Shown here: positions 1 to 64,000 of the stretch, in pieces
Layout: each line of letters starts with the position of its first letter
How positions within the stretch are numbered: the stretch's first letter is position 1
From: Antedon mediterranea
Taxonomy: Eukaryota > Echinodermata > Crinoidea > Comatulida > Antedonidae
DNA length: 64,000 bases
Assembly (NCBI RefSeq): GCF_964355755.1
Contig: NC_092677.1
Span: 687,001-751,000, forward strand
Reading direction: 5' to 3'
Notes under the pieces: model-generated
What the model saw: the letters and a program-made list of their open reading frames with translations, nothing else
Told to the model about the DNA's origin: nothing
Databases searched by the model: none
Program-made: the position numbers and the translations under genes

Positions 1-699
1 ATGTCTAGGTACTTGCATGTTTGAACCATCAGGGCCATGGTCACCAGTAGACCTATGGTTGGTATGTTTTCAATCTGATGACCACTTTTTTGTCAGAAGC
101 TTGAAGGAAATAAAGATACAGCTCATTCACAAGCTCCATGAGCAGCATTAACTCCCACATCTCATCTTCTATAGTCTGTACAAATTTCATTTGAGGTACC
201 CCCTAAGATGGAACATTATACACTGGTTTGATGAGTGCACAGGGTCGTGGTATAACAACTCAGAGAAAGGCAAAATAATTCCCAGTGATGACTCTTGACC
301 AAGATGAGTAGGAGGTGGACAGAGATGATTTATTTCGACCCGGTGAGCTGTATGTCTTTTGGACATGCATTATTGGGAATATAGTGTTGAGGCCAGTGGA
401 ATTAAGATTTGGTTGAAGCTGAACTTGTATTTCCTACAAAAGCGACACAAATATCTTAAATGGAAAAAATCTCTACAGGACGTCACAGAAGCCCATATAC
501 TAACTCTGCTTTCTATCTCTGGCATCCTTTCTAGAAAAAAAATGATTGAAATGATGAGAAAGAGATTACAAGTGACGTATCGTTTTGTTGGAAAGACACT
601 TATCATTATGAACTTGAATAAAGAGCTGAGTCAACGAAATTAAAATGCTGTCAATAAAAGTTAAACTATATCCCTTTTATGTCTGAGCCACAGGGACAA

Positions 700-1330
700 C
701 GAAATCTGTTGTGGCACATACAAAGTACACAGGCTTTTATGACCACCTGAACTACGCCCGGTTACTTCTGATTTATCTTTCAACAATGCAGACCACAGCA
801 CATTCCAGATATTGGACAGAGTTTATAAGAGGAAATTATGTGTGACAAAGGGACTTGCTGGATCTGTCACGGAATTGAACAAGAAGATCGTAAAGGTCAT
901 TGGGTGTGGTGTCATTGGAGTAACACAATTACACAAATTAATGATTTCATCAGAGCTGACAAATCTAGTTGATGTGTTTGAAAGTCAACAATTAAAGAGA
1001 GATGACACAAGGAAAGGCATCCCGAATAATAAGGAATGGAATGTTGCATTTGTAGGTGTTACTTGACTATGAGATCCATTCAATTCAGTAATGATTGTAA
1101 TGAACTTTATATTCTTGCAAAGAAATAATGAATGAAAAGGTAATAAAGGATATAATAAAGCATGATGACATTGTACAGAAAATGTTTGAGGCATTGAAGA
1201 ATTGGCTAACTGTTTATATGGGATCCAATGAAAAGGAAGACATTCAAATACATGACGGTGAAAACAGGTGACAAACTTATAAAAGTGAAAGAGGACTCCT
1301 ATTTTAGCGATTCTTTGTCACATACGTAGT
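700..1330 (+). pseudogene. Decayed mobile-type ORF, unnamed invertebrate family
   Basis: Broken reading frames on the plus strand. One frame reads YDHLNYARLLLIYL and then EFIRGNYV before a stop. A shifted frame continues with ELNKKIVKVIGCGVIGVTQ and ISSELTNLVDVFES. From memory this order matches a common uncharacterised family of invertebrate genomes (a GN-F/Y-VV block, then EQ-NN--VKG-GG--GLTE, then RRWM--GPE), which usually travels with mobile DNA. A further shifted piece (GDKLIKVKED near 1270) may be its C-terminal side. Several stops and frameshifts make it a fossil. The family assignment comes from motif memory only. Confidence 0.4.
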
Positions 1331-3485
1331 CCGACCGGACATATGTGTAAGAGTTTAGCGTTATTCATGTGCACTTTTTACTTTTAACTTTTTACTTCTT
1401 CTGGTATATGACAAAGATATCATCAGAAGCATACTGTAATTCCTAAAGAGCAATACATTTCAATAGATGAAACAATACAACTAGGACTTAACATCAGATC
1501 AGTACACAATTAATATTATTATAAATGGTTAGATGGTAGTAAACTCAATATATAAAACATATGAAATGAGGTATTGCAGTGCTTTTGCTTTGTTTCTAAA
1601 CAAGTTGTTGAGATCGCAGATCGGTTCTGTTGTAGTACGATGGATACAATTAGTTCTGGAAGTCAGTTGTCATTCAACTGAAGAAGTTTATGAAATGTTT
1701 TGATATGAAGAAATATACTGTACTGTAGGCTTCCTGATAGTCACACTATGTCACATACTTTTTAAAAATAAATTTAATCCATTAAAAAAAATGGCAGCCA
1801 TTTTGAAATTCAAATTTGCTGTTGTTGTTGTCATAGGCCTCATTTTATGTGATTTCAATCAATGTTATTTAAGGTACACACGTTTTAATAAGAAATGTAA
1901 CATTTCTTTTTTAAATTGGTCCATTTTGAAGTTTAAAATGGCAGATTACTACTTTTGAATGTTTATATAGCAGAAAACCCATAAGCCTTAATTTTAACTT
2001 AAAATATTATTCATAATGGGGTGTTAATTTGTCCTATATGTTACATTTATTGGACATTTTGCATATTGACGGCCAAATCTTGGATTTTACACCCTTATGC
2101 TTTTTTTAGAAAAATGGTAACATATTTTACACTCTAAAGGGTTAGGGCCTACATTAATATACTAAATATAAATTTACTTTCTAATGGTTAAATCACAGTA
2201 GGAGCAAGACGGCCTTAATTTCATATACATGTATTTTTCTGCGTTTTACCGGGAGTTTTCCATAAATGTAAGACCAAATCATAATTTTGTTTAGTTTTTT
2301 ATTTCCATATAGTAGGCCTACCCTATCCCTATTTACAGATATTCCGAACTTTTTTTGCTTTTTTCTGCAAATTAACGTTTTGCTCAATATTTATAGAAGA
2401 CGTTTCATTTTTTTTCTAACTTTTGTTATTAATTTGCATTCGATCGTATTGCTGTTTGCTAGCGGACTAGAGTACTATTTTCGGTGTCATTCAGCAAAAT
2501 TCGCTTAACAAAACATACTATCAACGACCCTTGATTACTGGGCAACCCTATTAAAATAGTCCTGCGACTGCCCCTGATACAGACAATTCAAAATATATAG
2601 TGATTATTAAGCATACAATTTTTTTTCACTACCGGTATTAAAAGAAAGTTTTTGTCAATCGGTATACTGTTAGCTTAAAACAAATGATAAAATTATCAAA
2701 ATAAAACTTATTTTATGCCTATACTATTACTATAAATATTATATTTTCAAATGACAAAACTGAGTTATATATATTTTGTCCATATGCAATTAAATCATTA
2801 AAATAAATTGCTACTATGCACAAAATGTAGGCCATAATCAGTTTTGACCTCACACTAGTCTGGTCTCTTATGGTGTGGACATTCCTTAACAATGGAGAGA
2901 ATCATGCTGGTGTAGAATTTTCCATGTAAAAATATTGCCTGGAAACTAGTGTGTGGAGACACACTAATTGTTAGATCTAACATAAATGGTTAAATTCCAT
3001 TAAGCATGGGGGTTTAAAACGTGCCTCAATCACGTCTTAATTGGTCACAATACAATAATTAACAATCAGGTATTCTGTAATCACGTGACTGATTCACTGC
3101 ACTATTTAGAGTCCATAGTTATGGAGGTGTCCACTATTTAAAATTAACACTCAAATAGCGTACATTTCTACGGTAAACTCATGAATATCAGCGCTTTACA
3201 TAATTGTCATAACATTGGATGAAATAAAAATGATATAAAAACTATATTATAGGTCCTTTTGCCATCCTGCGTAAGCAAAATACATTCCAATTTGGCAAAA
3301 GGATATTTGTGTCAACAAATTGGATCCCTAATCGTTAGCGACTCGCTGGCATGAACCTACAATGTAAATCATCATTAGTAGATACCATTTAGATCATGCT
3401 AACAATGAAATGATTCACAGTTCAACCCAGCAGATGATTAATCTAAAATATTTCCTATGGATGTTGTGGCAAATCAAAATCTTAC
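1331..3485. other. No gene seen (gene A downstream flank)
   Basis: AT-rich sequence without a convincing exon. This is where a TM exon and tail exons of gene A would be expected on the minus strand if it had kept gene B's layout. None was recognised by eye: similarity to gene B ends just past gene A's last Ig exon. Confidence 0.5.
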
Positions 3486-3734
3486 CATGTATTTTAATTT
3501 TAGCTGAATACGTTGTTGATCCAATGATGTTAGTAACTGTCACATTAACAGTGCCAGATTCCGATACTTTCAGTGTAAATGTTGATCCATTGTTGACAGC
3601 ATCTTCATTTCCAGGAAGATCAGTAGACCACAGATAATTGACGTCAGGAGGATTAGTTGATACAGTTACAGATGTTATTGTATAAGTCTCACCAGGAGAA
3701 ACAATAAGATCATTTAATTTAAATTCAGGCGTAT
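3486..3734 (-). CDS. Gene A exon 4, Ig domain 3 without core cysteines
   Basis: 249 bases, phase 1-1, acceptor ctattttag and donor gtaaga. Contains VNYLWSTDLPGNED and FTLKVSE. The B- and F-strand cysteines are absent. Confidence 0.85.
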
Positions 3735-5069
3735 CTAAAATAGAAAATAAAAGTTGTTGATTATTTATATATAATTAATTTGTACCTAAATGTAGGTAAA
3801 TTATTGTTGGAAAAGTATAAAACCTTATTATTTTGTCCGGCCATGATTACATCCCGGAACGTTACTTAAACTATTTTTGTGTAAAACCCAAATGCAAACA
3901 TTAATGAATCCAATTACATGAATATTATTCCAAAAACATAAAATTATCATTGTATACTTACATTGTACCTCTAGGTTTCTAGAATCACTTTTCTGTTTGT
4001 TACCAGCACCATTATCCGCCTCGCACTCATAACTTCCATCATCAGTACGACTTACTGATGGAATTGTAAACAAACACGAACCATTGTGTGGTACGTCATC
4101 ATCTTTTATAAAGTTGAACATAGCTTCTGTACTAGAATCCACAACACATGTCATGAAAACTCCATCTCCTTCAGTTACAGGTGTCGTAAAGTTAATTACA
4201 GGTTTATCTAAATCTATAACATTTAAGAATAATCTATATTATTGTTGTCGTCGTTGTCGTCGTAACAATTTTAGAAATTAGTAGCACAAGCAATGTTGTT
4301 TAATATTTTATCAACATAATAAAATAACTTCATACAATTTTGAATAAATCCAGATGATTTTGAGTGCATTCACTTTGTAAAACCAGGCACTCACACCAGT
4401 TAATTTAGTTAATTCTTAATCTTAGTTTTATCTTTAAAAATCTCTCTCTTTTTATAATATTTTTAGTGGTAATGTTACAGTATACTCATACACATGACGT
4501 AAAAACAAAATGATTTACTTACAGTGAACAGTTAGTGTGCATATATCATCATCAGCTGATGGAATGTCTCCAACTAAAGTGACATCACATTGGTATGTGC
4601 CACTGTCACTTCTGAGAGTGTTGGTAATTACAAGAGTGATGTCATTTTCAACACTAAATTTGTCACTGTATCCAGGTTCTATTACACCAAATCCATTCTG
4701 ATAAATTGCTATTGTATCCGTTACACCATTGGTAACATTACTCCATCTAACAGTAGGAACAGCTCCACTGCTAGCTGGTACAATGTTACATGTTATTCTT
4801 GCTTCAGATCCTTCAGCTGCATCTACGTCATCAACTGTCACTGTTACTGCAACACATATTATGTCTAACCAAACTATATTAAAAACCATGAATAACGTCA
4901 TACTTTGCATCATATTTAAGACAGAAAAATTATATTTCAATTATTATATCTACTCTCAAATTGTTAGGTACTGTATTGCCAAAACTAACTTGAATTAAAG
5001 ACTAATATAGGTACAGTAAACCTTACCTGTGATACCAATGATGATATAGAAAATATCTTTTAATGTCAT
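3486..5069 (-). CDS. Gene A: three-Ig receptor-like protein, 3' part not found
   Basis: Spliced gene on the minus strand. Exons: 5067/5069 start codon to 5027 (signal peptide), 4846-4523 (Ig 1), 4207-3962 (Ig 2), 3734-3486 (Ig 3). All four have AG/GT borders and every junction is phase 1, as is usual for shuffled Ig exons, so the frame stays open throughout. Ig 1 has the Cys of ITC, the Trp of VRW and the Cys of YQC. Ig 2 has MTC and DGSYEC. Ig 3 keeps YLW but lacks both core cysteines. A good donor (gtaaga) follows Ig 3, so more exons are implied, yet no TM or tail exon was seen down to position 1. It may be soluble, decayed, or continue outside the window. It is the divergent sister of gene B. 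Confidence 0.8.
3962..4207 (-). CDS. Gene A exon 3, Ig domain 2
   Basis: 246 bases, phase 1-1, donor gtaagt. Contains FMTCVVD and DDGSYECEADNG. One codon shorter than gene B exon 3 (DDDVPHNG against DDDVLPHIG). Confidence 0.88.
4523..4846 (-). CDS. Gene A exon 2, Ig domain 1
   Basis: 324 bases, phase 1-1, acceptor ttgcag and donor gtaagt. V/I-type Ig with ITCNIV, VRWSN and SGTYQC. Same length as gene B exon 2. Confidence 0.88.
5027..5069 (-). CDS. Gene A exon 1, signal peptide
   Basis: 43 coding bases, MTLKDIFYIIIGIT plus one base, then donor gtaagg. Short hydrophobic leader. It has the same coding length and phase as gene C exon 1. Confidence 0.75.
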
Positions 5070-5643
5070 ATTTGACTTTAATGTTGTCGACCCTGTAACA
5101 GATAAATTTAAGTCAATTGGCATCTATTACAATAAATGATTATTTATAATAAACTGAAGGGGACCAGGTTTATATTTCTGTTTTGTCGAGCACTTTTTCA
5201 GAGTGTATAAAGCACTTTTTGAAGATTGATCTTTGTTATGATTCTTTCTGAATGGTTGATTCGTCCATATCAATGCATCAATTATATTCAATTAATATTG
5301 ATTAAAGGGCCCACAGTAGAAATAAGTTGTTATTCTGTGTTTTTATCCTTGAATACGTTGATCTTCAGAAAATAAATAAAATAAAAATACATTAGCCTAT
5401 ACAAATCAGGGATTTCTAAACTCCCTGCTGATATAATTATACCAATATAGGAAGTTTCGTATCCGCCCCTAAAATAATAAAAATTGTTTCAACAACAATA
5501 CTTCATCCAACATATACTCACGGTTTGTTTACAACATCCTGCAAACATAGACCTTAAATATTGTTAAGTTTTTATTTATAACTATTTTGAATCATTAATA
5601 ATTGAGCACCCTCTCAGAAATCTATCGCCAGCTTGCTTGTGCT

Positions 5644-6020
5644 TACGGGGCGCCGTTCAGGACATTGCTAATTTTGGATCCCTGAATATAAATAATGACC
5701 TCGGATACCATATAATATGAAATACTTGCTATTCGTAAAAATAAAAATAATATGTTTGTCAGTATTTTTTTAAAGACTAAATAAGATAAGGAATATAACA
5801 TTTTAAAGTAGCATGTTTATTGTTCGTGGCGGGGTATAAAACAGAACAAACAGACTGCGCATATACTTTCTACATGGTACGTTTTGTTTTCAGTTGATTC
5901 GCAGCGTTCTATAGAGGGCCGTGGTTATTAAAGACATGGAGTTCATCTACGTTTCCATCCATTTATCAATCCATAATTGTATTATGTCAACAAAATTAGT
6001 AATGTCCCGAACGGCGCCCC
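5644..6020. mobile_element. MITE with 31-bp inverted ends and TA flanks
   Basis: The left end reads CGGGGCGCCGTTCAGGACAT and continues to TAATTTTG. The right end is its inverse, with two mismatches over about 31 bp. The outer bases are TA on both sides, as expected for Tc1/mariner-type insertion. The interior is non-coding. Confidence 0.65.
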
Positions 6021-6779
6021 GTATAGACGATAAAGTGCGGACGAACTTCTGTTGTCAAATATTGACACATAAAATAGAGGGCACTGTTACTTTTTTTAAG
6101 CATGCACAAAATAAAATGTGCATGTATTTCCTAAAGTCCGACATGAACTGAACTGAACCTGATTGTATCTCTTTTATATCAGAGGCATAGTCTCAATGAG
6201 ATGTGCAACAAACATACAGTAAATAAAAATGTAAAATTAGACATAAAAACAAATAATAAAATATTTTCAAAGCATGCTTGGTCATAACAAACAACTGAAA
6301 AGTTGAGATCTTCAAATATAAGACTTTGTAAAAAACAAAATATTAAAGAAAACTGGAGAGAAAAACTAGGAAATATACAAAATTAAGTTAGAGAAGGAAT
6401 TCTATTAAAATATATCATTTCATGTGTTCAATGCCATGGTTAGAAATATTTTTACAATGTTTGGCGAAAATATGACTTGCTAATTCATATTATCATGGGT
6501 TATAGAATTGGCGTAATTTTTAATTCATTATGGATTTCAAGATCATCGAGGAATAAGTGGTATTTAACATATAGAGAGCCAGTAGCAAACAATTCACAAA
6601 ATATGGATAGATTATTGTTGTTCAGTTCTTCTTGATTTTCATGAGTGTTGGTGGTCTTACGTACTTAAGTCGTTTGCGTTCAAATACGAAATAATAATAA
6701 CAGTTTCTTGTTCATTACAATTACACAATAAACATATACCTGCATTTTTAGGTGACCATGCTTATTTTTGAAGTTGTGC

Positions 6780-7250
6780 AGGTAACATTTCACGACGTTT
6801 ACAATTGCGCAACGTGACTTACGCGCGATGTTATGAATTTCGCTTATTTAACATAGGTCGAAAACGAAATAACATTTTAAATCGAAACTTAGCAAAAGTG
6901 TGATTTATATCATGCTCTAACTTTCTGATGAAAAAATCTGTTCCAAAGAAAGTTTTCAGAATAAATAAATTTTATTAACAATGTGAATTATGTTTTCCAG
7001 CCCTTTCTAGTTATTTTACCAAATTTTAAACCATTTCGACTTAAAATCACGTAAAATTCGCTTTTGATGACGAATTTCAAAAATTCGGATCATGCATCAA
7101 TATGACTAAGCATTTCACGTCTTCGTATGGCCACTCAAATATGAAATATAGGATATTTGTCCCTTTCGTCATAGCTCATCACATTTAAATAGAGCGCATC
7201 TCCACTATTCCATTTAAACTCCCCTCCACCCACCGATGATGATATTTTCT
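6780..7250 (-). repeat. Inverted partial copy of the 53.2-54.7 kb repeat
   Basis: Blocks such as the reverse of GATGAGCTATGACGAAAGAG and of ACGTCACGTTGCGCAAC recur in inverted order relative to 53.85-54.54 kb. The terminal AGTTATCCGCT motif is missing, so the copy is truncated. Confidence 0.6.
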
Positions 7251-8393
7251 ACGTCAATCAATTACCTTTCGCATTAATTTAGCGGAAACTAAACAATAAC
7301 TAAAAATCATTTCACAACACATTCACAAATATAATTACAGCGTCCTCTCTATTCGATGTCACTTTAGACAAAAATTCTACATTCTGCAAACCTTTCAATG
7401 CAATTCCGACAAATTATATGTATGGAATTTTCTTTATCTATTTTCTTCTCTTCTTCTAGTGTTGTAAGCTATTATTATTTATAAAGTATTGAACGTATTA
7501 AACGTATTAAAACAAATACTTGAGCAATTGGTATTTGCCTCTGATATAACAGTAGCATGCATTTTAGATTAAAATAAGGTATTTCCTTGATAGGGATGGA
7601 CTCATAATCGATAAGAACGTATTTTTATAATAAACGAACGAAAACAATTCTGTGTGGTCGAAAAGTATGGTTCATCGCCATATATCGATAGGGCCTAATT
7701 TAGATTTGTATTACGGCAATGAAAAAGCTATGAGTTGGGACAGGAGTTGAGCCTGGTTTACGACATATACTAATTACTAGACGGATCACAAAAAAATAAG
7801 GTATGTTAGATACATTACTAGTGAATATCTTCCAGAGCGAGTACACCAAACTCGTCCCACGTCAATATACTTGTCAATTTAATACTCCATTAATCACCTG
7901 AACATAACCCTAAACCTCGGTTCATACTTATAACCTTTCCAGTACAGTTTTGGAAATGTATAATAATATCTCAAACTCCAGTATCCCCATTTTCAAAATA
8001 TTTAGTTTGAAATCTTACACTATTATGGTCATGTTGACAAGCTCCTTAGAATAATATGGATGCGTGAAATAGCAAAATTAACAAACAGTCAGTGGTGAAA
8101 CGTGGGCCATTTACACCCCATTTTGGCCTCTATATTTTACAAAAGGGTAATAGTTACAAGGTAAAAGGAATTGTGTAGCTTTTCGTGTGATTAAATCTTG
8201 TAGGACCCGACGGGAATTTTTGGGCTACTGTCTCTGGGGCCACTTACAGGATAAATACAACCTGTATTATTATTGTTGAAATATGGTTAGAAATATGTAT
8301 TTTAATTCAAAATGATTTGTATTAAGTTATCTAAACATCATAAACTTTACATTTTTCCATTTAACAAAGGTACATGAGTAATATAATTTTGTG

Positions 8394-8442
8394 ATGATGC
8401 TATCAAGGCAGGATATTTATTTGCATATCTTTCTTTTAAGCT
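8394..8442 (+). CDS. Gene B candidate exon 1, signal peptide
   Basis: Reads MMLSRQDIYLHIFLLS plus one base, then gtaagt in phase 1, which joins exon 2 in frame. It resembles gene A's leader in the M-x-L...DI-F/Y start. Chosen only because phase, donor and hydrophobicity fit; other leaders are possible. Confidence 0.45.
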
Positions 8443-11400
8443 GTAAGTATAATTGAATAGGTTCCATTTTATTTCGTACTACTAGCCTACTCAATGTATT
8501 ATCTGGTAGTTTAAAACATAATTCTAATCAACAATGCTATAAGAACGACACAAAGATTCCATCACCATTTCATGCTTTATGCTTTTATAACCAAACTGAG
8601 TCAATTAATTCAGCTAAATGTTTAATTATCACCTAAAACTACGTAGATCTTTATAATTCTGTACATAGTAAATTTTATTGGAATTTTATATCGTCTTTAT
8701 TTATCAGTAAATTAAAAACCAAACCCACACATCATATTCCTTTTGGGAGGGTGAATATGTATATTAATTAAGTAAATTCTCTTTTATTTGATTTTATCTT
8801 GATATTTTTCATATTAATTAAATAAGTTTTCAGTTTATTATAATAGTCAAATACTACCTTACTTAATGTTTATTATAGGCCTATAAAAAATTGTATTTTG
8901 TATCCGTTCTGTATTTGCATGTTATCCCTCCTAATATTATTGTTATTATATTGGTAAATTAATGTTGCTGTTGGTTTAGGTTTTGAAATAAAACAAATAC
9001 ATAAATAAAAACATTTTCTTGTGGACCATATCACATTCTTAAAGTAAAAAAAACATTAATAGTTGAACCATTACATTTTTGTTTAACACAATTCAGCCTT
9101 ACGAAAATGTTCCGCAGTAACAGTGACTGTTGATGACGTAGATGTAGCTGAAGGATCTGAAGCAAGAATAACATGTAACATTGTACCAGCTAGCAGTGGA
9201 GCTGATCCTACTGTTAGATGGAGTAATGTTACCAATGGTGTAACGGATACAATAGCAACTTATCAGGGTGGATTTGGTGTAATAGAACCTGGATACAGTG
9301 ACAGATTTAGTGTTGAAAATGACATCACTCTTGTAATTGATAACACTCTCAGAAGTGACAGTGGCACATATGAATGTAGTGTCACTTTAGTTGGAGATAT
9401 TCCTGCAGATGATAATGATATATGCACCCTGACTGTTCACTGTAAGTAAATCGTTTTATTAGTACATGTGTATGCATACTGTAACATAACTAAATTACAA
9501 ACTGGGGTGGTTTGAAAAGTAAAAGGATACTCTCTTAATGTAAACGAGTGATATTTCCACTCCAAATTTAGAGTGAAATGATGTTCACTCTTGAATGAGT
9601 GTTAATCCACTCCAATTTGAGCGACTGCCATAATTATTAAGCATAAAACGTACCACTCCTTCAACGAGTGTGCATGTATTCCCGCTCGAACTGTAAACAC
9701 CCACCACTTGACTCCGGGAGTGAAAACTTTTGATCGAGTCAGCCAATCAAATGCAAGCATTTCATAACTTTTCATCGTCTTCGCCCGCGCCCAGGCCGGC
9801 CGATTGACTGTTTCTCTCTCTTTCTCCCGCCGCCGCATTCCAACGAGATGGAGGAATTTTTACACCAGATATTTGGTGAACAAGATCAACATTTAATCAG
9901 GATATTTAATGGTAAATTTACATTTAAAATGTAGCTTTTGTTACCGTGTATTGTAGAAATGATTATATTGTTTTGTAATATGTTTTATTTGCGTGTGAAT
10001 CCTGGTGTGCTAACGCCTAGCCTACTACTACTAGCTAGCCTAGCTAGGCCTAGTAGGAAGGGTGCTGGCAACGCGTACCCAAACCAACTCGTCCCCACCA
10101 TATGCTAACTCGTATCTAGCCTATAGGCGGACCCATACCCAAATTGTTTTGGCATGGGTACGGTACGACGAGTTGACCTGTCTTTATTGTTTTCACTTTA
10201 TTCAACCACTCTTTATTAATTATTATAGACCCGGCTAGGCTACACACATGATATTTACAAATTTCACTTATTATTAAAATAAAACGGTTTTTTTTGTGGC
10301 CGTAACGAACAATGCGCATAGGCCTAGGCCGGATGGCCCTCTGCTGCGGCCTTATTATTTACTAGGCCCAGGCCCTCCTAGGAGCCTGTTGTAGACCTAG
10401 CCTATTCTAGTAGGCCTAGGCCTAGGCCTATGCCTAGCTAGGCCTAGGCTAGGTAGCTAGGATACTAGGCCTATATTCTGAGAAATTTATGAGTAAAATT
10501 GTACTAATTTACTCATTCAACTTTACTTTGATTCTGTGAATCATTTCTCATAGGATATAAAATAAATATTTAACAAAATAAATTTCAGAAAATTTTAGGT
10601 TGATTAGCCTAGGCCCCTACAGTAGTAATATTTTCAATGTTTCAGATTAACTTGGAATTTGAACTGATGTATTCAGGATGCGGATTCAAAATGTTAATCA
10701 AATGGAAGCCATATTACCATCCCAAGTTTGTGCAGATGCATAAATCAAAACTCAGTAAGTTTATAAAGAGTGTTAATTCTTACCTGTTTTATTTAATAAC
10801 TTATTTACACTAATAGGAAGATGTTTTTCCCAACTCTGACGTAATGTGTACCGAATATTCAATACATTTGAAAACAATTGCGAAAAAATATGCAAGTTCT
10901 TGGGTGGAAATCCACAGCCTCCAGATCATCAGGCCTCTAGACCACCGAGCTTGCGCTGATGGCTGGGGTTGAATTCGAGCCCAAGTAAGCAGCAGGAACT
11001 GTACCAACGATGATAATTGTTGTTAATTGCGTAACAACAAAGTTTTTGCGTCAGGGAATACACTCTTCCCTGTTTATACATCGATATAAAACATTACATT
11101 GTAAAGTGTATTGATTGATTAAAACAAGCACGAATGTGCAATACTCGGGGTACAGCGAAAGAAGCTGTATACAGACGTATACAGTTAGAAAGTTAAAGAA
11201 AAATAGGTTTCGCCAGGGCTCGAACCGGGACCTTCTGCGTGTTAAGCAGACTTGACAACCACTACACTACGAAACCTCTTACATTGAAATTGTGGGTTAC
11301 AGAAAGTTTTTTAATCCATTTAAATTACAAATAAATGGTAATAAGCACAAAGCAAAATAAACATGTGTAAAAGTGATAATTACCGATTACACAAAATAAG

Positions 11401-14400
11401 TATTTTAAAAAATAATAATAAGATATACTGTGTATAATTATCATATTGCGTATACAGTACTTTTCACCATAAAGTTTAAAAAAAAAGGTTTAGCCCGGGC
11501 TCGAACCAGGTACCTTCTGCGTATTGAGCAAACGTGATAACCACTACGCCAAGAAGCCGCATATAACCATATAACTACATAACTCTGTGGTGTGTGTCAC
11601 ACATTGTGGATTCTTAATTAAACAAATTAATTAACAAAAAATTAAAAATCCGGCTCTATAGCTTTGAGGACATGTCCCTGTAGTATGTTCATGCCAAATC
11701 CCAGCTCAATACTACAACTAATAAGGGAGGAGTAGTACTTTAAAAATCGCACTTTTTACTCAATAGTGTCCAGATGGTGGAGGAGAAAATGAGTAAGTAC
11801 TAGACTCGGGTACCCCGAGTAAAAATATACAATAACCTTAGTAAATTTTAAATAAAAAGATGGTTTACAAAATGCTAAAAACAGAAACAAGCAATTACTG
11901 TAACTTTAAGTGCATTTACTGTTTTTGCAGATGATCTGGATGTGTTCAGAACAATTACCATCAATATCAAGAGGTGGGAAAAGCAAAGTCTACGATGCTT
12001 TTCATTACATTTTACAACACAAGCCAGTGAGTACTTGTTAAACGTTTTTATAATTCCATCATTAAATTGCAATAGATCTATACAAAATTTGTGTTTCATT
12101 CTTTGTAAAATACTCTTAGTATATGCAAATATTATATCTCAAAATTGAAACACAGTATGTGATTATACATTAAATGAGCCCCAATAAAATTTCATCTTCT
12201 CCTTTACTTCTCACAAGATTACTGTTGTATAAAATACCCTTTTCACAGCAGCATAATTTTGTATCTGGAGATCAAACCTGGTTAAAAACGATTTATTTTC
12301 TGCATACGTGGAAATGTGGAAGTTAAATAAGAAAAGAAGGAAGGCAACTGGGAAATGCCTTTAGCTCACACATTTTGTAAACTTGTAATGTGCAGTATAC
12401 CAAATTGAAATTTAAACCATCTGATCAAAAACAAGCGTGCATTGTTGATCAGTATATTGACAAGGTGATTAAAGATACAAAATTGTAGTGTTTATTATGT
12501 GATAAATAATAGACTAAAGTACGGAGGATTTGTGATAAATTTATATTTTTCAGCTTTTTATACTGTATTTTTATATTTTTCAGGCTGGGACAGATGTTGA
12601 CAGCTTTGCATCAGGAAAAGACCAGACTTATGCACAGCCATTTATCCTTGCATTGGGTGATGTTAAAGAACCTACAGAGTTTTTTTTATTATTGTTGATG
12701 CATTCCTGGTAGTAGCGCAATTTTTAAAATTCATTATAATTATATTTAATGTCCATTTGCCAGTCCGCTTGTGACCTTTTTCAATTTCTTTGAAGGTCTC
12801 TTATACGAAATTACAACAAACATCAAACCAACTGTTAGGGAGTTATATTCCCATCTTATTCGCGATGATGAGTAACTGTGATGAAATGTTTTTGATGAAT
12901 TAAATTACCTCTTAATTATGCATTATGTATAGAGAAGAGATTTGCTTTTCAAAATAAACAAATTAATATAGCTCAATGTCGGTTTCATTTATTTGGTTGT
13001 GCACAATTGTGTTTTAAATGCATGTTTTTAAGGCTACTACCAAGTTTGGGATCTCAGAAGCAGCCTTGCAGACAGAAGATACAAGTAGAACAAGAATATG
13101 CTAAAAATACCACTCCTAAAAAAGAGTGGTTTCCTTTCACTCTTTTATGAGTTGATTATTTTCACTCTTTTTGAAAGAGTGGGTCACTTTCACTCTTTTA
13201 TGAGTGTATTATTTCCACTCTTGTTTAAAGAGTGATGAAAATGTTCACTCTTTTTAGAGTTGGTTTCACTCACTTTAGAGTGATTTGGTGACCACTCTTT
13301 TTTTCACTCCAAAACGAGTTGTCCCTCAGTTAACTCTTTGAAAGAGTGGAAGTTCACTCTAGTTTGAGTGGTTTCTCACTCTTTTACATTAAGAGAGACA
13401 ACACGTTTATACTCCACTGAAATTCATCTGGATTCTTTCCTACCCCTGGAAAACGAAGAAGACGAAGAAGAAAAAGCAGACGACGACGACAACAACAATA
13501 ATATAGATTATTTCTTAAATGTTATAGATTTAGATAAACCTGTAATTATCTTTACGACACTTGTAACTGAAGGAGATAAAGTCGTCATGACCTGTGTTGT
13601 GGATTCTAGTCCAGAAGCTATGTGCAACTTTATAAAAGATGATGACGTACTACCACACATTGGTTCGTGTACATTTACAATTCCATCAGTAAGTCGTACT
13701 GATGATGGACGTTATGAGTGCGAGGCGGATAATGGTGTTGGTAACAAACAGAAAAGTGACAATAGAAACCTAGATGTACTATGTACGTATACAATGATAA
13801 TTTCATGTTTTTGGAATAATATTCATTTAGTTGGAGATTCATTAATGTTTGCATTTGGGATGTTCCGGGATGTAATCATGGCCGGACAAAATATAGGTTT
13901 TATACTTTTCCAACAATAATTTACCTACATTTAGGTATAAAAAATTAAGTATATAAAATCAACAACTTTTTTTTTTTTTCTATTTTAGATAAGCCTGAGG
14001 TTAATTTAAATGATCAGATTGTTTCTCCTGGTGAGACTTTTACAATAACATCTACTGTAACAGCTAATCCTTCTGATGTCACTTATCTATGGACTACTGA
14101 TCTTCCTGGAAATGAAGATGTAGTCAAGAATGGACCAACATTTACATTGAAAGTATCGGAATTAGAAGTTGATGGCACTGTTTATTTGGTTAATGTGACA
14201 ATTATGAACATCATTGGAACAACAACGGATTCAGCTAAACTTACAATATCTGGTAAGAATTTAAGTGAAATTAAAACTTTGAGGAATATGTTCGATTTAT
14301 TATCTACTGGATATAACTCTGAACTGTAATTATGATTTTGTACTATAACTCTCTAAGTTGTGATACCATACTATTTTATAGAATACATATCTATAATATA

Positions 14401-16611
14401 ATCTTAATTAATTTCCTGAAACGTAATTTTTTTACAATAGTAATAAAGCATGATATGAGTAATGAAATCTGATTGATGGACTTGTTATTGCAGGTACATA
14501 ATAGTGATTAACTTGTGATTTTTCTAAAACATAATTATAAATAAATTGTTAAGCATGTGATTGTCACGATTTGTTGCCCACATTTGGGTTGAAAACATAA
14601 TAGTACTATTATAGAATCATTATCCGTCGATCTAATGATTGTGCTAATTTATACCGTACTGTAATAACTATACAAAAGCAGTTATTCAGGAATCTGAAAA
14701 GTTTTAATTAATTAATTAATGATTAATGACATTGATCAAGATTATCTTTTAATTATCTAATATTTAATTATTTATTTTTCACTACTTTTATAATGAGTTC
14801 ATTATTTAATATTGAATAATACATTATGTCCATATTAATTCATGTCTTAAAATACAGAATAACAATTTATTTTTCTATGATTTATTGCCATGAAAAAAAA
14901 CCCCCAAAACTATTAAAAAGAATAATTAGGTTTTTAAGGAATACAAAAATCACAATACCGGTAAGCATTGTTAAATCAATTGCCACTGATTCTCTGAGTA
15001 TGTCTTCTTCACTTATCCGTTTAGATAATGTACATTTGCTTGTTTTGGCTGTATTTTTCAGTTACAAGCAGCATTAGATCAACGGTTTCAACAAATACCA
15101 CAATACTAATTACAGGTAAGCTTCGTTAATTATTTCAATTGAATTCATGTATGATACCAACCTTTCTTGTTAAAATCAAAACCCGAAGGAATTTATTTCC
15201 TTATTATTAAATTAGTATTCAAATCATTTAAAATGTCAAACTTTTTTAGTCTGAAGGACCCTGTTCCCGATATGTTCTAGTACTCTAGGCGTTGATTACA
15301 GTTCTGATGATGAGAAATGTATTCTCGAAACATGTCACGATTACGAGTTTTATTTTAATTAGGCCTATATAACATACTTACATGAGTTTTATCATACAAA
15401 TGGCAATGTGCTTACAACGACCAATTTCACAATATTGTACCAGATTTCGATAAACTGTAGGCCTACTTTGAAATTAATTTAAATATAACAAATGTTCTAT
15501 ACTATTTTTTTTTGTATTTTACTACTACATTTGATATTGAATTAACAAATGACCGAATTGATATATGCTAAAATAAATTAGTGAGATGTATGTATCACTT
15601 TTAGAGTCATGCAACAGTATTGGTCTGACCATTGGAATACTCTTTTTTGGCATCTTTATTGGTATCGTAGGATTGTATATTGGACAAATTATTCACAAAA
15701 AGATAAGGAAGGTTTGTTAATTGTTATGAAAACTTTACTTTAGTATTTTTATAATGCTACAAAACATGCAAACTTGTGACAATAATCGAAGACTCTCATG
15801 TGATACAAAGTAATATAATGGTAATGATTTCTAGTCAAATCTTTTGAAATAATTTACATGATGACATGATGGTTATTGTTGGTTTTCGATGAACACAATT
15901 TCTTTTCGAGGGAAAACGTATTCTATGATTTGCATCATTTTCCTTTAAAATATATTGAAATAAATAGAAAAATGAAAGGCATAGAGGATGACTACAGTAA
16001 TAACATAGTCCCCTAATTATTTCCATTTAGAAGTCGATGTCAAAGAAACAAAACGCAGACAAAAGGAAAGAAGATGTAAGTATTGATCTGTGAAATACAA
16101 TCTAAAGATGACAGACAAAACGATTCAAATAACATGATATATCACACTCATTGTTTAAAGAATAAACTAAATTAAAATGAGTGATTTAGTCTAATTTGAC
16201 TCCCGACTAAACGTACTGTTAAACTCTCTGGACCAAATAATTGTATTATTAAAAGATTTAATTGGTAGAACCATTGGAAAGAAAATTATTTTTTCTCATT
16301 AACGGCAAAATGGAAAATTCAAACTTAAATAGACCGGGTCTAATTTGATTCCGATTAAATGTAAGTCTACGTTTACAATTCCAATTTATTGTATTAAGAG
16401 TTTAGTACAATTCCTTTATTTGCCACAAGAAAAAATGGTTTCTGATTTAAGTTAACAATTATTTTCTTATTTACAGACTTACATGGATTATGTAGTAGAC
16501 CCTAGCCAGCAAAATCAAACCTATCAAGATTTACAATGCAGGCCTAACGAACAAGAATCGGCTTATGTTAATGTTAAGGCTGGAAATAAGAAAAAGAAAG
16601 CGAAAATATGA
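8394..16611 (+). CDS. Gene B: three-Ig transmembrane receptor with tyrosine-motif tail
   Basis: Predicted cell-surface receptor. Exons: 8394-8442 (candidate leader), 9118-9441, 13534-13782, 13989-14252 (Ig 1-3), 15062-15115 (Ser/Thr stalk), 15605-15711 (TM), 16031-16075 (basic linker), 16477-16611 (tail and stop). Phases chain correctly: 1 up to the TM exon, then 0. The TM segment is about 25 residues (IGLTIGILFFGIFIGIVG and on) followed by HKKIRK. The tail has TYQDL and, 10 residues after YQDL, SAYVNV. The latter fits the ITIM consensus (S/I/V/L-x-Y-x-x-I/V/L) and the Grb2 SH2 pattern YxN. Intron 2 holds a 3.9 kb transposon. A lectin, adhesion or immune role is not shown by sequence; ligand unknown. 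The first exon is the least certain part. Confidence 0.83.
9118..9441 (+). CDS. Gene B exon 2, Ig domain 1
   Basis: 324 bases, phase 1-1, acceptor ccgcag and donor gtaagt. Contains ITCNIV, VRWSN and SGTYECSV. Differs from gene A exon 2 mainly at amino-acid-changing sites. Confidence 0.88.
9776..9840 (+). promoter_or_regulatory. GC/CpG-rich patch before the transposon ORF start
   Basis: A short CpG-rich stretch (cccgcgcccaggccggccg and nearby) in very AT-rich surroundings, directly upstream of the ATG at 9848. A promoter of the element's own gene is a reasonable guess. Confidence 0.35.
10317..10480. repeat. AGGCCTAG-rich palindromic cluster
   Basis: Dense run of overlapping TAGGCCTA, CTAGGCC and GCTAGC words. 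Low-complexity and self-complementary; lies inside the 3.9 kb transposon. Confidence 0.6.
10817..11060 (-). repeat. tRNA-derived SINE, copy 1
   Basis: Minus-strand tRNA-like head (reverse of the block ending CCACCGAGCTTGCGCTGATG) and a body with the reverse of GATGTTTTTCCCAACTCTGAC. The same family as 43081-43318 and 43327-43462; the B-box region is damaged here. Confidence 0.65.
11206..11276 (-). tRNA. tRNA-Val(AAC)-like sequence
   Basis: Minus strand, 71 bases. Acceptor arms GGTTTCG and CGAAACC pair fully. The anticodon stem TCTGC/GCAGA encloses loop TTAACAC (anticodon AAC), and the T loop is GGTTCGA with one mismatch in the stem. The D arm GTAGTGTAGTGGTT is typical of tRNA-Val. It lies inside repeat R2, so it may be a tRNA-derived copy and not a working gene. 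Confidence 0.5.
11487..11558 (-). pseudogene. Degenerate tRNA-like sequence
   Basis: Resembles the copy at 11206-11276 (GCGTAGTGGTTATCACG, GGTTCGAGCC), but the acceptor arms mispair and base 33 is C, so it is unlikely to be functional. Confidence 0.5.
13534..13782 (+). CDS. Gene B exon 3, Ig domain 2
   Basis: 249 bases, phase 1-1, donor gtacgt. Contains VMTCVVD and DDGRYECEADNG. Extra cysteines in AMCNF and GSCTF could form a second disulphide; gene A keeps only the second of them. Confidence 0.87.
13989..14252 (+). CDS. Gene B exon 4, Ig domain 3 without core cysteines
   Basis: 264 bases, phase 1-1, donor gtaaga. YLWTTDLPGNED is retained, but the usual Ig cysteine positions hold other residues. 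Five codons longer than the gene A counterpart. Confidence 0.85.
15062..15115 (+). CDS. Gene B exon 5, stalk
   Basis: 54 bases, phase 1-1: VTSSIRSTVSTNTTILIT. Ser/Thr-rich, typical of an O-glycosylated membrane-proximal stalk. Confidence 0.7.
15605..15711 (+). CDS. Gene B exon 6, transmembrane segment
   Basis: 107 bases, phase 1-0, acceptor ttttag and donor gtttgt. ESCNS, then a long hydrophobic run, then HKKIRK (stop-transfer). The NTGL/NSIGL-type start is shared with gene C. Confidence 0.82.
16031..16075 (+). CDS. Gene B exon 7, basic juxtamembrane linker
   Basis: 45 bases, phase 0-0: KSMSKKQNADKRKED, acceptor atttag and donor gtaagt. Confidence 0.72.
16477..16611 (+). CDS. Gene B exon 8, cytoplasmic tail with tyrosine motifs
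   Basis: Phase 0 acceptor tttacag, ending in TGA. Contains TYMDYVVD, NQTYQDLQ and ESAYVNVKAG, then a lysine-rich end (GNKKKKAKI). YQDL and YVNV are 10 residues apart, within ITAM-like spacing, though the last position is V and not I/L. Confidence 0.8.
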   Translation, partial: TYMDYVVDPSQQNQTYQDLQCRPNEQESAYVNVKAGNKKKKAKI

Positions 16612-16900
16612 ACAATCGAATACATAAAATGTAAGCTTTATTAACGCTTAAACAAGAATATTTATTGTACATCTATATAAGCATTGTTATGTTTTCTTTG
16701 ATGTGATCGAGTGGAATCATTGCATTCCGCCAAAATACATACAAGCAATTTATTATGGACACACACACACACGTTAATGCAATAGATTCTAATAATTAAT
16801 AATCTTATTAATAGAAATTACATTATTTAATTAATAGTAGTTAACTACAATTGGTGTTTAATTAATTTGTTTGTAATTATTATAGCACACTAATGGTCCT

Positions 16901-17320
16901 AACGGTCATTGTGTTTATCATCATCTTTTATTGTAACATTACTTAAAGTGTACCGTACGAATTGTGTCATATTACGTCATGGTTATAATTACTGCTTTGC
17001 CAATTAACGGTCATTGTGTTTATCATCATCTTTTACTGTAACATTACTTAAAGTGTACCGTACGAATTGTGTCATATTACGTCATGGTTATAATTACTGC
17101 TTTGCCAATTAACGGTCATTGTGTTTATCATCATCTTTTATTGTAACATTACTTAAAGTGTACCGTACGAATTGTGTCATATTACGTCATGGTTATAATT
17201 ACTGCTTTGCCAATTAACGGTCATTGTGTTTATCATCATCTTTTATTGTAACATTACTTAAAGTGTACCGTACGAATTGTGTCATATTACGTCATGGTTA
17301 TAATTACTGCTTTGCCAATT
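16901..17320 (+). repeat. Tandem repeat, exactly four 105-bp units
   Basis: Units start at 16901, 17006, 17111 and 17216 with AACGGTCATTGTGTTTATCA. Copies are nearly identical (one visible T/C difference). It lies about 290 bases past gene B's stop codon, possibly inside its 3' UTR. Confidence 0.9.
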
Positions 17321-18344
17321 AGTTTAGGTTTAGTTAGGGTATACATTTTGATTTACTTAAAGTTAAGTGAAATTTTAATTTAGTTCAATCTAATGCTGCT
17401 TGTGTAAATTCATACACATATGTATACAACATTTGGTTGTTATTATTACAGTAATGATTAATTGTAATTATTTAAATGGTACTAAAGCTGTGATGACGTT
17501 ATTTGCAACTTGTTCTAAAAATGATAGGATTCTTTTATATCGAAATAGCCTTATTAGTTAATGATATACTTTAAACTCTTAATTGAGTTATATTCTGAAT
17601 TAAAATATCGGTAATATTAATTGTCTTGTTTCGTACTTTTACAATTCACTTTCTTCTTTTTTTTCTTTGTGTAAATTCTACAAAGGATCATTCATGCAGT
17701 AGGTTAAATATATTTATCTTAAGTAAGATAAATATATTTTGGTAAGCTAAAAGCCTCTATTATACCAATATTGTTATTTACATAGAAAAGTGCACGAACA
17801 TAGACATATAAGCGGAAACATTGTACGGTGTATTATTGCACCATAGCGGAAATAACAACATTTGACTAAGTATCGACTTAGGTATTACTAGACGGTATAC
17901 TAAGGACGATAATGAGACTTTTACTTCCTTGTAATCTAAATATTCTGTTTATGTGAAATGAACCATTGCTTCATTTAAATGCTCATACTTAGTTTTTAGT
18001 TAACATAAACCAGTATACTAGAAGTATTATGTGTAGGCCTATTTGTAATGGACCCTGACGTCACGCGGGAACTCATGTATATATTGCAATATGCCATAAA
18101 AAGCAGACGAGTGGGTTATGGGTCGAGGAAACAGTTAATAATAATATAAATAATATTTATAATAAATAAATAATTATATATAAATCCAAAGGCAAGTTAC
18201 TGAAAATAATGACAATGCTGTTGGTATCAGTGGTTGGATCTCAATGAGATACAAAATAAAAAAAAGCTAAAAGCTAAATAAAAACGATAAAGTAAAACAG
18301 GCAGACAAATTAGAAGAGCTTTCGGGAAACACTAGCCCTTCATC

Positions 18345-18414
18345 AGTGCAAATATATATATATATATATATATATAAATCAAACTTATTTAAATTTAACT
18401 TATTTGATCTTGAT

Positions 18415-18489
<75 letters not shown>
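18345..18489. repeat. (TA)n microsatellite, two blocks
   Basis: TA runs at about 18351-18376 and 18420-18489, separated by an AT-rich spacer. Confidence 0.9.
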
Positions 18490-18496
<7 letters not shown>

Positions 18497-19205
18497 GTAA
18501 TCTGGTATTACATATAAGCCTAGCATAACAAAAGATCAGGCCTACTGTATTTGTTTACGTACCTAGGACTCTGACTCGAGTTTGACTCATTAACTGGGAC
18601 GAGACTAATTGTCACGCATTACCAAGATTAACGATTGGTTTGCCGTTTAAATTGACAACGATGTGACGGGTAGTAACACCTTCTGTGCTCATAAACTGTT
18701 CTAAAAAGCCACAAAATAGAAGGATAGAAAGTTAAAAAGGCCATATACATGGTTGCAGTCGCGTGCTCAAGTTAGTGTTTACCAACCGACCGACATAGTG
18801 GGGTGTAGAGACTAAAACAGAAATGGAAAATATGCGAACAGTAGAAGCGGTTTAATAACCTTATGATCAAACAATGAAGATCTACGTTCAACCATTAAAA
18901 AAAATGATATCATTAATTAAAATGACCATATCCTGTATTATACATTAATATAATAAATGATTATTTACCTCTACCATCAATGTTAGTACTGCATGTCACT
19001 TTTCTATTGAGTAAAGGACTATACGTGTGCCTTAAGTAAACGCTTGCATGTAATTCAGAACTACAGATAACAACAAGACAAATAGTACAATACCACCAAT
19101 AGGCTGTGCTCACCTGTATATGCAAATGACGACATAAAGATAGAAAGTTAGCATGACTGTAACTATATATAGATTTGGTTCAAATTTCTGAAAAGTAGTC
19201 AAGTT

Positions 19206-20150
19206 TTAATAATGAAAGAAAAATGATGATGAACAGACGAACAAACAATGAACGTATGATAGACAAACGATTAAAAAAAGGAGATATAATACACAACGAA
19301 GAAAATATACAAGAATGGATGAATGACTACACATAGTAATGACGGTACAGTCATTGATAAACAGACGGATAAACAATATAAACGAACAAATATACGGAAT
19401 GAACGACGGACAAATGATTGAAAAAACGGAGATATAATACACAACGAAGAAAATAATACTAACGGATGAATGAATACACGAAGTAATGACGGTACAGTCA
19501 TTGATAAACAGACAACAATATAAACGAACAAATATACGGAATGAACGACGGATAAACGATTGAAAAAACGGAGATATAATACACAACGAAGAAAATAATA
19601 CTAACGGATGAATGAATAGGCCTACACGAAGTAATGACGGTACAGTCATTGATAAACAGACAACAATATAAACGAACAAATATACGGAATGAACGACGGA
19701 TAAACGATTGAAAAAAACGGAGATATAATACACAACGAAGAAAATAATACTAACGGATGAATGAATACACGAAGTAATGACGGTACAGTCATTGATAAAC
19801 AGACAACAATATAAACGAACAAATATACGGAATGAACGACGGATAAACGATTGAAAAAAACGGAGATATAATACACAACGAAGAAAATAATACTAACGGA
19901 TGAATGAATACACGAAGTAATGACGGTACAGTCATTGATAAACAGACAACAATATCAACGAACAAATATACGGAATGAACGACGGACAAGATTGAAAAAA
20001 ACGGTGATATAATACACAACGAAGAAATAAATATACTAGTGGATCAACAAATACGAAGTAATGATGGTACAACCATTGGTGAACAAACGGAGAAACAATA
20101 CACAAATGAACAAACGAACACAAAAATGAACGAGTGAGAGAACGAAAATA
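19206..20150. repeat. Minisatellite with 143-bp period
   Basis: Repeated unit containing GTAATGACGGTACAGTCATT and CACAACGAAGAAAATA. The frame of the minus-strand open reading recurs at 143-base steps (for example 19646, 19789, 19932). Long ORFs here are repeat artefacts. Confidence 0.88.
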
Positions 20151-20354
20151 TTAATCATTATTTAAATAATACTATTTTCGCAATTTATATCCGTGTTGAT
20201 AAAAACAAATAGAATGCCTATCCAAAGGTCGAATAACAGTTATAATTATCTTGTTTGTAAATTTGCACTTACAAATGGTGTTATATGCAGCATGAACGTG
20301 TTCAAAGTGGACAAGTTAGTGACGATTTTATTGAAGGTAAAAAAGAATTGAAAA

Positions 20355-20397
20355 ATGTACATTGTTTGCTTGTTGTCCTGTATTATCTCAGTTTTTG
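20355..20397 (+). CDS. Gene C exon 1, signal peptide
   Basis: MYIVCLLSCIISVF plus one base, donor gtaagt, phase 1. Hydrophobic leader of the same coding length as gene A exon 1. Confidence 0.82.
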
Positions 20398-23300
20398 GTA
20401 AGTATCAGTCATAACAACAACTATCGTATTCTATTATTCTATATGGTTAATGGTTTTAAATTTATATAGCGCAAAATACAAGTAGTCTCTATGCGCTGTA
20501 TTCCTATATTCTTTTAAAAAAAAGAGGGGAAACCGTGATAAATGTAATAGCAATTTTTTTATTAGGATTAAGAATTTCAGTTTGGAATTGATACTAACAT
20601 TAAATTAGCTTAGTTGAAGTTGATATTGTTATGCATACCAAAATTATTTGTTTATTTACAAGTCCCCATGACGGCTGCACTAACGGTCACAATAAGTGAA
20701 GTGCAAGGATTTCCCGAGAATTCAGACGCGTTACTGGCTTGCGACTACACACCCACCGGGGCAACGGGGGTTGATATATCGTGGACACGAGTTAATGCAC
20801 AAAGCGACCTTATTCATTTAGTAGTACGAAGTGAAGTGGTTGATGAATTCAAATCACGTATGGAGCTCCAGGTTTCTGATACTTTCCAGGGTAACGCTGG
20901 TTTAATAATTCATAATGTCACTAGAGAGGATGCTATGTCTTACGTGTGTGCAGTATTCTCTACTAGTGATGGTCAAGAACAAGGAATAACTACTCTACAG
21001 ATACAATGTAAGTATTATCAATGCCCAATGAATACTAAACTGGTATTTTACAAACCGTGTAAACACAGTAGTACTGTAAAGAATCTCTAACCTGATATTT
21101 TATAATACTTGGATTATAACATTTATAAGTGTGTAAACGGAAGAAACGGAACTACTTATTTTATTATAACATGCATCACGACTGATTACGCCATTATAAT
21201 CCTCTATTATTATAACATGCGTCACGACTGATTACGTCATTATAATCCTCTATTATTATCAGGAATGCTGATTCTATCTTTTGTGTCTACATCATTTAAA
21301 CTATTTCTAAAACTGATAATGTAGTTTTAATTGTTTTGAAAATACTTAATTAACTTTTATTTGTTGCCTTAACACAATTGTGCTAGTTTAAAAGTTTCGT
21401 TCACACAGTCTCCAATTGCTTTTTCAGGGAATTACAAGCCACAAATTACAAGTGATCCAGATACAGATTCTTTGCAAGTTGGTGACAACGTAACATTTAC
21501 GTGTTTATCTGATGCCAATCCTACATCAGAAATAAAATGGCTGAAAAACAACGTTACCATAGAGATGGGTGACAGATTCACAAGAAACGAGAATGCATCT
21601 ACTCTACACATAGATGGTTTAACTCGAGATGATCACGCCCTCTTTAGTTGTAGTTCAACAAACCCCGTAAAAGAAATAAGGAGTGATCAGATTGAAGTTG
21701 ATATAGAATGTAAGCTTATACACACAAACATGAGTATTGTAATTTTAAATTATTTTACCATGCAGACACCAAAGACATTTACGTGTACAAATTTGTATTT
21801 AAATATGGCATTAAATGTTCATCAATAAACAAAGATAAAAATAAGACAATATATATAAATATTACTACATAGTGCAGTGGTGGGCATTATTATTATCCAT
21901 TCATTTATTCCTATTTCAGATATTGTATCCATTATATACATATACGTATACATGCAAATCGTAAATTAAATACGATAACAAACTATCCATTGAACAAAAT
22001 TATACCACAATAACTCACAAATTTACTTTACGATGCTAATACTGTTAATTGTTTTTAATAGATGAGCCAGAGATGTATTTGAACCAGACAGGCAACACAG
22101 TTGAATGCACCAGTGACGCGAATCCACCAGTGTATCAGTACGAGTTTGAAGTAGACGGTAAAGTAGTGAGGACAGACGACGCAGTGTACGAATTGAAAGG
22201 AACTGAATGTGTTAATATCACGTGTTTTGGTACTAACAAAATAGGAACAGGCAACGCATCGGATATCGCCTGTCCTTTGAGTAAAACATCCCAATTATAA
22301 GTTTTCTTTCCAATTCCAGTCGATATATCTTCCCGATATTGAGTACCGTACCTATGTTTTTGCTCGTCTTTTTTTGTAAATAGCCAAACTAAAAATAATT
22401 AATATATTTTATATATTGTTATTTTTATTTATTTATTTTTGGTGGGTGGGGCGGTTTGGGTTGAAGTAATCGAAATAAAATTTCTGAAAATCAAACAAAT
22501 ATACACTTGTAATATCTTTTAAATACCTCCATTGTAATAGTAAGCTATACCAGGGAAGAGTTAAATTAAATTGTAATTTAACTCTTCCCTGGCTATACTT
22601 TTTACCGTTTGTCGTTAAAAATTATAGAGAAATCCACATGAAACTATAAACCTTTTTATAAAAATCATGTGAACTTGCAGTAAAATTAAATTGAACATTG
22701 TTAGATGTGTATACAAGTTGTATGGGATGATGCATTTAAAACACTTAACTTACCACAACTTAAAGTGAGACGAGATACCTTGTTGCTTAAGTTTGCTAAA
22801 GGCATTGATCTAGTCCTGCCCCATGCATTACCTAAAGGTAAACGAGAAACATGTGGGAGGCAAAGCCATATATATTATAAAGAGTTACGACATTGAAAAT
22901 TAGAAGCCATTTTTGTGTCAAAGAATTCGCACGCTGAGGGCGCGCGCGTATTTTTTGGATAGCGTTTTCCTGTAGTTCCATGCATTATTTTTAGATTTTG
23001 TTGTCAATGAAATAACGCTTACGCCCGTATTCTTAAACCGGACTTTAGTCGTAGTTCGAAGTTCGACTTGGAAAAGTCGTAGTTCGAGCTATTACTTCAA
23101 ATTCGATTCAAAAACGAAGTAGTCGAAGTTTGCAGTTCGACTTAATGAAGTCGAGCTTTTAGTCGAGTTGCACACGTCTGGGTAACAAAGGCTATACATT
23201 GGCCAATGACAAGAGAGTATTTGAGGAGCAGACGAAATTTTGCGCATTGATATCACTTTCCATTTCTTACAACACTTTTTACGCATCAGGACTATATACA

Positions 23301-25652
23301 TGAAAAATAATTTTAATCGTTAATTATTAGAACAATATCAGTATTAATTTAACAGTGAAGTATATTTGATTAACAACAAATAAAATCTTAAAAATATATT
23401 TAGGAACCATGGCGGTACGGTAACTTTTATATTTTCTAGGCCCCCAACAAAGTATGATCGCCACGAACCACGCACTTCATAGCGTGACAAGAAAGCGCTA
23501 GGCCCCCTAAACATTCCATCGCGTGGTGAATTGCCGCATCTCCCATTGTCGCTATGGCGTGACGTAGCTCAAGTCGGACTTGCGCGAAGAAAATAATGTA
23601 ATTTGTATACAGTTGTAAATAAAGATGATTTTCATTATTATAATTTATACCAATGTATATTTAATTAAGCTAATATAAATATAGATATCTCATTCTTCAA
23701 TATCTGGTCAATATAACAACTCAATGACTGTTACCTTTTTTATAAACATCGTTTAAAAACCATTTAGTCGACCATTTAGTCTGCCTCCTCCAGACTAAAA
23801 AAATCGATCAAAATCCGTCTCGATTTAGTCGAGGTTGGCCTGATTTAGTCGGTGATTTAGTTGAAGTTCGGTTTATGAATTAAAATGACGTCATTTTTTT
23901 AGTTTTAGCTCGAACTATGACTAAAGTCCGGTTTAAGAATACGGGCGTTAGATTCCGTTTTTATTTTAGTAAATAATGTTATTAATGGTATTAATTTTGT
24001 AACATATATATATTGTGTCTATAATAACAAAAGAATAAATGCTAGGGCCTACATGCATGTCAGGATACATCAAAGCATGAACCAATACAAAAAACACACA
24101 AATTCACCCCTATTTTTATACAGTATATGGCTCTCTGTGTGTTTTTGACACAAACTTTCAGAGACTCGTATCATCATTTCATTTGTAATAATTTGCCTTT
24201 ATTATTTTAATATTGTTCATACCTATTCAATATATTAACAAATATATCCACGACACTTATTATTTTATTTAGTCATCAAAGCATGCATTATGAATTGAAA
24301 ATATTACATAATTGTTATTGGAACGTATGGGATGTTTTGTTCCAAAATCAATCAATCGAACGTTAATTAATGTACTAGCGTACGCGCGCGCAATATTCTT
24401 TGGCGCAAGTGGTTCTGTACGCTGTGCACGTCGATATTCCACCGCGTAAAAAGTGCAATTACATTTTTTTTAATATAAGAAAAAGTTTAAAGTAATTTCT
24501 TGCTCCTATACTTTACATGCATTAACGGAGACAAGTTTGACACAAATTGATCTGCATATCACGTGACTTAAATCCAATTTCGTAACTCTTTATATATATG
24601 GCTCTGGTGGGGAGGGTCCTTAGAAACCATGAACACCTCACATAATAGGTTTTTTTATATTTCAATGAGATCTTTGTGTTTTTTTTTATTTTAATGTTTT
24701 TTAGTCTGTATATGATGATAGGTTTTTTTTATATATATTGTAATCAACTCCCAAGAGTTTGAAATAAAAGCCATAATAAAGAAGTTAACTTATTTAGAAG
24801 TATTAATAATTAAATAAGAAGTAAATTGTCATAGAACACGGGCCAACAATAATGTTTTGTTTGTTAGTTTATCCAGAGCCATCGGTAGAACCAAGTTGTA
24901 AAAACACAGGTCTGGTCATCGGGATGGTCTTTGTTGGAATGCTAATTGGTGCCATTGTAATGTGTATTGGAATGCTTGTCTACAATAAGTACAAGATGAG
25001 AGGTTTGTCGCTTTATCCTTAGATTTGACACTTTTGTAATACATGTCAGAAATCTCACCCTTTCCTGGTCAGACGGTATTTAAAAAAATATTTATCATGT
25101 CAAAGGTTAGGCCTAAGTACAATTATTCTCATGTTTTACGAACATCGAAATCAAATGTTTACTTATTTTTTAATTGATTTTATTATATTATTTTGTTTGT
25201 ATTTGTTTTCATTCACAATTTATTGAAAAAATGGTATCACCTATATTACCTATATCTATGAATAACGATAAATAATCAATATTTTGTATTCTATTTCGAA
25301 GGAATTGTGCCTGCTAAGCTAGAGAACACGGGAAAGAAAACAGAGGACAAATAATAATACAAAATACAAAATACAATACAAAGTAAGTAGAGAATTATTA
25401 AATAAAATATATTGGCTATTTATTTAACATTCTAACCAAGAATATAATAATGGTTGGACAATTTACAGCATCTACAAACATTTCCTAAATTAGTTATGGT
25501 TCAAAAGCATGTATGCCTATTTATATAAAATTTGAAATGTTATATTACTACTGTATCTCTTGCAGACGCAGATGAACTCCAACGACTCGGATAAGCACCA
25601 TTATGATTTACAAATTAAAGAAGAAGACTCGGCTTATGAAATTGTCAATTAA
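20355..25652 (+). CDS. Gene C: three-Ig receptor, alternative secreted or TM ending
   Basis: Exons: 20355-20397 (leader), 20663-21007, 21428-21709, 22062-22280 (Ig 1-3), 24877-25003 (TM), 25302-25354 (short tail with stop) and 25566-25652 (tyrosine tail exon). Phases up to 25302 are all 1. If the donor at 22281 is unused, translation stops at 22298-22300 with AATAAA near 22474, giving a soluble form. The spliced TM form would end at TAA 25352. The SAYEIV tail exon needs phase 0 and cannot be joined in frame by any splice seen here. Homologous to gene B in TM and tail. AATAAA signals follow near 25930. Likely a cell-surface receptor; ligand unknown. Confidence 0.82.
20663..21007 (+). CDS. Gene C exon 2, V-type Ig domain
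   Basis: 345 bases, phase 1-1. Contains LLACDY, ISWTRV, SRMELQVS and REDAMSYVCAV, the pattern of a V-set domain. Donor gtaagt. Confidence 0.88.
21165..21262 (+). repeat. Two tandem ~48-bp units in gene C intron
   Basis: ATTATAACATGC-TCACGACTGATTACG-CATTATAATCC occurs twice in a row. Confidence 0.75.
21428..21709 (+). CDS. Gene C exon 3, I-type Ig domain
   Basis: 282 bases, phase 1-1. Contains VTFTCLSDANP, IKWLKNN, LHIDGLTRDD and FSCSSTN. Acceptor ttttcag and donor gtaagc. Confidence 0.88.
22062..22300 (+). CDS. Gene C exon 4, Ig domain 3 with alternative end
   Basis: Contains TVECTSDANPP, YEFEVDGK and VNITCFGTN. Either spliced at 22280 (weak donor gtaaaa, phase 1, fits the TM exon) or read on for six codons (SKTSQL) to TAA at 22298. 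Confidence 0.8.
22550..22592. repeat. Minimal hairpin insertion with 7-bp flanking repeat
   Basis: CCAGGGAAGAGTTAAATT, a 7-base loop, then the perfect inverse. GCTATAC flanks both sides if the element is taken as CAGGG...CCCTG (41 bp). Compare the 14-bp case near 41575. Confidence 0.6.
22861..24606. mobile_element. hAT-like MITE, CAGAGCC ends
   Basis: Ends CAAAGCCATATATATT and inverse ATATATATGGCTCTG, with AAAGAGTTACGA following in both. Flanks GTGGGAGG (left) and GTGGGGAG (right) look like an 8-bp target duplication. The interrupted LINE frame resumes after it, which supports insertion. Contains another MITE. Confidence 0.65.
23022..23947. mobile_element. PIF/Harbinger-like MITE, TTA duplication
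   Basis: Inverted ends of about 40 bp beginning CGCCCGTATTCTTAAACCGG, flanked by TTA on both sides. The interior has CGAAGT-rich foldback sequence and no transposase. Nested in the hAT-like element. Confidence 0.72.
24877..25003 (+). CDS. Gene C TM exon
   Basis: Phase 1 in (acceptor atccag), phase 1 out at gtttgt. KPSVEPSCKNTGLVIG, a hydrophobic run to MCIGMLVY, then NKYKMR. Aligns with the gene B TM exon. Confidence 0.82.
25302..25354 (+). CDS. Gene C short tail exon ending in TAA
   Basis: Joins the TM exon in phase 1 and reads IVPAKLENTGKKTEDK then TAA. It matches the place and basic character of gene B exon 7, but where gene B has the donor gtaagt this sequence has aaataa. A gtaagt lies 30 bases later, past the stop. 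Confidence 0.65.
25566..25652 (+). CDS. Gene C tyrosine tail exon (ITIM-like SAYEIV)
   Basis: Acceptor cttgcag, then TQMNSNDSDKHHYDLQIK and EEDSAYEIVN with TAA, phase 0. Clearly homologous to the end of gene B (ESAYVNV). No in-frame splice from the upstream exon was found, so it may be untranslated in this allele. Confidence 0.7.
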   Translation, partial: TQMNSNDSDKHHYDLQIKEEDSAYEIVN

Positions 25653-26639
25653 TATGACGTCACTAAGAAGAGACGATACAATACGGAGAATGGAGAACTT
25701 TGTTGGCTAAATATGTTTAAAAAGAGCAAAACACAAAACATGTGTTGTGCTTAGTTTATACATGGAGCTACCCTCAATGTTTTATAGTGTGTAGTATAGC
25801 TTTAAATATGTACATATTTATATACTGCTTTTGTTTTGTTTCCTTTCATTATTTTGGTCAATTGTTATATTGTTTTATTTTGGTTGCACCACTAACAACA
25901 GTGTGTGCCACTGATAAAAAAGTGATGACTAATAAATGAAATAAATAAATAACATAGATATCCTCAAGTTAATCCGCATGTTAAATATTAAGTGCAGGCC
26001 TATATGTTTTATCCTGTACTGCGTGATTGTAGTCTCAGTAGTACTCGATATTAGCACGATTGTGATTTGAACACAATAGACACACTGTGGTTTCACAGAA
26101 TACGATTGCAACTTTCAAAAGCCCATTGTTGGTTTTATGATTATATTACAGAGTTTGTTACATATTGCACAATACTTTGCAAAATATTGAACTTCCTTGT
26201 AGGGATGTACTAAACATTTCGTACACACCAGCGGAATTTAATGTACAAGGAGTAAAATATTTTTATTTCAAGTTCCATATTGCATATTCAATCAACTTGT
26301 TCTTATTGTTCTGATATGTCGCAGACGCTTTCTTAAAGGCCAGGTGCGGGCAAAAAATGATTATTGATCATACATTCCAATAATTATCGATCTATAATTT
26401 CCCCTATGTTTCATATTTTTTTTGATTTTATTTGTTTTACACGAGCTTGTTGAAAATAAGCACTTTCCTAACAGTGGGGGGATAGTTCAAATTACACAGT
26501 AAAATCTCTATTATTTTGTACACAAATTTTGTAAATAGAGAGGCATTTTAAAAAAGCTATGAGATCAGATTTTTATTTTCATGCTATAGCAAAAATTATC
26601 CACCGTATATCCACCATCTTTTTCTAGGGAATCACCAGA

Positions 26640-27080
26640 CATGTTATTACATTTAGGTTAGTTATTACATTGAGTTTAATGACTCCCTCCACCTCAAATG
26701 CACCCGTAGCCAAAGTTGTAAAACATTAATTACACCAAATTGGAAAAATGCTCAAGGTAAAAGAACCTTCAAATACAGAGCAACAAAAGAATGGAATCTT
26801 TTACCAACCGAAACTAGAACAAAAGTAACTGGGAAACATATTTATAAACTCAAAAATATAGCAACTCTTATGTCATCCAAGTGATCCTACATTTTTTTAT
26901 ATTTTATTTTTTATATTTTATTTGTGTTTAACTATTCTGTATATATCTTTTAAATTAGGCCTACTGTGTATTTATGTTATAATTTTTATTTACTTTTAAA
27001 CCTATAACTGGACCATTTTGGAAAGCAGTACTGCGTTACTGAAAAAGCAATCCAGTCAAAAGAAATAATAAATAAATACC
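26640..27080 (+). mobile_element. LINE 3' end, 5'-truncated
   Basis: Frame 26729-26884 reads NAQGKRTFKYRATKEWNLLP and ends near MSSK, a typical C-terminus of LINE reverse transcriptases. It is followed by a UTR and an AAATAATAAATAAATA tail. A frameshift lies just upstream. Confidence 0.65.
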
Positions 27081-27211
27081 TAACTACTGAAAAAAGTCTT
27101 CCTGGTTTTTATGGCAGAATTTTGTATTTGACTATATAAAGGAAAATTCATGTTTTTTCATATTGATTTCAGTTACAAATATTTGATTTATGTACAATTA
27201 ACCAGATTTTA

Positions 27212-29750
27212 TCTATATATAAATTTACGTAAGGGCAAAATTCGGTAAATCGCGCCTTACTTCTAGAATTTTCACTCGATGGTATGTAAAGTTGGTTCGT
27301 ACTTTCGGTACTGATTTTAACCGCCTGATGTAACCCTGTTTACTAATTAAATTGAGTTAGATAATTAGTTATTGACGATTAAAACGAATTTAGGTTCAAA
27401 GATTTGCCCCAAATAGGGGTGTTTTCCGATCGTGGTATACACTGTCTAATGGATGTCCATCTTGAAAAATACCCGCCAAAAAAATGCGAGGAGGCTTCGC
27501 ATTTTTCTATCTCCTCCTACAATAATTGTTTTTAATAGCTGAAAACCGGTTGAACAGCTAGAGTACACCATCATAATGTTGAAGACAGGCCGATTTTCTT
27601 TAAAAAATACTATTTTGATAGATTTAATATACGATTATACAAATGTATTGATTTGCGATGAATGGAACATCCCAATCTCTCAGTCTGCCAGAGTTCGGTT
27701 TAACACAAGTACTGCAGGTAAATTTATGAGCCCTTGGTTTAACACATACGGTAGGTAAATATATGGGCCCTTTGAGAATAAACTTGCAATACTTTGACAA
27801 TACTGTAAATACCTATTAACTATTTTTCATTTGAATCGAACATTTCTTACTGTGAATGTTCGTACTGTTAGATGTAATATAAAAATATATACAAATAAAC
27901 TTTATTACTGAGACTGTGGATAGGCTCTACTGTTAGATATACAAATAAACTTTATACTGACAGTTCCTTCTCAACGTTTGTATTAATTAATAATTACCAA
28001 AAATATAAACGTCGTAGTGGTGTATCGTGACATGTACTTTAATATTTCAATCGATTATGACAGTGACAGTTTTAACAAAGTATTAAATCGCAAATGTTTT
28101 AGGCCTACTGTATTTAGAGGTATATTATTTATAGGCCTATAAAACATGAACAAAATATTTCGTTACTCAGTGGATAAAGAATATATTTAAAAATTGTTCC
28201 TCTTTGTACCTATCCGCTTTCCCATCCCTCAACCCTAATGTTACATAGCGAGGAGGCTTCGCATTTTCCTATCTCCTCCTACGATAATTGTTTTTAATAG
28301 CTGAAAACCGGTTGAACAGCTAGAGTACACCATCATAATGTTGAAGACAGGCCGATTTTCTTTAAAAAATACTATTTTGATAGATTGCTAGAGTACACCA
28401 TCATAATGTTGAAGACAGGCCGATTTTCTTTAAAAAATACTATTTTGATAGATTTAATATACGATTATACAAATGTATTGATTTGCGATGAATGGAACAT
28501 CCAGTTTGGTTTAACACAAGTACTGTAGGTAAATTTATGAGCCCTTGGTTTAACACATACGGTAGGTAAATATATGGGCCCTTTGAGAATAAACTTGCAA
28601 TAGGTTCGGAAAATGTTAAAAACCAATTTCTATTATTTGAATCGGTAAACAGTTTCCATTTATTATACATTGATAATGAAACATGAAATATTCCTATTTA
28701 TGTCCCTCGAGGTTCATTACAATTTATATTTAGTAGTCCCACGGACTTCATCTTAGCCACTCCCCCGAGTGCTAAGGCCAAATTTATGATACCTTACTTT
28801 CTATGTAAGTTTAGTTACAGTTAGTTCTTGACGATAATACAACGAATTTAGGTTACACCCTTCGGCCGCGAAAACGTTTCTGTACAAATATGATACCGAT
28901 TGGCTTTATTTCATTCAACAGCGACCATAATCTCGCCAATTACAGGATAGATAAACTATTTTATTATTGATGTGCTTATAAAACTCATGTAAACAGCTTG
29001 ATTACATCATTTTACAGACAAACGAAACTTTTTTAAACCTACTGTTTCAATAACTGAGTATAATACTGTATACGTTTTCATAAGTAAGTGCATATACATT
29101 TTCGTGTTTTCATTGACGAGATTGTAATAGTAACTTCAGTAACTATTACAGTACTTATTTATTATACGACACAAGACAATTGTATCTGACAGGTACGTAC
29201 ATTATTCTAAAAAATAAGTCTAGATAGATCCCTTGGGCGTCATAAATCACAGGCCAACAAATCAGTACTCATGACAGAAATTCGACCCAGTTTGGTTCAC
29301 ACAAATGTTTACAGGAAGTTCAACACCACAACCGATGATTTGCCCTAAATATTTAGGTAGACTACAGTTTAATTTTTCACTGAATAGGAGCTTGAATTTC
29401 CGATTTCCATTTCGCAGAATGTCTAGGTCTATTTATTTAGTTTGGTTCTTATAATATAAATACAATCAACTTTATTACTGCGGTTCCATCACCACCACCA
29501 CGTGCCGCCGCCCAATTCCCGTACATACATTTCCATTTCTCCCTAATTTCTTTAATCCACATAAATTAATTGTCCTTTATGGAATCCAGTATTGGTTTTG
29601 TTGTCTCTATTTCTGAATACCCCAATTAGGGGACACTTCCGTTTTTGTTTAGTGTCCCAAAAAAGTCCCCGTCCGTGGATTCTACTGTATTCGAGAACCA
29701 TCTGTGAGCACCCCTAGATGGTACGCGAGCGAAGCGAGCGTGCCATCTAG
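27212..29750 (+). mobile_element. Helitron-type element H1
   Basis: Starts TCTATATATAAATTTACG after an A. Ends CTAG before a T, with a terminal palindrome CTAGATGGTACG/CGTGCCATCTAG around GCGAAGC. These are Helitron hallmarks (A|TC...CTAG|T). No Rep/helicase ORF, so non-autonomous. Contains an internal duplication (about 27.48-27.77 and 28.25-28.58 kb). Confidence 0.75.
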
Positions 29751-29785
29751 TATTTAAAATTCATGCATGTACCTGAGCTTTAAAG

Positions 29786-30497
29786 AATAACAAGCACGAA
29801 TGTACGATACCCGGGGTACAGCAAAAGAAGCTGTAATGACGTCATAAGACGGGATGTAACGTCACATACACATCAATAACCTCGCTACCAAATACGGCTA
29901 TATTCCGAAAAGTTACGTCACATAATCGGAAATGGCATAATTACGGCAAATTATGCAATCTCAAAGTAATTTTTTGCTATTTTCGGGTGCAGAAGTAACG
30001 TCACATGTCTTAAATAAGGTTTACTGTATATATTCTTATTATCCAAGTCAAGACCTTTGAAATGACACCAAACACGGCTATATTACGACGAAAATCGTTT
30101 GGCACCAAGGTACCATCTTCGATACGTCATATGGCTGCATCCGGTTTGAAATTAAAAAATCCGGCTCTATAGCTTTGAGGACATGTCCCTGTAGTATACC
30201 CATGCCAAATCCCAGCTCAATACTACAACGAATAAGGGAAGATTAGTACTTTTATAAATCGATTTTTCGATTGGTACCATGTTTGACGTCGTAATTCTGC
30301 ATCCGGTTGAAGTACGAACATTTTTGCTCTATAGCTTTGTTCACCTATTACCCTGTATATGCATGTCATGTTTCAGAGCCGTCAGACTACGCGTAAAGAA
30401 CTAGTAGGACTTGAAAGTTGGCTCAATAGTATCCAGATGGAAGAAGAAGAGGAGAATGAGCGAGTCCTAGACTCGGGTACCCCGAGTAACCGAGTAA
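29786..30497 (+). repeat. Dispersed repeat R2, copy 2
   Basis: Same start (ACAAGCACGAATGTACGATA), CCGGCTCTATAGCTTTGAGG core and CGGGTACCCCGAGT end as 11117-11826, but with a different middle. Confidence 0.6.
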
Positions 30498-33065
30498 AAA
30501 GTAAATAAACTCAATTAATAATATGCCTATAGTTTATTTTTTTACCGGTAAGCTTAAATATAAAAAACAACTGGTTACAAAATAAATATGAATAACGACT
30601 AGATGGATGGGAGCAGGAACGCTAGAATAAACCAAACCCAGTACCGTTTTGATTTAATTTAACCACATCGTGCCATTATACAGATATATATACAGTTTTG
30701 ATTGATATAAACATGACAATGATATTGAATTAGCAAGAAAACATAACCTAAACATGTGGATGTAGTCATGTTTACTGCAGTAAATAGGCCTTTTTGCAGT
30801 AAGTATCGTATCATCATTTGTTGTTGCTACTTTGTATACTGCAACATGATTTATTATATTTCAATATTGATTTAATGTACACAAGAACACGGTAGACATT
30901 AACTATCAATATCTTGTCCATTCTGTATACTCATCGACATGTCATGTGCGTCAAAATGTTATCTTTTACCAATAAAACCGAATCGCCGTCTAGAAAAATC
31001 TAGAATGAATAATTGGAATTTACTTTCATTTGAAATTTTAATTAAGTTTTCATTTCATGTCAACAACGAGTTAATGGAAATGAAAATATACAAACAAAAA
31101 AATGAATTCCAAACTAGAGAAATGTTTGTACCGAGAAGCATGAGACTAATTTGGACGCTTGAATATTCTGTCTGGTTCTGTGCAAATAATTTTCATCCCG
31201 TTTAGCAGGATTATGAAGATCCAGATCAGCATATGTCAGTTGCTTAACGGTCTACATAAAAAATAGTTTGATTTACACCACGAAATGTTACGACACAATG
31301 TTACAATCAAAATCATTAAGCAAAATTATGGTTTTAGCAAACGTGTAAACATTGTAGTGTAGTGAGAATGGGTACGCGACAGTTAATACAATTAATTATT
31401 ATTAAATTAATACACATTTCATCTATTTCACTTTTTATTTATTCTGTCAATTTATTTATATACATTAATTCCATATATATCACAAATTGGCAATTTATTG
31501 TTTGCTCTTTATTGGCACATATTTTTAATTTATATTTGATAAAAATAAGATAAAACCTATACATTGGAGTTACATAATAATATACTAGCCTCTAGGATAA
31601 AAAACATAAATTATTTTGTTTAAAGCATGTAGGCCTAGACCTAACTGAAAACACTTGCGATGTTGTGATCCTGAAAGCGAAAATATGTTACAAATGTTTA
31701 TTTTGATTCTCTACATTAAACGTCCCTCGGTTATAAATGACTCAATAGCTGCGACCAGAATAAACCACGGCCCTGTATTCTCCATTGCTAGTTTCAACAC
31801 ATACTCTATACTTTTTGTCATTTTATCTTATGATAGAAAACCAACATATCATAAGGGAAAGCAGTGTTTTTAGTTAACATACATTTTCGCTTCACCAGAT
31901 GGAAAAAAAAAACCCAAGATCTTTAGGATTATGTCAAACAATGTAGTTACTGCAGTGGAATATGTTTTACATAACCCCTTATGTGATCGGATCTGCCTTC
32001 TATACACAAGGTGTTTTACTGCATTAGGCAAACACCAGGTGAAAATATTGTTATATCAAATATATTATTACTGTACTATCTTTTTGATTCCCGAACCTCA
32101 AAATCTATATTGGACGGGTACCTGCTAGTATGGTTAAATGTTACATCGATGGCAAAAAGTGACGTATACAGTGTTGAACAGAGCAAATAATAATGATAAT
32201 AATAAATAATATAATAAATTCTTTATTTGGTAAACAAATGTACATAAACAGAATCACAGATACAAAGTTCTTTAACTAATAGATTATTACATAACAAAAC
32301 AATACAATAATAATACAAAAGCCCATGGACCACAAATGAAGGCACGACATTTCATGATAATGTGATAAAAACATAACGTGATAAAACATGATGGAACCAA
32401 TGAAAGAACATCATTTTATGATGTATAACATTCTGCGTATTTAGAAATATTCACAATTTAATTACACAATTATACAGCATTATACAATTGTAAAAGAATG
32501 AATGAAAATAAAGATCTTAAAGATCTGTGATACCATATATGGTTAAATGCTACATTGATGGCCAAAAGTGATATATACAGTGTTGAACAGAGCAACATGA
32601 AGTATCAATCATATACTGTATGAAGGCACAACATTCATGATAATGTGATAAAAACATGACGTGATAAAACATGATGATGGAACCAATGAAAACAACATCA
32701 TTTTATGATGTATAACATTCTGCGTATTTACATATATTCACAATTTAATTACACAATTATACAGCATTATACAATTGTAAAAGAATGAAAGAAAATAAAG
32801 ATCTTAAAGATCTGTGATAAATGCTACATTGATGGCCAAAAGTGATATATACAGTGTTGAACAGAGCAACATGAAGTATCAATCATATACGGTACTGTAT
32901 TTAGTATACTAGTATTTATAGGTGTGAACATCAATTCTTGGAATAATTAAGCATGTGAAATGAAAATGAAATCTATTAACAAACTTGTGGTTTCTGAATA
33001 AAAATGCACTTTTGAATGGTGTTGTCAAGAAAAAAAGTTATTTCGGAAATTCTTTCTTTCTATAC
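30498..33065. other. No gene seen; AT-rich with local duplications
   Basis: Short ORFs (30939-31205, 31655-31873 and others) lack recognisable domains or splice partners. From about 32146 to 32890 a block of roughly 280-390 bp containing TACAGTGTTGAACAGAGCAA is tandemly duplicated. A LINE-type 3' tail in reverse orientation sits near 32190-32250. Confidence 0.5.
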
Positions 33066-33300
33066 AAAATGCATCTTAACACCAGACAGTTTGGGCAAGT
33101 CCAAGTGTGTCCAAAATGCATCTTAACACAAGACAGTTTGGGCAAGTCCAAGTGTGTACAAAATGCATCTTAACACCAGACAGTTTGGGCAAGTCCAAGT
33201 GTGTCCAAAATGCATCTTAACACCAGACAGTTTGGGCAAGTCCTAACACCAGACAGTTTGGACAAGTCCTAACACCTGACAGTTTGGACAAGTCCGAGTG
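33066..33300 (+). repeat. Tandem repeat, 47-bp units then shorter units
   Basis: AAAATGCATCTTAACACCAG recurs at 33066, 33113, 33160 and 33207. About three shortened units built on ACACCAGACAGTTTGG-CAAG follow. Confidence 0.88.
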
Positions 33301-34038
33301 TGTCCATATTCGGGAGAGTTAAACAGTAGTAAATTAGTTGTTTGAGTCAACGGATTGTGAATAAATTGTAAAGCTCACAGCATTCTTAACGATTCCAAAG
33401 ATATTACATCTTAGACTATTCTAAAGCAGTTATGTACATTGTTTGGTGTGTTTTATATTTAAACACTGTTTGTATGCCATCCACTGCACATTCCATCCAA
33501 TATTAAGTGATTTTATCTAAAATTGTCCCAATAATGATATTCTAAATGATTATTCAAATTGACATGCATTAATTATATAATTATCTTACAATTCATATGG
33601 TTAATAAATCCAGAATTAGTACTACAAGATTTTAATGTCCAATATTTGGCTAGATTCCTCTCTATTTACAAGTTAAGTTGTGTTCAGTGTTTGTTCTTCC
33701 AACCCAACATGGTCTCAGCTTGAACCAAGCAGGATAAATGCTTCAAAGTAAAAAGGTTTAGTAAGCTAGAAAAGCAAGGTGCAATATATATAAGACTATT
33801 TGTATAGGATAAGGATTTACTAATATATGTTTTTACATTATTTAGTAGTAAAGTATTATAAATGTTAACAATGTAGTCAGAGATAAATAATTATTATTAT
33901 TTAAAAAGTTGGATTGCAGCGATAGATATATAATTTATATAAAAAACAATTTGTTTTGTTTTTATTTTTTAAATTTATTATTATCATTTTTCTTAATTCT
34001 TTTAATTTTTTTTTTTCAGAATTTGTATAATTTTGTTT

Positions 34039-34167
34039 TTAGACATCAGTAGGGTATAACTCAACCGCACTATCTTTTCTCTTTTTCTTCTTTCTTTTCT
34101 TTTTTGGTTGATCATCATCAATTGGGTGAACTTTATTAGATGGATGTGTAATGGATGGCGCTGGTTG
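34039..34167 (-). other. In-frame open extension after gene D stop
   Basis: Reads QPAPSITHPSNKVHPIDDD, then a lysine/arginine run (KKKRKKKKRKD), then SAVELYPTDV and TAA. It could be former coding sequence beyond a CGA-to-TGA change, a readthrough extension, or chance. A minus-strand AATAAA lies about 65 bases further on. Confidence 0.5.
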
Positions 34168-34311
34168 TCAGATTCTAGTGGGTTGTTGTTGGATGCTAGC
34201 ATATGTCGTTTCTGGATCAGGGTGGTTGATCTCGTTGCTTGCACCTTTTGGCAAACCTCGTGTCAGATCCAAATCTGCATATTGTAGTTCTTCAACATTT
34301 CTTAACCGCTT
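34168..34311 (-). CDS. Gene D last exon with LQYADL and TTYASI
   Basis: Acceptor ttatag, phase 0. KRLRNVEELQYADLDL, GASNEINHPDPETTYASIQ, then PTRI and TGA. After the TGA the same frame stays open for 42 codons to TAA at 34039-34041. Confidence 0.8.
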   Translation of the reverse strand, partial: KRLRNVEELQYADLDLTRGLPKGASNEINHPDPETTYASIQQQPTRI

Positions 34312-37300
34312 CTATAAAAATAAAGGCGTTTACAATTAATAAGAATGTACTGGTTACTAAAAAAAACATAAATTAACACATTAAAGAAAACATAAATTGG
34401 ATAAAAATACACACAGAAAACAATAATAGAAAATAGACAATGGAAAATGGTAATTTTTGTTCGTTCAGCTGGGCACCTTACCTTTGGAATCTTTTACCTC
34501 ATTTATGTTTGCTAATCTTAATGTTTTCCAATCTTCAAATTTAAACTCATTTAGAACTAATTTGAAATCATTTTCGCATTAATCAGGATAATTTGTTCAC
34601 TGCGCTTTTGATGTTTGAATTTTTTCTACTTATTATTAATACTATGATAAAATAAAAAGTGTCTCTAAAAGATAAGACATTTAAAAAGAAAATAGCTAAT
34701 AGAATAGCTTTAGAAAAGATAACAAAGAATCCCATATTGTTAATACAAGCATACAGTAATACTGTTTGTGCCAGTCACTAATAACACCATGTATAGGAAA
34801 TAACCACAATGAAGAGTATGGGATACTAAAATGTTTTACTCAATTTACCATTATTTTAATATTCATATTACAGTGTAATGGCCATGTGTATATTATACAC
34901 CAAATGAAACAATATTATTTTTGGTAAGCAATATCACCACTATGTATAGGTAATAATCACAAGGAGGAGAAAAAAATCATCATACATAATTCCTTCTGAA
35001 ATTGCCTACAGTATGGTGGCCCATAAGCTCATGGTAATATTATTTTGCTCACAGCAATATCAATTTTACTCACAAAAATATCAATTTGTTAATGAACCCA
35101 TGGGTCACCGTAATTGACAGGCATTCATCTGTTTTTTTTCTCCAACATTTATTCATTTTCAACCATTTTTCTGGGTATTAAGTCTTAGACTTAAATGTTA
35201 AAATCTAAGTCTGTTTGTAGTATTCCAGTTCAATTAATGAAAATAATTGAAAAATAATCCAATAATCTATTTTATAATTTTATAAACATAGGGAAAGTGT
35301 CTTTATTTACAAAATACACAATGGCTACCAACAAAGCTAGGTTACTTCAGCGGAAGACAAACAACAGCTAATGAGAAATTACGGCAAAAATTGGGAAAGA
35401 AAAATAATTGCAATGCCATCCAGCAAGAGTAGTTGTTTGTGTAGACAAGAACTTATCTTGGAAGTTAAGTTGTAAACCCCAATCTTATTCAATTAGTTTA
35501 CTTAAATTCTCCGTCCCTGGACTAAAAAATTTGCGTATTTGGTCAAATTTTCTCCTTTAACTTAAATGTTTTCTTTTGTTTTACTTAATATTTAAGTACA
35601 GCTTAAACAGAACCATCAAGTCTTTATTTTTTGTATTGGGTAAATCAAATGCTATTCATTTATGAGTTGGATTACTTAAATAAAAAATGTATCTTATATT
35701 CTAATCTATACATGGCTGCTTGCTTCAAGTTTCAGTTACTGCTACTAAAAATAAAAAAAATAACAATATCTGAAAATAAAAATAAATTTTACTATTTTTC
35801 TATGTAAATCATTTTTTTCAAAATGACTGCGCTGCAATTGCATAAAAAAATATTTTTAAATTGCATTTTGTTACCTAATACCAATGCTATTCGGTAATTA
35901 TCAAATCATAAAATAAGATATTTTTCAATTGTAAGAAAACAAAAAAATTGCTGTAAAGAAAAAAACAAATACAAATTAACTATGGTATCTAAAATTTGAT
36001 GCTAAACAATTTTTGAATTAAAATTTGATTGAGTTAGTTATATTACAGTATTTAACAATCTTATTTGTTGATCATGTTGAAATCTCAAGAACCAATCACA
36101 TGCATCAAAAACAATCTCAGGCAAATCATTGGCTGTAAGTATAAATTCAAATTTGAATCAACGAATTAGAGAAGAGAATTGTTATGACATCACTATGCAA
36201 CATGCATCAAATGTGACATCATCATCAAGTCATTATATCATGCTTTAACCAACATACTATGTTAGTTAGGTTCCATTTTACTCTATTCCATGGTACACAA
36301 TATAAAATCATTTCTCTAGTGGATGTCTTCTTGACGAATACTTTAATTTCTTCTTTATAAAACCAATCTTAGAAGAATTTGAATAAACAAAAACGGAAAA
36401 ACATATTACATCAACAGATTAGCATAATATGGGATTGGAAAAAAGTTGTTTATTTTTAATTAATTAGTGCCACACAATGGTGCAACAACAGTTTTAATAC
36501 CACTACCATATACTGTACTACAGTTTATCTGAGAAAGAAAGTTAATGATGTAAAACAACAATAATCATTTTTATATAAATGTACCACTTTTCTCTTCTAA
36601 TATTTCTCATATCTTTAATACGTATCCTAACAGGATGGTTTATTGTTAATGTCTAATGTGATGGACTTAAGTCTACTCTTAACTCTCTTGCTGAATAACA
36701 ACATGGTGGACATGCTTAAACTAAATTAAAGTAAATATAGATTACCAATATCATCACAATTTGTTATACCTGTTCAAAATAAAATACATGATCAGCATTA
36801 ACATAGAAAAACACAATCTATAGTTAAGCTACATGTGATTATAGGGCAGAATATATCTAGAATAATGATTTTTTATTTTATAATCATGCTTTATAGCATT
36901 TTAATTGTGAACAACATATTGACATTATACTTATAATCATTCAATTTTATGATTTTGTGTGTATAACATGATGAATGTATTCTTAATACACTAAGGTTTC
37001 TGAAGTCTAACAGTCTTAAAATACCCCTTTTACTGTACTTACATCAACTTGTGCTGGGCGGTCAGATTTCTTTGTTTTGTCCATGTCAAGTTCACTAGGG
37101 TCCTTTTCAGGTTCAACTTGTTTCTTTTTCTTGTCTTTTAAGTTGACCTCTGTGTAAAGGTCACCACCTTTTGCTTTGTATCTTTGTGTATTTCCTTCTT
37201 CCATTTCAATGGCAGGTTCAACATTTGATTTGTTCTTTTTTCTGGAGAACATAAAATAAAGACATACGTTACACAGCATATGTAAATACGTGAACGTGAT

Positions 37301-40300
37301 TGATCGAAATGGCATCACATTATTACAGATAATTTGAGGATCGAAAATTTTCATATTTCTCTTTCAGGTAATATAACATTTTATATTGACTGGTCAATTT
37401 AACACACACATCCAGTGACATTGACGGTTTTGAACTTTGGTCAAAACTACAGTGACATTATCTACGAAAATGGACATACTGTACTGTAGTATTAGACAGA
37501 ATTATTGTTACTAGATGGTACGCTCGCTTCGCTCGCGTACCATCTAGGTTGTGCCCACAGATGGTTCTCGAATACACAGTAATTTCAGCGTAACAAAAAT
37601 GGCGATTTCAAATGTACGTACCACAGGACTATAATACATTGTCGTTTACAGAAACGAATAAATAGAAACGATGATTTATGTAGTCAACTAAAATTAGCAC
37701 CCTGGGAATTACTTCCGAAGGAGAAACTTATCACAAAATGAGTCCAAATTTTTGATTTGGACTCATTTAAAGAAACCCAATTTGTGTTTTGTATGTAACA
37801 TTAGGGTTGAGGGATGGGAAAGCGGATAGGTACAAAGAGGAACAATTTTTAAATATATTCTTTATCCACTCAGTAACGAAATATTTTTTTCATGTTTTAT
37901 AGGCCTATAAATAATATACCTCTAAATACAGTAAAACGTTTGCGATTTAATACTTTGTTAAAACTGTCACTGTCATAATCGATTGAAATATTTAAGTACA
38001 TGTCACAATACACCATACGACGTTTATATTTTTGGTAATTATTAATTAATACAAACGTTGAGAAGGAACTGTCAGTATAAAGTTTATTTGTATATAATAA
38101 TGTGTTTTATATATCTAACAGTAGAGCCTATCCACAATCTCAGTAATAAAGTTTATTTGTATATATTTTTATATTACATCTAACAGTACGAACATTCACA
38201 GTAAGAAATGTTCGATTCAAATGAGGACCAAAAATAGTTAATAGGTATTTACAGTATTGTCAAAGTATTGTAAGTTTATTCTCAAAGGGCCCATATATTT
38301 ACCTACCGTATGTGTTAAACCAAGGGCTCATAAATTCACCTACTTGTGTTAAACCAAACTCTGGCAGACTGAGAGATTGGGATGTTCCATTCATCGCAAA
38401 TCAATACATTTGTATTATACAGATATTGACTGCTTAGAGGTTAAATATAAGATTTGACATCCCAGAGGGAATGATATTAAGTTCGAGGGAATATATATTT
38501 CCCGAAGCGCCACCGATATAAAAGGCAATATCTGTTATATATAGCCAAGAACAGTCTGCTGGGTTGGGTGAAGCTAGGCCTCCTATTTGTATTGTATTTA
38601 AACAAGCCTGCCTAGACACCTTACCTTGCGAAGAATAATATACAGATAATTACTAATTAATGATTCCTTGGCAATAAAATATTCACTTAGGCCTAGGTCG
38701 TTTAAATTCAAAGAAGAATTTCCATCAATAAGCCTATTATAATAATATTATAATCAGGTAGGCCGAATAAACAACTCGTCTTCTTCTCGATCTTCGAGGA
38801 GGAGCCGAATCACCGGATGTTCAGCGCGTACTAGTTACTAGGTTACTACCGTGAGTATTGACCAATCACAAACGGTGTTTCATCACATTTAGGGTGGACT
38901 TATAACAAATGAGGGCGCTATGTATGCATAGCTTAAATAGTTTAGAAGATTAATTTCTTCAAGCAAATTCCGTGGCGCAGCGGTTGAAGCTTTGTCTTGT
39001 GATGGAGTGACAATTGCATCGCAAATTCAAGACCAGTAGATGACTTTTGTTTATTTATCGGCAAACGCGAGTGTTGCACAAGAAAATTAAACAGTCAATA
39101 TCATCGTACTCGAGAATTTATATGATTAATGACAGGGGACACGATAATTACGCGAAAATTACACAGTCAATATCATCGTTCTCGAGGATATATACGATTT
39201 ACGATCCTCGCAGCAGTAGTCATGTGATGCAGTTTCAACCAATCACGTTCGCGTATTTACATAGGCTATGTAATATAATCGTATATTAAATCTATCAAAA
39301 TAGTATTTTTTAAAGAAAATCGGCCTGTCTTCAACATTATGATGATGTTCAACCGGTTTTCAGCTATTAAAAACAATTATCGTAGGAGGAAATAGGAAAA
39401 TGCGAAGTCTCCTCGCATTTTTGTGGCGGGTATTTTTCAAGATGGACATCCATTAGACAGTGTATACCACGATCGGAAAACACCCCTATTTGGGGCAAAT
39501 CGTTGAACCTAAATTCGTTTTAATCGTCAATAACTAATTATCTAACTTAATTTAATTAGTAAACAGGGTTACATCAGGTGGTTAAAATCAGTACCGAAAG
39601 TACGAACCAACTTTATATACCATCGAGTAAAAATTCTAGAAGTAAGGCGCGATTTACCGAATTTTGCCCTTACGTATTAAATTTATATATAGATACTGTA
39701 AACAACAACTTTAGTGGCATCTTCTAATCCCCTAATACAGTATTTTATTTTATACTTTTCTATATATTTATTTCCACACACATCAGCAATAAACATGACT
39801 TTATCAATTACAGTAAGTCTTGTATGAGGCTGTGGCAGTATGATAAGCCAGAGGCAGGATTTGAGCCACAGACCCATAAGCAAACATACTGTGGTTGTAG
39901 TAATATTCCACATTTTCACTGCTGATTATTCCATATTCTATAATCCTTACATTATTTCAAACTATTTACCATCTCGTATGCCTTTGTTGTATATTTCTTT
40001 TGTTAAACCTAAGGATATATTTTTTGCATTTAGCCAAATCTTATTGGATGGCTACTCGACTGATGCATTGTGGAAAAAGGACAGACTAAAATGTAGTTAA
40101 AGCTGATGGTTTATAAACTAAATATATACTCACGAACTTGACTTTGCATTCTTGCTGGCTGTTTAAAATAATTACAAAATGTAATCAAAACTTTTTCAAA
40201 TGAATAAGATTACAAGATCCTTGTCATGTGTACATTCTTAGATAATGACATGACAAGATCTTGGTTCTCATGACTACATTCTTTAGAAGAGATATCAGAA

Positions 40301-43300
40301 AACATTGATTCTGCCTTTTAAAATACATTTTGTTTTTATGGTTAAAATAAATAAAAAGTATTACTGATAAAATAAATAGTTTCCCTCTGATAGACATTGG
40401 GGAGTTCTTATATTGATTATTCAATGAAACAGTTTTATGACAATAAGAAAATGGTTGTAATGGTGTTTGGTATCAAATGATATGTCAGATTATGACATAA
40501 ATTAAGTTTCTAATGATGTGGCTATCAAGATAAATTATAATAACTAGATGGCACGCTCGCTTCGCTCGCGTACCATCTAGGTCGTGCCCACAGATGGTTC
40601 TCGAATACACAGTATTTCCAGCGAGAAAAAAATGGAGATTTCAAATGTACGTACCGCAGGACTATAATACATTGTCGTTTACAGAAACGAATAAATATAC
40701 ACAATGATTTATGTAGTCAACCAAAATTAGCACCCTGGGAATTACTTCCGAGAGAGAAACAAAATGAGTCAAATTTTTTTATTTGGACTCATTTAAACAA
40801 ACCCAATTTGTGTTTTGTATGTAACATTAAGGGTTGAGGGATGGGGGAAGAAGATAGGTACAAAGAGGAAACATTTTAAAATATATTCTTATCCACTCAG
40901 TAACGAAATATTGTTTTTAATGTTTTATAGGCCTATAAATAATATACCACTAAATACAGTAAAACATTTACGATTTAATACGGTACTTTGTTAAAACTCT
41001 CACTGTCATAGTCGATTGAAATAGTAAAGTACATGTAACGATACACCACTACGACGTTTATATATTTTTAAATTATTAATTAATACAAACGTTGAGAAGC
41101 AACTGTCAGTAATAACGTTTATTTATTTGTATATTATATGTTTATAATCTAACAGTAGGGCCTACCCACACTCACAGTAATAAAGTTTATTTGTATATAT
41201 TTTTATATTACATCTAACAGTACCAACACTCACAGTAAGAAATTTGCGATTCAAATTGCGATCAAAAGTGGTTAATACCTTAACAGTATTGTACAGCATT
41301 GCAATACTATTTATGTTTATTCTCCAAGGGGGCCCATAAATCTAAATCTATACCTCTATGGTTAAACCAAATAATTTGGAATGTTTATTTGTATATTATA
41401 TGTTTATAATCTAACAGTAGGGCCTACCCACACTCACAGTAATAAAGTTTATTTGTATATATTTTTATATTACATCTAACAGTACCAACACTCACAGTAA
41501 GAAATTTGCGATTCAAATTGCGATCAAAAGTGGTTTTAACCATTAAAATACCTTAACAGTATTGTACAGCCAGGGAACTCCCTGGTACAGCATTGCAATA
41601 CTATTTATGTTTATTCTCCAAGGGGGCCCATAAATCTAAATCTATACCTGTATGGTTAAACCAAATAATTTGGAATGTTCCATTCATCACAAATCAATAC
41701 ATTTGTAAAAACGTATATTAAATGTATCAAAATAGTATTTTTTAAAGAAAATCAGCCTGTCTTCAACATTATGATGCTGTACTCGAACTGTTCAACCGGT
41801 TTTCAGCTATTAAAAACAATTATCGTAGGAGGAGATAGGAAAATGCGAAGCCTCCTCGCATTTTTGTGGCGGGTATTTTTCAAGATGGACATCCATTAGA
41901 CAGTGTATACCACGATCGGAAAACACCCCTATTTGGGGCAAATCGTTGAACCTAAATTCGTTTTAATCGTCAATAACTAATTATCTAACTTAATTTAATT
42001 AGTAAACAGGGTTACATCAGGTGGTTAAAATCAGTACCGAAAGTACGAACCAACTTTATATACCATCGAGTAAAAATTCTAGAAGTAAGGCGCGATTTAC
42101 CGAATTTTGCCCTTACGTAAATTTATATATAGATGAAACAACGATACTTACCATTAGTAACTGTAAATTTTACATGGAAACTGAGAACTTTTAAACTGGT
42201 TTTCATTTCACAGCAATAGTGACCATCATCATCCTCTTTCACCTTTGGTATCTTCAGAGAACCATCGTCAGCAACCGTGAATCTAGAATTAGCATCTCCA
42301 GAACGAACTATGAACTTTTTGTTTCCTCCTTTCTTGTCACATTTATGCCAATCAAAGTGTTCCACTATCTCTCCTGTTGCAAGTGTGTAATCGATTTGCA
42401 AACAACTGTCAGTAGAAATTTCTGCCTTTGCTAGCTTAACCTTAAAGCTTTATTGAACAAAAAGATAAGATAAAATTATCAAAATGTTTAGTATATAGCA
42501 TCAGACATAACAAAATACTATTTTTTGAGCGGAATTTTTACACCTTACCCCACAATGAATCAGTTTAGTTCCATTATTGTAATTAACCTACTAATGTCTT
42601 GTTTTGAATTTGCTTATTTGAGGCTGGTGAATAAATACTAGTAAATGTAAATCTTTACTAATATTTTCTTCTCATTATTCAATGTACTGCATACAATTCC
42701 AAACGTTTGTGGAAATAAGGAATAAACTGAAACAGAATGATCATAAATAAATATACTTACGAACTTGACTTTCCAGTTTTGTTACCTGTATAAAAGCAAT
42801 AGTAAAATAGTAGAAATATGACTCAGAATGAACACAAATAAACTATGACATTGGACAATAGATTATAGATGATGATTAGAGAAATGGTGGTGGATTTAGG
42901 TGGTAATAAATGATGCCAATATCAATGAAAGTTCAAATTGGAACAAGAATAGTGTGAGAATCTTGATAGTTGCCACACTGTGGCTGCCATGTGTTCAAAC
43001 ACACCACACATACCTTTCCAGAAATGGAGGAAGATTAATTTTACATTTACAATGATTAAAATAATGACAATAATAACTTTAATTAGATGTTTTTGCCCTA
43101 ATCTGACATAATTTGTACTTTATACTAAGTACATTTGAGAATACTTCTTCGCAAGTAGTTCTCGGGTGGGACTCGAACCCACAACCTCCAGATCACTAGC
43201 CTGGCGTTCATACCTCTAGACCACCGAGCTTGCGCTGATGGCTAGTGGTTAGAATCGAGCCCAAGTAAGCAGCGGGTACTACACCAACAGGATTGTAATT

Positions 43301-46300
43301 GTAGTTTTTGCGTCAGGGAGTTGAGTAATTAGATGTTTTTGCCCTACTCTGACGTAATTTGTACTTTATACCAAGTACATTTGAGAATACTTGCGAAAAA
43401 ATTTGCAAGTAGTTCTCGGGTGGGACTCGAACCCACGACCTCCAGATCACTAGCCTGGCGTATAACGACAATAATAACAACAATTATAATTAATGAGAAA
43501 GTCAGACTTATATTTACCAGATCCTGTAGGAGATGCGAGACTTATATTTTCACTTCCATGCTGATTGGAACCATCATCTTGATCTTCACCTTCAACGATC
43601 TTCCTAAATCATCCACAAAGGAGCATATTGTTGAACACACAAATGTGATGTTCACAAATCATATATATAATAAACATCACCCACAAATATTACCACTTAC
43701 AAAATCAAAATATAGTAGTACTATCATCACTCACAAATGTAATGCAGTCAAATAAGTGCACGACTGAATATTTAGATTACTAGATGTTGCATAATAATGC
43801 TTATTTTATTTAACTTACTAACTTCATTACATAAAAAAAACATATTTTACACTTATTTAATACGTTACATACAAAAAGAAATTTGTAATAACTATTTGAG
43901 TGAAATGAAACACCCATGATTTGTGTTAAAAGTTAAAATCCAATGCATTTTTAAAAGTTAACATAAACTGTTAAAATAGTGTTAGTAAATATTAATCATA
44001 GAATGAACTTCAGAATAATACCCCTTTCACACCAAAACTCTGGAGTAATCTCTGGAGACATCCCAGGGTTTATGACCATTCAAAACATCGAGAAACTCTG
44101 GAGATACCCCTTTCACACCAACCTAGCAACATCGGGGTTTATAAAATAAAATTGTAAATGTCGCCCTCTATTTTGTTTGTTTACATAGCGACGATCATTA
44201 GAATTATTTTAATTGATATTTTTAATTTAATAATTATTTTCAAAAGTATCAGAAGTCATGCAATGTTTCATTGATACTACTTTTTGATTTTTTTGATCGC
44301 AATACATTTTGTACAAATATTTAAAGTATTTTGAAATAAAACTAAAGCAATGAGTGATCCTGTGAGGATGACCTTTTGACCTAAAAACTCCGGAGTTTGA
44401 TGTTGGTACCTTTCACACCAAAACACCGGGGCGTCAACTCCGGAGTGTCTCCGGAGTTTTGATTAGGTGTGAAAGTGGTATTAGATACACAGTGTTATTT
44501 TATAGACGTTACAGACCATACAACCCCAACATGAACAGGCTTAAATAGGTTGCATGCAAATTAAATAAAATGGCAAGTTAAAATTAAAACTGCAGAAATA
44601 TTGCCATTTGCATAATTGTATAGCCATCTAGAGTGTGTCAAGATTTATGTTATTGTTTGTAAAGCATATAAAGAAATATAATTGTTTTGAGCACTCACCC
44701 AATATGCTTATTGTTCCAGCATTCTGATGATAAAACAGAAATTGTTACAAATGTTCTAAGACCTTGAGAATGTATTCAGATTGTTTAATTTAAGAGAATT
44801 ATTATTTATAATAAATAAAGCATTGGCCAAAAAAAGATAATCATGTTTCTTCCGAAATACTAATTCTACAGTTTTCTGAGGTTAGATAGACCTAAGAAAT
44901 AACCCAAAGAGAGCACACCGTTACGGTGATAGTGTAAAAGGGGTATTATAGTAACATGTTTTGTAAATATAGTATACGATGCTTTAAAGTAATATTAAAT
45001 TGTATTATTGATGAATTACTTATATTACATATTTACTTGTTTACCTCCGCCAAGGAGGTATATGTAATCGATCGCGTGTGTTTGTTTGTTAGCAAGATTA
45101 CTCAAAAACTAATTACAAGATCTTTACCAAAATGATAATACAGATATGTGGTCAAGGACCATTCCATTAAATTTAGGAGGTAATTCGGACCACGGTCCCA
45201 ATTCTGGACCACTTTTTAGTATAATTTTCAGACCTGCTAGTGTTAAAAGATAGGACAGAATTTTCAAAAGCCGGCAAGCAGTCTTAAAGTAACAAGTAAA
45301 CTGTATGTAATTGCATTTTCTCGAGAACTACTTGTCCAAAAAACTTCATTTTTGTACAAGAGGCAAGAGTTACAATTTGTGATTTTAACTTTAAAACATA
45401 AATTGATTTAATTTACAGGTTTTTTATACAAGTAGTTTTAAAAAACCTATTTCTTTTCAAATTAATCTGTTTGTTTTTGGCGTTGCTGTTCTATTGTTAG
45501 TCAACAGATTAGAATCTATTGTTAGTTGAAAGGCTGGTTACATAACCATTCAACCAATTCGCATACACATGCTTGTAGTGAAATTAGCCTAAATCACAAA
45601 CGGCATTAGGACACACACAAATATATATATATATTTTCCCGGAGAAATCTTATGTAGGAGAAGTTTACAGTAGGTGGAGGTATGCACTCTCGGAGTGGCT
45701 TTCTAGTTGTTACAGTATTCACAAATTTAAATATATATATTTACAAATGGACGATCAAATTGATAGAGTGGCGGCAAATGTTGACTGTATGTTACGACAG
45801 CTCTATTCTACAATCATTATGTTGATGAAATTATTTTTATTTTTAATTTTGAAAATGATGCTAATTTATCAACTCCATGCATAAGGAAATTAATAATAGA
45901 TGTTTTTTGATGTTTTGATTACCAAATGTGAATATTCTGTTAATACGTCTGTTGTCAGAAAACTGACATTCACTGGGCAACTTTTAAATTGTTTTTCTTC
46001 CTACAAAAAACTCTGATATGTACAATAATCCACAGGATTTTAAAAATCAATGGCAATTTGGTTAGTTTCCATATTGATTTCCTCAACTTAATTACTATTT
46101 GACGTAGGTGCAATCTAGTATACACTGTGTCTAACTAATCAGTTTATTACTGATGATGGTACGGTAGGCTTAAAAACTGTTGTGATCTTTTCCATACTGA
46201 CACGGCTATAAGCCCACCCCCCTAGAACATGAAATCACGTCAAGTTTGGGGGTTGGGCTTATACCTGAGGATCCAAAAATGCAGGTCGTCAAAAACAACA

Positions 46301-47078
46301 CATGTACTGTGTAGACATCATCATCTCTCCTCTGAAACCACCACACGAGTGCCCTCACGATGTGTTGCGACGTGTATGTTGCCTATACACGAGGTGTAGA
46401 GTATCGGAAAATTAAACTTATATACTTAGTGTGTGTCATTTATCGTAGAATATATTATTTTAAACGTCAATTGAACAAGAATTTATCAAGCAGAAAAGCA
46501 AGTATACAGTTTTCGTTAGATAGAAATGTATCAAAGAAATTTAATAAGCCTGTTTATGGCAGCCAATACCAAATAGGGGTTTCCTGTTTTGGCGACTTGT
46601 GATTCGAGCGTAGTGTGTGCAGCGATTTTCGCCCACGACTAAGTGTAAACAAAACAGGACCAATAGGCCTGATATGGACTAGCTTATATTAGCCTAGCTT
46701 TGTTATAATATGCGGTGTATGGAAGTCGCCAGACAGGTCGACCATCACAAAATTAATACGCGCCCTTACCAAATACAAAATAATGTATTACGGCACCTAC
46801 TGTAGATCTTCGAATTAATGGGTGGGCTTATACCCGAGTGCCTGATTTTGCATGAAAATTAGTCAAAAGTCGGGGGTGGGCTTTTACCTGAGTTTGGGCT
46901 TATAGCCGCGTCAGTACGGTAATACAAAAATTATTTTATCTTTTTTTAAACTCCCAATGCTATAAAAACAAGATTCTTTACTTACTTATTGTTACACAGG
47001 CTACAACACTACAGACAATGATAAAACCAAGAATAGCTCCAATGATGATTAAGGCTATTTCCCAATCTTCAAATCGGC
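34168..47078 (-). CDS. Gene D: membrane receptor with ITIM/ITSM-like tail (3' part)
   Basis: Minus-strand exons: 47078-46986 (TM), 44723-44699 (25 nt), 43603-43518, then either 42785-42761 or 40158-40134 (both 25 nt), 37241-37043 and 34311-34168 (ending TGA). The phase chain 1-2-1-2-0 closes exactly when one of the two duplicate microexons is used. The tail is long and charged, with GDLYTEVNL, EELQYADLDL (ITIM consensus LxYxxL) and ETTYASIQ (ITSM consensus TxYxxI). The ectodomain is not settled: an EGF exon lies at 58 kb and an Ig exon at 42.4 kb, in the middle of the tail exons. Likely binds SH2 proteins such as phosphatases when phosphorylated (inference from motif families). Confidence 0.75.
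34312..37042. other. Gene D last intron, nothing recognised
   Basis: Very AT-rich, with no exon or defined repeat seen. Confidence 0.5.
37043..37241 (-). CDS. Gene D tail exon with GDLYTEV
   Basis: 199 bases, phase 2 to 0, acceptor ctccag and donor gtaagt. KKNKSNVEPAIEMEEG, GGDLYTEVNLKDKKKK and SELDMDKTKKSDRPAQ. Highly charged. Confidence 0.8.
37511..39693 (-). mobile_element. Helitron-type element H2 in gene D intron
   Basis: Inverse orientation to H1: TC end at 39693 after an A (minus strand), CTAG palindrome end at 37511 before a T. Shares the block around ATGGACATCCATTAGACAGT with H1, H3 and H4. Carries extra sequence at 38.4-39.3 kb, including a possible tRNA-like stretch (GTGGCGCAGCGGTTGAAG). 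Confidence 0.75.
40134..40158 (-). CDS. Gene D 25-nt microexon 2b
   Basis: Flanked by aacag and gtgagt, phase 1 to 2, encodes ASKNAKSS. Shares AAAGTCAAGTTCGT-AGTATA with 2a. Including both would break the frame of the next exon. Confidence 0.65.
40544..42133 (-). mobile_element. Helitron-type element H3 next to Ig exon donor
   Basis: Minus orientation, TC end at 42133 (A before it), CTAG at 40544 (T after it), terminal palindrome present. Contains a tandem duplication of about 265 bp (from about 41119 and 41384). The second copy carries the small palindromic insertion at 41572. Confidence 0.76.
41572..41592. repeat. 14-bp palindrome with 7-bp duplication
   Basis: GTACAGC, CAGGGAACTCCCTG, GTACAGC. 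The first internal copy of H3 has the uninterrupted site TATTGTACAGCATTGCAATA, so the insertion is directly visible. Confidence 0.75.
42152..42430 (-). CDS. Ig-domain exon inside gene D tail region
   Basis: Phase 1-1, acceptor gctag and donor gtaagt. KAEISTDSCLQIDY, HFDWHKCD, SRFTVADDGSLKI and DDDGHYCCE form a V-like Ig domain with extra cysteines. It follows the TM exon in gene order, so it cannot simply be ectodomain of the same transcript. It may start another gene or an alternative transcript. A Helitron begins just past its donor. Confidence 0.78.
42761..42785 (-). CDS. Gene D 25-nt microexon 2a
   Basis: Flanked by tacag and gtaagt, phase 1 to 2, encodes GNKTGKSS. Its 3' half and its donor region match microexon 2b. 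Confidence 0.65.
43081..43318 (-). repeat. tRNA-derived SINE, copy 2
   Basis: The minus-strand head holds a tRNA-like box GTGGGTTCGAGTCCCACC and an A-box-like TGGTCTAGAGG. The body ends with the inverse of GATGTTTTTGCCCTAATCTG. Confidence 0.75.
43327..43462 (-). repeat. tRNA-derived SINE, copy 3, truncated
   Basis: Same family placed head-to-tail with copy 2, broken off inside the tRNA-like head after the inverse of CACTAGCCTGGCG. Confidence 0.75.
43518..43603 (-). CDS. Gene D acidic tail exon
   Basis: 86 bases, phase 2 to 1, acceptor gatttag and donor gtaaat. KIVEGEDQDDGSNQHG then SENISLASPTGS. Confidence 0.72.
44018..44483. mobile_element. MITE with CCTTTCACACCAAAAC ends
   Basis: The left end CCCCTTTCACACCAAAACTC and the inverse at the right (AAAACTCCGGAG inverse, GGTGTGAAAG) form imperfect inverted repeats. 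Interior repeats of CTCTGGAG/CTCCGGAG. Non-coding; class not determined. Confidence 0.6.
44699..44723 (-). CDS. Gene D 25-nt microexon 1
   Basis: Flanked by atcag and gtgagt, phase 1 to 2. With the TM exon it reads KCWNNKHI and joins the next exon in frame. Confidence 0.65.
45042..45713. mobile_element. Dispersed element, ACCTCCGCCAAGGAGG type
   Basis: Starts ACCTCCGCCAAGGAGGTA, followed by GTTTGTTTGTTAGCAAGATT, and ends GGTGGAGGTATGCACTCTCG. The edges are inverse. I recall this start from many invertebrate and fish genomes; class uncertain. Confidence 0.5.
46192..46917. mobile_element. MITE with TACTGAC-CGGCTATAAGCCC ends
   Basis: Left TACTGACACGGCTATAAGCC and right inverse GGCTTATAGCCGCGTCAGTA. 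More GGGCTTATACC blocks lie inside. Pattern typical of pogo/Tc2-like MITEs (from memory). Confidence 0.62.
46986..47078 (-). CDS. Gene D TM exon
   Basis: 93 bases, phase 1-1, acceptor atatag and donor gtaagt. RFEDWE then ALIIIGAILGFIIVCSVVAC, a clear membrane segment. Confidence 0.82.
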
Positions 47079-47554
47079 CTATATTAAGAATAAAAAAACA
47101 TTCATTTTTTTCAAGTTACAAAAGGTCTATTGGATGGAATTTCTCATTTCTGTAAGGTAAGGTAATAATATAGGTGCTTAATGGTTCACATGCAAATACA
47201 TCTTAGTTACGGGAACAGCCATGTCAGTATGGTTTGATCACAAAAACAATATATAATATGTGTAGTTTTTTGTGATGTTGATTGAGTGGGAGTGATTACA
47301 TGCATGCTGACTCATACTGCCGTTGGAATGCATTGCAATTCCGATTACGTAATAATCAGGGAAAACGGGGCCCAATCGCTGTTATGAAAACCTGCAATTG
47401 TACAATAATTCGGAGCCACTAAAGATAGAAGTGCCGAAAAACCAGTAATTATTGGCATGTCACACTTGTTTACTCTACTACCGTAAATCTTCTAATTGTA
47501 ACCCTGGGTTATTATTCTTTGATTGTTTTTAGGGTGGGTTGTTGAACCTAAAAA

Positions 47555-47715
47555 TGTGAAAACGCCCACAAATGTGAAAACAAATCGCCCACAAATGTGA
47601 AAACGTATCGCCCACAAATGTGAAAACAACCACAAATGTAAAAACGCATCACCCACAAATGTGAAAACAGCGCCCACAAATGTGAAAAAAAGAGAGATCT
47701 TTTCGCCCACAAAAA
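47555..47715 (+). repeat. Short tandem repeat CCCACAAATGTGAAAAC
   Basis: About seven units of CCCACAAATGTGAAAAC with variable 2-9 base spacers. Confidence 0.88.
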
Positions 47716-48411
47716 AAAAAAATCCAAATCAAATTTAGTGCTAGGCCCAAACAATATTGATCGAGTTAATGTTAATGTATTTATATACATTGTATTGAGT
47801 TGTCTCAATAATACGATACGTCTGTTAGTGTCGTGGTTAACGCGTTGGATTATTACCATTTGCTGCTTGTGCGCGCGATAATTGCATGTTAACTCGAGAC
47901 GATATTTGTTATTCGCTGCGTGCATGCACGATACTTCAAAGTTATATCACTGTTGCTTGTAGTGTGTAGTTGTTAACTCATATCGTCTAGAGGAAGGGTT
48001 TTGGTTTAGTGTAGAGTATGCTGTGTTGCCGGTGTCGGAGACTACAATGTTGGTAAAAGCATCACATTGTTGGCGAATTCGTAGAACGGTTGTGGAACTC
48101 GTTCTTTAGTTAGCTGATAGTTAACATCGGCCTTCTCTGTTGTTGAGAGTACACTCTATTCCTGTATGTAGTAATAGCTGTTGCGACAGTCAGTACATAT
48201 GTAATTGTAAACTGTATTTATTTAAGACATTTTGAAAATTAGAGCTGCTCGATGGCTGGAAATGGCACTTAATTTGAAATAAAAATGTATAAGAGTCTCT
48301 AGGACCTCGTCCCACCATGGTCACTGACTGGTGGGGCTGAGGTAAGAACATTTGGAAAAATAGTGCTACTATAAGTACGATGCAAATAGAATTACTTAAT
48401 TTAAAATATGG

Positions 48412-48440
48412 AAAAAAAATTCTCTAGGAGAATTTTTTTT
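48412..48440. repeat. Perfect 13-bp hairpin
   Basis: AAAAAAAATTCTC, loop TAG, then the exact inverse. Function unknown. Confidence 0.7.
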
Positions 48441-48785
48441 AAAAATTAGAGCTGCTAAGTTACTGTTCTTTTAATAGTTGTGGTAGGGGTGCAGTCGCTT
48501 ATAATTATGAACTAAAAAAACAAAACTCCTTGTTTTCGTTCAATTGTCTCTACATCTGGGATCCAATAACCTGCATAATCTCTGAATAGGTCAATCGCGG
48601 CTAGCCTTGTCGGTTTCGTTGTGCTGCCTATCGCACACACGGTAGTTTGTGAGCAGCCTTATAATAATAATAATAAATAACATTTATAAAGCGCAAGAGA
48701 CAAAGGTTTCAAAGCGCTGTGTTTTCCAAGATCAGTGCAAGTAGTAGCGTGCGATTATGCTTCTCTGAAGAGATGAGTTTTGAGT

Positions 48786-49451
48786 TTAGTTTTTAAATGT
48801 GATAACAGATTTTGATGAGCGTATTTCGAGTGGTAGAGTGTTCCAGAGTTTTGGGGCTGCGACAGCGAAAGCACGATCACCGTAAAACCGAGTTCTGGAA
48901 CGGGGTCCAGGTTTTAGAAGAAGTCTGCTGGATGAACGAAGCGAAGAGTTGGTTGACGGAGTAATGATGTCACATATGTAGGCTGGAGCACATCCGTTGA
49001 TGGCCTTATATGTCAGCAACAGGATTTTAAAACGAATGCGCTGATCAACAGGCAACCAGTGTAAGTCACGTAAAACGGGAGAAATATGTTCATGTCGTTT
49101 AGTGCCAGTGATAAGTCTTGCGGCGGAATTTTGGATTCGTTGAAGAGGAGACAGATAAGAAGTTGGTAGGCCGTACAGAAGCGAGTTATTACAGTCCAGA
49201 CGAGATGAAACAAAAGCATGAACAAGACGTTCAGTTGATGTTTTGTCAAGGTACTTACGAATCTGGCCGATCTGGTAAATTCCAAAGGAAGCACCACGGC
49301 AAACATTACGAATGTGTTCTTTTAAACCGAGGCTGTTGTCTAGTTGGACGCCTAGATTTCTGGCTGAGCTGGAGGTAGAGACACTAGTATCTCCGATATG
49401 GACCAAAGGAAATGATGATGCCTCACGGAACTTTGAATGAAAATGGATCAT
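48786..49451 (-). pseudogene. LINE ORF2 C-terminal part, frameshifted
   Basis: 221 codons. ARNLGVQLDNSLGLKEHI, RLDCNNSLLYGLP, LQRIQNSAARLI and LHWLPVDQRIRFKILLLTYK are the usual C-terminal blocks of CR1/L2 elements. The start ATG is internal (TEMIHFHSK). Confidence 0.82.
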
Positions 49452-52156
49452 TTCAGTTTATTTTGAATGGCCCATGAGCGAACATCTGCAATGCATGATT
49501 CAAGGCTGTTAACAGATTCAGAGTGATGTGTAGGTTTCATGATTAAATATAGTTGAGTGTCATCTGCATAGATCATATGACGAACTTCCGGGTGGGAATC
49601 AATGATGTTGCTGAGTGGTCCAGTGTATAAGATGAAATCGAGTGGACCTTTTACGGATCCCTGTGGTACACCCCAGGGTAGAGCGAACTCATCAGACATC
49701 GAATCACCCACAATGATTGCTTGTCTACGATTCTCAAAATATGAAATAAACCATTTCAATGCGGTTCCGCTTATGCCGTATCTTTTATGAAGACGTTGAA
49801 ATAATAAATCATGATTGATAGTGTCAAATGCTGCGGAGTAGTCGAGTAGAATAAGTACCGCTTCATTACCTTTGTCTAAAGCAAGTAGTAGATCGTTTGT
49901 AACACGTAATAAAGCGGTTTCAGTTGAGTGGAAGCGGCGGTAGGCTGATTGGACTTTTGAAAACAGGAAATGTTCATCCATATATGCTTTTATCTGAGCA
50001 GTTGCAATTCTTTCCAAGACTTTGAAAAGGAAGGGAAGATTTGCTATTGGTCTATAATTTTGTAGGACGTTGGAGTCGAGATTTTGCTTTTTCAACAGTG
50101 GCATAACGAGGGACAATTTAAATGCAGATGGTACAGTACCTGATGACAGCGACATGTTGACGATTTTAGTGATATGCGGTAGTAGAGCGTCAATGCAGTT
50201 TTTTAGTAACCGTGTTGGAATTGGGTCAAGTCTACTGGACTTAGATGCGCTTTCAGCGATGACTTTGCGTACCGTATCTTCTGATATTTGCTCAAATTCA
50301 GCGAAACTACTATTACATGACTCGTCGACGTTGACAGTTATTAGTGGAGTGTTTATGGAGTTAAGTTTCTTGCAAATTTTCAGAATCTTTTCATTAAAGA
50401 AACAGCCAAACTGGTTTGCGAGATCCATTGAAGATGTGTGTTTTGGCAGAACAGGAGAAGAATCGACCGAGTACAGTTTACTTATGATGCGGAAAAGGTT
50501 CTTGTCATCCGCATTAGCGATTTCATTGCGATGATAATTGCATTTTGCTAGATCTAGCATATCTTTATATGCTATGCATTCCAACTTGTACCTCTGTTTG
50601 TCGATATCCAAACCAGATTTCAACATTCTGCGTTCTGATCTCCGTTTGACGCACTTCGCTTCACGGAGTTCATTCGTGTACCATGGTGCCCGTGGTCTAA
50701 TGGTGACCAGTTTAGTTGTTAACGGAGCATGTTGGTCAAGGATGTACTGCAATACATTATTGTATTGGTCAGCGAGATCGGAGACATTATCTTCCGGTGC
50801 GCAGACGAGCGGGGAATTCATTATATCTTCCACAAAACAATTTAGATCAATGTTACGAAGTTTGCGGTAAGAGGTTGTCCGCGTTGGTTGTTTAGGATGT
50901 GATAAATCCACAAAGCTGATGACAGCCATATGGTCGGATGGTAGTCCTTGTTTGACAGTGGTTTGTTTTATTATGTTGTCGTTTTTTCGAGAGATTAGAA
51001 GGTCCAGTGTGTGCCCGCTAACGTGAGTGGGGCCTTGGACGTGTTGATGAAGACAACTCGTGTAAAGCAGTTCATCAAATCGCTTGGTGTTGTTGTCCAA
51101 GAGGTCATCTGTGTGAATATTGAAATCACCAACTATCAGAAGGTTTTTGGTGCAAGAGACTGATTCAAGAAGTGATGAGAATTCAGTGATGAACAAGTCA
51201 AAGGTAAGTTTGTTTTTGGTCGATGGTGGTGGTCTGTAAATTGAAATCAAGTTAATTACAGATGAATTGGAAGTGATCTTGATATCCATATGTTCGAAAG
51301 ACCGGAAACTTGTTGAAACATTTGGTGTTATTTGGAGTCCACGGTGCGAAATGATGCATATTCCACCTCCGCGTCCACCTGTAGGGCGTGGCTCATGTGA
51401 CACCACGAAATTTGGGAGGGTGTTACTCACGTCCGCAATAAAGTGGTTGTCACTTGCATCACCTTTCAACCAACTTTCGGTAATTACAAAAATGTCTAAT
51501 TCAACATCCAAAATAAAATCACAAACGTGAACAGTTTTATTTCTTATAGAACGCGCATTCCACAGTCCAAAACAGATGGAACTCGAACTACGAGATTGTT
51601 CAGTATCCACGGAAACAGGTCTGCGAGGTTGAGAGATGTGTTCAGTGGCGGCAGAGATAAGCTTGCTTCGTCGTCGACCAGCCTTCTTTCCTCTATGTGT
51701 TTTTCGAGTTGAGAATGCTCGGCATGTGGTAAAGGCATTGATATTCAAACGATTTATAGTGTCAATTTCTGATGGAGTCAACGATGACTTTAAGTTTCCT
51801 GATAATCTGAGAAGTTGATCACGATCGTAGTAAATCATAGACGCAATAGATGAACTGACAGGTTGAATTAAAGTCAATGAACACCCGTTATGATAAGACG
51901 ATTCGGTTCTGTGAAGTAAGCCGACTACTACAATCCTAGGCCTACCGTAGTTGACAAATCCGGCAAAGAATGTTGAATGAACCGTGGATACGGCTGACCG
52001 CGAAGGCTGACTGCACAGGAATGTGAGTAGACAGGCAAACGAAACTGGCCTAGGAAAACGGAACATTAGTTTCGCTAGTAGACCAACGATGTTATCTTCA
52101 CAAATACATACAACGGTCAGTAATAACCAGGAAAAGTTCGATGTGGCATTAAACAC
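49448..52156 (-). CDS. LINE ORF2: AP endonuclease and reverse transcriptase
   Basis: 902 codons, true start uncertain because the first ~150 residues show no domain. Endonuclease motifs in order: WNARSI, TESWL, GGRGGGI, YRPP, GDFNIH and SDHMAV. RT motifs: YRPIANLP, LLDYSAAFDTINHDLL, GVPQGSVKGPL (usual form GSVLGPL) and IYADDTQLY (catalytic YADD). The frame stops at 49448 just after AIQNKLK, where related elements continue with LN--KTE. A small deletion/frameshift at this point separates it from the C-terminal piece, so this copy is probably inactive although otherwise intact. Confidence 0.85.
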   Translation of the reverse strand: MFNATSNFSWLLLTVVCICEDNIVGLLAKLMFRFPRPVSFACLLTFLCSQPSRSAVSTVHSTFFAGFVNYGRPRIVVVGLLHRTESSYHNGCSLTLIQPVSSSIASMIYYDRDQLLRLSGNLKSSLTPSEIDTINRLNINAFTTCRAFSTRKTHRGKKAGRRRSKLISAATEHISQPRRPVSVDTEQSRSSSSICFGLWNARSIRNKTVHVCDFILDVELDIFVITESWLKGDASDNHFIADVSNTLPNFVVSHEPRPTGGRGGGICIISHRGLQITPNVSTSFRSFEHMDIKITSNSSVINLISIYRPPPSTKNKLTFDLFITEFSSLLESVSCTKNLLIVGDFNIHTDDLLDNNTKRFDELLYTSCLHQHVQGPTHVSGHTLDLLISRKNDNIIKQTTVKQGLPSDHMAVISFVDLSHPKQPTRTTSYRKLRNIDLNCFVEDIMNSPLVCAPEDNVSDLADQYNNVLQYILDQHAPLTTKLVTIRPRAPWYTNELREAKCVKRRSERRMLKSGLDIDKQRYKLECIAYKDMLDLAKCNYHRNEIANADDKNLFRIISKLYSVDSSPVLPKHTSSMDLANQFGCFFNEKILKICKKLNSINTPLITVNVDESCNSSFAEFEQISEDTVRKVIAESASKSSRLDPIPTRLLKNCIDALLPHITKIVNMSLSSGTVPSAFKLSLVMPLLKKQNLDSNVLQNYRPIANLPFLFKVLERIATAQIKAYMDEHFLFSKVQSAYRRFHSTETALLRVTNDLLLALDKGNEAVLILLDYSAAFDTINHDLLFQRLHKRYGISGTALKWFISYFENRRQAIIVGDSMSDEFALPWGVPQGSVKGPLDFILYTGPLSNIIDSHPEVRHMIYADDTQLYLIMKPTHHSESVNSLESCIADVRSWAIQNKLK

Positions 52157-52339
52157 ACAGATTTCAGTATACAGAAACTGTAATTTTACAGAAACTTGGA
52201 GAACAGATCAGACTGGCCGCTTGTAAGGCGCACACGTCTGCTTTAAGCCTTCCTATCCGAAGTGTCGATTGAGTCCGAAATGAAAGGATAGAGGAACTAT
52301 CGTACGGAAAAAACTGACAGACCTGTTTTGTACCTGGTG

Positions 52340-53150
52340 GTGTAGGTGTACATTTGAAGAAAGCTGGAATCTTAATTAATGATCTGTTGACTGTTTATAT
52401 GGCTTATATAAGACCTATTTTAGAATATGCTGCCCCTGTTTGGCATGGCGCTATCACTAAAGATGTCAGTGTGAAAACAAATCGATATGCCAAATCCTTT
52501 ATTCCCTCCGGTATCATCCAGTACAACAGAAAGTCAAGAAGATAATTTTATCTTGTATTTTTTGATGTTTTTATATGAATGGTTTTATGCTATATTTGTT
52601 TTTATTGTGTTTTCTTGTTATTATGACGAGCAATGAGTTTCCTTTTTGAGGATCTACAAAAGTTATCTTATCTTATCTTATGTCCAAGTCTATTGAAAAG
52701 GTACAAAAGAGAGCATTGCGAATCATGCTAGGTAACAACTATTTGTGCTATGATCATGCATTGTCTGTTACTGGTTTACCTACTCTTGTTGAGAGAAGAA
52801 ACAAACTGGTGTTGTCTTTCGGGGAAGGCTTATTAAAATCCGAGCTGTTTAGAGAAATACTTCCCCCTCTTCATAAGGCAGACTTAGGTCGTCTCCAGTT
52901 CCCACCATGGTGGATATAATTAATAGGCACCACTAGCTCTTTTTTTGATATATAATAAGTGAATGTTTTAAGGTTTTTTATTCATGTATGTTTTAATTTT
53001 ATGGTTCGATATCTAATTTTAATGAGATGTTTCTATTTTTATAGCAATTTTAACTAATTTGTATTTATTTGTAATACAATTCATTTCAGTCCTTGACTGT
53101 CGTTTTTTAATATATTTTTATATACCGAATAAATAAAATAAATAAACTAG
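52340..53150 (+). mobile_element. LINE C-terminal fragment with nested second LINE end
   Basis: NDLLTVYMAYIRPILEYAAP, VWHGAITKD then, after about 205 bp, SKSIEKVQKRALRIMLGNNY and LPTLVERRNKLVLSFGEG. Ends in an AATAAATAAAATAAATAAA tail. Confidence 0.7.
52475..52681 (+). mobile_element. Short LINE 3' end inserted in another LINE
   Basis: AKSFIPSGIIQYN, a stop, a short UTR and a TTATCTTATCTTAT tail. The bordering ATGTC on both sides may be the target duplication. Confidence 0.6.
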
Positions 53151-53175
53151 ACATGAAACTCGTCACTTTGACGAG

Positions 53176-54732
53176 TTAGTTATCCGCTCGACAAACGCCA
53201 CGTGCACGTCATACGTTACAATATTGTGCACAGAAAAATATTAAGGCATTATGACCTGAACTGAAGAATATGATATGTTGTTATTTCTGAATTCTGTTAT
53301 TTTGTGTCATATAGTATACACAGTACAATCTGTATACATATCACAAACAGTGTAAAATAGGTGAAATTACGGGACCCGTATTTTATTGTAATTTTTAACA
53401 TCTTGACGGTTTCAAAATGAAATGCAAAAGTAGAAATTTCAGAATGAAATTATCTCAGCAACAACATATTAACGTGTAGAAGAAATTTGAATACGTGAAA
53501 TATTGATGCGCGCTCTTTTAAATGTAATGAAATATAATGCAAAAGATGAAAATACGACTTTTTTTATTTAACTGGCCATATGATGACGTCACGACATTCA
53601 ATTGGCACAATTTACACATGATTTTGTATCTACAATACAATAGCTTCCTGAAAACGTTTTAATCGTGATTATCACATTTTATTCTTACGAGGTATAACAG
53701 ATTAAAATTTACTGTAAAGATGAAATTAATGACCAACGTAATTTAAATTTTTAGGCATGATGACGTTAAAAAAATTAAAAAAATTTTAATTCATGCAAAA
53801 GATAGTTGATTGACCTAGAATATATTAAAATCGGGGTGAAAATAGACAACGAATAAGTGGAGATGCGCTCTATTAAATGTGATGAGCTATGACGAAAGAG
53901 ACAAAAATCCTATATTTTATATTCGCGTGGCCATACGATGACGTCACAATGTCCGGTTACCCATATTAATGCATGATCCGATATCTACAACTCATCAACT
54001 TCCAGAATATGTAATTAAAAAAAAGTTCTCCATGTAGTTTAGAATCTATGACTGTTTAAAAATAGGCATAATTTTGACAAATTTTTGAACTTTTTCACCA
54101 AAAACGCGTGCAAATTATGTAATTCGACGTGCTCGTATGACGTAATTTTAAGTCGAAATTGCTTAAAAGTTGGTAACATTACTAGAAAAGGCTGAAAAAA
54201 CATAAATCACGCGAAAAAAATATGTTTTTAACGCTACGTGTGCACCGCGTGCGTAAAAATTTTTGCGCGCGTGGGAATTTTTGACATGCTCAAAATGACA
54301 TGAAACGCATAGAAAGTTGATTAGAAGTTGATTTTTCGCATCCTAAAATTTTAAACGCACGTACGCGCGTAACTTTTTGTGAAACATGCTATTTTTAATC
54401 CATAGAAAGTTTGCGCTTGATATGACTTAAATTTTCACAAAGTGTCAAAACAAAATTATGTTTGGTTTTTAGTCTATGATCAATCATTGAAATTCATAAA
54501 ATCGCGCGTACGTCACGTTGCGCAACTCTGACGTCATTCAAAAATAGGAGGTGCACAAGTTCACGTAAATGTCGATGTGTTGACAAAGTTACGATATGTT
54601 CTGTTTACACGTTTTAGAGAAACGCGACGCACAAAAATGACAGAAAGAAAGAAGTATAATACAGAAAAAAAAAAAAAATTTGATGAAACAGGACGATTAC
54701 AAGGAGTTATCCGTTACTAAGCGGATAACTAA
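53176..54732. mobile_element. 1.56 kb TIR repeat with AGTTATCCGCT ends
   Basis: TTAGTTATCCGCT at the left and its inverse AGCGGATAACTAA at the right. A hairpin AACTCGTC/GACGAGTT abuts the left end, and AGTTATCCG/CGGATAACT forms one at the right. Non-coding. A truncated inverted copy lies at 6.78-7.25 kb. Confidence 0.62.
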
Positions 54733-57700
54733 TAAAAACACAGGAAACTAAACATTTATACTATAAATCTAACCTGACCTGTGGGCATGGATAACCATGT
54801 CTTCAGCAAATATAGTAGTATAGTGTTCTCTACTGTATGTGGCATCAATGTTAAATTGACATGATGGCTAATGAGCAGGATGAGGGTTATAAGGGGTAAT
54901 TCCTTTTACAGGCTGGGTGCATGGACAGGGTTCAACTTGTATTCCTGGCATGCTAAAATGTAAAGTTGTATTTTTAAAGGAGATGCTCATGAATGACTCT
55001 AGGGGTCTGCCTGTTTTTAATGAGTTTTTAATCAATTCAATGAAAAATAGTGATAGTGCTCCACAATTGTTTTAAAACATCTAGACCTGACCTTGATTAA
55101 ATGGAATTAAAAGCAATGTAATGTAGCTCACACATTAATAAAGCACTGATCACATACAATATGCAGAGGATGAATGACATTTCTTTGGAATGTTTACAAC
55201 AAAAACATCAAATGACAAAAAAAAACCATAATCACATTTTGCCTAGCATACTGTACATATGATTTACAATATGAAGCAACAAGTGAAGTTATAAACAGTA
55301 AAACTGTAGCTTTCTTCTATATTGTTTACCATCACTGAGCTCAAACGTTTTTCTTAAGCTCAACATTTATTTAGATACTGTACAATGTCCAATGTACAAC
55401 AACAGCTAGGATCAAATGAGATCAAATGTTGAATGAAATATCATTTACTTTTTATACTACTTGCTTCCCTTGACTTTACTACATTAGTATATTAATATTA
55501 CAGACCTATCTGAATTTAGAACAACGTAAATTAGAACTATAATATGTAACTATATGAAACTGAAAAAAATATCTATCTGTAGCACATTCCATAAAATTTA
55601 AAAACATTCTGATTTAAAGAAGAAAACTGATTTTAGAAACAATTAAAATATTGAATTCGAAACGAATAATTTTTACACAATTTTCCTGATCATTAATACA
55701 CGACACCATGTTGGATTTTATTGTGTTATGTCAATTTGAGCAATCATATTAATGTTCCTGGCAAGCATAATTCTCAAAGTCCAGGGCGTGTCTCTAATGA
55801 ATAAATGTTTAATGATCAACTGTTTTTTGCAATAGATTTTAAAGTTCAATGTGGAAATTAAACAGTTAATTTATTTAGTGCCACAACTTCACAATAAAAC
55901 ATCTTCATCTACAGTATGGTTCCAACAAGAGTAAACAAGCATAGAATAATGGGGAATTCCCCTAAAGAATCCAATGAGCTAGAAATCAATAACATTACAA
56001 AATGTTTTTTTCACCCTGACAGGATTTGTTAAGATGATCCCTTGTCTCACCCCAATCATAGTACATGAGCTCATCTCCTATATTATTTAATAATGGTTGC
56101 TGAAATCTCCAATTAATCTGATTGGAAGAGGAAAATGGCATGATTCATGATTTATTCATGTTAGTTTTTCCCAATATGAACAGAAACTATACACTCCCAC
56201 GTCTTGTTATTATTTTGTTTTCATTTTCTATTTTTGTCAAACAAAATATCCAAATTGTCAGAATCATAGAAGGAAGTAAATAAAATAAGAACTGCTTGTC
56301 TCCAAGTAAACTAATGTAGAACAATAGAATGCACTTTTTAATTCAATATCTAACAATGATCGACCGCAATGCTATTATTATTGTTTCACAAAACATAAGG
56401 ATGTTGCTATGTTATTGTTGTTATAGCAATGCTAAGCAAGTGTTTGTTTATTAATAATTTTTTCTACTAAACATTGGCTATAAGATATAAAGTTATATAT
56501 TTATTCATCTAATAATACATTTTGGAAATTTGCTTTCCTTTGGCATTGACACATTGAAATACTTAAAATACAGAGATCATAAAAACAGTATTGCCAGTCA
56601 TCCATTTCCTTTCTATATTTGTGAACTGCTTTATAGTTGCACTGAGACTCTATTTCAATATTTAAAATTATAGCAGCTATTAATTAATATCATTTTAATC
56701 TAATTACAGTATCATGTTTTTCATTTAAAATTATCCAGTTTAAAATTTTACTAGATAATTTAAAATTTTTTTTTTTTCAGAATTTAAATATTTTTCTTCA
56801 ATTTGAAAAGCAAATATTATATATTGTACTGTAAAAATACATATATTTTTAACCATCACATGCAAAGGTTACATTGTTTTGGAACTGAGGTTAAATGAAC
56901 TATTCTTACACCAGGAAATGAAAATTGTTGTTTATGATACTCAAAGTATAATAATAGACAATGAGCAATAGAAAACATTTACAATTTAAAGAGAATGTCC
57001 TATAGCTTGAGAAAAGTTCACAATATCAAAATATTTTGGTTTTTTTAAATTAAAGGTTATTTACTTGTTAAAAGTAAACATTTCAGTATTTTGCACACCT
57101 TTAACAATGACAAAGTATCCAGACGAAAATAAAATAAAAACAATGAAAAATTATTGTATTCACACATTGAATAAAAAAAACAAGCATAAATAAGATTCAG
57201 TTTGCTGAATCCGCAGTGCATAAAATACAAATACTTAATTCAATTGCCGAGACTTTTTAGTGAATAATACATCACACTATCTTTTAAATGTTAAAATTCA
57301 AAAAACATTGTAGAATGAGGAACTAATGCTGTATCATGAAGTGCAAGGTACTAAAAAGTAAACAAGGAAATCAGCATAAAAATTACAAGCAAAGCAAACA
57401 AAAAACAAGCAAAAATTCTGTCAATATTCATACCAACTGTGTATTTTTTATAAAATCTGGATAAATTCCAAATTGTATTTTTCTCTCATTGCAATCTTTC
57501 AGGATAGAAATTGTTCTATATTTATATGGAAGAGTTAATTTTATAATAAAAAACAGTAGTGTATTAACTAGAATACGATATACACCATAGTAGTGTACTG
57601 ACTAAAGTTCAATTTCATCACTAACATTGGTACTAAGATTGTGTCCCACTTTAGGTTTGGTTCAATGTCCTTTAGTATTTCTTATATACCTATTACTGTA

Positions 57701-57958
57701 TGTCTTTTATTTGTTTGTTTGAGGGCCATGAAATAATCATTCTGTTTGCATAAAATCAATATGTAAGTACACCTACATTTACATCGGTGCAAATAAACAT
57801 GTCCTTTATAACCTTACTAAACAAACATAAAGCTCATAAACAAATCAATAACAAACTTTAAAGCTGTCTAAATAACATTTTTGTGCACAGTTTGGGATTT
57901 AGATTTTCACAACATGCAAACCACAGTGTTTCAGGATGCAACATCCAGAACAACTTAC
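54733..57958. other. No gene seen, presumed gene D intron
   Basis: AT-rich, no repeat or exon recognised by eye. A phase 0-to-1 exon linking the EGF exon with the TM exon would be expected somewhere between 57.9 and 47.1 kb. Confidence 0.45.
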
Positions 57959-58089
57959 GATCAGTAAGATTTTTTCAGTTGCATTTTGACAAAGATCTCC
58001 TTCAAACTTATTTGGACAGATACATACCTCTGTATCATTAACAATTTCACAAATACCTTCATTTATGCAAAGTAAGGAACATGTCAAAC
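57959..58089 (-). CDS. EGF-like exon, possible gene D ectodomain
   Basis: 131 bases, phase 1 to 0, acceptor catag and donor gtaagt. TCSLLCINEGICEIVND then TEVCICPNKFEGDLCQN gives six cysteines in EGF spacing (C-x3-C-x5-C-x8-C-x-C-x8-C). It lies on the same strand and upstream of the gene D TM exon, but its phase 0 end does not join that exon directly. Confidence 0.72.
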
Positions 58090-58293
58090 CTATGAGACAA
58101 TGATGAACCATAATGAAATATTACAAAGTAATAAGTTCACACAAATGCTTTCCATGAACAAATTGAGCAGAAGCAAGCATACAACGTACAATATTTGCAG
58201 AGTGAAAATCAGCACTAATATCCTATAATTTTCATAAACCCAACAGGATACCAATTTAATATTTTCTGTGTATATATCTATATACATATCAAT

Positions 58294-58520
58294 GAGTGAG
58301 TGGCCGAGCGGTTAAGACAGTGGAACCGTAATTACGTAGCCATAACATCGGCAGGGGTTCGAGGCTCACTCACTCCATGGTTCTGGTGGTAGAACGAGTC
58401 TTCTCGAATAAGGACTATCAACCGTAGGTCCAGTGTACACATCTAGCTCGTGTGCACTTTAAAGAACCTAGTACATCTTTCGAGACGAGTAGGGGGTACC
58501 CCGGTGTATTAGTACATCAC
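58294..58520 (+). repeat. tRNA-derived SINE with long-arm (Ser/Leu-like) head
   Basis: GTGGCCGAGCGGTTAAGACA (A box) and GGGGTTCGAGGCTC (B box), followed by a body with GTGCACTTTAAAGAACC and ending GGGGGTACCCCGGTG. Full-length head, no tail microsatellite seen. Confidence 0.72.
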
Positions 58521-58870
58521 ATAAAAGCATTGTTAGTCGAACATAAATATGAATTGCAAACAAAACGAACAAATAAAACAATTGAAATATGCAACATTGG
58601 TTTTATGATAGCATGCGCAACTGAAAGCAATAAAAGTATTCTCCCAAATTTAGATTTTCCAATATTTTAATTTTACAAAAACTGAACTAATATATATAAA
58701 ATTAGAGAATACTAAAGCCAAAATAATAAGTAACCACAGTAGATACCTAAATACAATCACAAAAAATCCAAATGTATCAAAATTTAAATTTTCAATATTT
58801 TCTAAAGACTGTTTCTAATAATAATAATTTTTATATCAAATTGAAATTTGAAAGCCTAAAACTAATCACA

Positions 58871-59445
58871 AGTATTGCAAGTTTATTCTCAAAGGGCCCA
58901 TGTATTTACCTCTGTATGTGTTAAACCAAGGGCTCATAAATTTACCTACTTGTGTTAAACCAATCTCTGGCAGACTGAGAGATTGGGATGTTCCATTCAT
59001 CGCAAATCAATACATTTGTATAATCGTATATTAAATCTATCAAAATAGTATTTTTTTATGAAAATCGGCCGTCTTCAACATTATGATGCTGTACTCTAGC
59101 TGTTCAACCGGTTTTCAGCTATTAAAAACAATTATCGTAGGAGGAGATAGGAAAATGCGAAGCCTCCTCGCATTTTTGTGGCGGGTATTTTTCAAGATGG
59201 ACATCCATTAGACAGTGTATACCACGATCGGAAAACACCCTTATTTGGGGCAAATCGTTGAACCTAAATTCGTTTTAATCGTCAATAACTAATTATCTAA
59301 CTTAATTTAATTAGTAAACAGCGTTACATCAGGTGGTTAAAATCAGTACCGAAAGTACGAACCAATTTTATATACCATCGAGTAAAAATTCTAGAAGTAA
59401 GGCGCGATATACCGAATTTTGCCCTTACGTAAATTTATATATAGA
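58871..59445 (-). mobile_element. Truncated Helitron copy H4
   Basis: Keeps the TC end at 59445 after an A and the block shared by H1-H3, but lacks the CTAG palindrome end. Confidence 0.7.
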
Positions 59446-59513
59446 TGTACAGTTTTTAAGGCCAACATAGTTTCCCTACAGGATAATAAAGTGAGAATCA
59501 AGAAATAATGTAA

Positions 59514-59680
59514 AACACTGTCTACACTATCAAACTTCATGTGACAAAAAAATGTGATGTGCCCATATACTGTATAGACATGATAATGTCATATCACTAC
59601 CATATTTGAGCATATCACTACCACATATTGGGCACATCACACTTTTGTTGTCAAACTAATTTGATAGTGTAGACAGAGCT
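59514..59680. mobile_element. 167-bp MITE, TAA duplication
   Basis: Inverted ends around CTGTCTACACTATCAAA, inner blocks GTGATGTGCCCATAT and inverse, flanked by TAA on both sides (Harbinger-like target). Confidence 0.7.
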
Positions 59681-60059
59681 TAAGGATGCTGACTTACTGA
59701 AGTTTAGGGTTTTGTTTTAATTCAACTTCAGATTTCAACTACATTTTTTATAACATATAACACATAATTAGTCACTTTCACAAGCATTTGTGATATTACT
59801 ATATTGTCTACAATATCCAGTCACATTCACAAGAGCCATTTCCATATATGTACTGTACACTATGTCCTCCTCAAAACAAGCATCTTCATAAATACAGTCT
59901 ATTTATGGAAATTGATTAGATAATACCTAATGTCAAGTTGCACAAAGTTAACTACAATATAATTTTAGTAACGTAAAACATTTAAGAAAGGTACACTTTG
60001 TAAATTATGCACACAACTTACTGCAAGTCTTGTTATCTAGTTTCAATATAATTTATCAA

Positions 60060-61017
60060 GATGTTTAAATGTGTTGAAGTCGAAGTATATGATATTTCAT
60101 ATGAGTAAACGTCGTGTTGATACGTTGGATATAGAAATTGACAATGTTAAGATTCAGCGGGTTCATAATTTCAACTTCCTTGGTATAATAATTAATGAAC
60201 ATCTAAATTGGAATAGCCATGGTGATTATATTTCAAATAAGATTTCCAAAACTATTGGCATTTTAAATAAACTCAAGCGCTTTATCCCAGCAAATGTTAT
60301 GAATATTTTATATAACTCTTTAGTTGTTTCACACATACATTATGGTATACTGCTTTGGGGTTATGTTTGTAAAAGAGTAACAATATTGCAGAAAAAAGCC
60401 TTACATATTATTACTCAAAGTAAATACAATGCCCATTCAGAACCTCTTTTTAAAAAATTCAGATTTCTATGTGATATTCATAAACTATGCCAATTAAAAT
60501 TTTACTATAAATATTCAAATAATATGTTACCTGATTATTTTCAAAGGTTTTCTTTAGAACTAAATTCAGCTTTACATTCGTATAACACACATATTAAAGA
60601 CAACTTTCATGTTGTGAGGGTCAATCATGAGTTTGCAAAGAAGTGTATTAGGTATAGCCTACCTTTATTAATTAACAATACTGTAAATTTGATTACTGAA
60701 AAGGTAAATACACATTCTTTGAAAGGTTTTTCTACATATTTAAAAAATAATTTTATTTCAGAATATGATGATGTATGTTATATCCAAAATTGTTATATAT
60801 GTAATAGAGATGGGTTGTAGCTGTTCTGATATGATTTTGTTAATGTTATGATTTGTTAATTTTTACATTATATTATATACATGAGAATTATATATTATTT
60901 AAAATGTTCGGGTGGCTTCCATGCATGCGGCTTTTGGCCTTAATGGAAGTCTCCCTGGTCCTTTTGTATATTTTTTGCTTTGCTTTGTATTTTTTTTTTC
61001 TTTTGGATCAAATAAAC
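60060..61017 (+). mobile_element. 5'-truncated LINE with RT C-terminus
   Basis: ORF 60071-60820. FLGIIINEHLNWNSH, ISKTIGILNKLKRFIP, NILYNSLVVSHIHYGILLWG and LQKKALHIIT are RT thumb/C-terminal blocks. The frame is intact to its stop. The UTR ends near AATAAACTG at 61017. The 5' end is cut inside the RT at about 60060. Confidence 0.8.
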
Positions 61018-64000
61018 TGATTTGTGACTTGTGTGACTTCTTAAAAGTTATTTTTATTACGAGTAACAAAGTATTAATTAACTATAATTTCCAAAAGGAA
61101 ATAATGCATTGAATATTCTATTTGAAACAGGTCTCAATTACAGTAATTACTGCAGATGTAACCAGGTATGCATAGTGTGAAGACAATTTTGTGGAAAATC
61201 TCCACACCGATGAGAGGCCTCTTTTTGTTCCAAGATGTTACTGCACTCACATGTATTGCCTGGTATTAAACTGACCAATCATAGTAATCAAATACTGTAA
61301 TGAGCAACTACAGAGATTTCACAAGGTTTCGCATATGCATTTGTGAAAACATGTAATAAGTCGGGAAATGAAATTGTGTTACATGTAAGAATCTATGCAG
61401 ATGTGATATAGCAATTTTATTGGTTGATGTTCAATTTTGCCCAGACACACAGCCTGGTATAAAATCTGCATGTTGGTCCATTTGAATAATAGTATACTGT
61501 AGTTAAATATCATTATCATTATGACTACCATCTATCTCAGATGATGGATAAACAGAGGTTTGGCAGCCTATACAGTTTTCTAAAAGTCAGTCAAATGGGT
61601 CATACCTATCCCGAAAATATTAGTTTTTGCTCGTCAAATTTCTAGGCCATCTTACTGAAGATTGATATCATTATTTTAGCGTCCACAGCGGAAAACGCAC
61701 TGGCATAGCCTTTCCAAATGTTCAATGTTTCGGCCTAGCGCGCTAGCATTGTCGAATAATTAATAAATATGACTTAGGCAAAATCAAGGATTTAAGGCAT
61801 TTAAGATTTAAGAGCCATTGTCTGTAAGAATCAAAGAAATATCAAAAAGAGTGGCAGACTAAAAAAAATGGATTTCTTTCAAATTTTGCACATGGCTATA
61901 TATGTGTTGAGAGAAATCAAATATGAAGTATTTTTTATTTCACACGTATATTTCCATGGCAACGGCCAAATTTGGGTTTTTGACAAATTTTGTCCTTTTT
62001 TAAGGTTTTTTAAAATGGATATTGGTACTACTTTGATGAATGATATTTTTGTTTTGTTCATTTAATTATAAAAAATAATTAGTGTATGCATAATAACAAT
62101 GCATTGTGTACCTGTTTCATATTTTTCACGCTGCTGCTCTAGCCCGCTACGTCACACGAGATGCTTCATTCATTAGATGAAATCAAGCAGCTTTATAGTA
62201 CTACACTTTGACATTTTTGTTAAAATGGAAACTCGACTATAATTTATAGGTACCACCTGTTGAATCCAAAAAACGGCTGGGAAAAGAGTCTAACGACAAA
62301 TCCCAAAGCATTTCTGGTATTTATGAGTCCCATGATGATATTACTATAATTCGCTGTCAGATAATCATTGAATTATTATCAAAACAGTCCATTGAAGTTT
62401 TTGTTTGTAATAGGATACTTGAAGTATCTAGGCGTGATGAAGTGACCCCCAGACTTGACCTTAGCAATAACAATAAGCGAGCAGCGTTTTTTGTAAGGAA
62501 TATTCTTGTTTATTTTTTTTTATTTCATACTTTGGGAGATACCATTTATTTAAAAAGGGGTGTTTTTCACTTTTTTAAAATTGTTCATTGCAACTAAACT
62601 TTACTTCACCATAACGCCCAAAGTGGTGAATTTTTTAGCTGATTTATTACAAATAGGTAGTTCTAATGTTTAATAATTGATTTCTAAAATAAAATACTGG
62701 GGTAATTTTAAAATCTACAAGCAGTGTTGCGAGAAACATAGGCTTTTTATATAAAAAAAACATGGTATATTAGTAAAAACATTTTATTTTCTTTGATTAT
62801 TTGATTTGAAACTCATTGGTCAGAAAAATTCTTAATGTTTTATATAGTTCTAGTTGTGTTGTGAGAAAAAAAAAAAAATTTGTAATTATAGATTCGGTAA
62901 TTCCCAGTTTTAATGTCATTTTATAGGTTATATCCTCTGGAAATTTGAATAAATTATCAGATCGTTGTGAATTTTAATCTTTGCAACAGATTACTCCTCT
63001 CTTATTTTGAAGCTCCTCTTTCATTTGTTTACTTCTTTTATTTGCTAACCTAAGCAGATCCCACATGCCCTTCCACCCCCACTTTCGACCCCCCCCCCCC
63101 ACCCCGACTATAACCACAAAAAGATAAACTGCAACACTTTGGTCGATCATCCACTATAGAGTGTCAAATGCATGCATTCAAGCACCACCCACACTGCCGC
63201 TACAATCGCCCCAATGAATAGATGGATTCAAACTCCTCCATCCCAACCCCCTCCCCTTTCTCCAAGCCCCCACCCACCCCAAGTTAAAAATTGCAATGCA
63301 AAAGATAGGACATAAAGTTAAGTTTTTAGACCCTCGCCTTCAACCCACTAACTATTTAAAAGTCCTAGATCCACCACTTTCCTCTCCCCAAAATAGAACC
63401 AATCAAAAGTCAATGATATACTCAGGTATGTTAATGCTACATAACAAATATTGAAGCCCTGATGTGAAATTTCATTTCATTTAAGGTCAGCATGTAAAAT
63501 ATCACACTTTATTATTAAATATTGGTTTTAAATTCTATATTTTTTTTACTGTGATGGTTGGATTCAGTATTAATTATTAATTAATAATTATCTGATAATT
63601 ATTTAATTTCCCTTTGTTATGCATAGCAACAGTTACTATGGTAACTAAAATTGAGATATTCTTTAGATTTTGCATATTTATCTTATACAAATTTAAATTT
63701 GTAGATTATTAGCAGGCATGCCTTATTTGCATTTTCAAGTTACCGTTTCACAAGGTCATATTCGTAAGCACTTTCTTCTGTGATTATTTTTATTCATGAA
63801 AACCCCATATTTTATTTACAGCGGCCACCTCCCTTAACGGACGCACTTTGAAAAGCCTGTTTGTTCTTCCTATCTAATTAATGCATTTGGTGCTTACCGT
63901 AAGCAGCTGCGGGCACCTTTTTATACTAAAAATTAAATTTTTTGTAAGCGGCCAATCGAAAAATGTGATACTTAATGCATGGACCTATGAATTAGAGGTG
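61018..64000. other. No gene seen
   Basis: AT-rich sequence with a poly-C patch near 63090-63105 and C-rich text at 63.06-63.3 kb. Short ORFs show no domain. Confidence 0.5.

Follow-up and report, generated by a model that had tools for sequence, protein, structure and literature searches.

A tandem cluster of probable immunoglobulin-type receptors with two classes of tyrosine tail in the crinoid Antedon mediterranea

Background

Two invertebrate self-recognition systems, one in a tunicate and one in a hydroid, are reported to contain clusters of Ig receptors with ITIM- or ITAM-type tails (PMC12065747). The fester co-receptors (FcoR) of the fuhc locus of Botryllus schlosseri are described as a type I Ig receptor family, with 53 loci reported, whose members have a V-Ig domain, a sushi domain, two C2 Ig domains, a transmembrane (TM) segment and a long tail; homologues of Syk, SHP-1 and Grb2 are reported from Botryllus, and ascidians are said to lack LAT (PMC12065747). 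The Alr family of Hydractinia symbiolongicarpus is reported as 41 clustered genes with V-set and I-set Ig domains, ITAM and ITIM motifs on Alr candidates, and a role in allorecognition (PMC11999971, PMC12065747). For adaptor docking, the Grb2 SH2 consensus is given as pY-E/V/Q/K-N-V/I/L, with the asparagine at +2 called essential, and the yVNV sites of LAT are listed among the GRB2 ligands (PMC3694890); membrane Ig tails with YxN are reported to amplify signals via Grb2 (PMC5844867). These descriptions are those of the excerpts of the cited papers.

The window analyzed here is a stretch of 64,000 nucleotides with a GC content near 32%. A literature search on invertebrate and echinoderm ITIM/ITAM Ig receptors, crinoid immune genes and Hydractinia Alr, which extended to few subscription papers, returned studies of Botryllus and Hydractinia and reviews, but no source that names the cluster described below.

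Results

The Ig-receptor cluster is much larger than the window, which is part of a tandem cluster of about 1.1 Mb on contig C8, with relatives on C7. Its members are probably type I Ig-superfamily receptors of two tail classes, called B-type and D-type here. Judged by their motifs, most have a tail that looks activating and a few have one that looks inhibitory, in a layout that appears much like that of human natural killer cell receptor clusters. Some of the D- and C-type copies are broken. A sequence-only reading of this DNA had proposed an invertebrate cluster of Ig receptors with ITIM/ITSM-type tails. The cluster of Ig receptors with tyrosine tails is borne out, with tails conserved in paralogues; the ITIM/ITSM assignment is supported for gene D and not for genes B and C. 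All four motifs named in that reading are present: SAYVNV (16558-16575, +), SAYEIV (25629-25646, +), LQYADL (34270-34287, -) and TTYASI (34192-34209, -). A bare ITIM motif was rejected as stand-alone evidence, the generic pattern having 602 matches in the six frames of the window, or 486 when stop codons inside the motif are disallowed. The tails stand above chance because they are conserved in paralogues, not because of the bare motif. Profile searches of the Ig exons gave Pfam Ig domains in B, C and D3 (a D-type gene outside the window), those of B and C including a V-set domain (Table 1); no sushi domain was matched by Pfam in B, C or D3.

Table 1. Exons of genes A to D in the window, in window coordinates
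Feature	Position	Strand	Boundaries and remarks
Gene A, third Ig exon	3486..3734	-	AG/GT
Gene A, Ig exon	3962..4213	-	AG/GT
Gene A, V-set Ig exon	4523..4846	-	AG/GT; 90% identical to B
Gene A, signal-peptide exon	5027..5069	-	ATG, hydrophobic, GTAAGG; 81% match in L005
Gene B, V-set Ig exon	9118..9441	+	AG/GT, phase 1-1; Pfam V-set E 8e-14 within B; predicted V fold, mean pLDDT 91.2
Gene B, I-type Ig exon	13528..13782	+	AG/GT, phase 1-1; Pfam Ig_3
Gene B, third Ig-like domain exon	13989..14252	+	AG/GT, phase 1-1
Gene B, short stalk exon	15062..15115	+	AG/GT, phase 1-1
Gene B, TM exon	15605..15711	+	AG/GT, ends phase 0; homologues in 10 other genes
Gene B, juxtamembrane exon	16031..16075	+	AG/GT; AG and GT also in all 9 homologues
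Gene B, tail exon (YMDY, YQDL, YVNV, stop)	16477..16611	+	one of 65 such exons in genome
Gene C, signal-peptide exon	20355..20397	+	ATG, hydrophobic, GTAAGT, phase 1
Gene C, V-set Ig exon	20663..21007	+	AG/GT; Pfam V-set E 9e-15 within C
Gene C, Ig exon	21428..21709	+	AG/GT; Pfam Ig_3
Gene C, short Ig-like exon	22062..22280	+	AG/GT; 89-93% identical in three paralogues
Gene C, TM exon	24868..25002	+	AG/GT, ends phase 1; homologous in C2/C3
Gene C, juxtamembrane exon, runs into in-frame TAA	25323..25354	+	by alignment with C2/C3, where a donor is present
Gene C, tail exon (YDLQ..SAYEIV)	25566..25652	+	no in-frame route by ordinary splice
Another D-type tail exon	about 31145-31251	-	reading frame interrupted between its two motifs
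Gene D, tail exon (ITIM LQYADL, ITSM TTYASI, stop)	34168..34311	-	in-frame join through an AG acceptor
Gene D, cytoplasmic exon with DLYTEVNL	37043..37241	-	AG/GT, phase 2-0; conserved in D2
Gene D, second linker exon, 25 nt	40134..40158	-	AG/GT, phase 1-2; analogue in D2
Gene D, Ig exon 3' of TM exon	42152..42447	-	AG/GT, phase 2-1; 61% identical in D2, same place
Gene D, linker exon, 25 nt	42761..42785	-	AG/GT, phase 1-2; analogous exons in D2, candidate in D3
Gene D, TM exon	46986..47078	-	AG/GT, phase 1-1
EGF-like exon, probable gene D ectodomain	57959..58089	-	AG/GT; ends phase 0, out of step with TM exon

Gene B has the plan V-Ig/Ig/Ig/TM/tail. AG/GT sites connect its Ig, TM and tail exons in matching phase, which supports the proposed link of its tail to an Ig ectodomain and TM segment. 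The stalk exon has no paralogue match among the loci compared, and no convincing signal exon was found in the 4 kb upstream. Among exons located by homology, starts were shifted to an in-phase AG in 8 of 11 TM, 5 of 8 first-Ig and 3 of 9 third-Ig exons; all of these exons then had such a site within 15 nt.

B-type tail exons occur at 65 places in the genome, always on the + strand, and all 65 were read, in a frame picked partly by the motifs counted here. Within the tail the order is YMxY, then YxxL, then YxN. YxxL/I is present in 64 of the 65, and the reading extends to a second tyrosine in 62 tails, of which 61 are on C8 and one is on C7. This second tyrosine always lies 8-10 residues after YxxL/I and is always YxN (62/62), with V, I or L at +3 in 61 cases; by its residues, the class thereby matches a LAT/ITT-type Grb2-docking tail, that is, Y-x-N with a hydrophobic +3. 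The textbook ITAM pattern is YxxL/I - x6-12 - YxxL/I. Compared with it, the first B-type motif has L/I in 64/65 and the spacing is 8-10, whereas the second motif is mostly YxxV and not the textbook L/I. Just 13 of the 62 second-tyrosine sites, B's own included, can be read as S/I/V/L-x-Y-x-x-I/V/L; the other 49 do not fit, and the ITIM pattern is not a feature of the class. Because so few sites fit an ITIM while YxN is invariant, the B-type tails look activating or adaptor-docking, with ITAM-like spacing and a Grb2-type YVNV, and not inhibitory. The proposal that the SAYVNV tail of B is inhibitory is therefore not upheld.

The motifs are also constrained. In tails collected by similarity to a motif-holding tail, which favors conserved copies, pN/pS is 0.05 for YQDLQ (65/65 tails), 0.16 for YVNV (62/62 readable), 0.14 for YMxY (without the 5/65 tails that lack it) and 0.23 for the likewise constrained four residues after YVNV; the spacers next to the motifs have values of 0.63 and 0.44. 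With 8-11 sequences pooled per exon, in sets that differ between exons, the tail has the lowest dN/dS of the six exons compared (0.27, with 0.45-0.59 in the Ig exons).

Gene A has three Ig exons, and no homologous TM or tail exon was found in the 9.5 kb downstream (3.5 kb of window plus L024). Six hydrophobic open stretches unlike the TM of B lie in the same 9.5 kb, one in the window and five in L024. Instead of using the signal-peptide exon, gene A could begin at an in-frame start continuous with the Ig exon at about 4901. Nor was a B-type TM or tail found for L003b (V, Ig, Ig) in the remaining L003 or in L028, to C8:671.7 kb.

For gene C, the proposed union of Ig ectodomain and TM segment is seen, and the SAYEIV tail exon cannot be reached from it in frame by an ordinary splice. 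The juxtamembrane exon, counterpart of the C2/C3 exon, meets an in-frame TAA TAA with an A-rich repeat insertion after it, and there is no direct in-frame join from the TM exon to the tail exon. Eighteen paths with one extra exon exist on paper; none of the 18 passed a simple donor and polypyrimidine filter, though a non-canonical path may exist. In the present assembly the tail is not readable in frame by ordinary splicing, with stop codons intervening, and the suggestion that C is inhibitory is not supported.

Six D-type tail exons were found, all on the - strand. Four (D, D2, D3 and D6) are intact and have L-x-Y-x-x-L/V followed by T-x-Y-x-x-I/V, with the tyrosines 23-27 apart; the other two (D4 and the exon at 31 kb) are frame-broken. 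The D tail exon is conserved in D2, and in D3 and D6 as motifs, and by its pattern the D tail reads as a genuine ITIM and ITSM pair. The TM, linker, Ig, linker, cytoplasmic and tail exons of D all have AG/GT sites and form one frame, with or without the Ig exon. The last of these exons are conserved in a paralogue, D2, which has the same exon order and keeps open frames, with D versus D2 dN/dS of 0.54 (Ig), 0.51 (cytoplasmic) and 0.48 (tail).

Gene D had been described as having an LQYADL and TTYASI tail and a TM exon of its own. The tail and its in-frame union with the TM exon hold, but the Ig exon in the window is not the ectodomain of D, because the TM exon is 5' of it. The ectodomain Ig exons of D are likely to lie beyond the window, in L008. 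Two EGF-like exons of D2 share 58% and 76% identity with the EGF-like exon of D, whose match to Pfam EGF_2 (E 3e-4) is just under the cut-off. EGF-like exons and one rich in Thr lie upstream in D2, whose seven Cys-rich exons reduce to one found counterpart in D. A retrotransposon-like frame lies inside the presumed span of D. An exon at about 43.5-43.6 kb (-) was dropped from the D model, being out of frame after the TM exon and having no D2 counterpart that we could see. D3 is a nearly complete Ig-receptor gene of the form V-V-I-stalk-TM-tail, in which signal, V, V, I, stalk and TM exons are in phase and are followed by a candidate 28-nt linker, a cytoplasmic exon and an ITIM and ITSM tail. 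It is the one D-type gene model in which an Ig ectodomain is joined through a TM segment to an ITIM/ITSM tail.

The V exon upstream of D is 96.3% identical to the V exon of the B-type locus L009, and that upstream of D2 is 92.5% identical to that of the B-type locus L001b. Because the V exons upstream of B- and D-class tails are near-identical, the idea of a paired-receptor-like family is strengthened. Their similarity suggests paired receptors, with the joining of the L008 and L005 V exons to D and D2, respectively, presumed from exon order and phase. A search for SHP-type phosphatases found an SHP2 orthologue in the same genome, with SHP2-type tandem SH2 domains (E 4e-100 to PTPN11), and a Syk orthologue is represented by Syk-type SH2 and kinase pieces on C6.

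Discussion

The best explanation of the whole, in which we have moderate confidence, is a tandem cluster in which activating-type B tails are opposed by SHP2-recruiting D tails. Its starting points, namely the exons, the splice phases, the conservation of the tails and the SHP2 and Syk genes, are direct observations. Ligand binding would lead a Src-type kinase to phosphorylate the B-type tail, and a Grb2/GADS-type adaptor would bind to its YVNV. Syk might be engaged as well, through the YxxL/YxN pair, and the outcome would be an activating signal. D and D2 presumably share B-type ectodomains, and the D-type ITIM and ITSM would recruit SHP2 and damp the B-type signal. Cells may integrate the two signals, in a role that could be immune or in self/non-self recognition.

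Were all of the tails inhibitory ITIM tails acting via SHP2 alone, the SHP2 orthologue and the 13 ITIM-like B-type sites, B's included, would be accounted for; the reading is nonetheless improbable, with 49 of 62 sites off the pattern and an invariant asparagine at +2, a residue that ITIMs do not need. We consider it rather unlikely that these genes are a cell-adhesion or developmental Ig family (nectin-, sidestep- or Robo-like) with ordinary adaptor sites and no immune or self-recognition role. The best PDB matches of the V profile are Robo2, CEA and contactin, with nectins, MPZL1, sidestep, pIgR and PD-1 also matched, D and D2 have EGF-like exons, and Grb2 sites occur in growth-factor pathways. 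Yet adhesion genes seldom expand in tandem on a large scale or combine broken copies, tail classes of opposed type and V domains common to both, as paired immune receptors typically do. The best 50 V folds include TIGIT, CRIg and 2B4, a result that is not specific, since aggrecan ranks first and antibody domains also appear.

A further reading concerns D and D2, which might be decaying mosaics of EGF, TM, Ig and tail exons from different genes, with only D3-like copies functional as ITIM receptors. The Ig exon 3' of the TM exon in both genes, the out-of-phase EGF-like exon of D, the retrotransposon-like frame in its presumed span and the broken frames of D4 and the 31 kb tail would all suit such decay. 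Against it, D and D2 keep their exon order and open frames, the exons of D from TM to tail are in one frame, and the dN/dS values given above also count against decay; we hold it to be somewhat unlikely. Returning to opposed B- and D-type tails, a more specific form can be offered tentatively: a paired-receptor complex with an evolutionary origin separate from that of vertebrate, tunicate and hydroid systems, in which a LAT-like Grb2/GADS site is built into dozens of receptors and their V domains are shared with a few opposite-strand ITIM/ITSM receptors. If this were true, the complex could serve allorecognition or natural-killer-like functions in an animal for which no such system is known. 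Another invertebrate cluster this large or larger, in which an almost uniform activating-type tail is opposed by an ITIM/ITSM class and V domains are apparently shared, would be a test of whether such receptor clusters arise repeatedly, and would offer a system with a LAT-like docking site inside the receptor.

Comparison with known systems

Like PD-1 and SIRP-alpha, the D-type tails have an ITIM followed by an ITSM, here with TxYxxI/V 23-27 residues after the ITIM and an SHP2 orthologue in the genome. They differ in the Ig exon that separates the TM and tail exons of D and D2, and in the EGF-like and Thr-rich exons upstream in D2. The cluster resembles FcoR, as far as FcoR is described in the excerpts of its source, in comprising invertebrate type I Ig receptors that start with a V-type Ig domain, FcoR combining ITIM and hemITAM tails in one family. 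It differs in that B has a V-Ig plus two Ig domains (some relatives have three), no sushi match and a short YxxL and YVNV tail; the FcoR domain plan is not found here, the Pfam matches in B, C and D3 being to Ig domains and none to sushi. With Alr, as excerpted, it has in common clustered invertebrate Ig receptors with V-set and I-set domains, a likeness by description and not by sequence. The B-type YxN core appears similar to the yVNV sites of LAT and to the ITT of membrane IgG and IgE, which dock Grb2-family SH2 domains in the accounts excerpted (PMC3694890, PMC5844867). In contrast to LAT and the ITT, YxN here belongs to the tail of the receptor itself, where it follows YxxL by 8-10 residues in 62 tail exons.

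The Ig-receptor cluster in its genomic setting

The Ig-receptor cluster is real and is bigger than the sequence-only reading had claimed. The genome comprises 354 Mb in 18 contigs, with the window at C8:687001-751000. A search with gene B gave 93 exon matches, mostly at 0.47-1.63 Mb of contig C8; some further matches fall at C7 15.69-15.71 Mb, and the weaker hits outside these regions are mainly on contig C3. The tyrosine motifs reported for genes B (SAYVNV), C (SAYEIV) and D (LQYADL and TTYASI) are all present in the window. A generic ITIM pattern, however, matches the six frames of the window 602 times, 486 of them without internal stops, and because it matches so often, splicing and conservation are the test of the tails. 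Weak matches to B and C mark tandem Ig-like gene arrays on contig C3 (11.85-11.90 Mb and 18.57-18.91 Mb), in which many of the genes consist of one open frame, about 450-510 aa long.

Exons of genes B, C and D (window coordinates)
Feature	Position	Strand	Splice signals
Gene B exons	9118-9441, 13528-13782, 13989-14252, 15062-15115, 15605-15711, 16031-16075, 16477-16611	+	AG acceptors; GT donors up to tail
Gene C signal exon	20355-20397	+	
Gene D TM exon	46986-47078	-	AG/GT
Gene D linker	42761-42785	-	AG/GT
Gene D Ig exon	42152-42447	-	AG/GT
Gene D second linker	40134-40158	-	AG/GT
Gene D cytoplasmic exon	37043-37241	-	AG/GT
Gene D tail exon (LQYADL, TTYASI)	34168-34311	-	AG acceptor

Gene B and its relatives

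The tails of B and C had both been taken as joined to Ig ectodomains, which holds for B and probably not for C. One open frame runs across the gene B exons, encoding a V-set Ig domain, two further Ig domains, a stalk, a TM segment, a short cytoplasmic exon and the tail (domains by Pfam); the 4 kb upstream yielded no convincing signal exon. The V domain is confidently predicted to have a V-type fold (mean pLDDT 91.2, 11 sequences). Its best 50 structural matches include TIGIT, CRIg, nectin-1, 2B4, PD-1 and an amphioxus V domain, with the aggrecan G1 domain at rank 1 and antibody domains numerous. Directly 3' of the gene, at about 16901-17320, four head-to-tail copies of a unit of ~105 bases were seen by eye.

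One B-type tail query matched 65 tail exons, all on the + strand, of which 64 lie on C8 (0.62-1.60 Mb) and one on C7. All 65 were read: the first tyrosine motif occurs in every one, as YxxL/I in 64, and YMxY in 60. A stop precedes the second tyrosine in three tails. In the 62 readable ones this tyrosine is always part of YxN, has V, I or L at +3 in 61, and follows the first motif with a gap of 8 (n=13), 9 (n=47) or 10 (n=2). These counts favour conserved copies, because the query tail holds the motifs and most frames (53/65) were picked partly by motifs.

The complete order Ig1, Ig2, Ig3, TM, juxtamembrane, tail is found in four genes (B, L001b, L002 and L003a). Exon starts in the relatives were transferred from the gene B boundaries; AG stands at the transferred boundary in all Ig2 (8/8), juxtamembrane (10/10) and tail (11/11) exons, and exactly at the start in 3/8 Ig1, 6/9 Ig3 and 3/11 TM exons, with an in-phase AG no more than 15 nt away (6 nt for TM) in every Ig1, Ig3 and TM exon checked. 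As drawn, the L014 TM exon and the C7 Ig3 exon have non-GT donors. With about 1.2 kb taken upstream, a TM exon precedes 12 of 13 further tails, the exception being L080; one was located in L027 too. Frame-shifted or split V-Ig exons in L013 (4791-5109; C7:15.698 Mb) and L017 (680-2331; C8:609-610 kb) suggest decaying family members.

Constraint and reading of the B-type tail

Within the tails, pN/pS is 0.05 for YQDLQ (65 tails), 0.16 for YVNV (62), 0.23 for the four residues past YVNV (61) and 0.14 for YMxY, the last from the 60 tails having it, with the other five left out; the spacers adjoining the motifs give 0.63 (60 tails) and 0.44 (62). Pooled pairwise dN/dS, which is descriptive, as related pairs are pooled and sequence sets differ by exon, is 0.45 for Ig1 (n=8), 0.48 for Ig2 (n=8), 0.59 for Ig3 (n=9), 0.40 for TM (n=11), 0.74 for the juxtamembrane exon (n=10) and 0.27 for the tail (n=11).

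Inhibitory tails had been proposed for all three genes. Only 13 of the 62 second-tyrosine sites in B-type tails fit the ITIM pattern, and an activating or adaptor-docking role would fit this tail better than an inhibitory one, because the asparagine is invariant and YxxL lies 8-10 residues upstream. The background to this is the spacing known for ITAMs and the scheme in which Src acts before Syk; the final residue of the second motif is mostly V, and the tail is therefore ITAM-like rather than a strict ITAM. The Grb2 SH2 consensus is given as pY-E/V/Q/K-N-V/I/L, with N at +2 essential, and ligands of the GRB2 and GADS family are listed for the yVNV sites of LAT (PMC3694890). Recruitment of Grb2 by a YxN tail motif in membrane immunoglobulins is described as amplifying signalling (PMC5844867). 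The inhibitory reading holds instead for the gene D tail, as judged from its motifs, and the gene C tail cannot be read by an ordinary splice in this assembly.

Genes A and C

In gene C the Ig and TM exons read continuously, but the phases disagree at the tail: the TM exon leaves off in phase 1, whereas phase 0 is required by the tail exon. The two cannot be joined directly in frame, and a simple splice filter rejected all 18 paths through one extra exon. In two close paralogues, C2 (L019) and C3 (L020), a juxtamembrane exon ending GAC|GTAAGT bridges the phases; the same exon in gene C carries an A-rich insertion and reaches TAA TAA before any donor. For these reasons translation of the SAYEIV tail is improbable in this assembly. 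Both paralogue tails have HYDDL then AYHSV (gap 8), the C-terminus of paralogue C2 being frame-shifted relative to that of C3. Three times, a C-type gene (+) lies tail-to-tail with a D-type tail exon (-): in the window (20355-25652/31145-34311), in L019 and in L020.

Gene A, on the - strand, has a signal exon and three Ig exons, and no homologous TM or tail in the 9.5 kb downstream; it would be a secreted form or a fragment.

D-type genes

Gene D has a TM exon of its own, as had been stated, in frame with the tail, and the frame stays open with or without the Ig exon and second linker. Its paralogue D2 (C8:553 kb) repeats the order TM, linker, Ig, linker, cytoplasmic exon, tail, with dN/dS between the two of 0.54 (Ig), 0.51 (cytoplasmic) and 0.48 (tail). 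An Ig exon placed 3' of the TM is odd, and alternative splicing might skip it as a cassette. Six D-type tails, all on the - strand, were found: D, D2, D3 (1074.7 kb), D4 (1049.2 kb), D6 (1095.2 kb) and a window relic at about 31145-31251. Both motifs are in frame in four, with tyrosines 26, 27, 23 and 23 apart; the frame is broken in D4 and the relic. The cleanest gene is D3, whose signal, V, V, I, stalk and TM exons are in phase with one another, with clear Ig domains by Pfam, followed downstream by a candidate 28-nt linker, cytoplasmic exon and tail.

The D2 TM is preceded by one Thr-rich exon and by seven exons that are Cys-rich and EGF-like (Pfam, run on three of them, placed two above the EGF cut-off and one just below it), and farther upstream by three B-type Ig exons (L005). 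Gene D has one EGF-like exon (57959-58089), its final phase out of step, and outside the window its strand carries four further upstream Ig exons (L008). From order and phase we infer that L008 belongs to D and L005 to D2. The L008 V domain is 96.3% identical to that of B-type L009; the L005 V domain is 92.5% identical to that of B-type L001b and equally to that of L003b, which yielded no tail. If the assignments are right, V domains common to D/D2 and B-type genes would form a paired-receptor pattern. A 919-aa open frame and then a 223-aa frame (48786-52207, -), which together resemble a retrotransposon carrying a reverse-transcriptase (YADD) part, fall inside the presumed span of gene D.

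Possible signalling partners

A tandem-SH2 locus on contig C3, with PTP exons behind it, is an SHP2 orthologue (E 4e-100 to PTPN11). Syk-type pieces are on contig C6, where the best SH2 match is SYK (E 1.5e-37); the kinase piece matches first an entry labelled EGFR (E 3.5e-63) and then ZAP-70 and SYK (about 1e-46 to 1e-45). Tandem runs of numerous protein tyrosine phosphatase exons, at C5:7.6-8.1 Mb and C6:26.3-26.4 Mb, look like expanded PTP clusters.

Comparison with known systems

The nearest known systems are Botryllus FcoR and the Hydractinia Alr family. In the passages cited, FcoR comprises 53 loci with a V-Ig, sushi and two C2 Ig domains and both ITIM and hemITAM (PMC12065747), and the Alr family 41 genes (PMC11999971). 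The present cluster is not FcoR, because B, C and D3 have no sushi match in Pfam. The C-type/D-type tail-to-tail arrangement recalls FF and FcoR genes, which are reported as neighbouring pairs in Botryllus (PMC12065747). In its mode of action the cluster would resemble FcoR and Alr.
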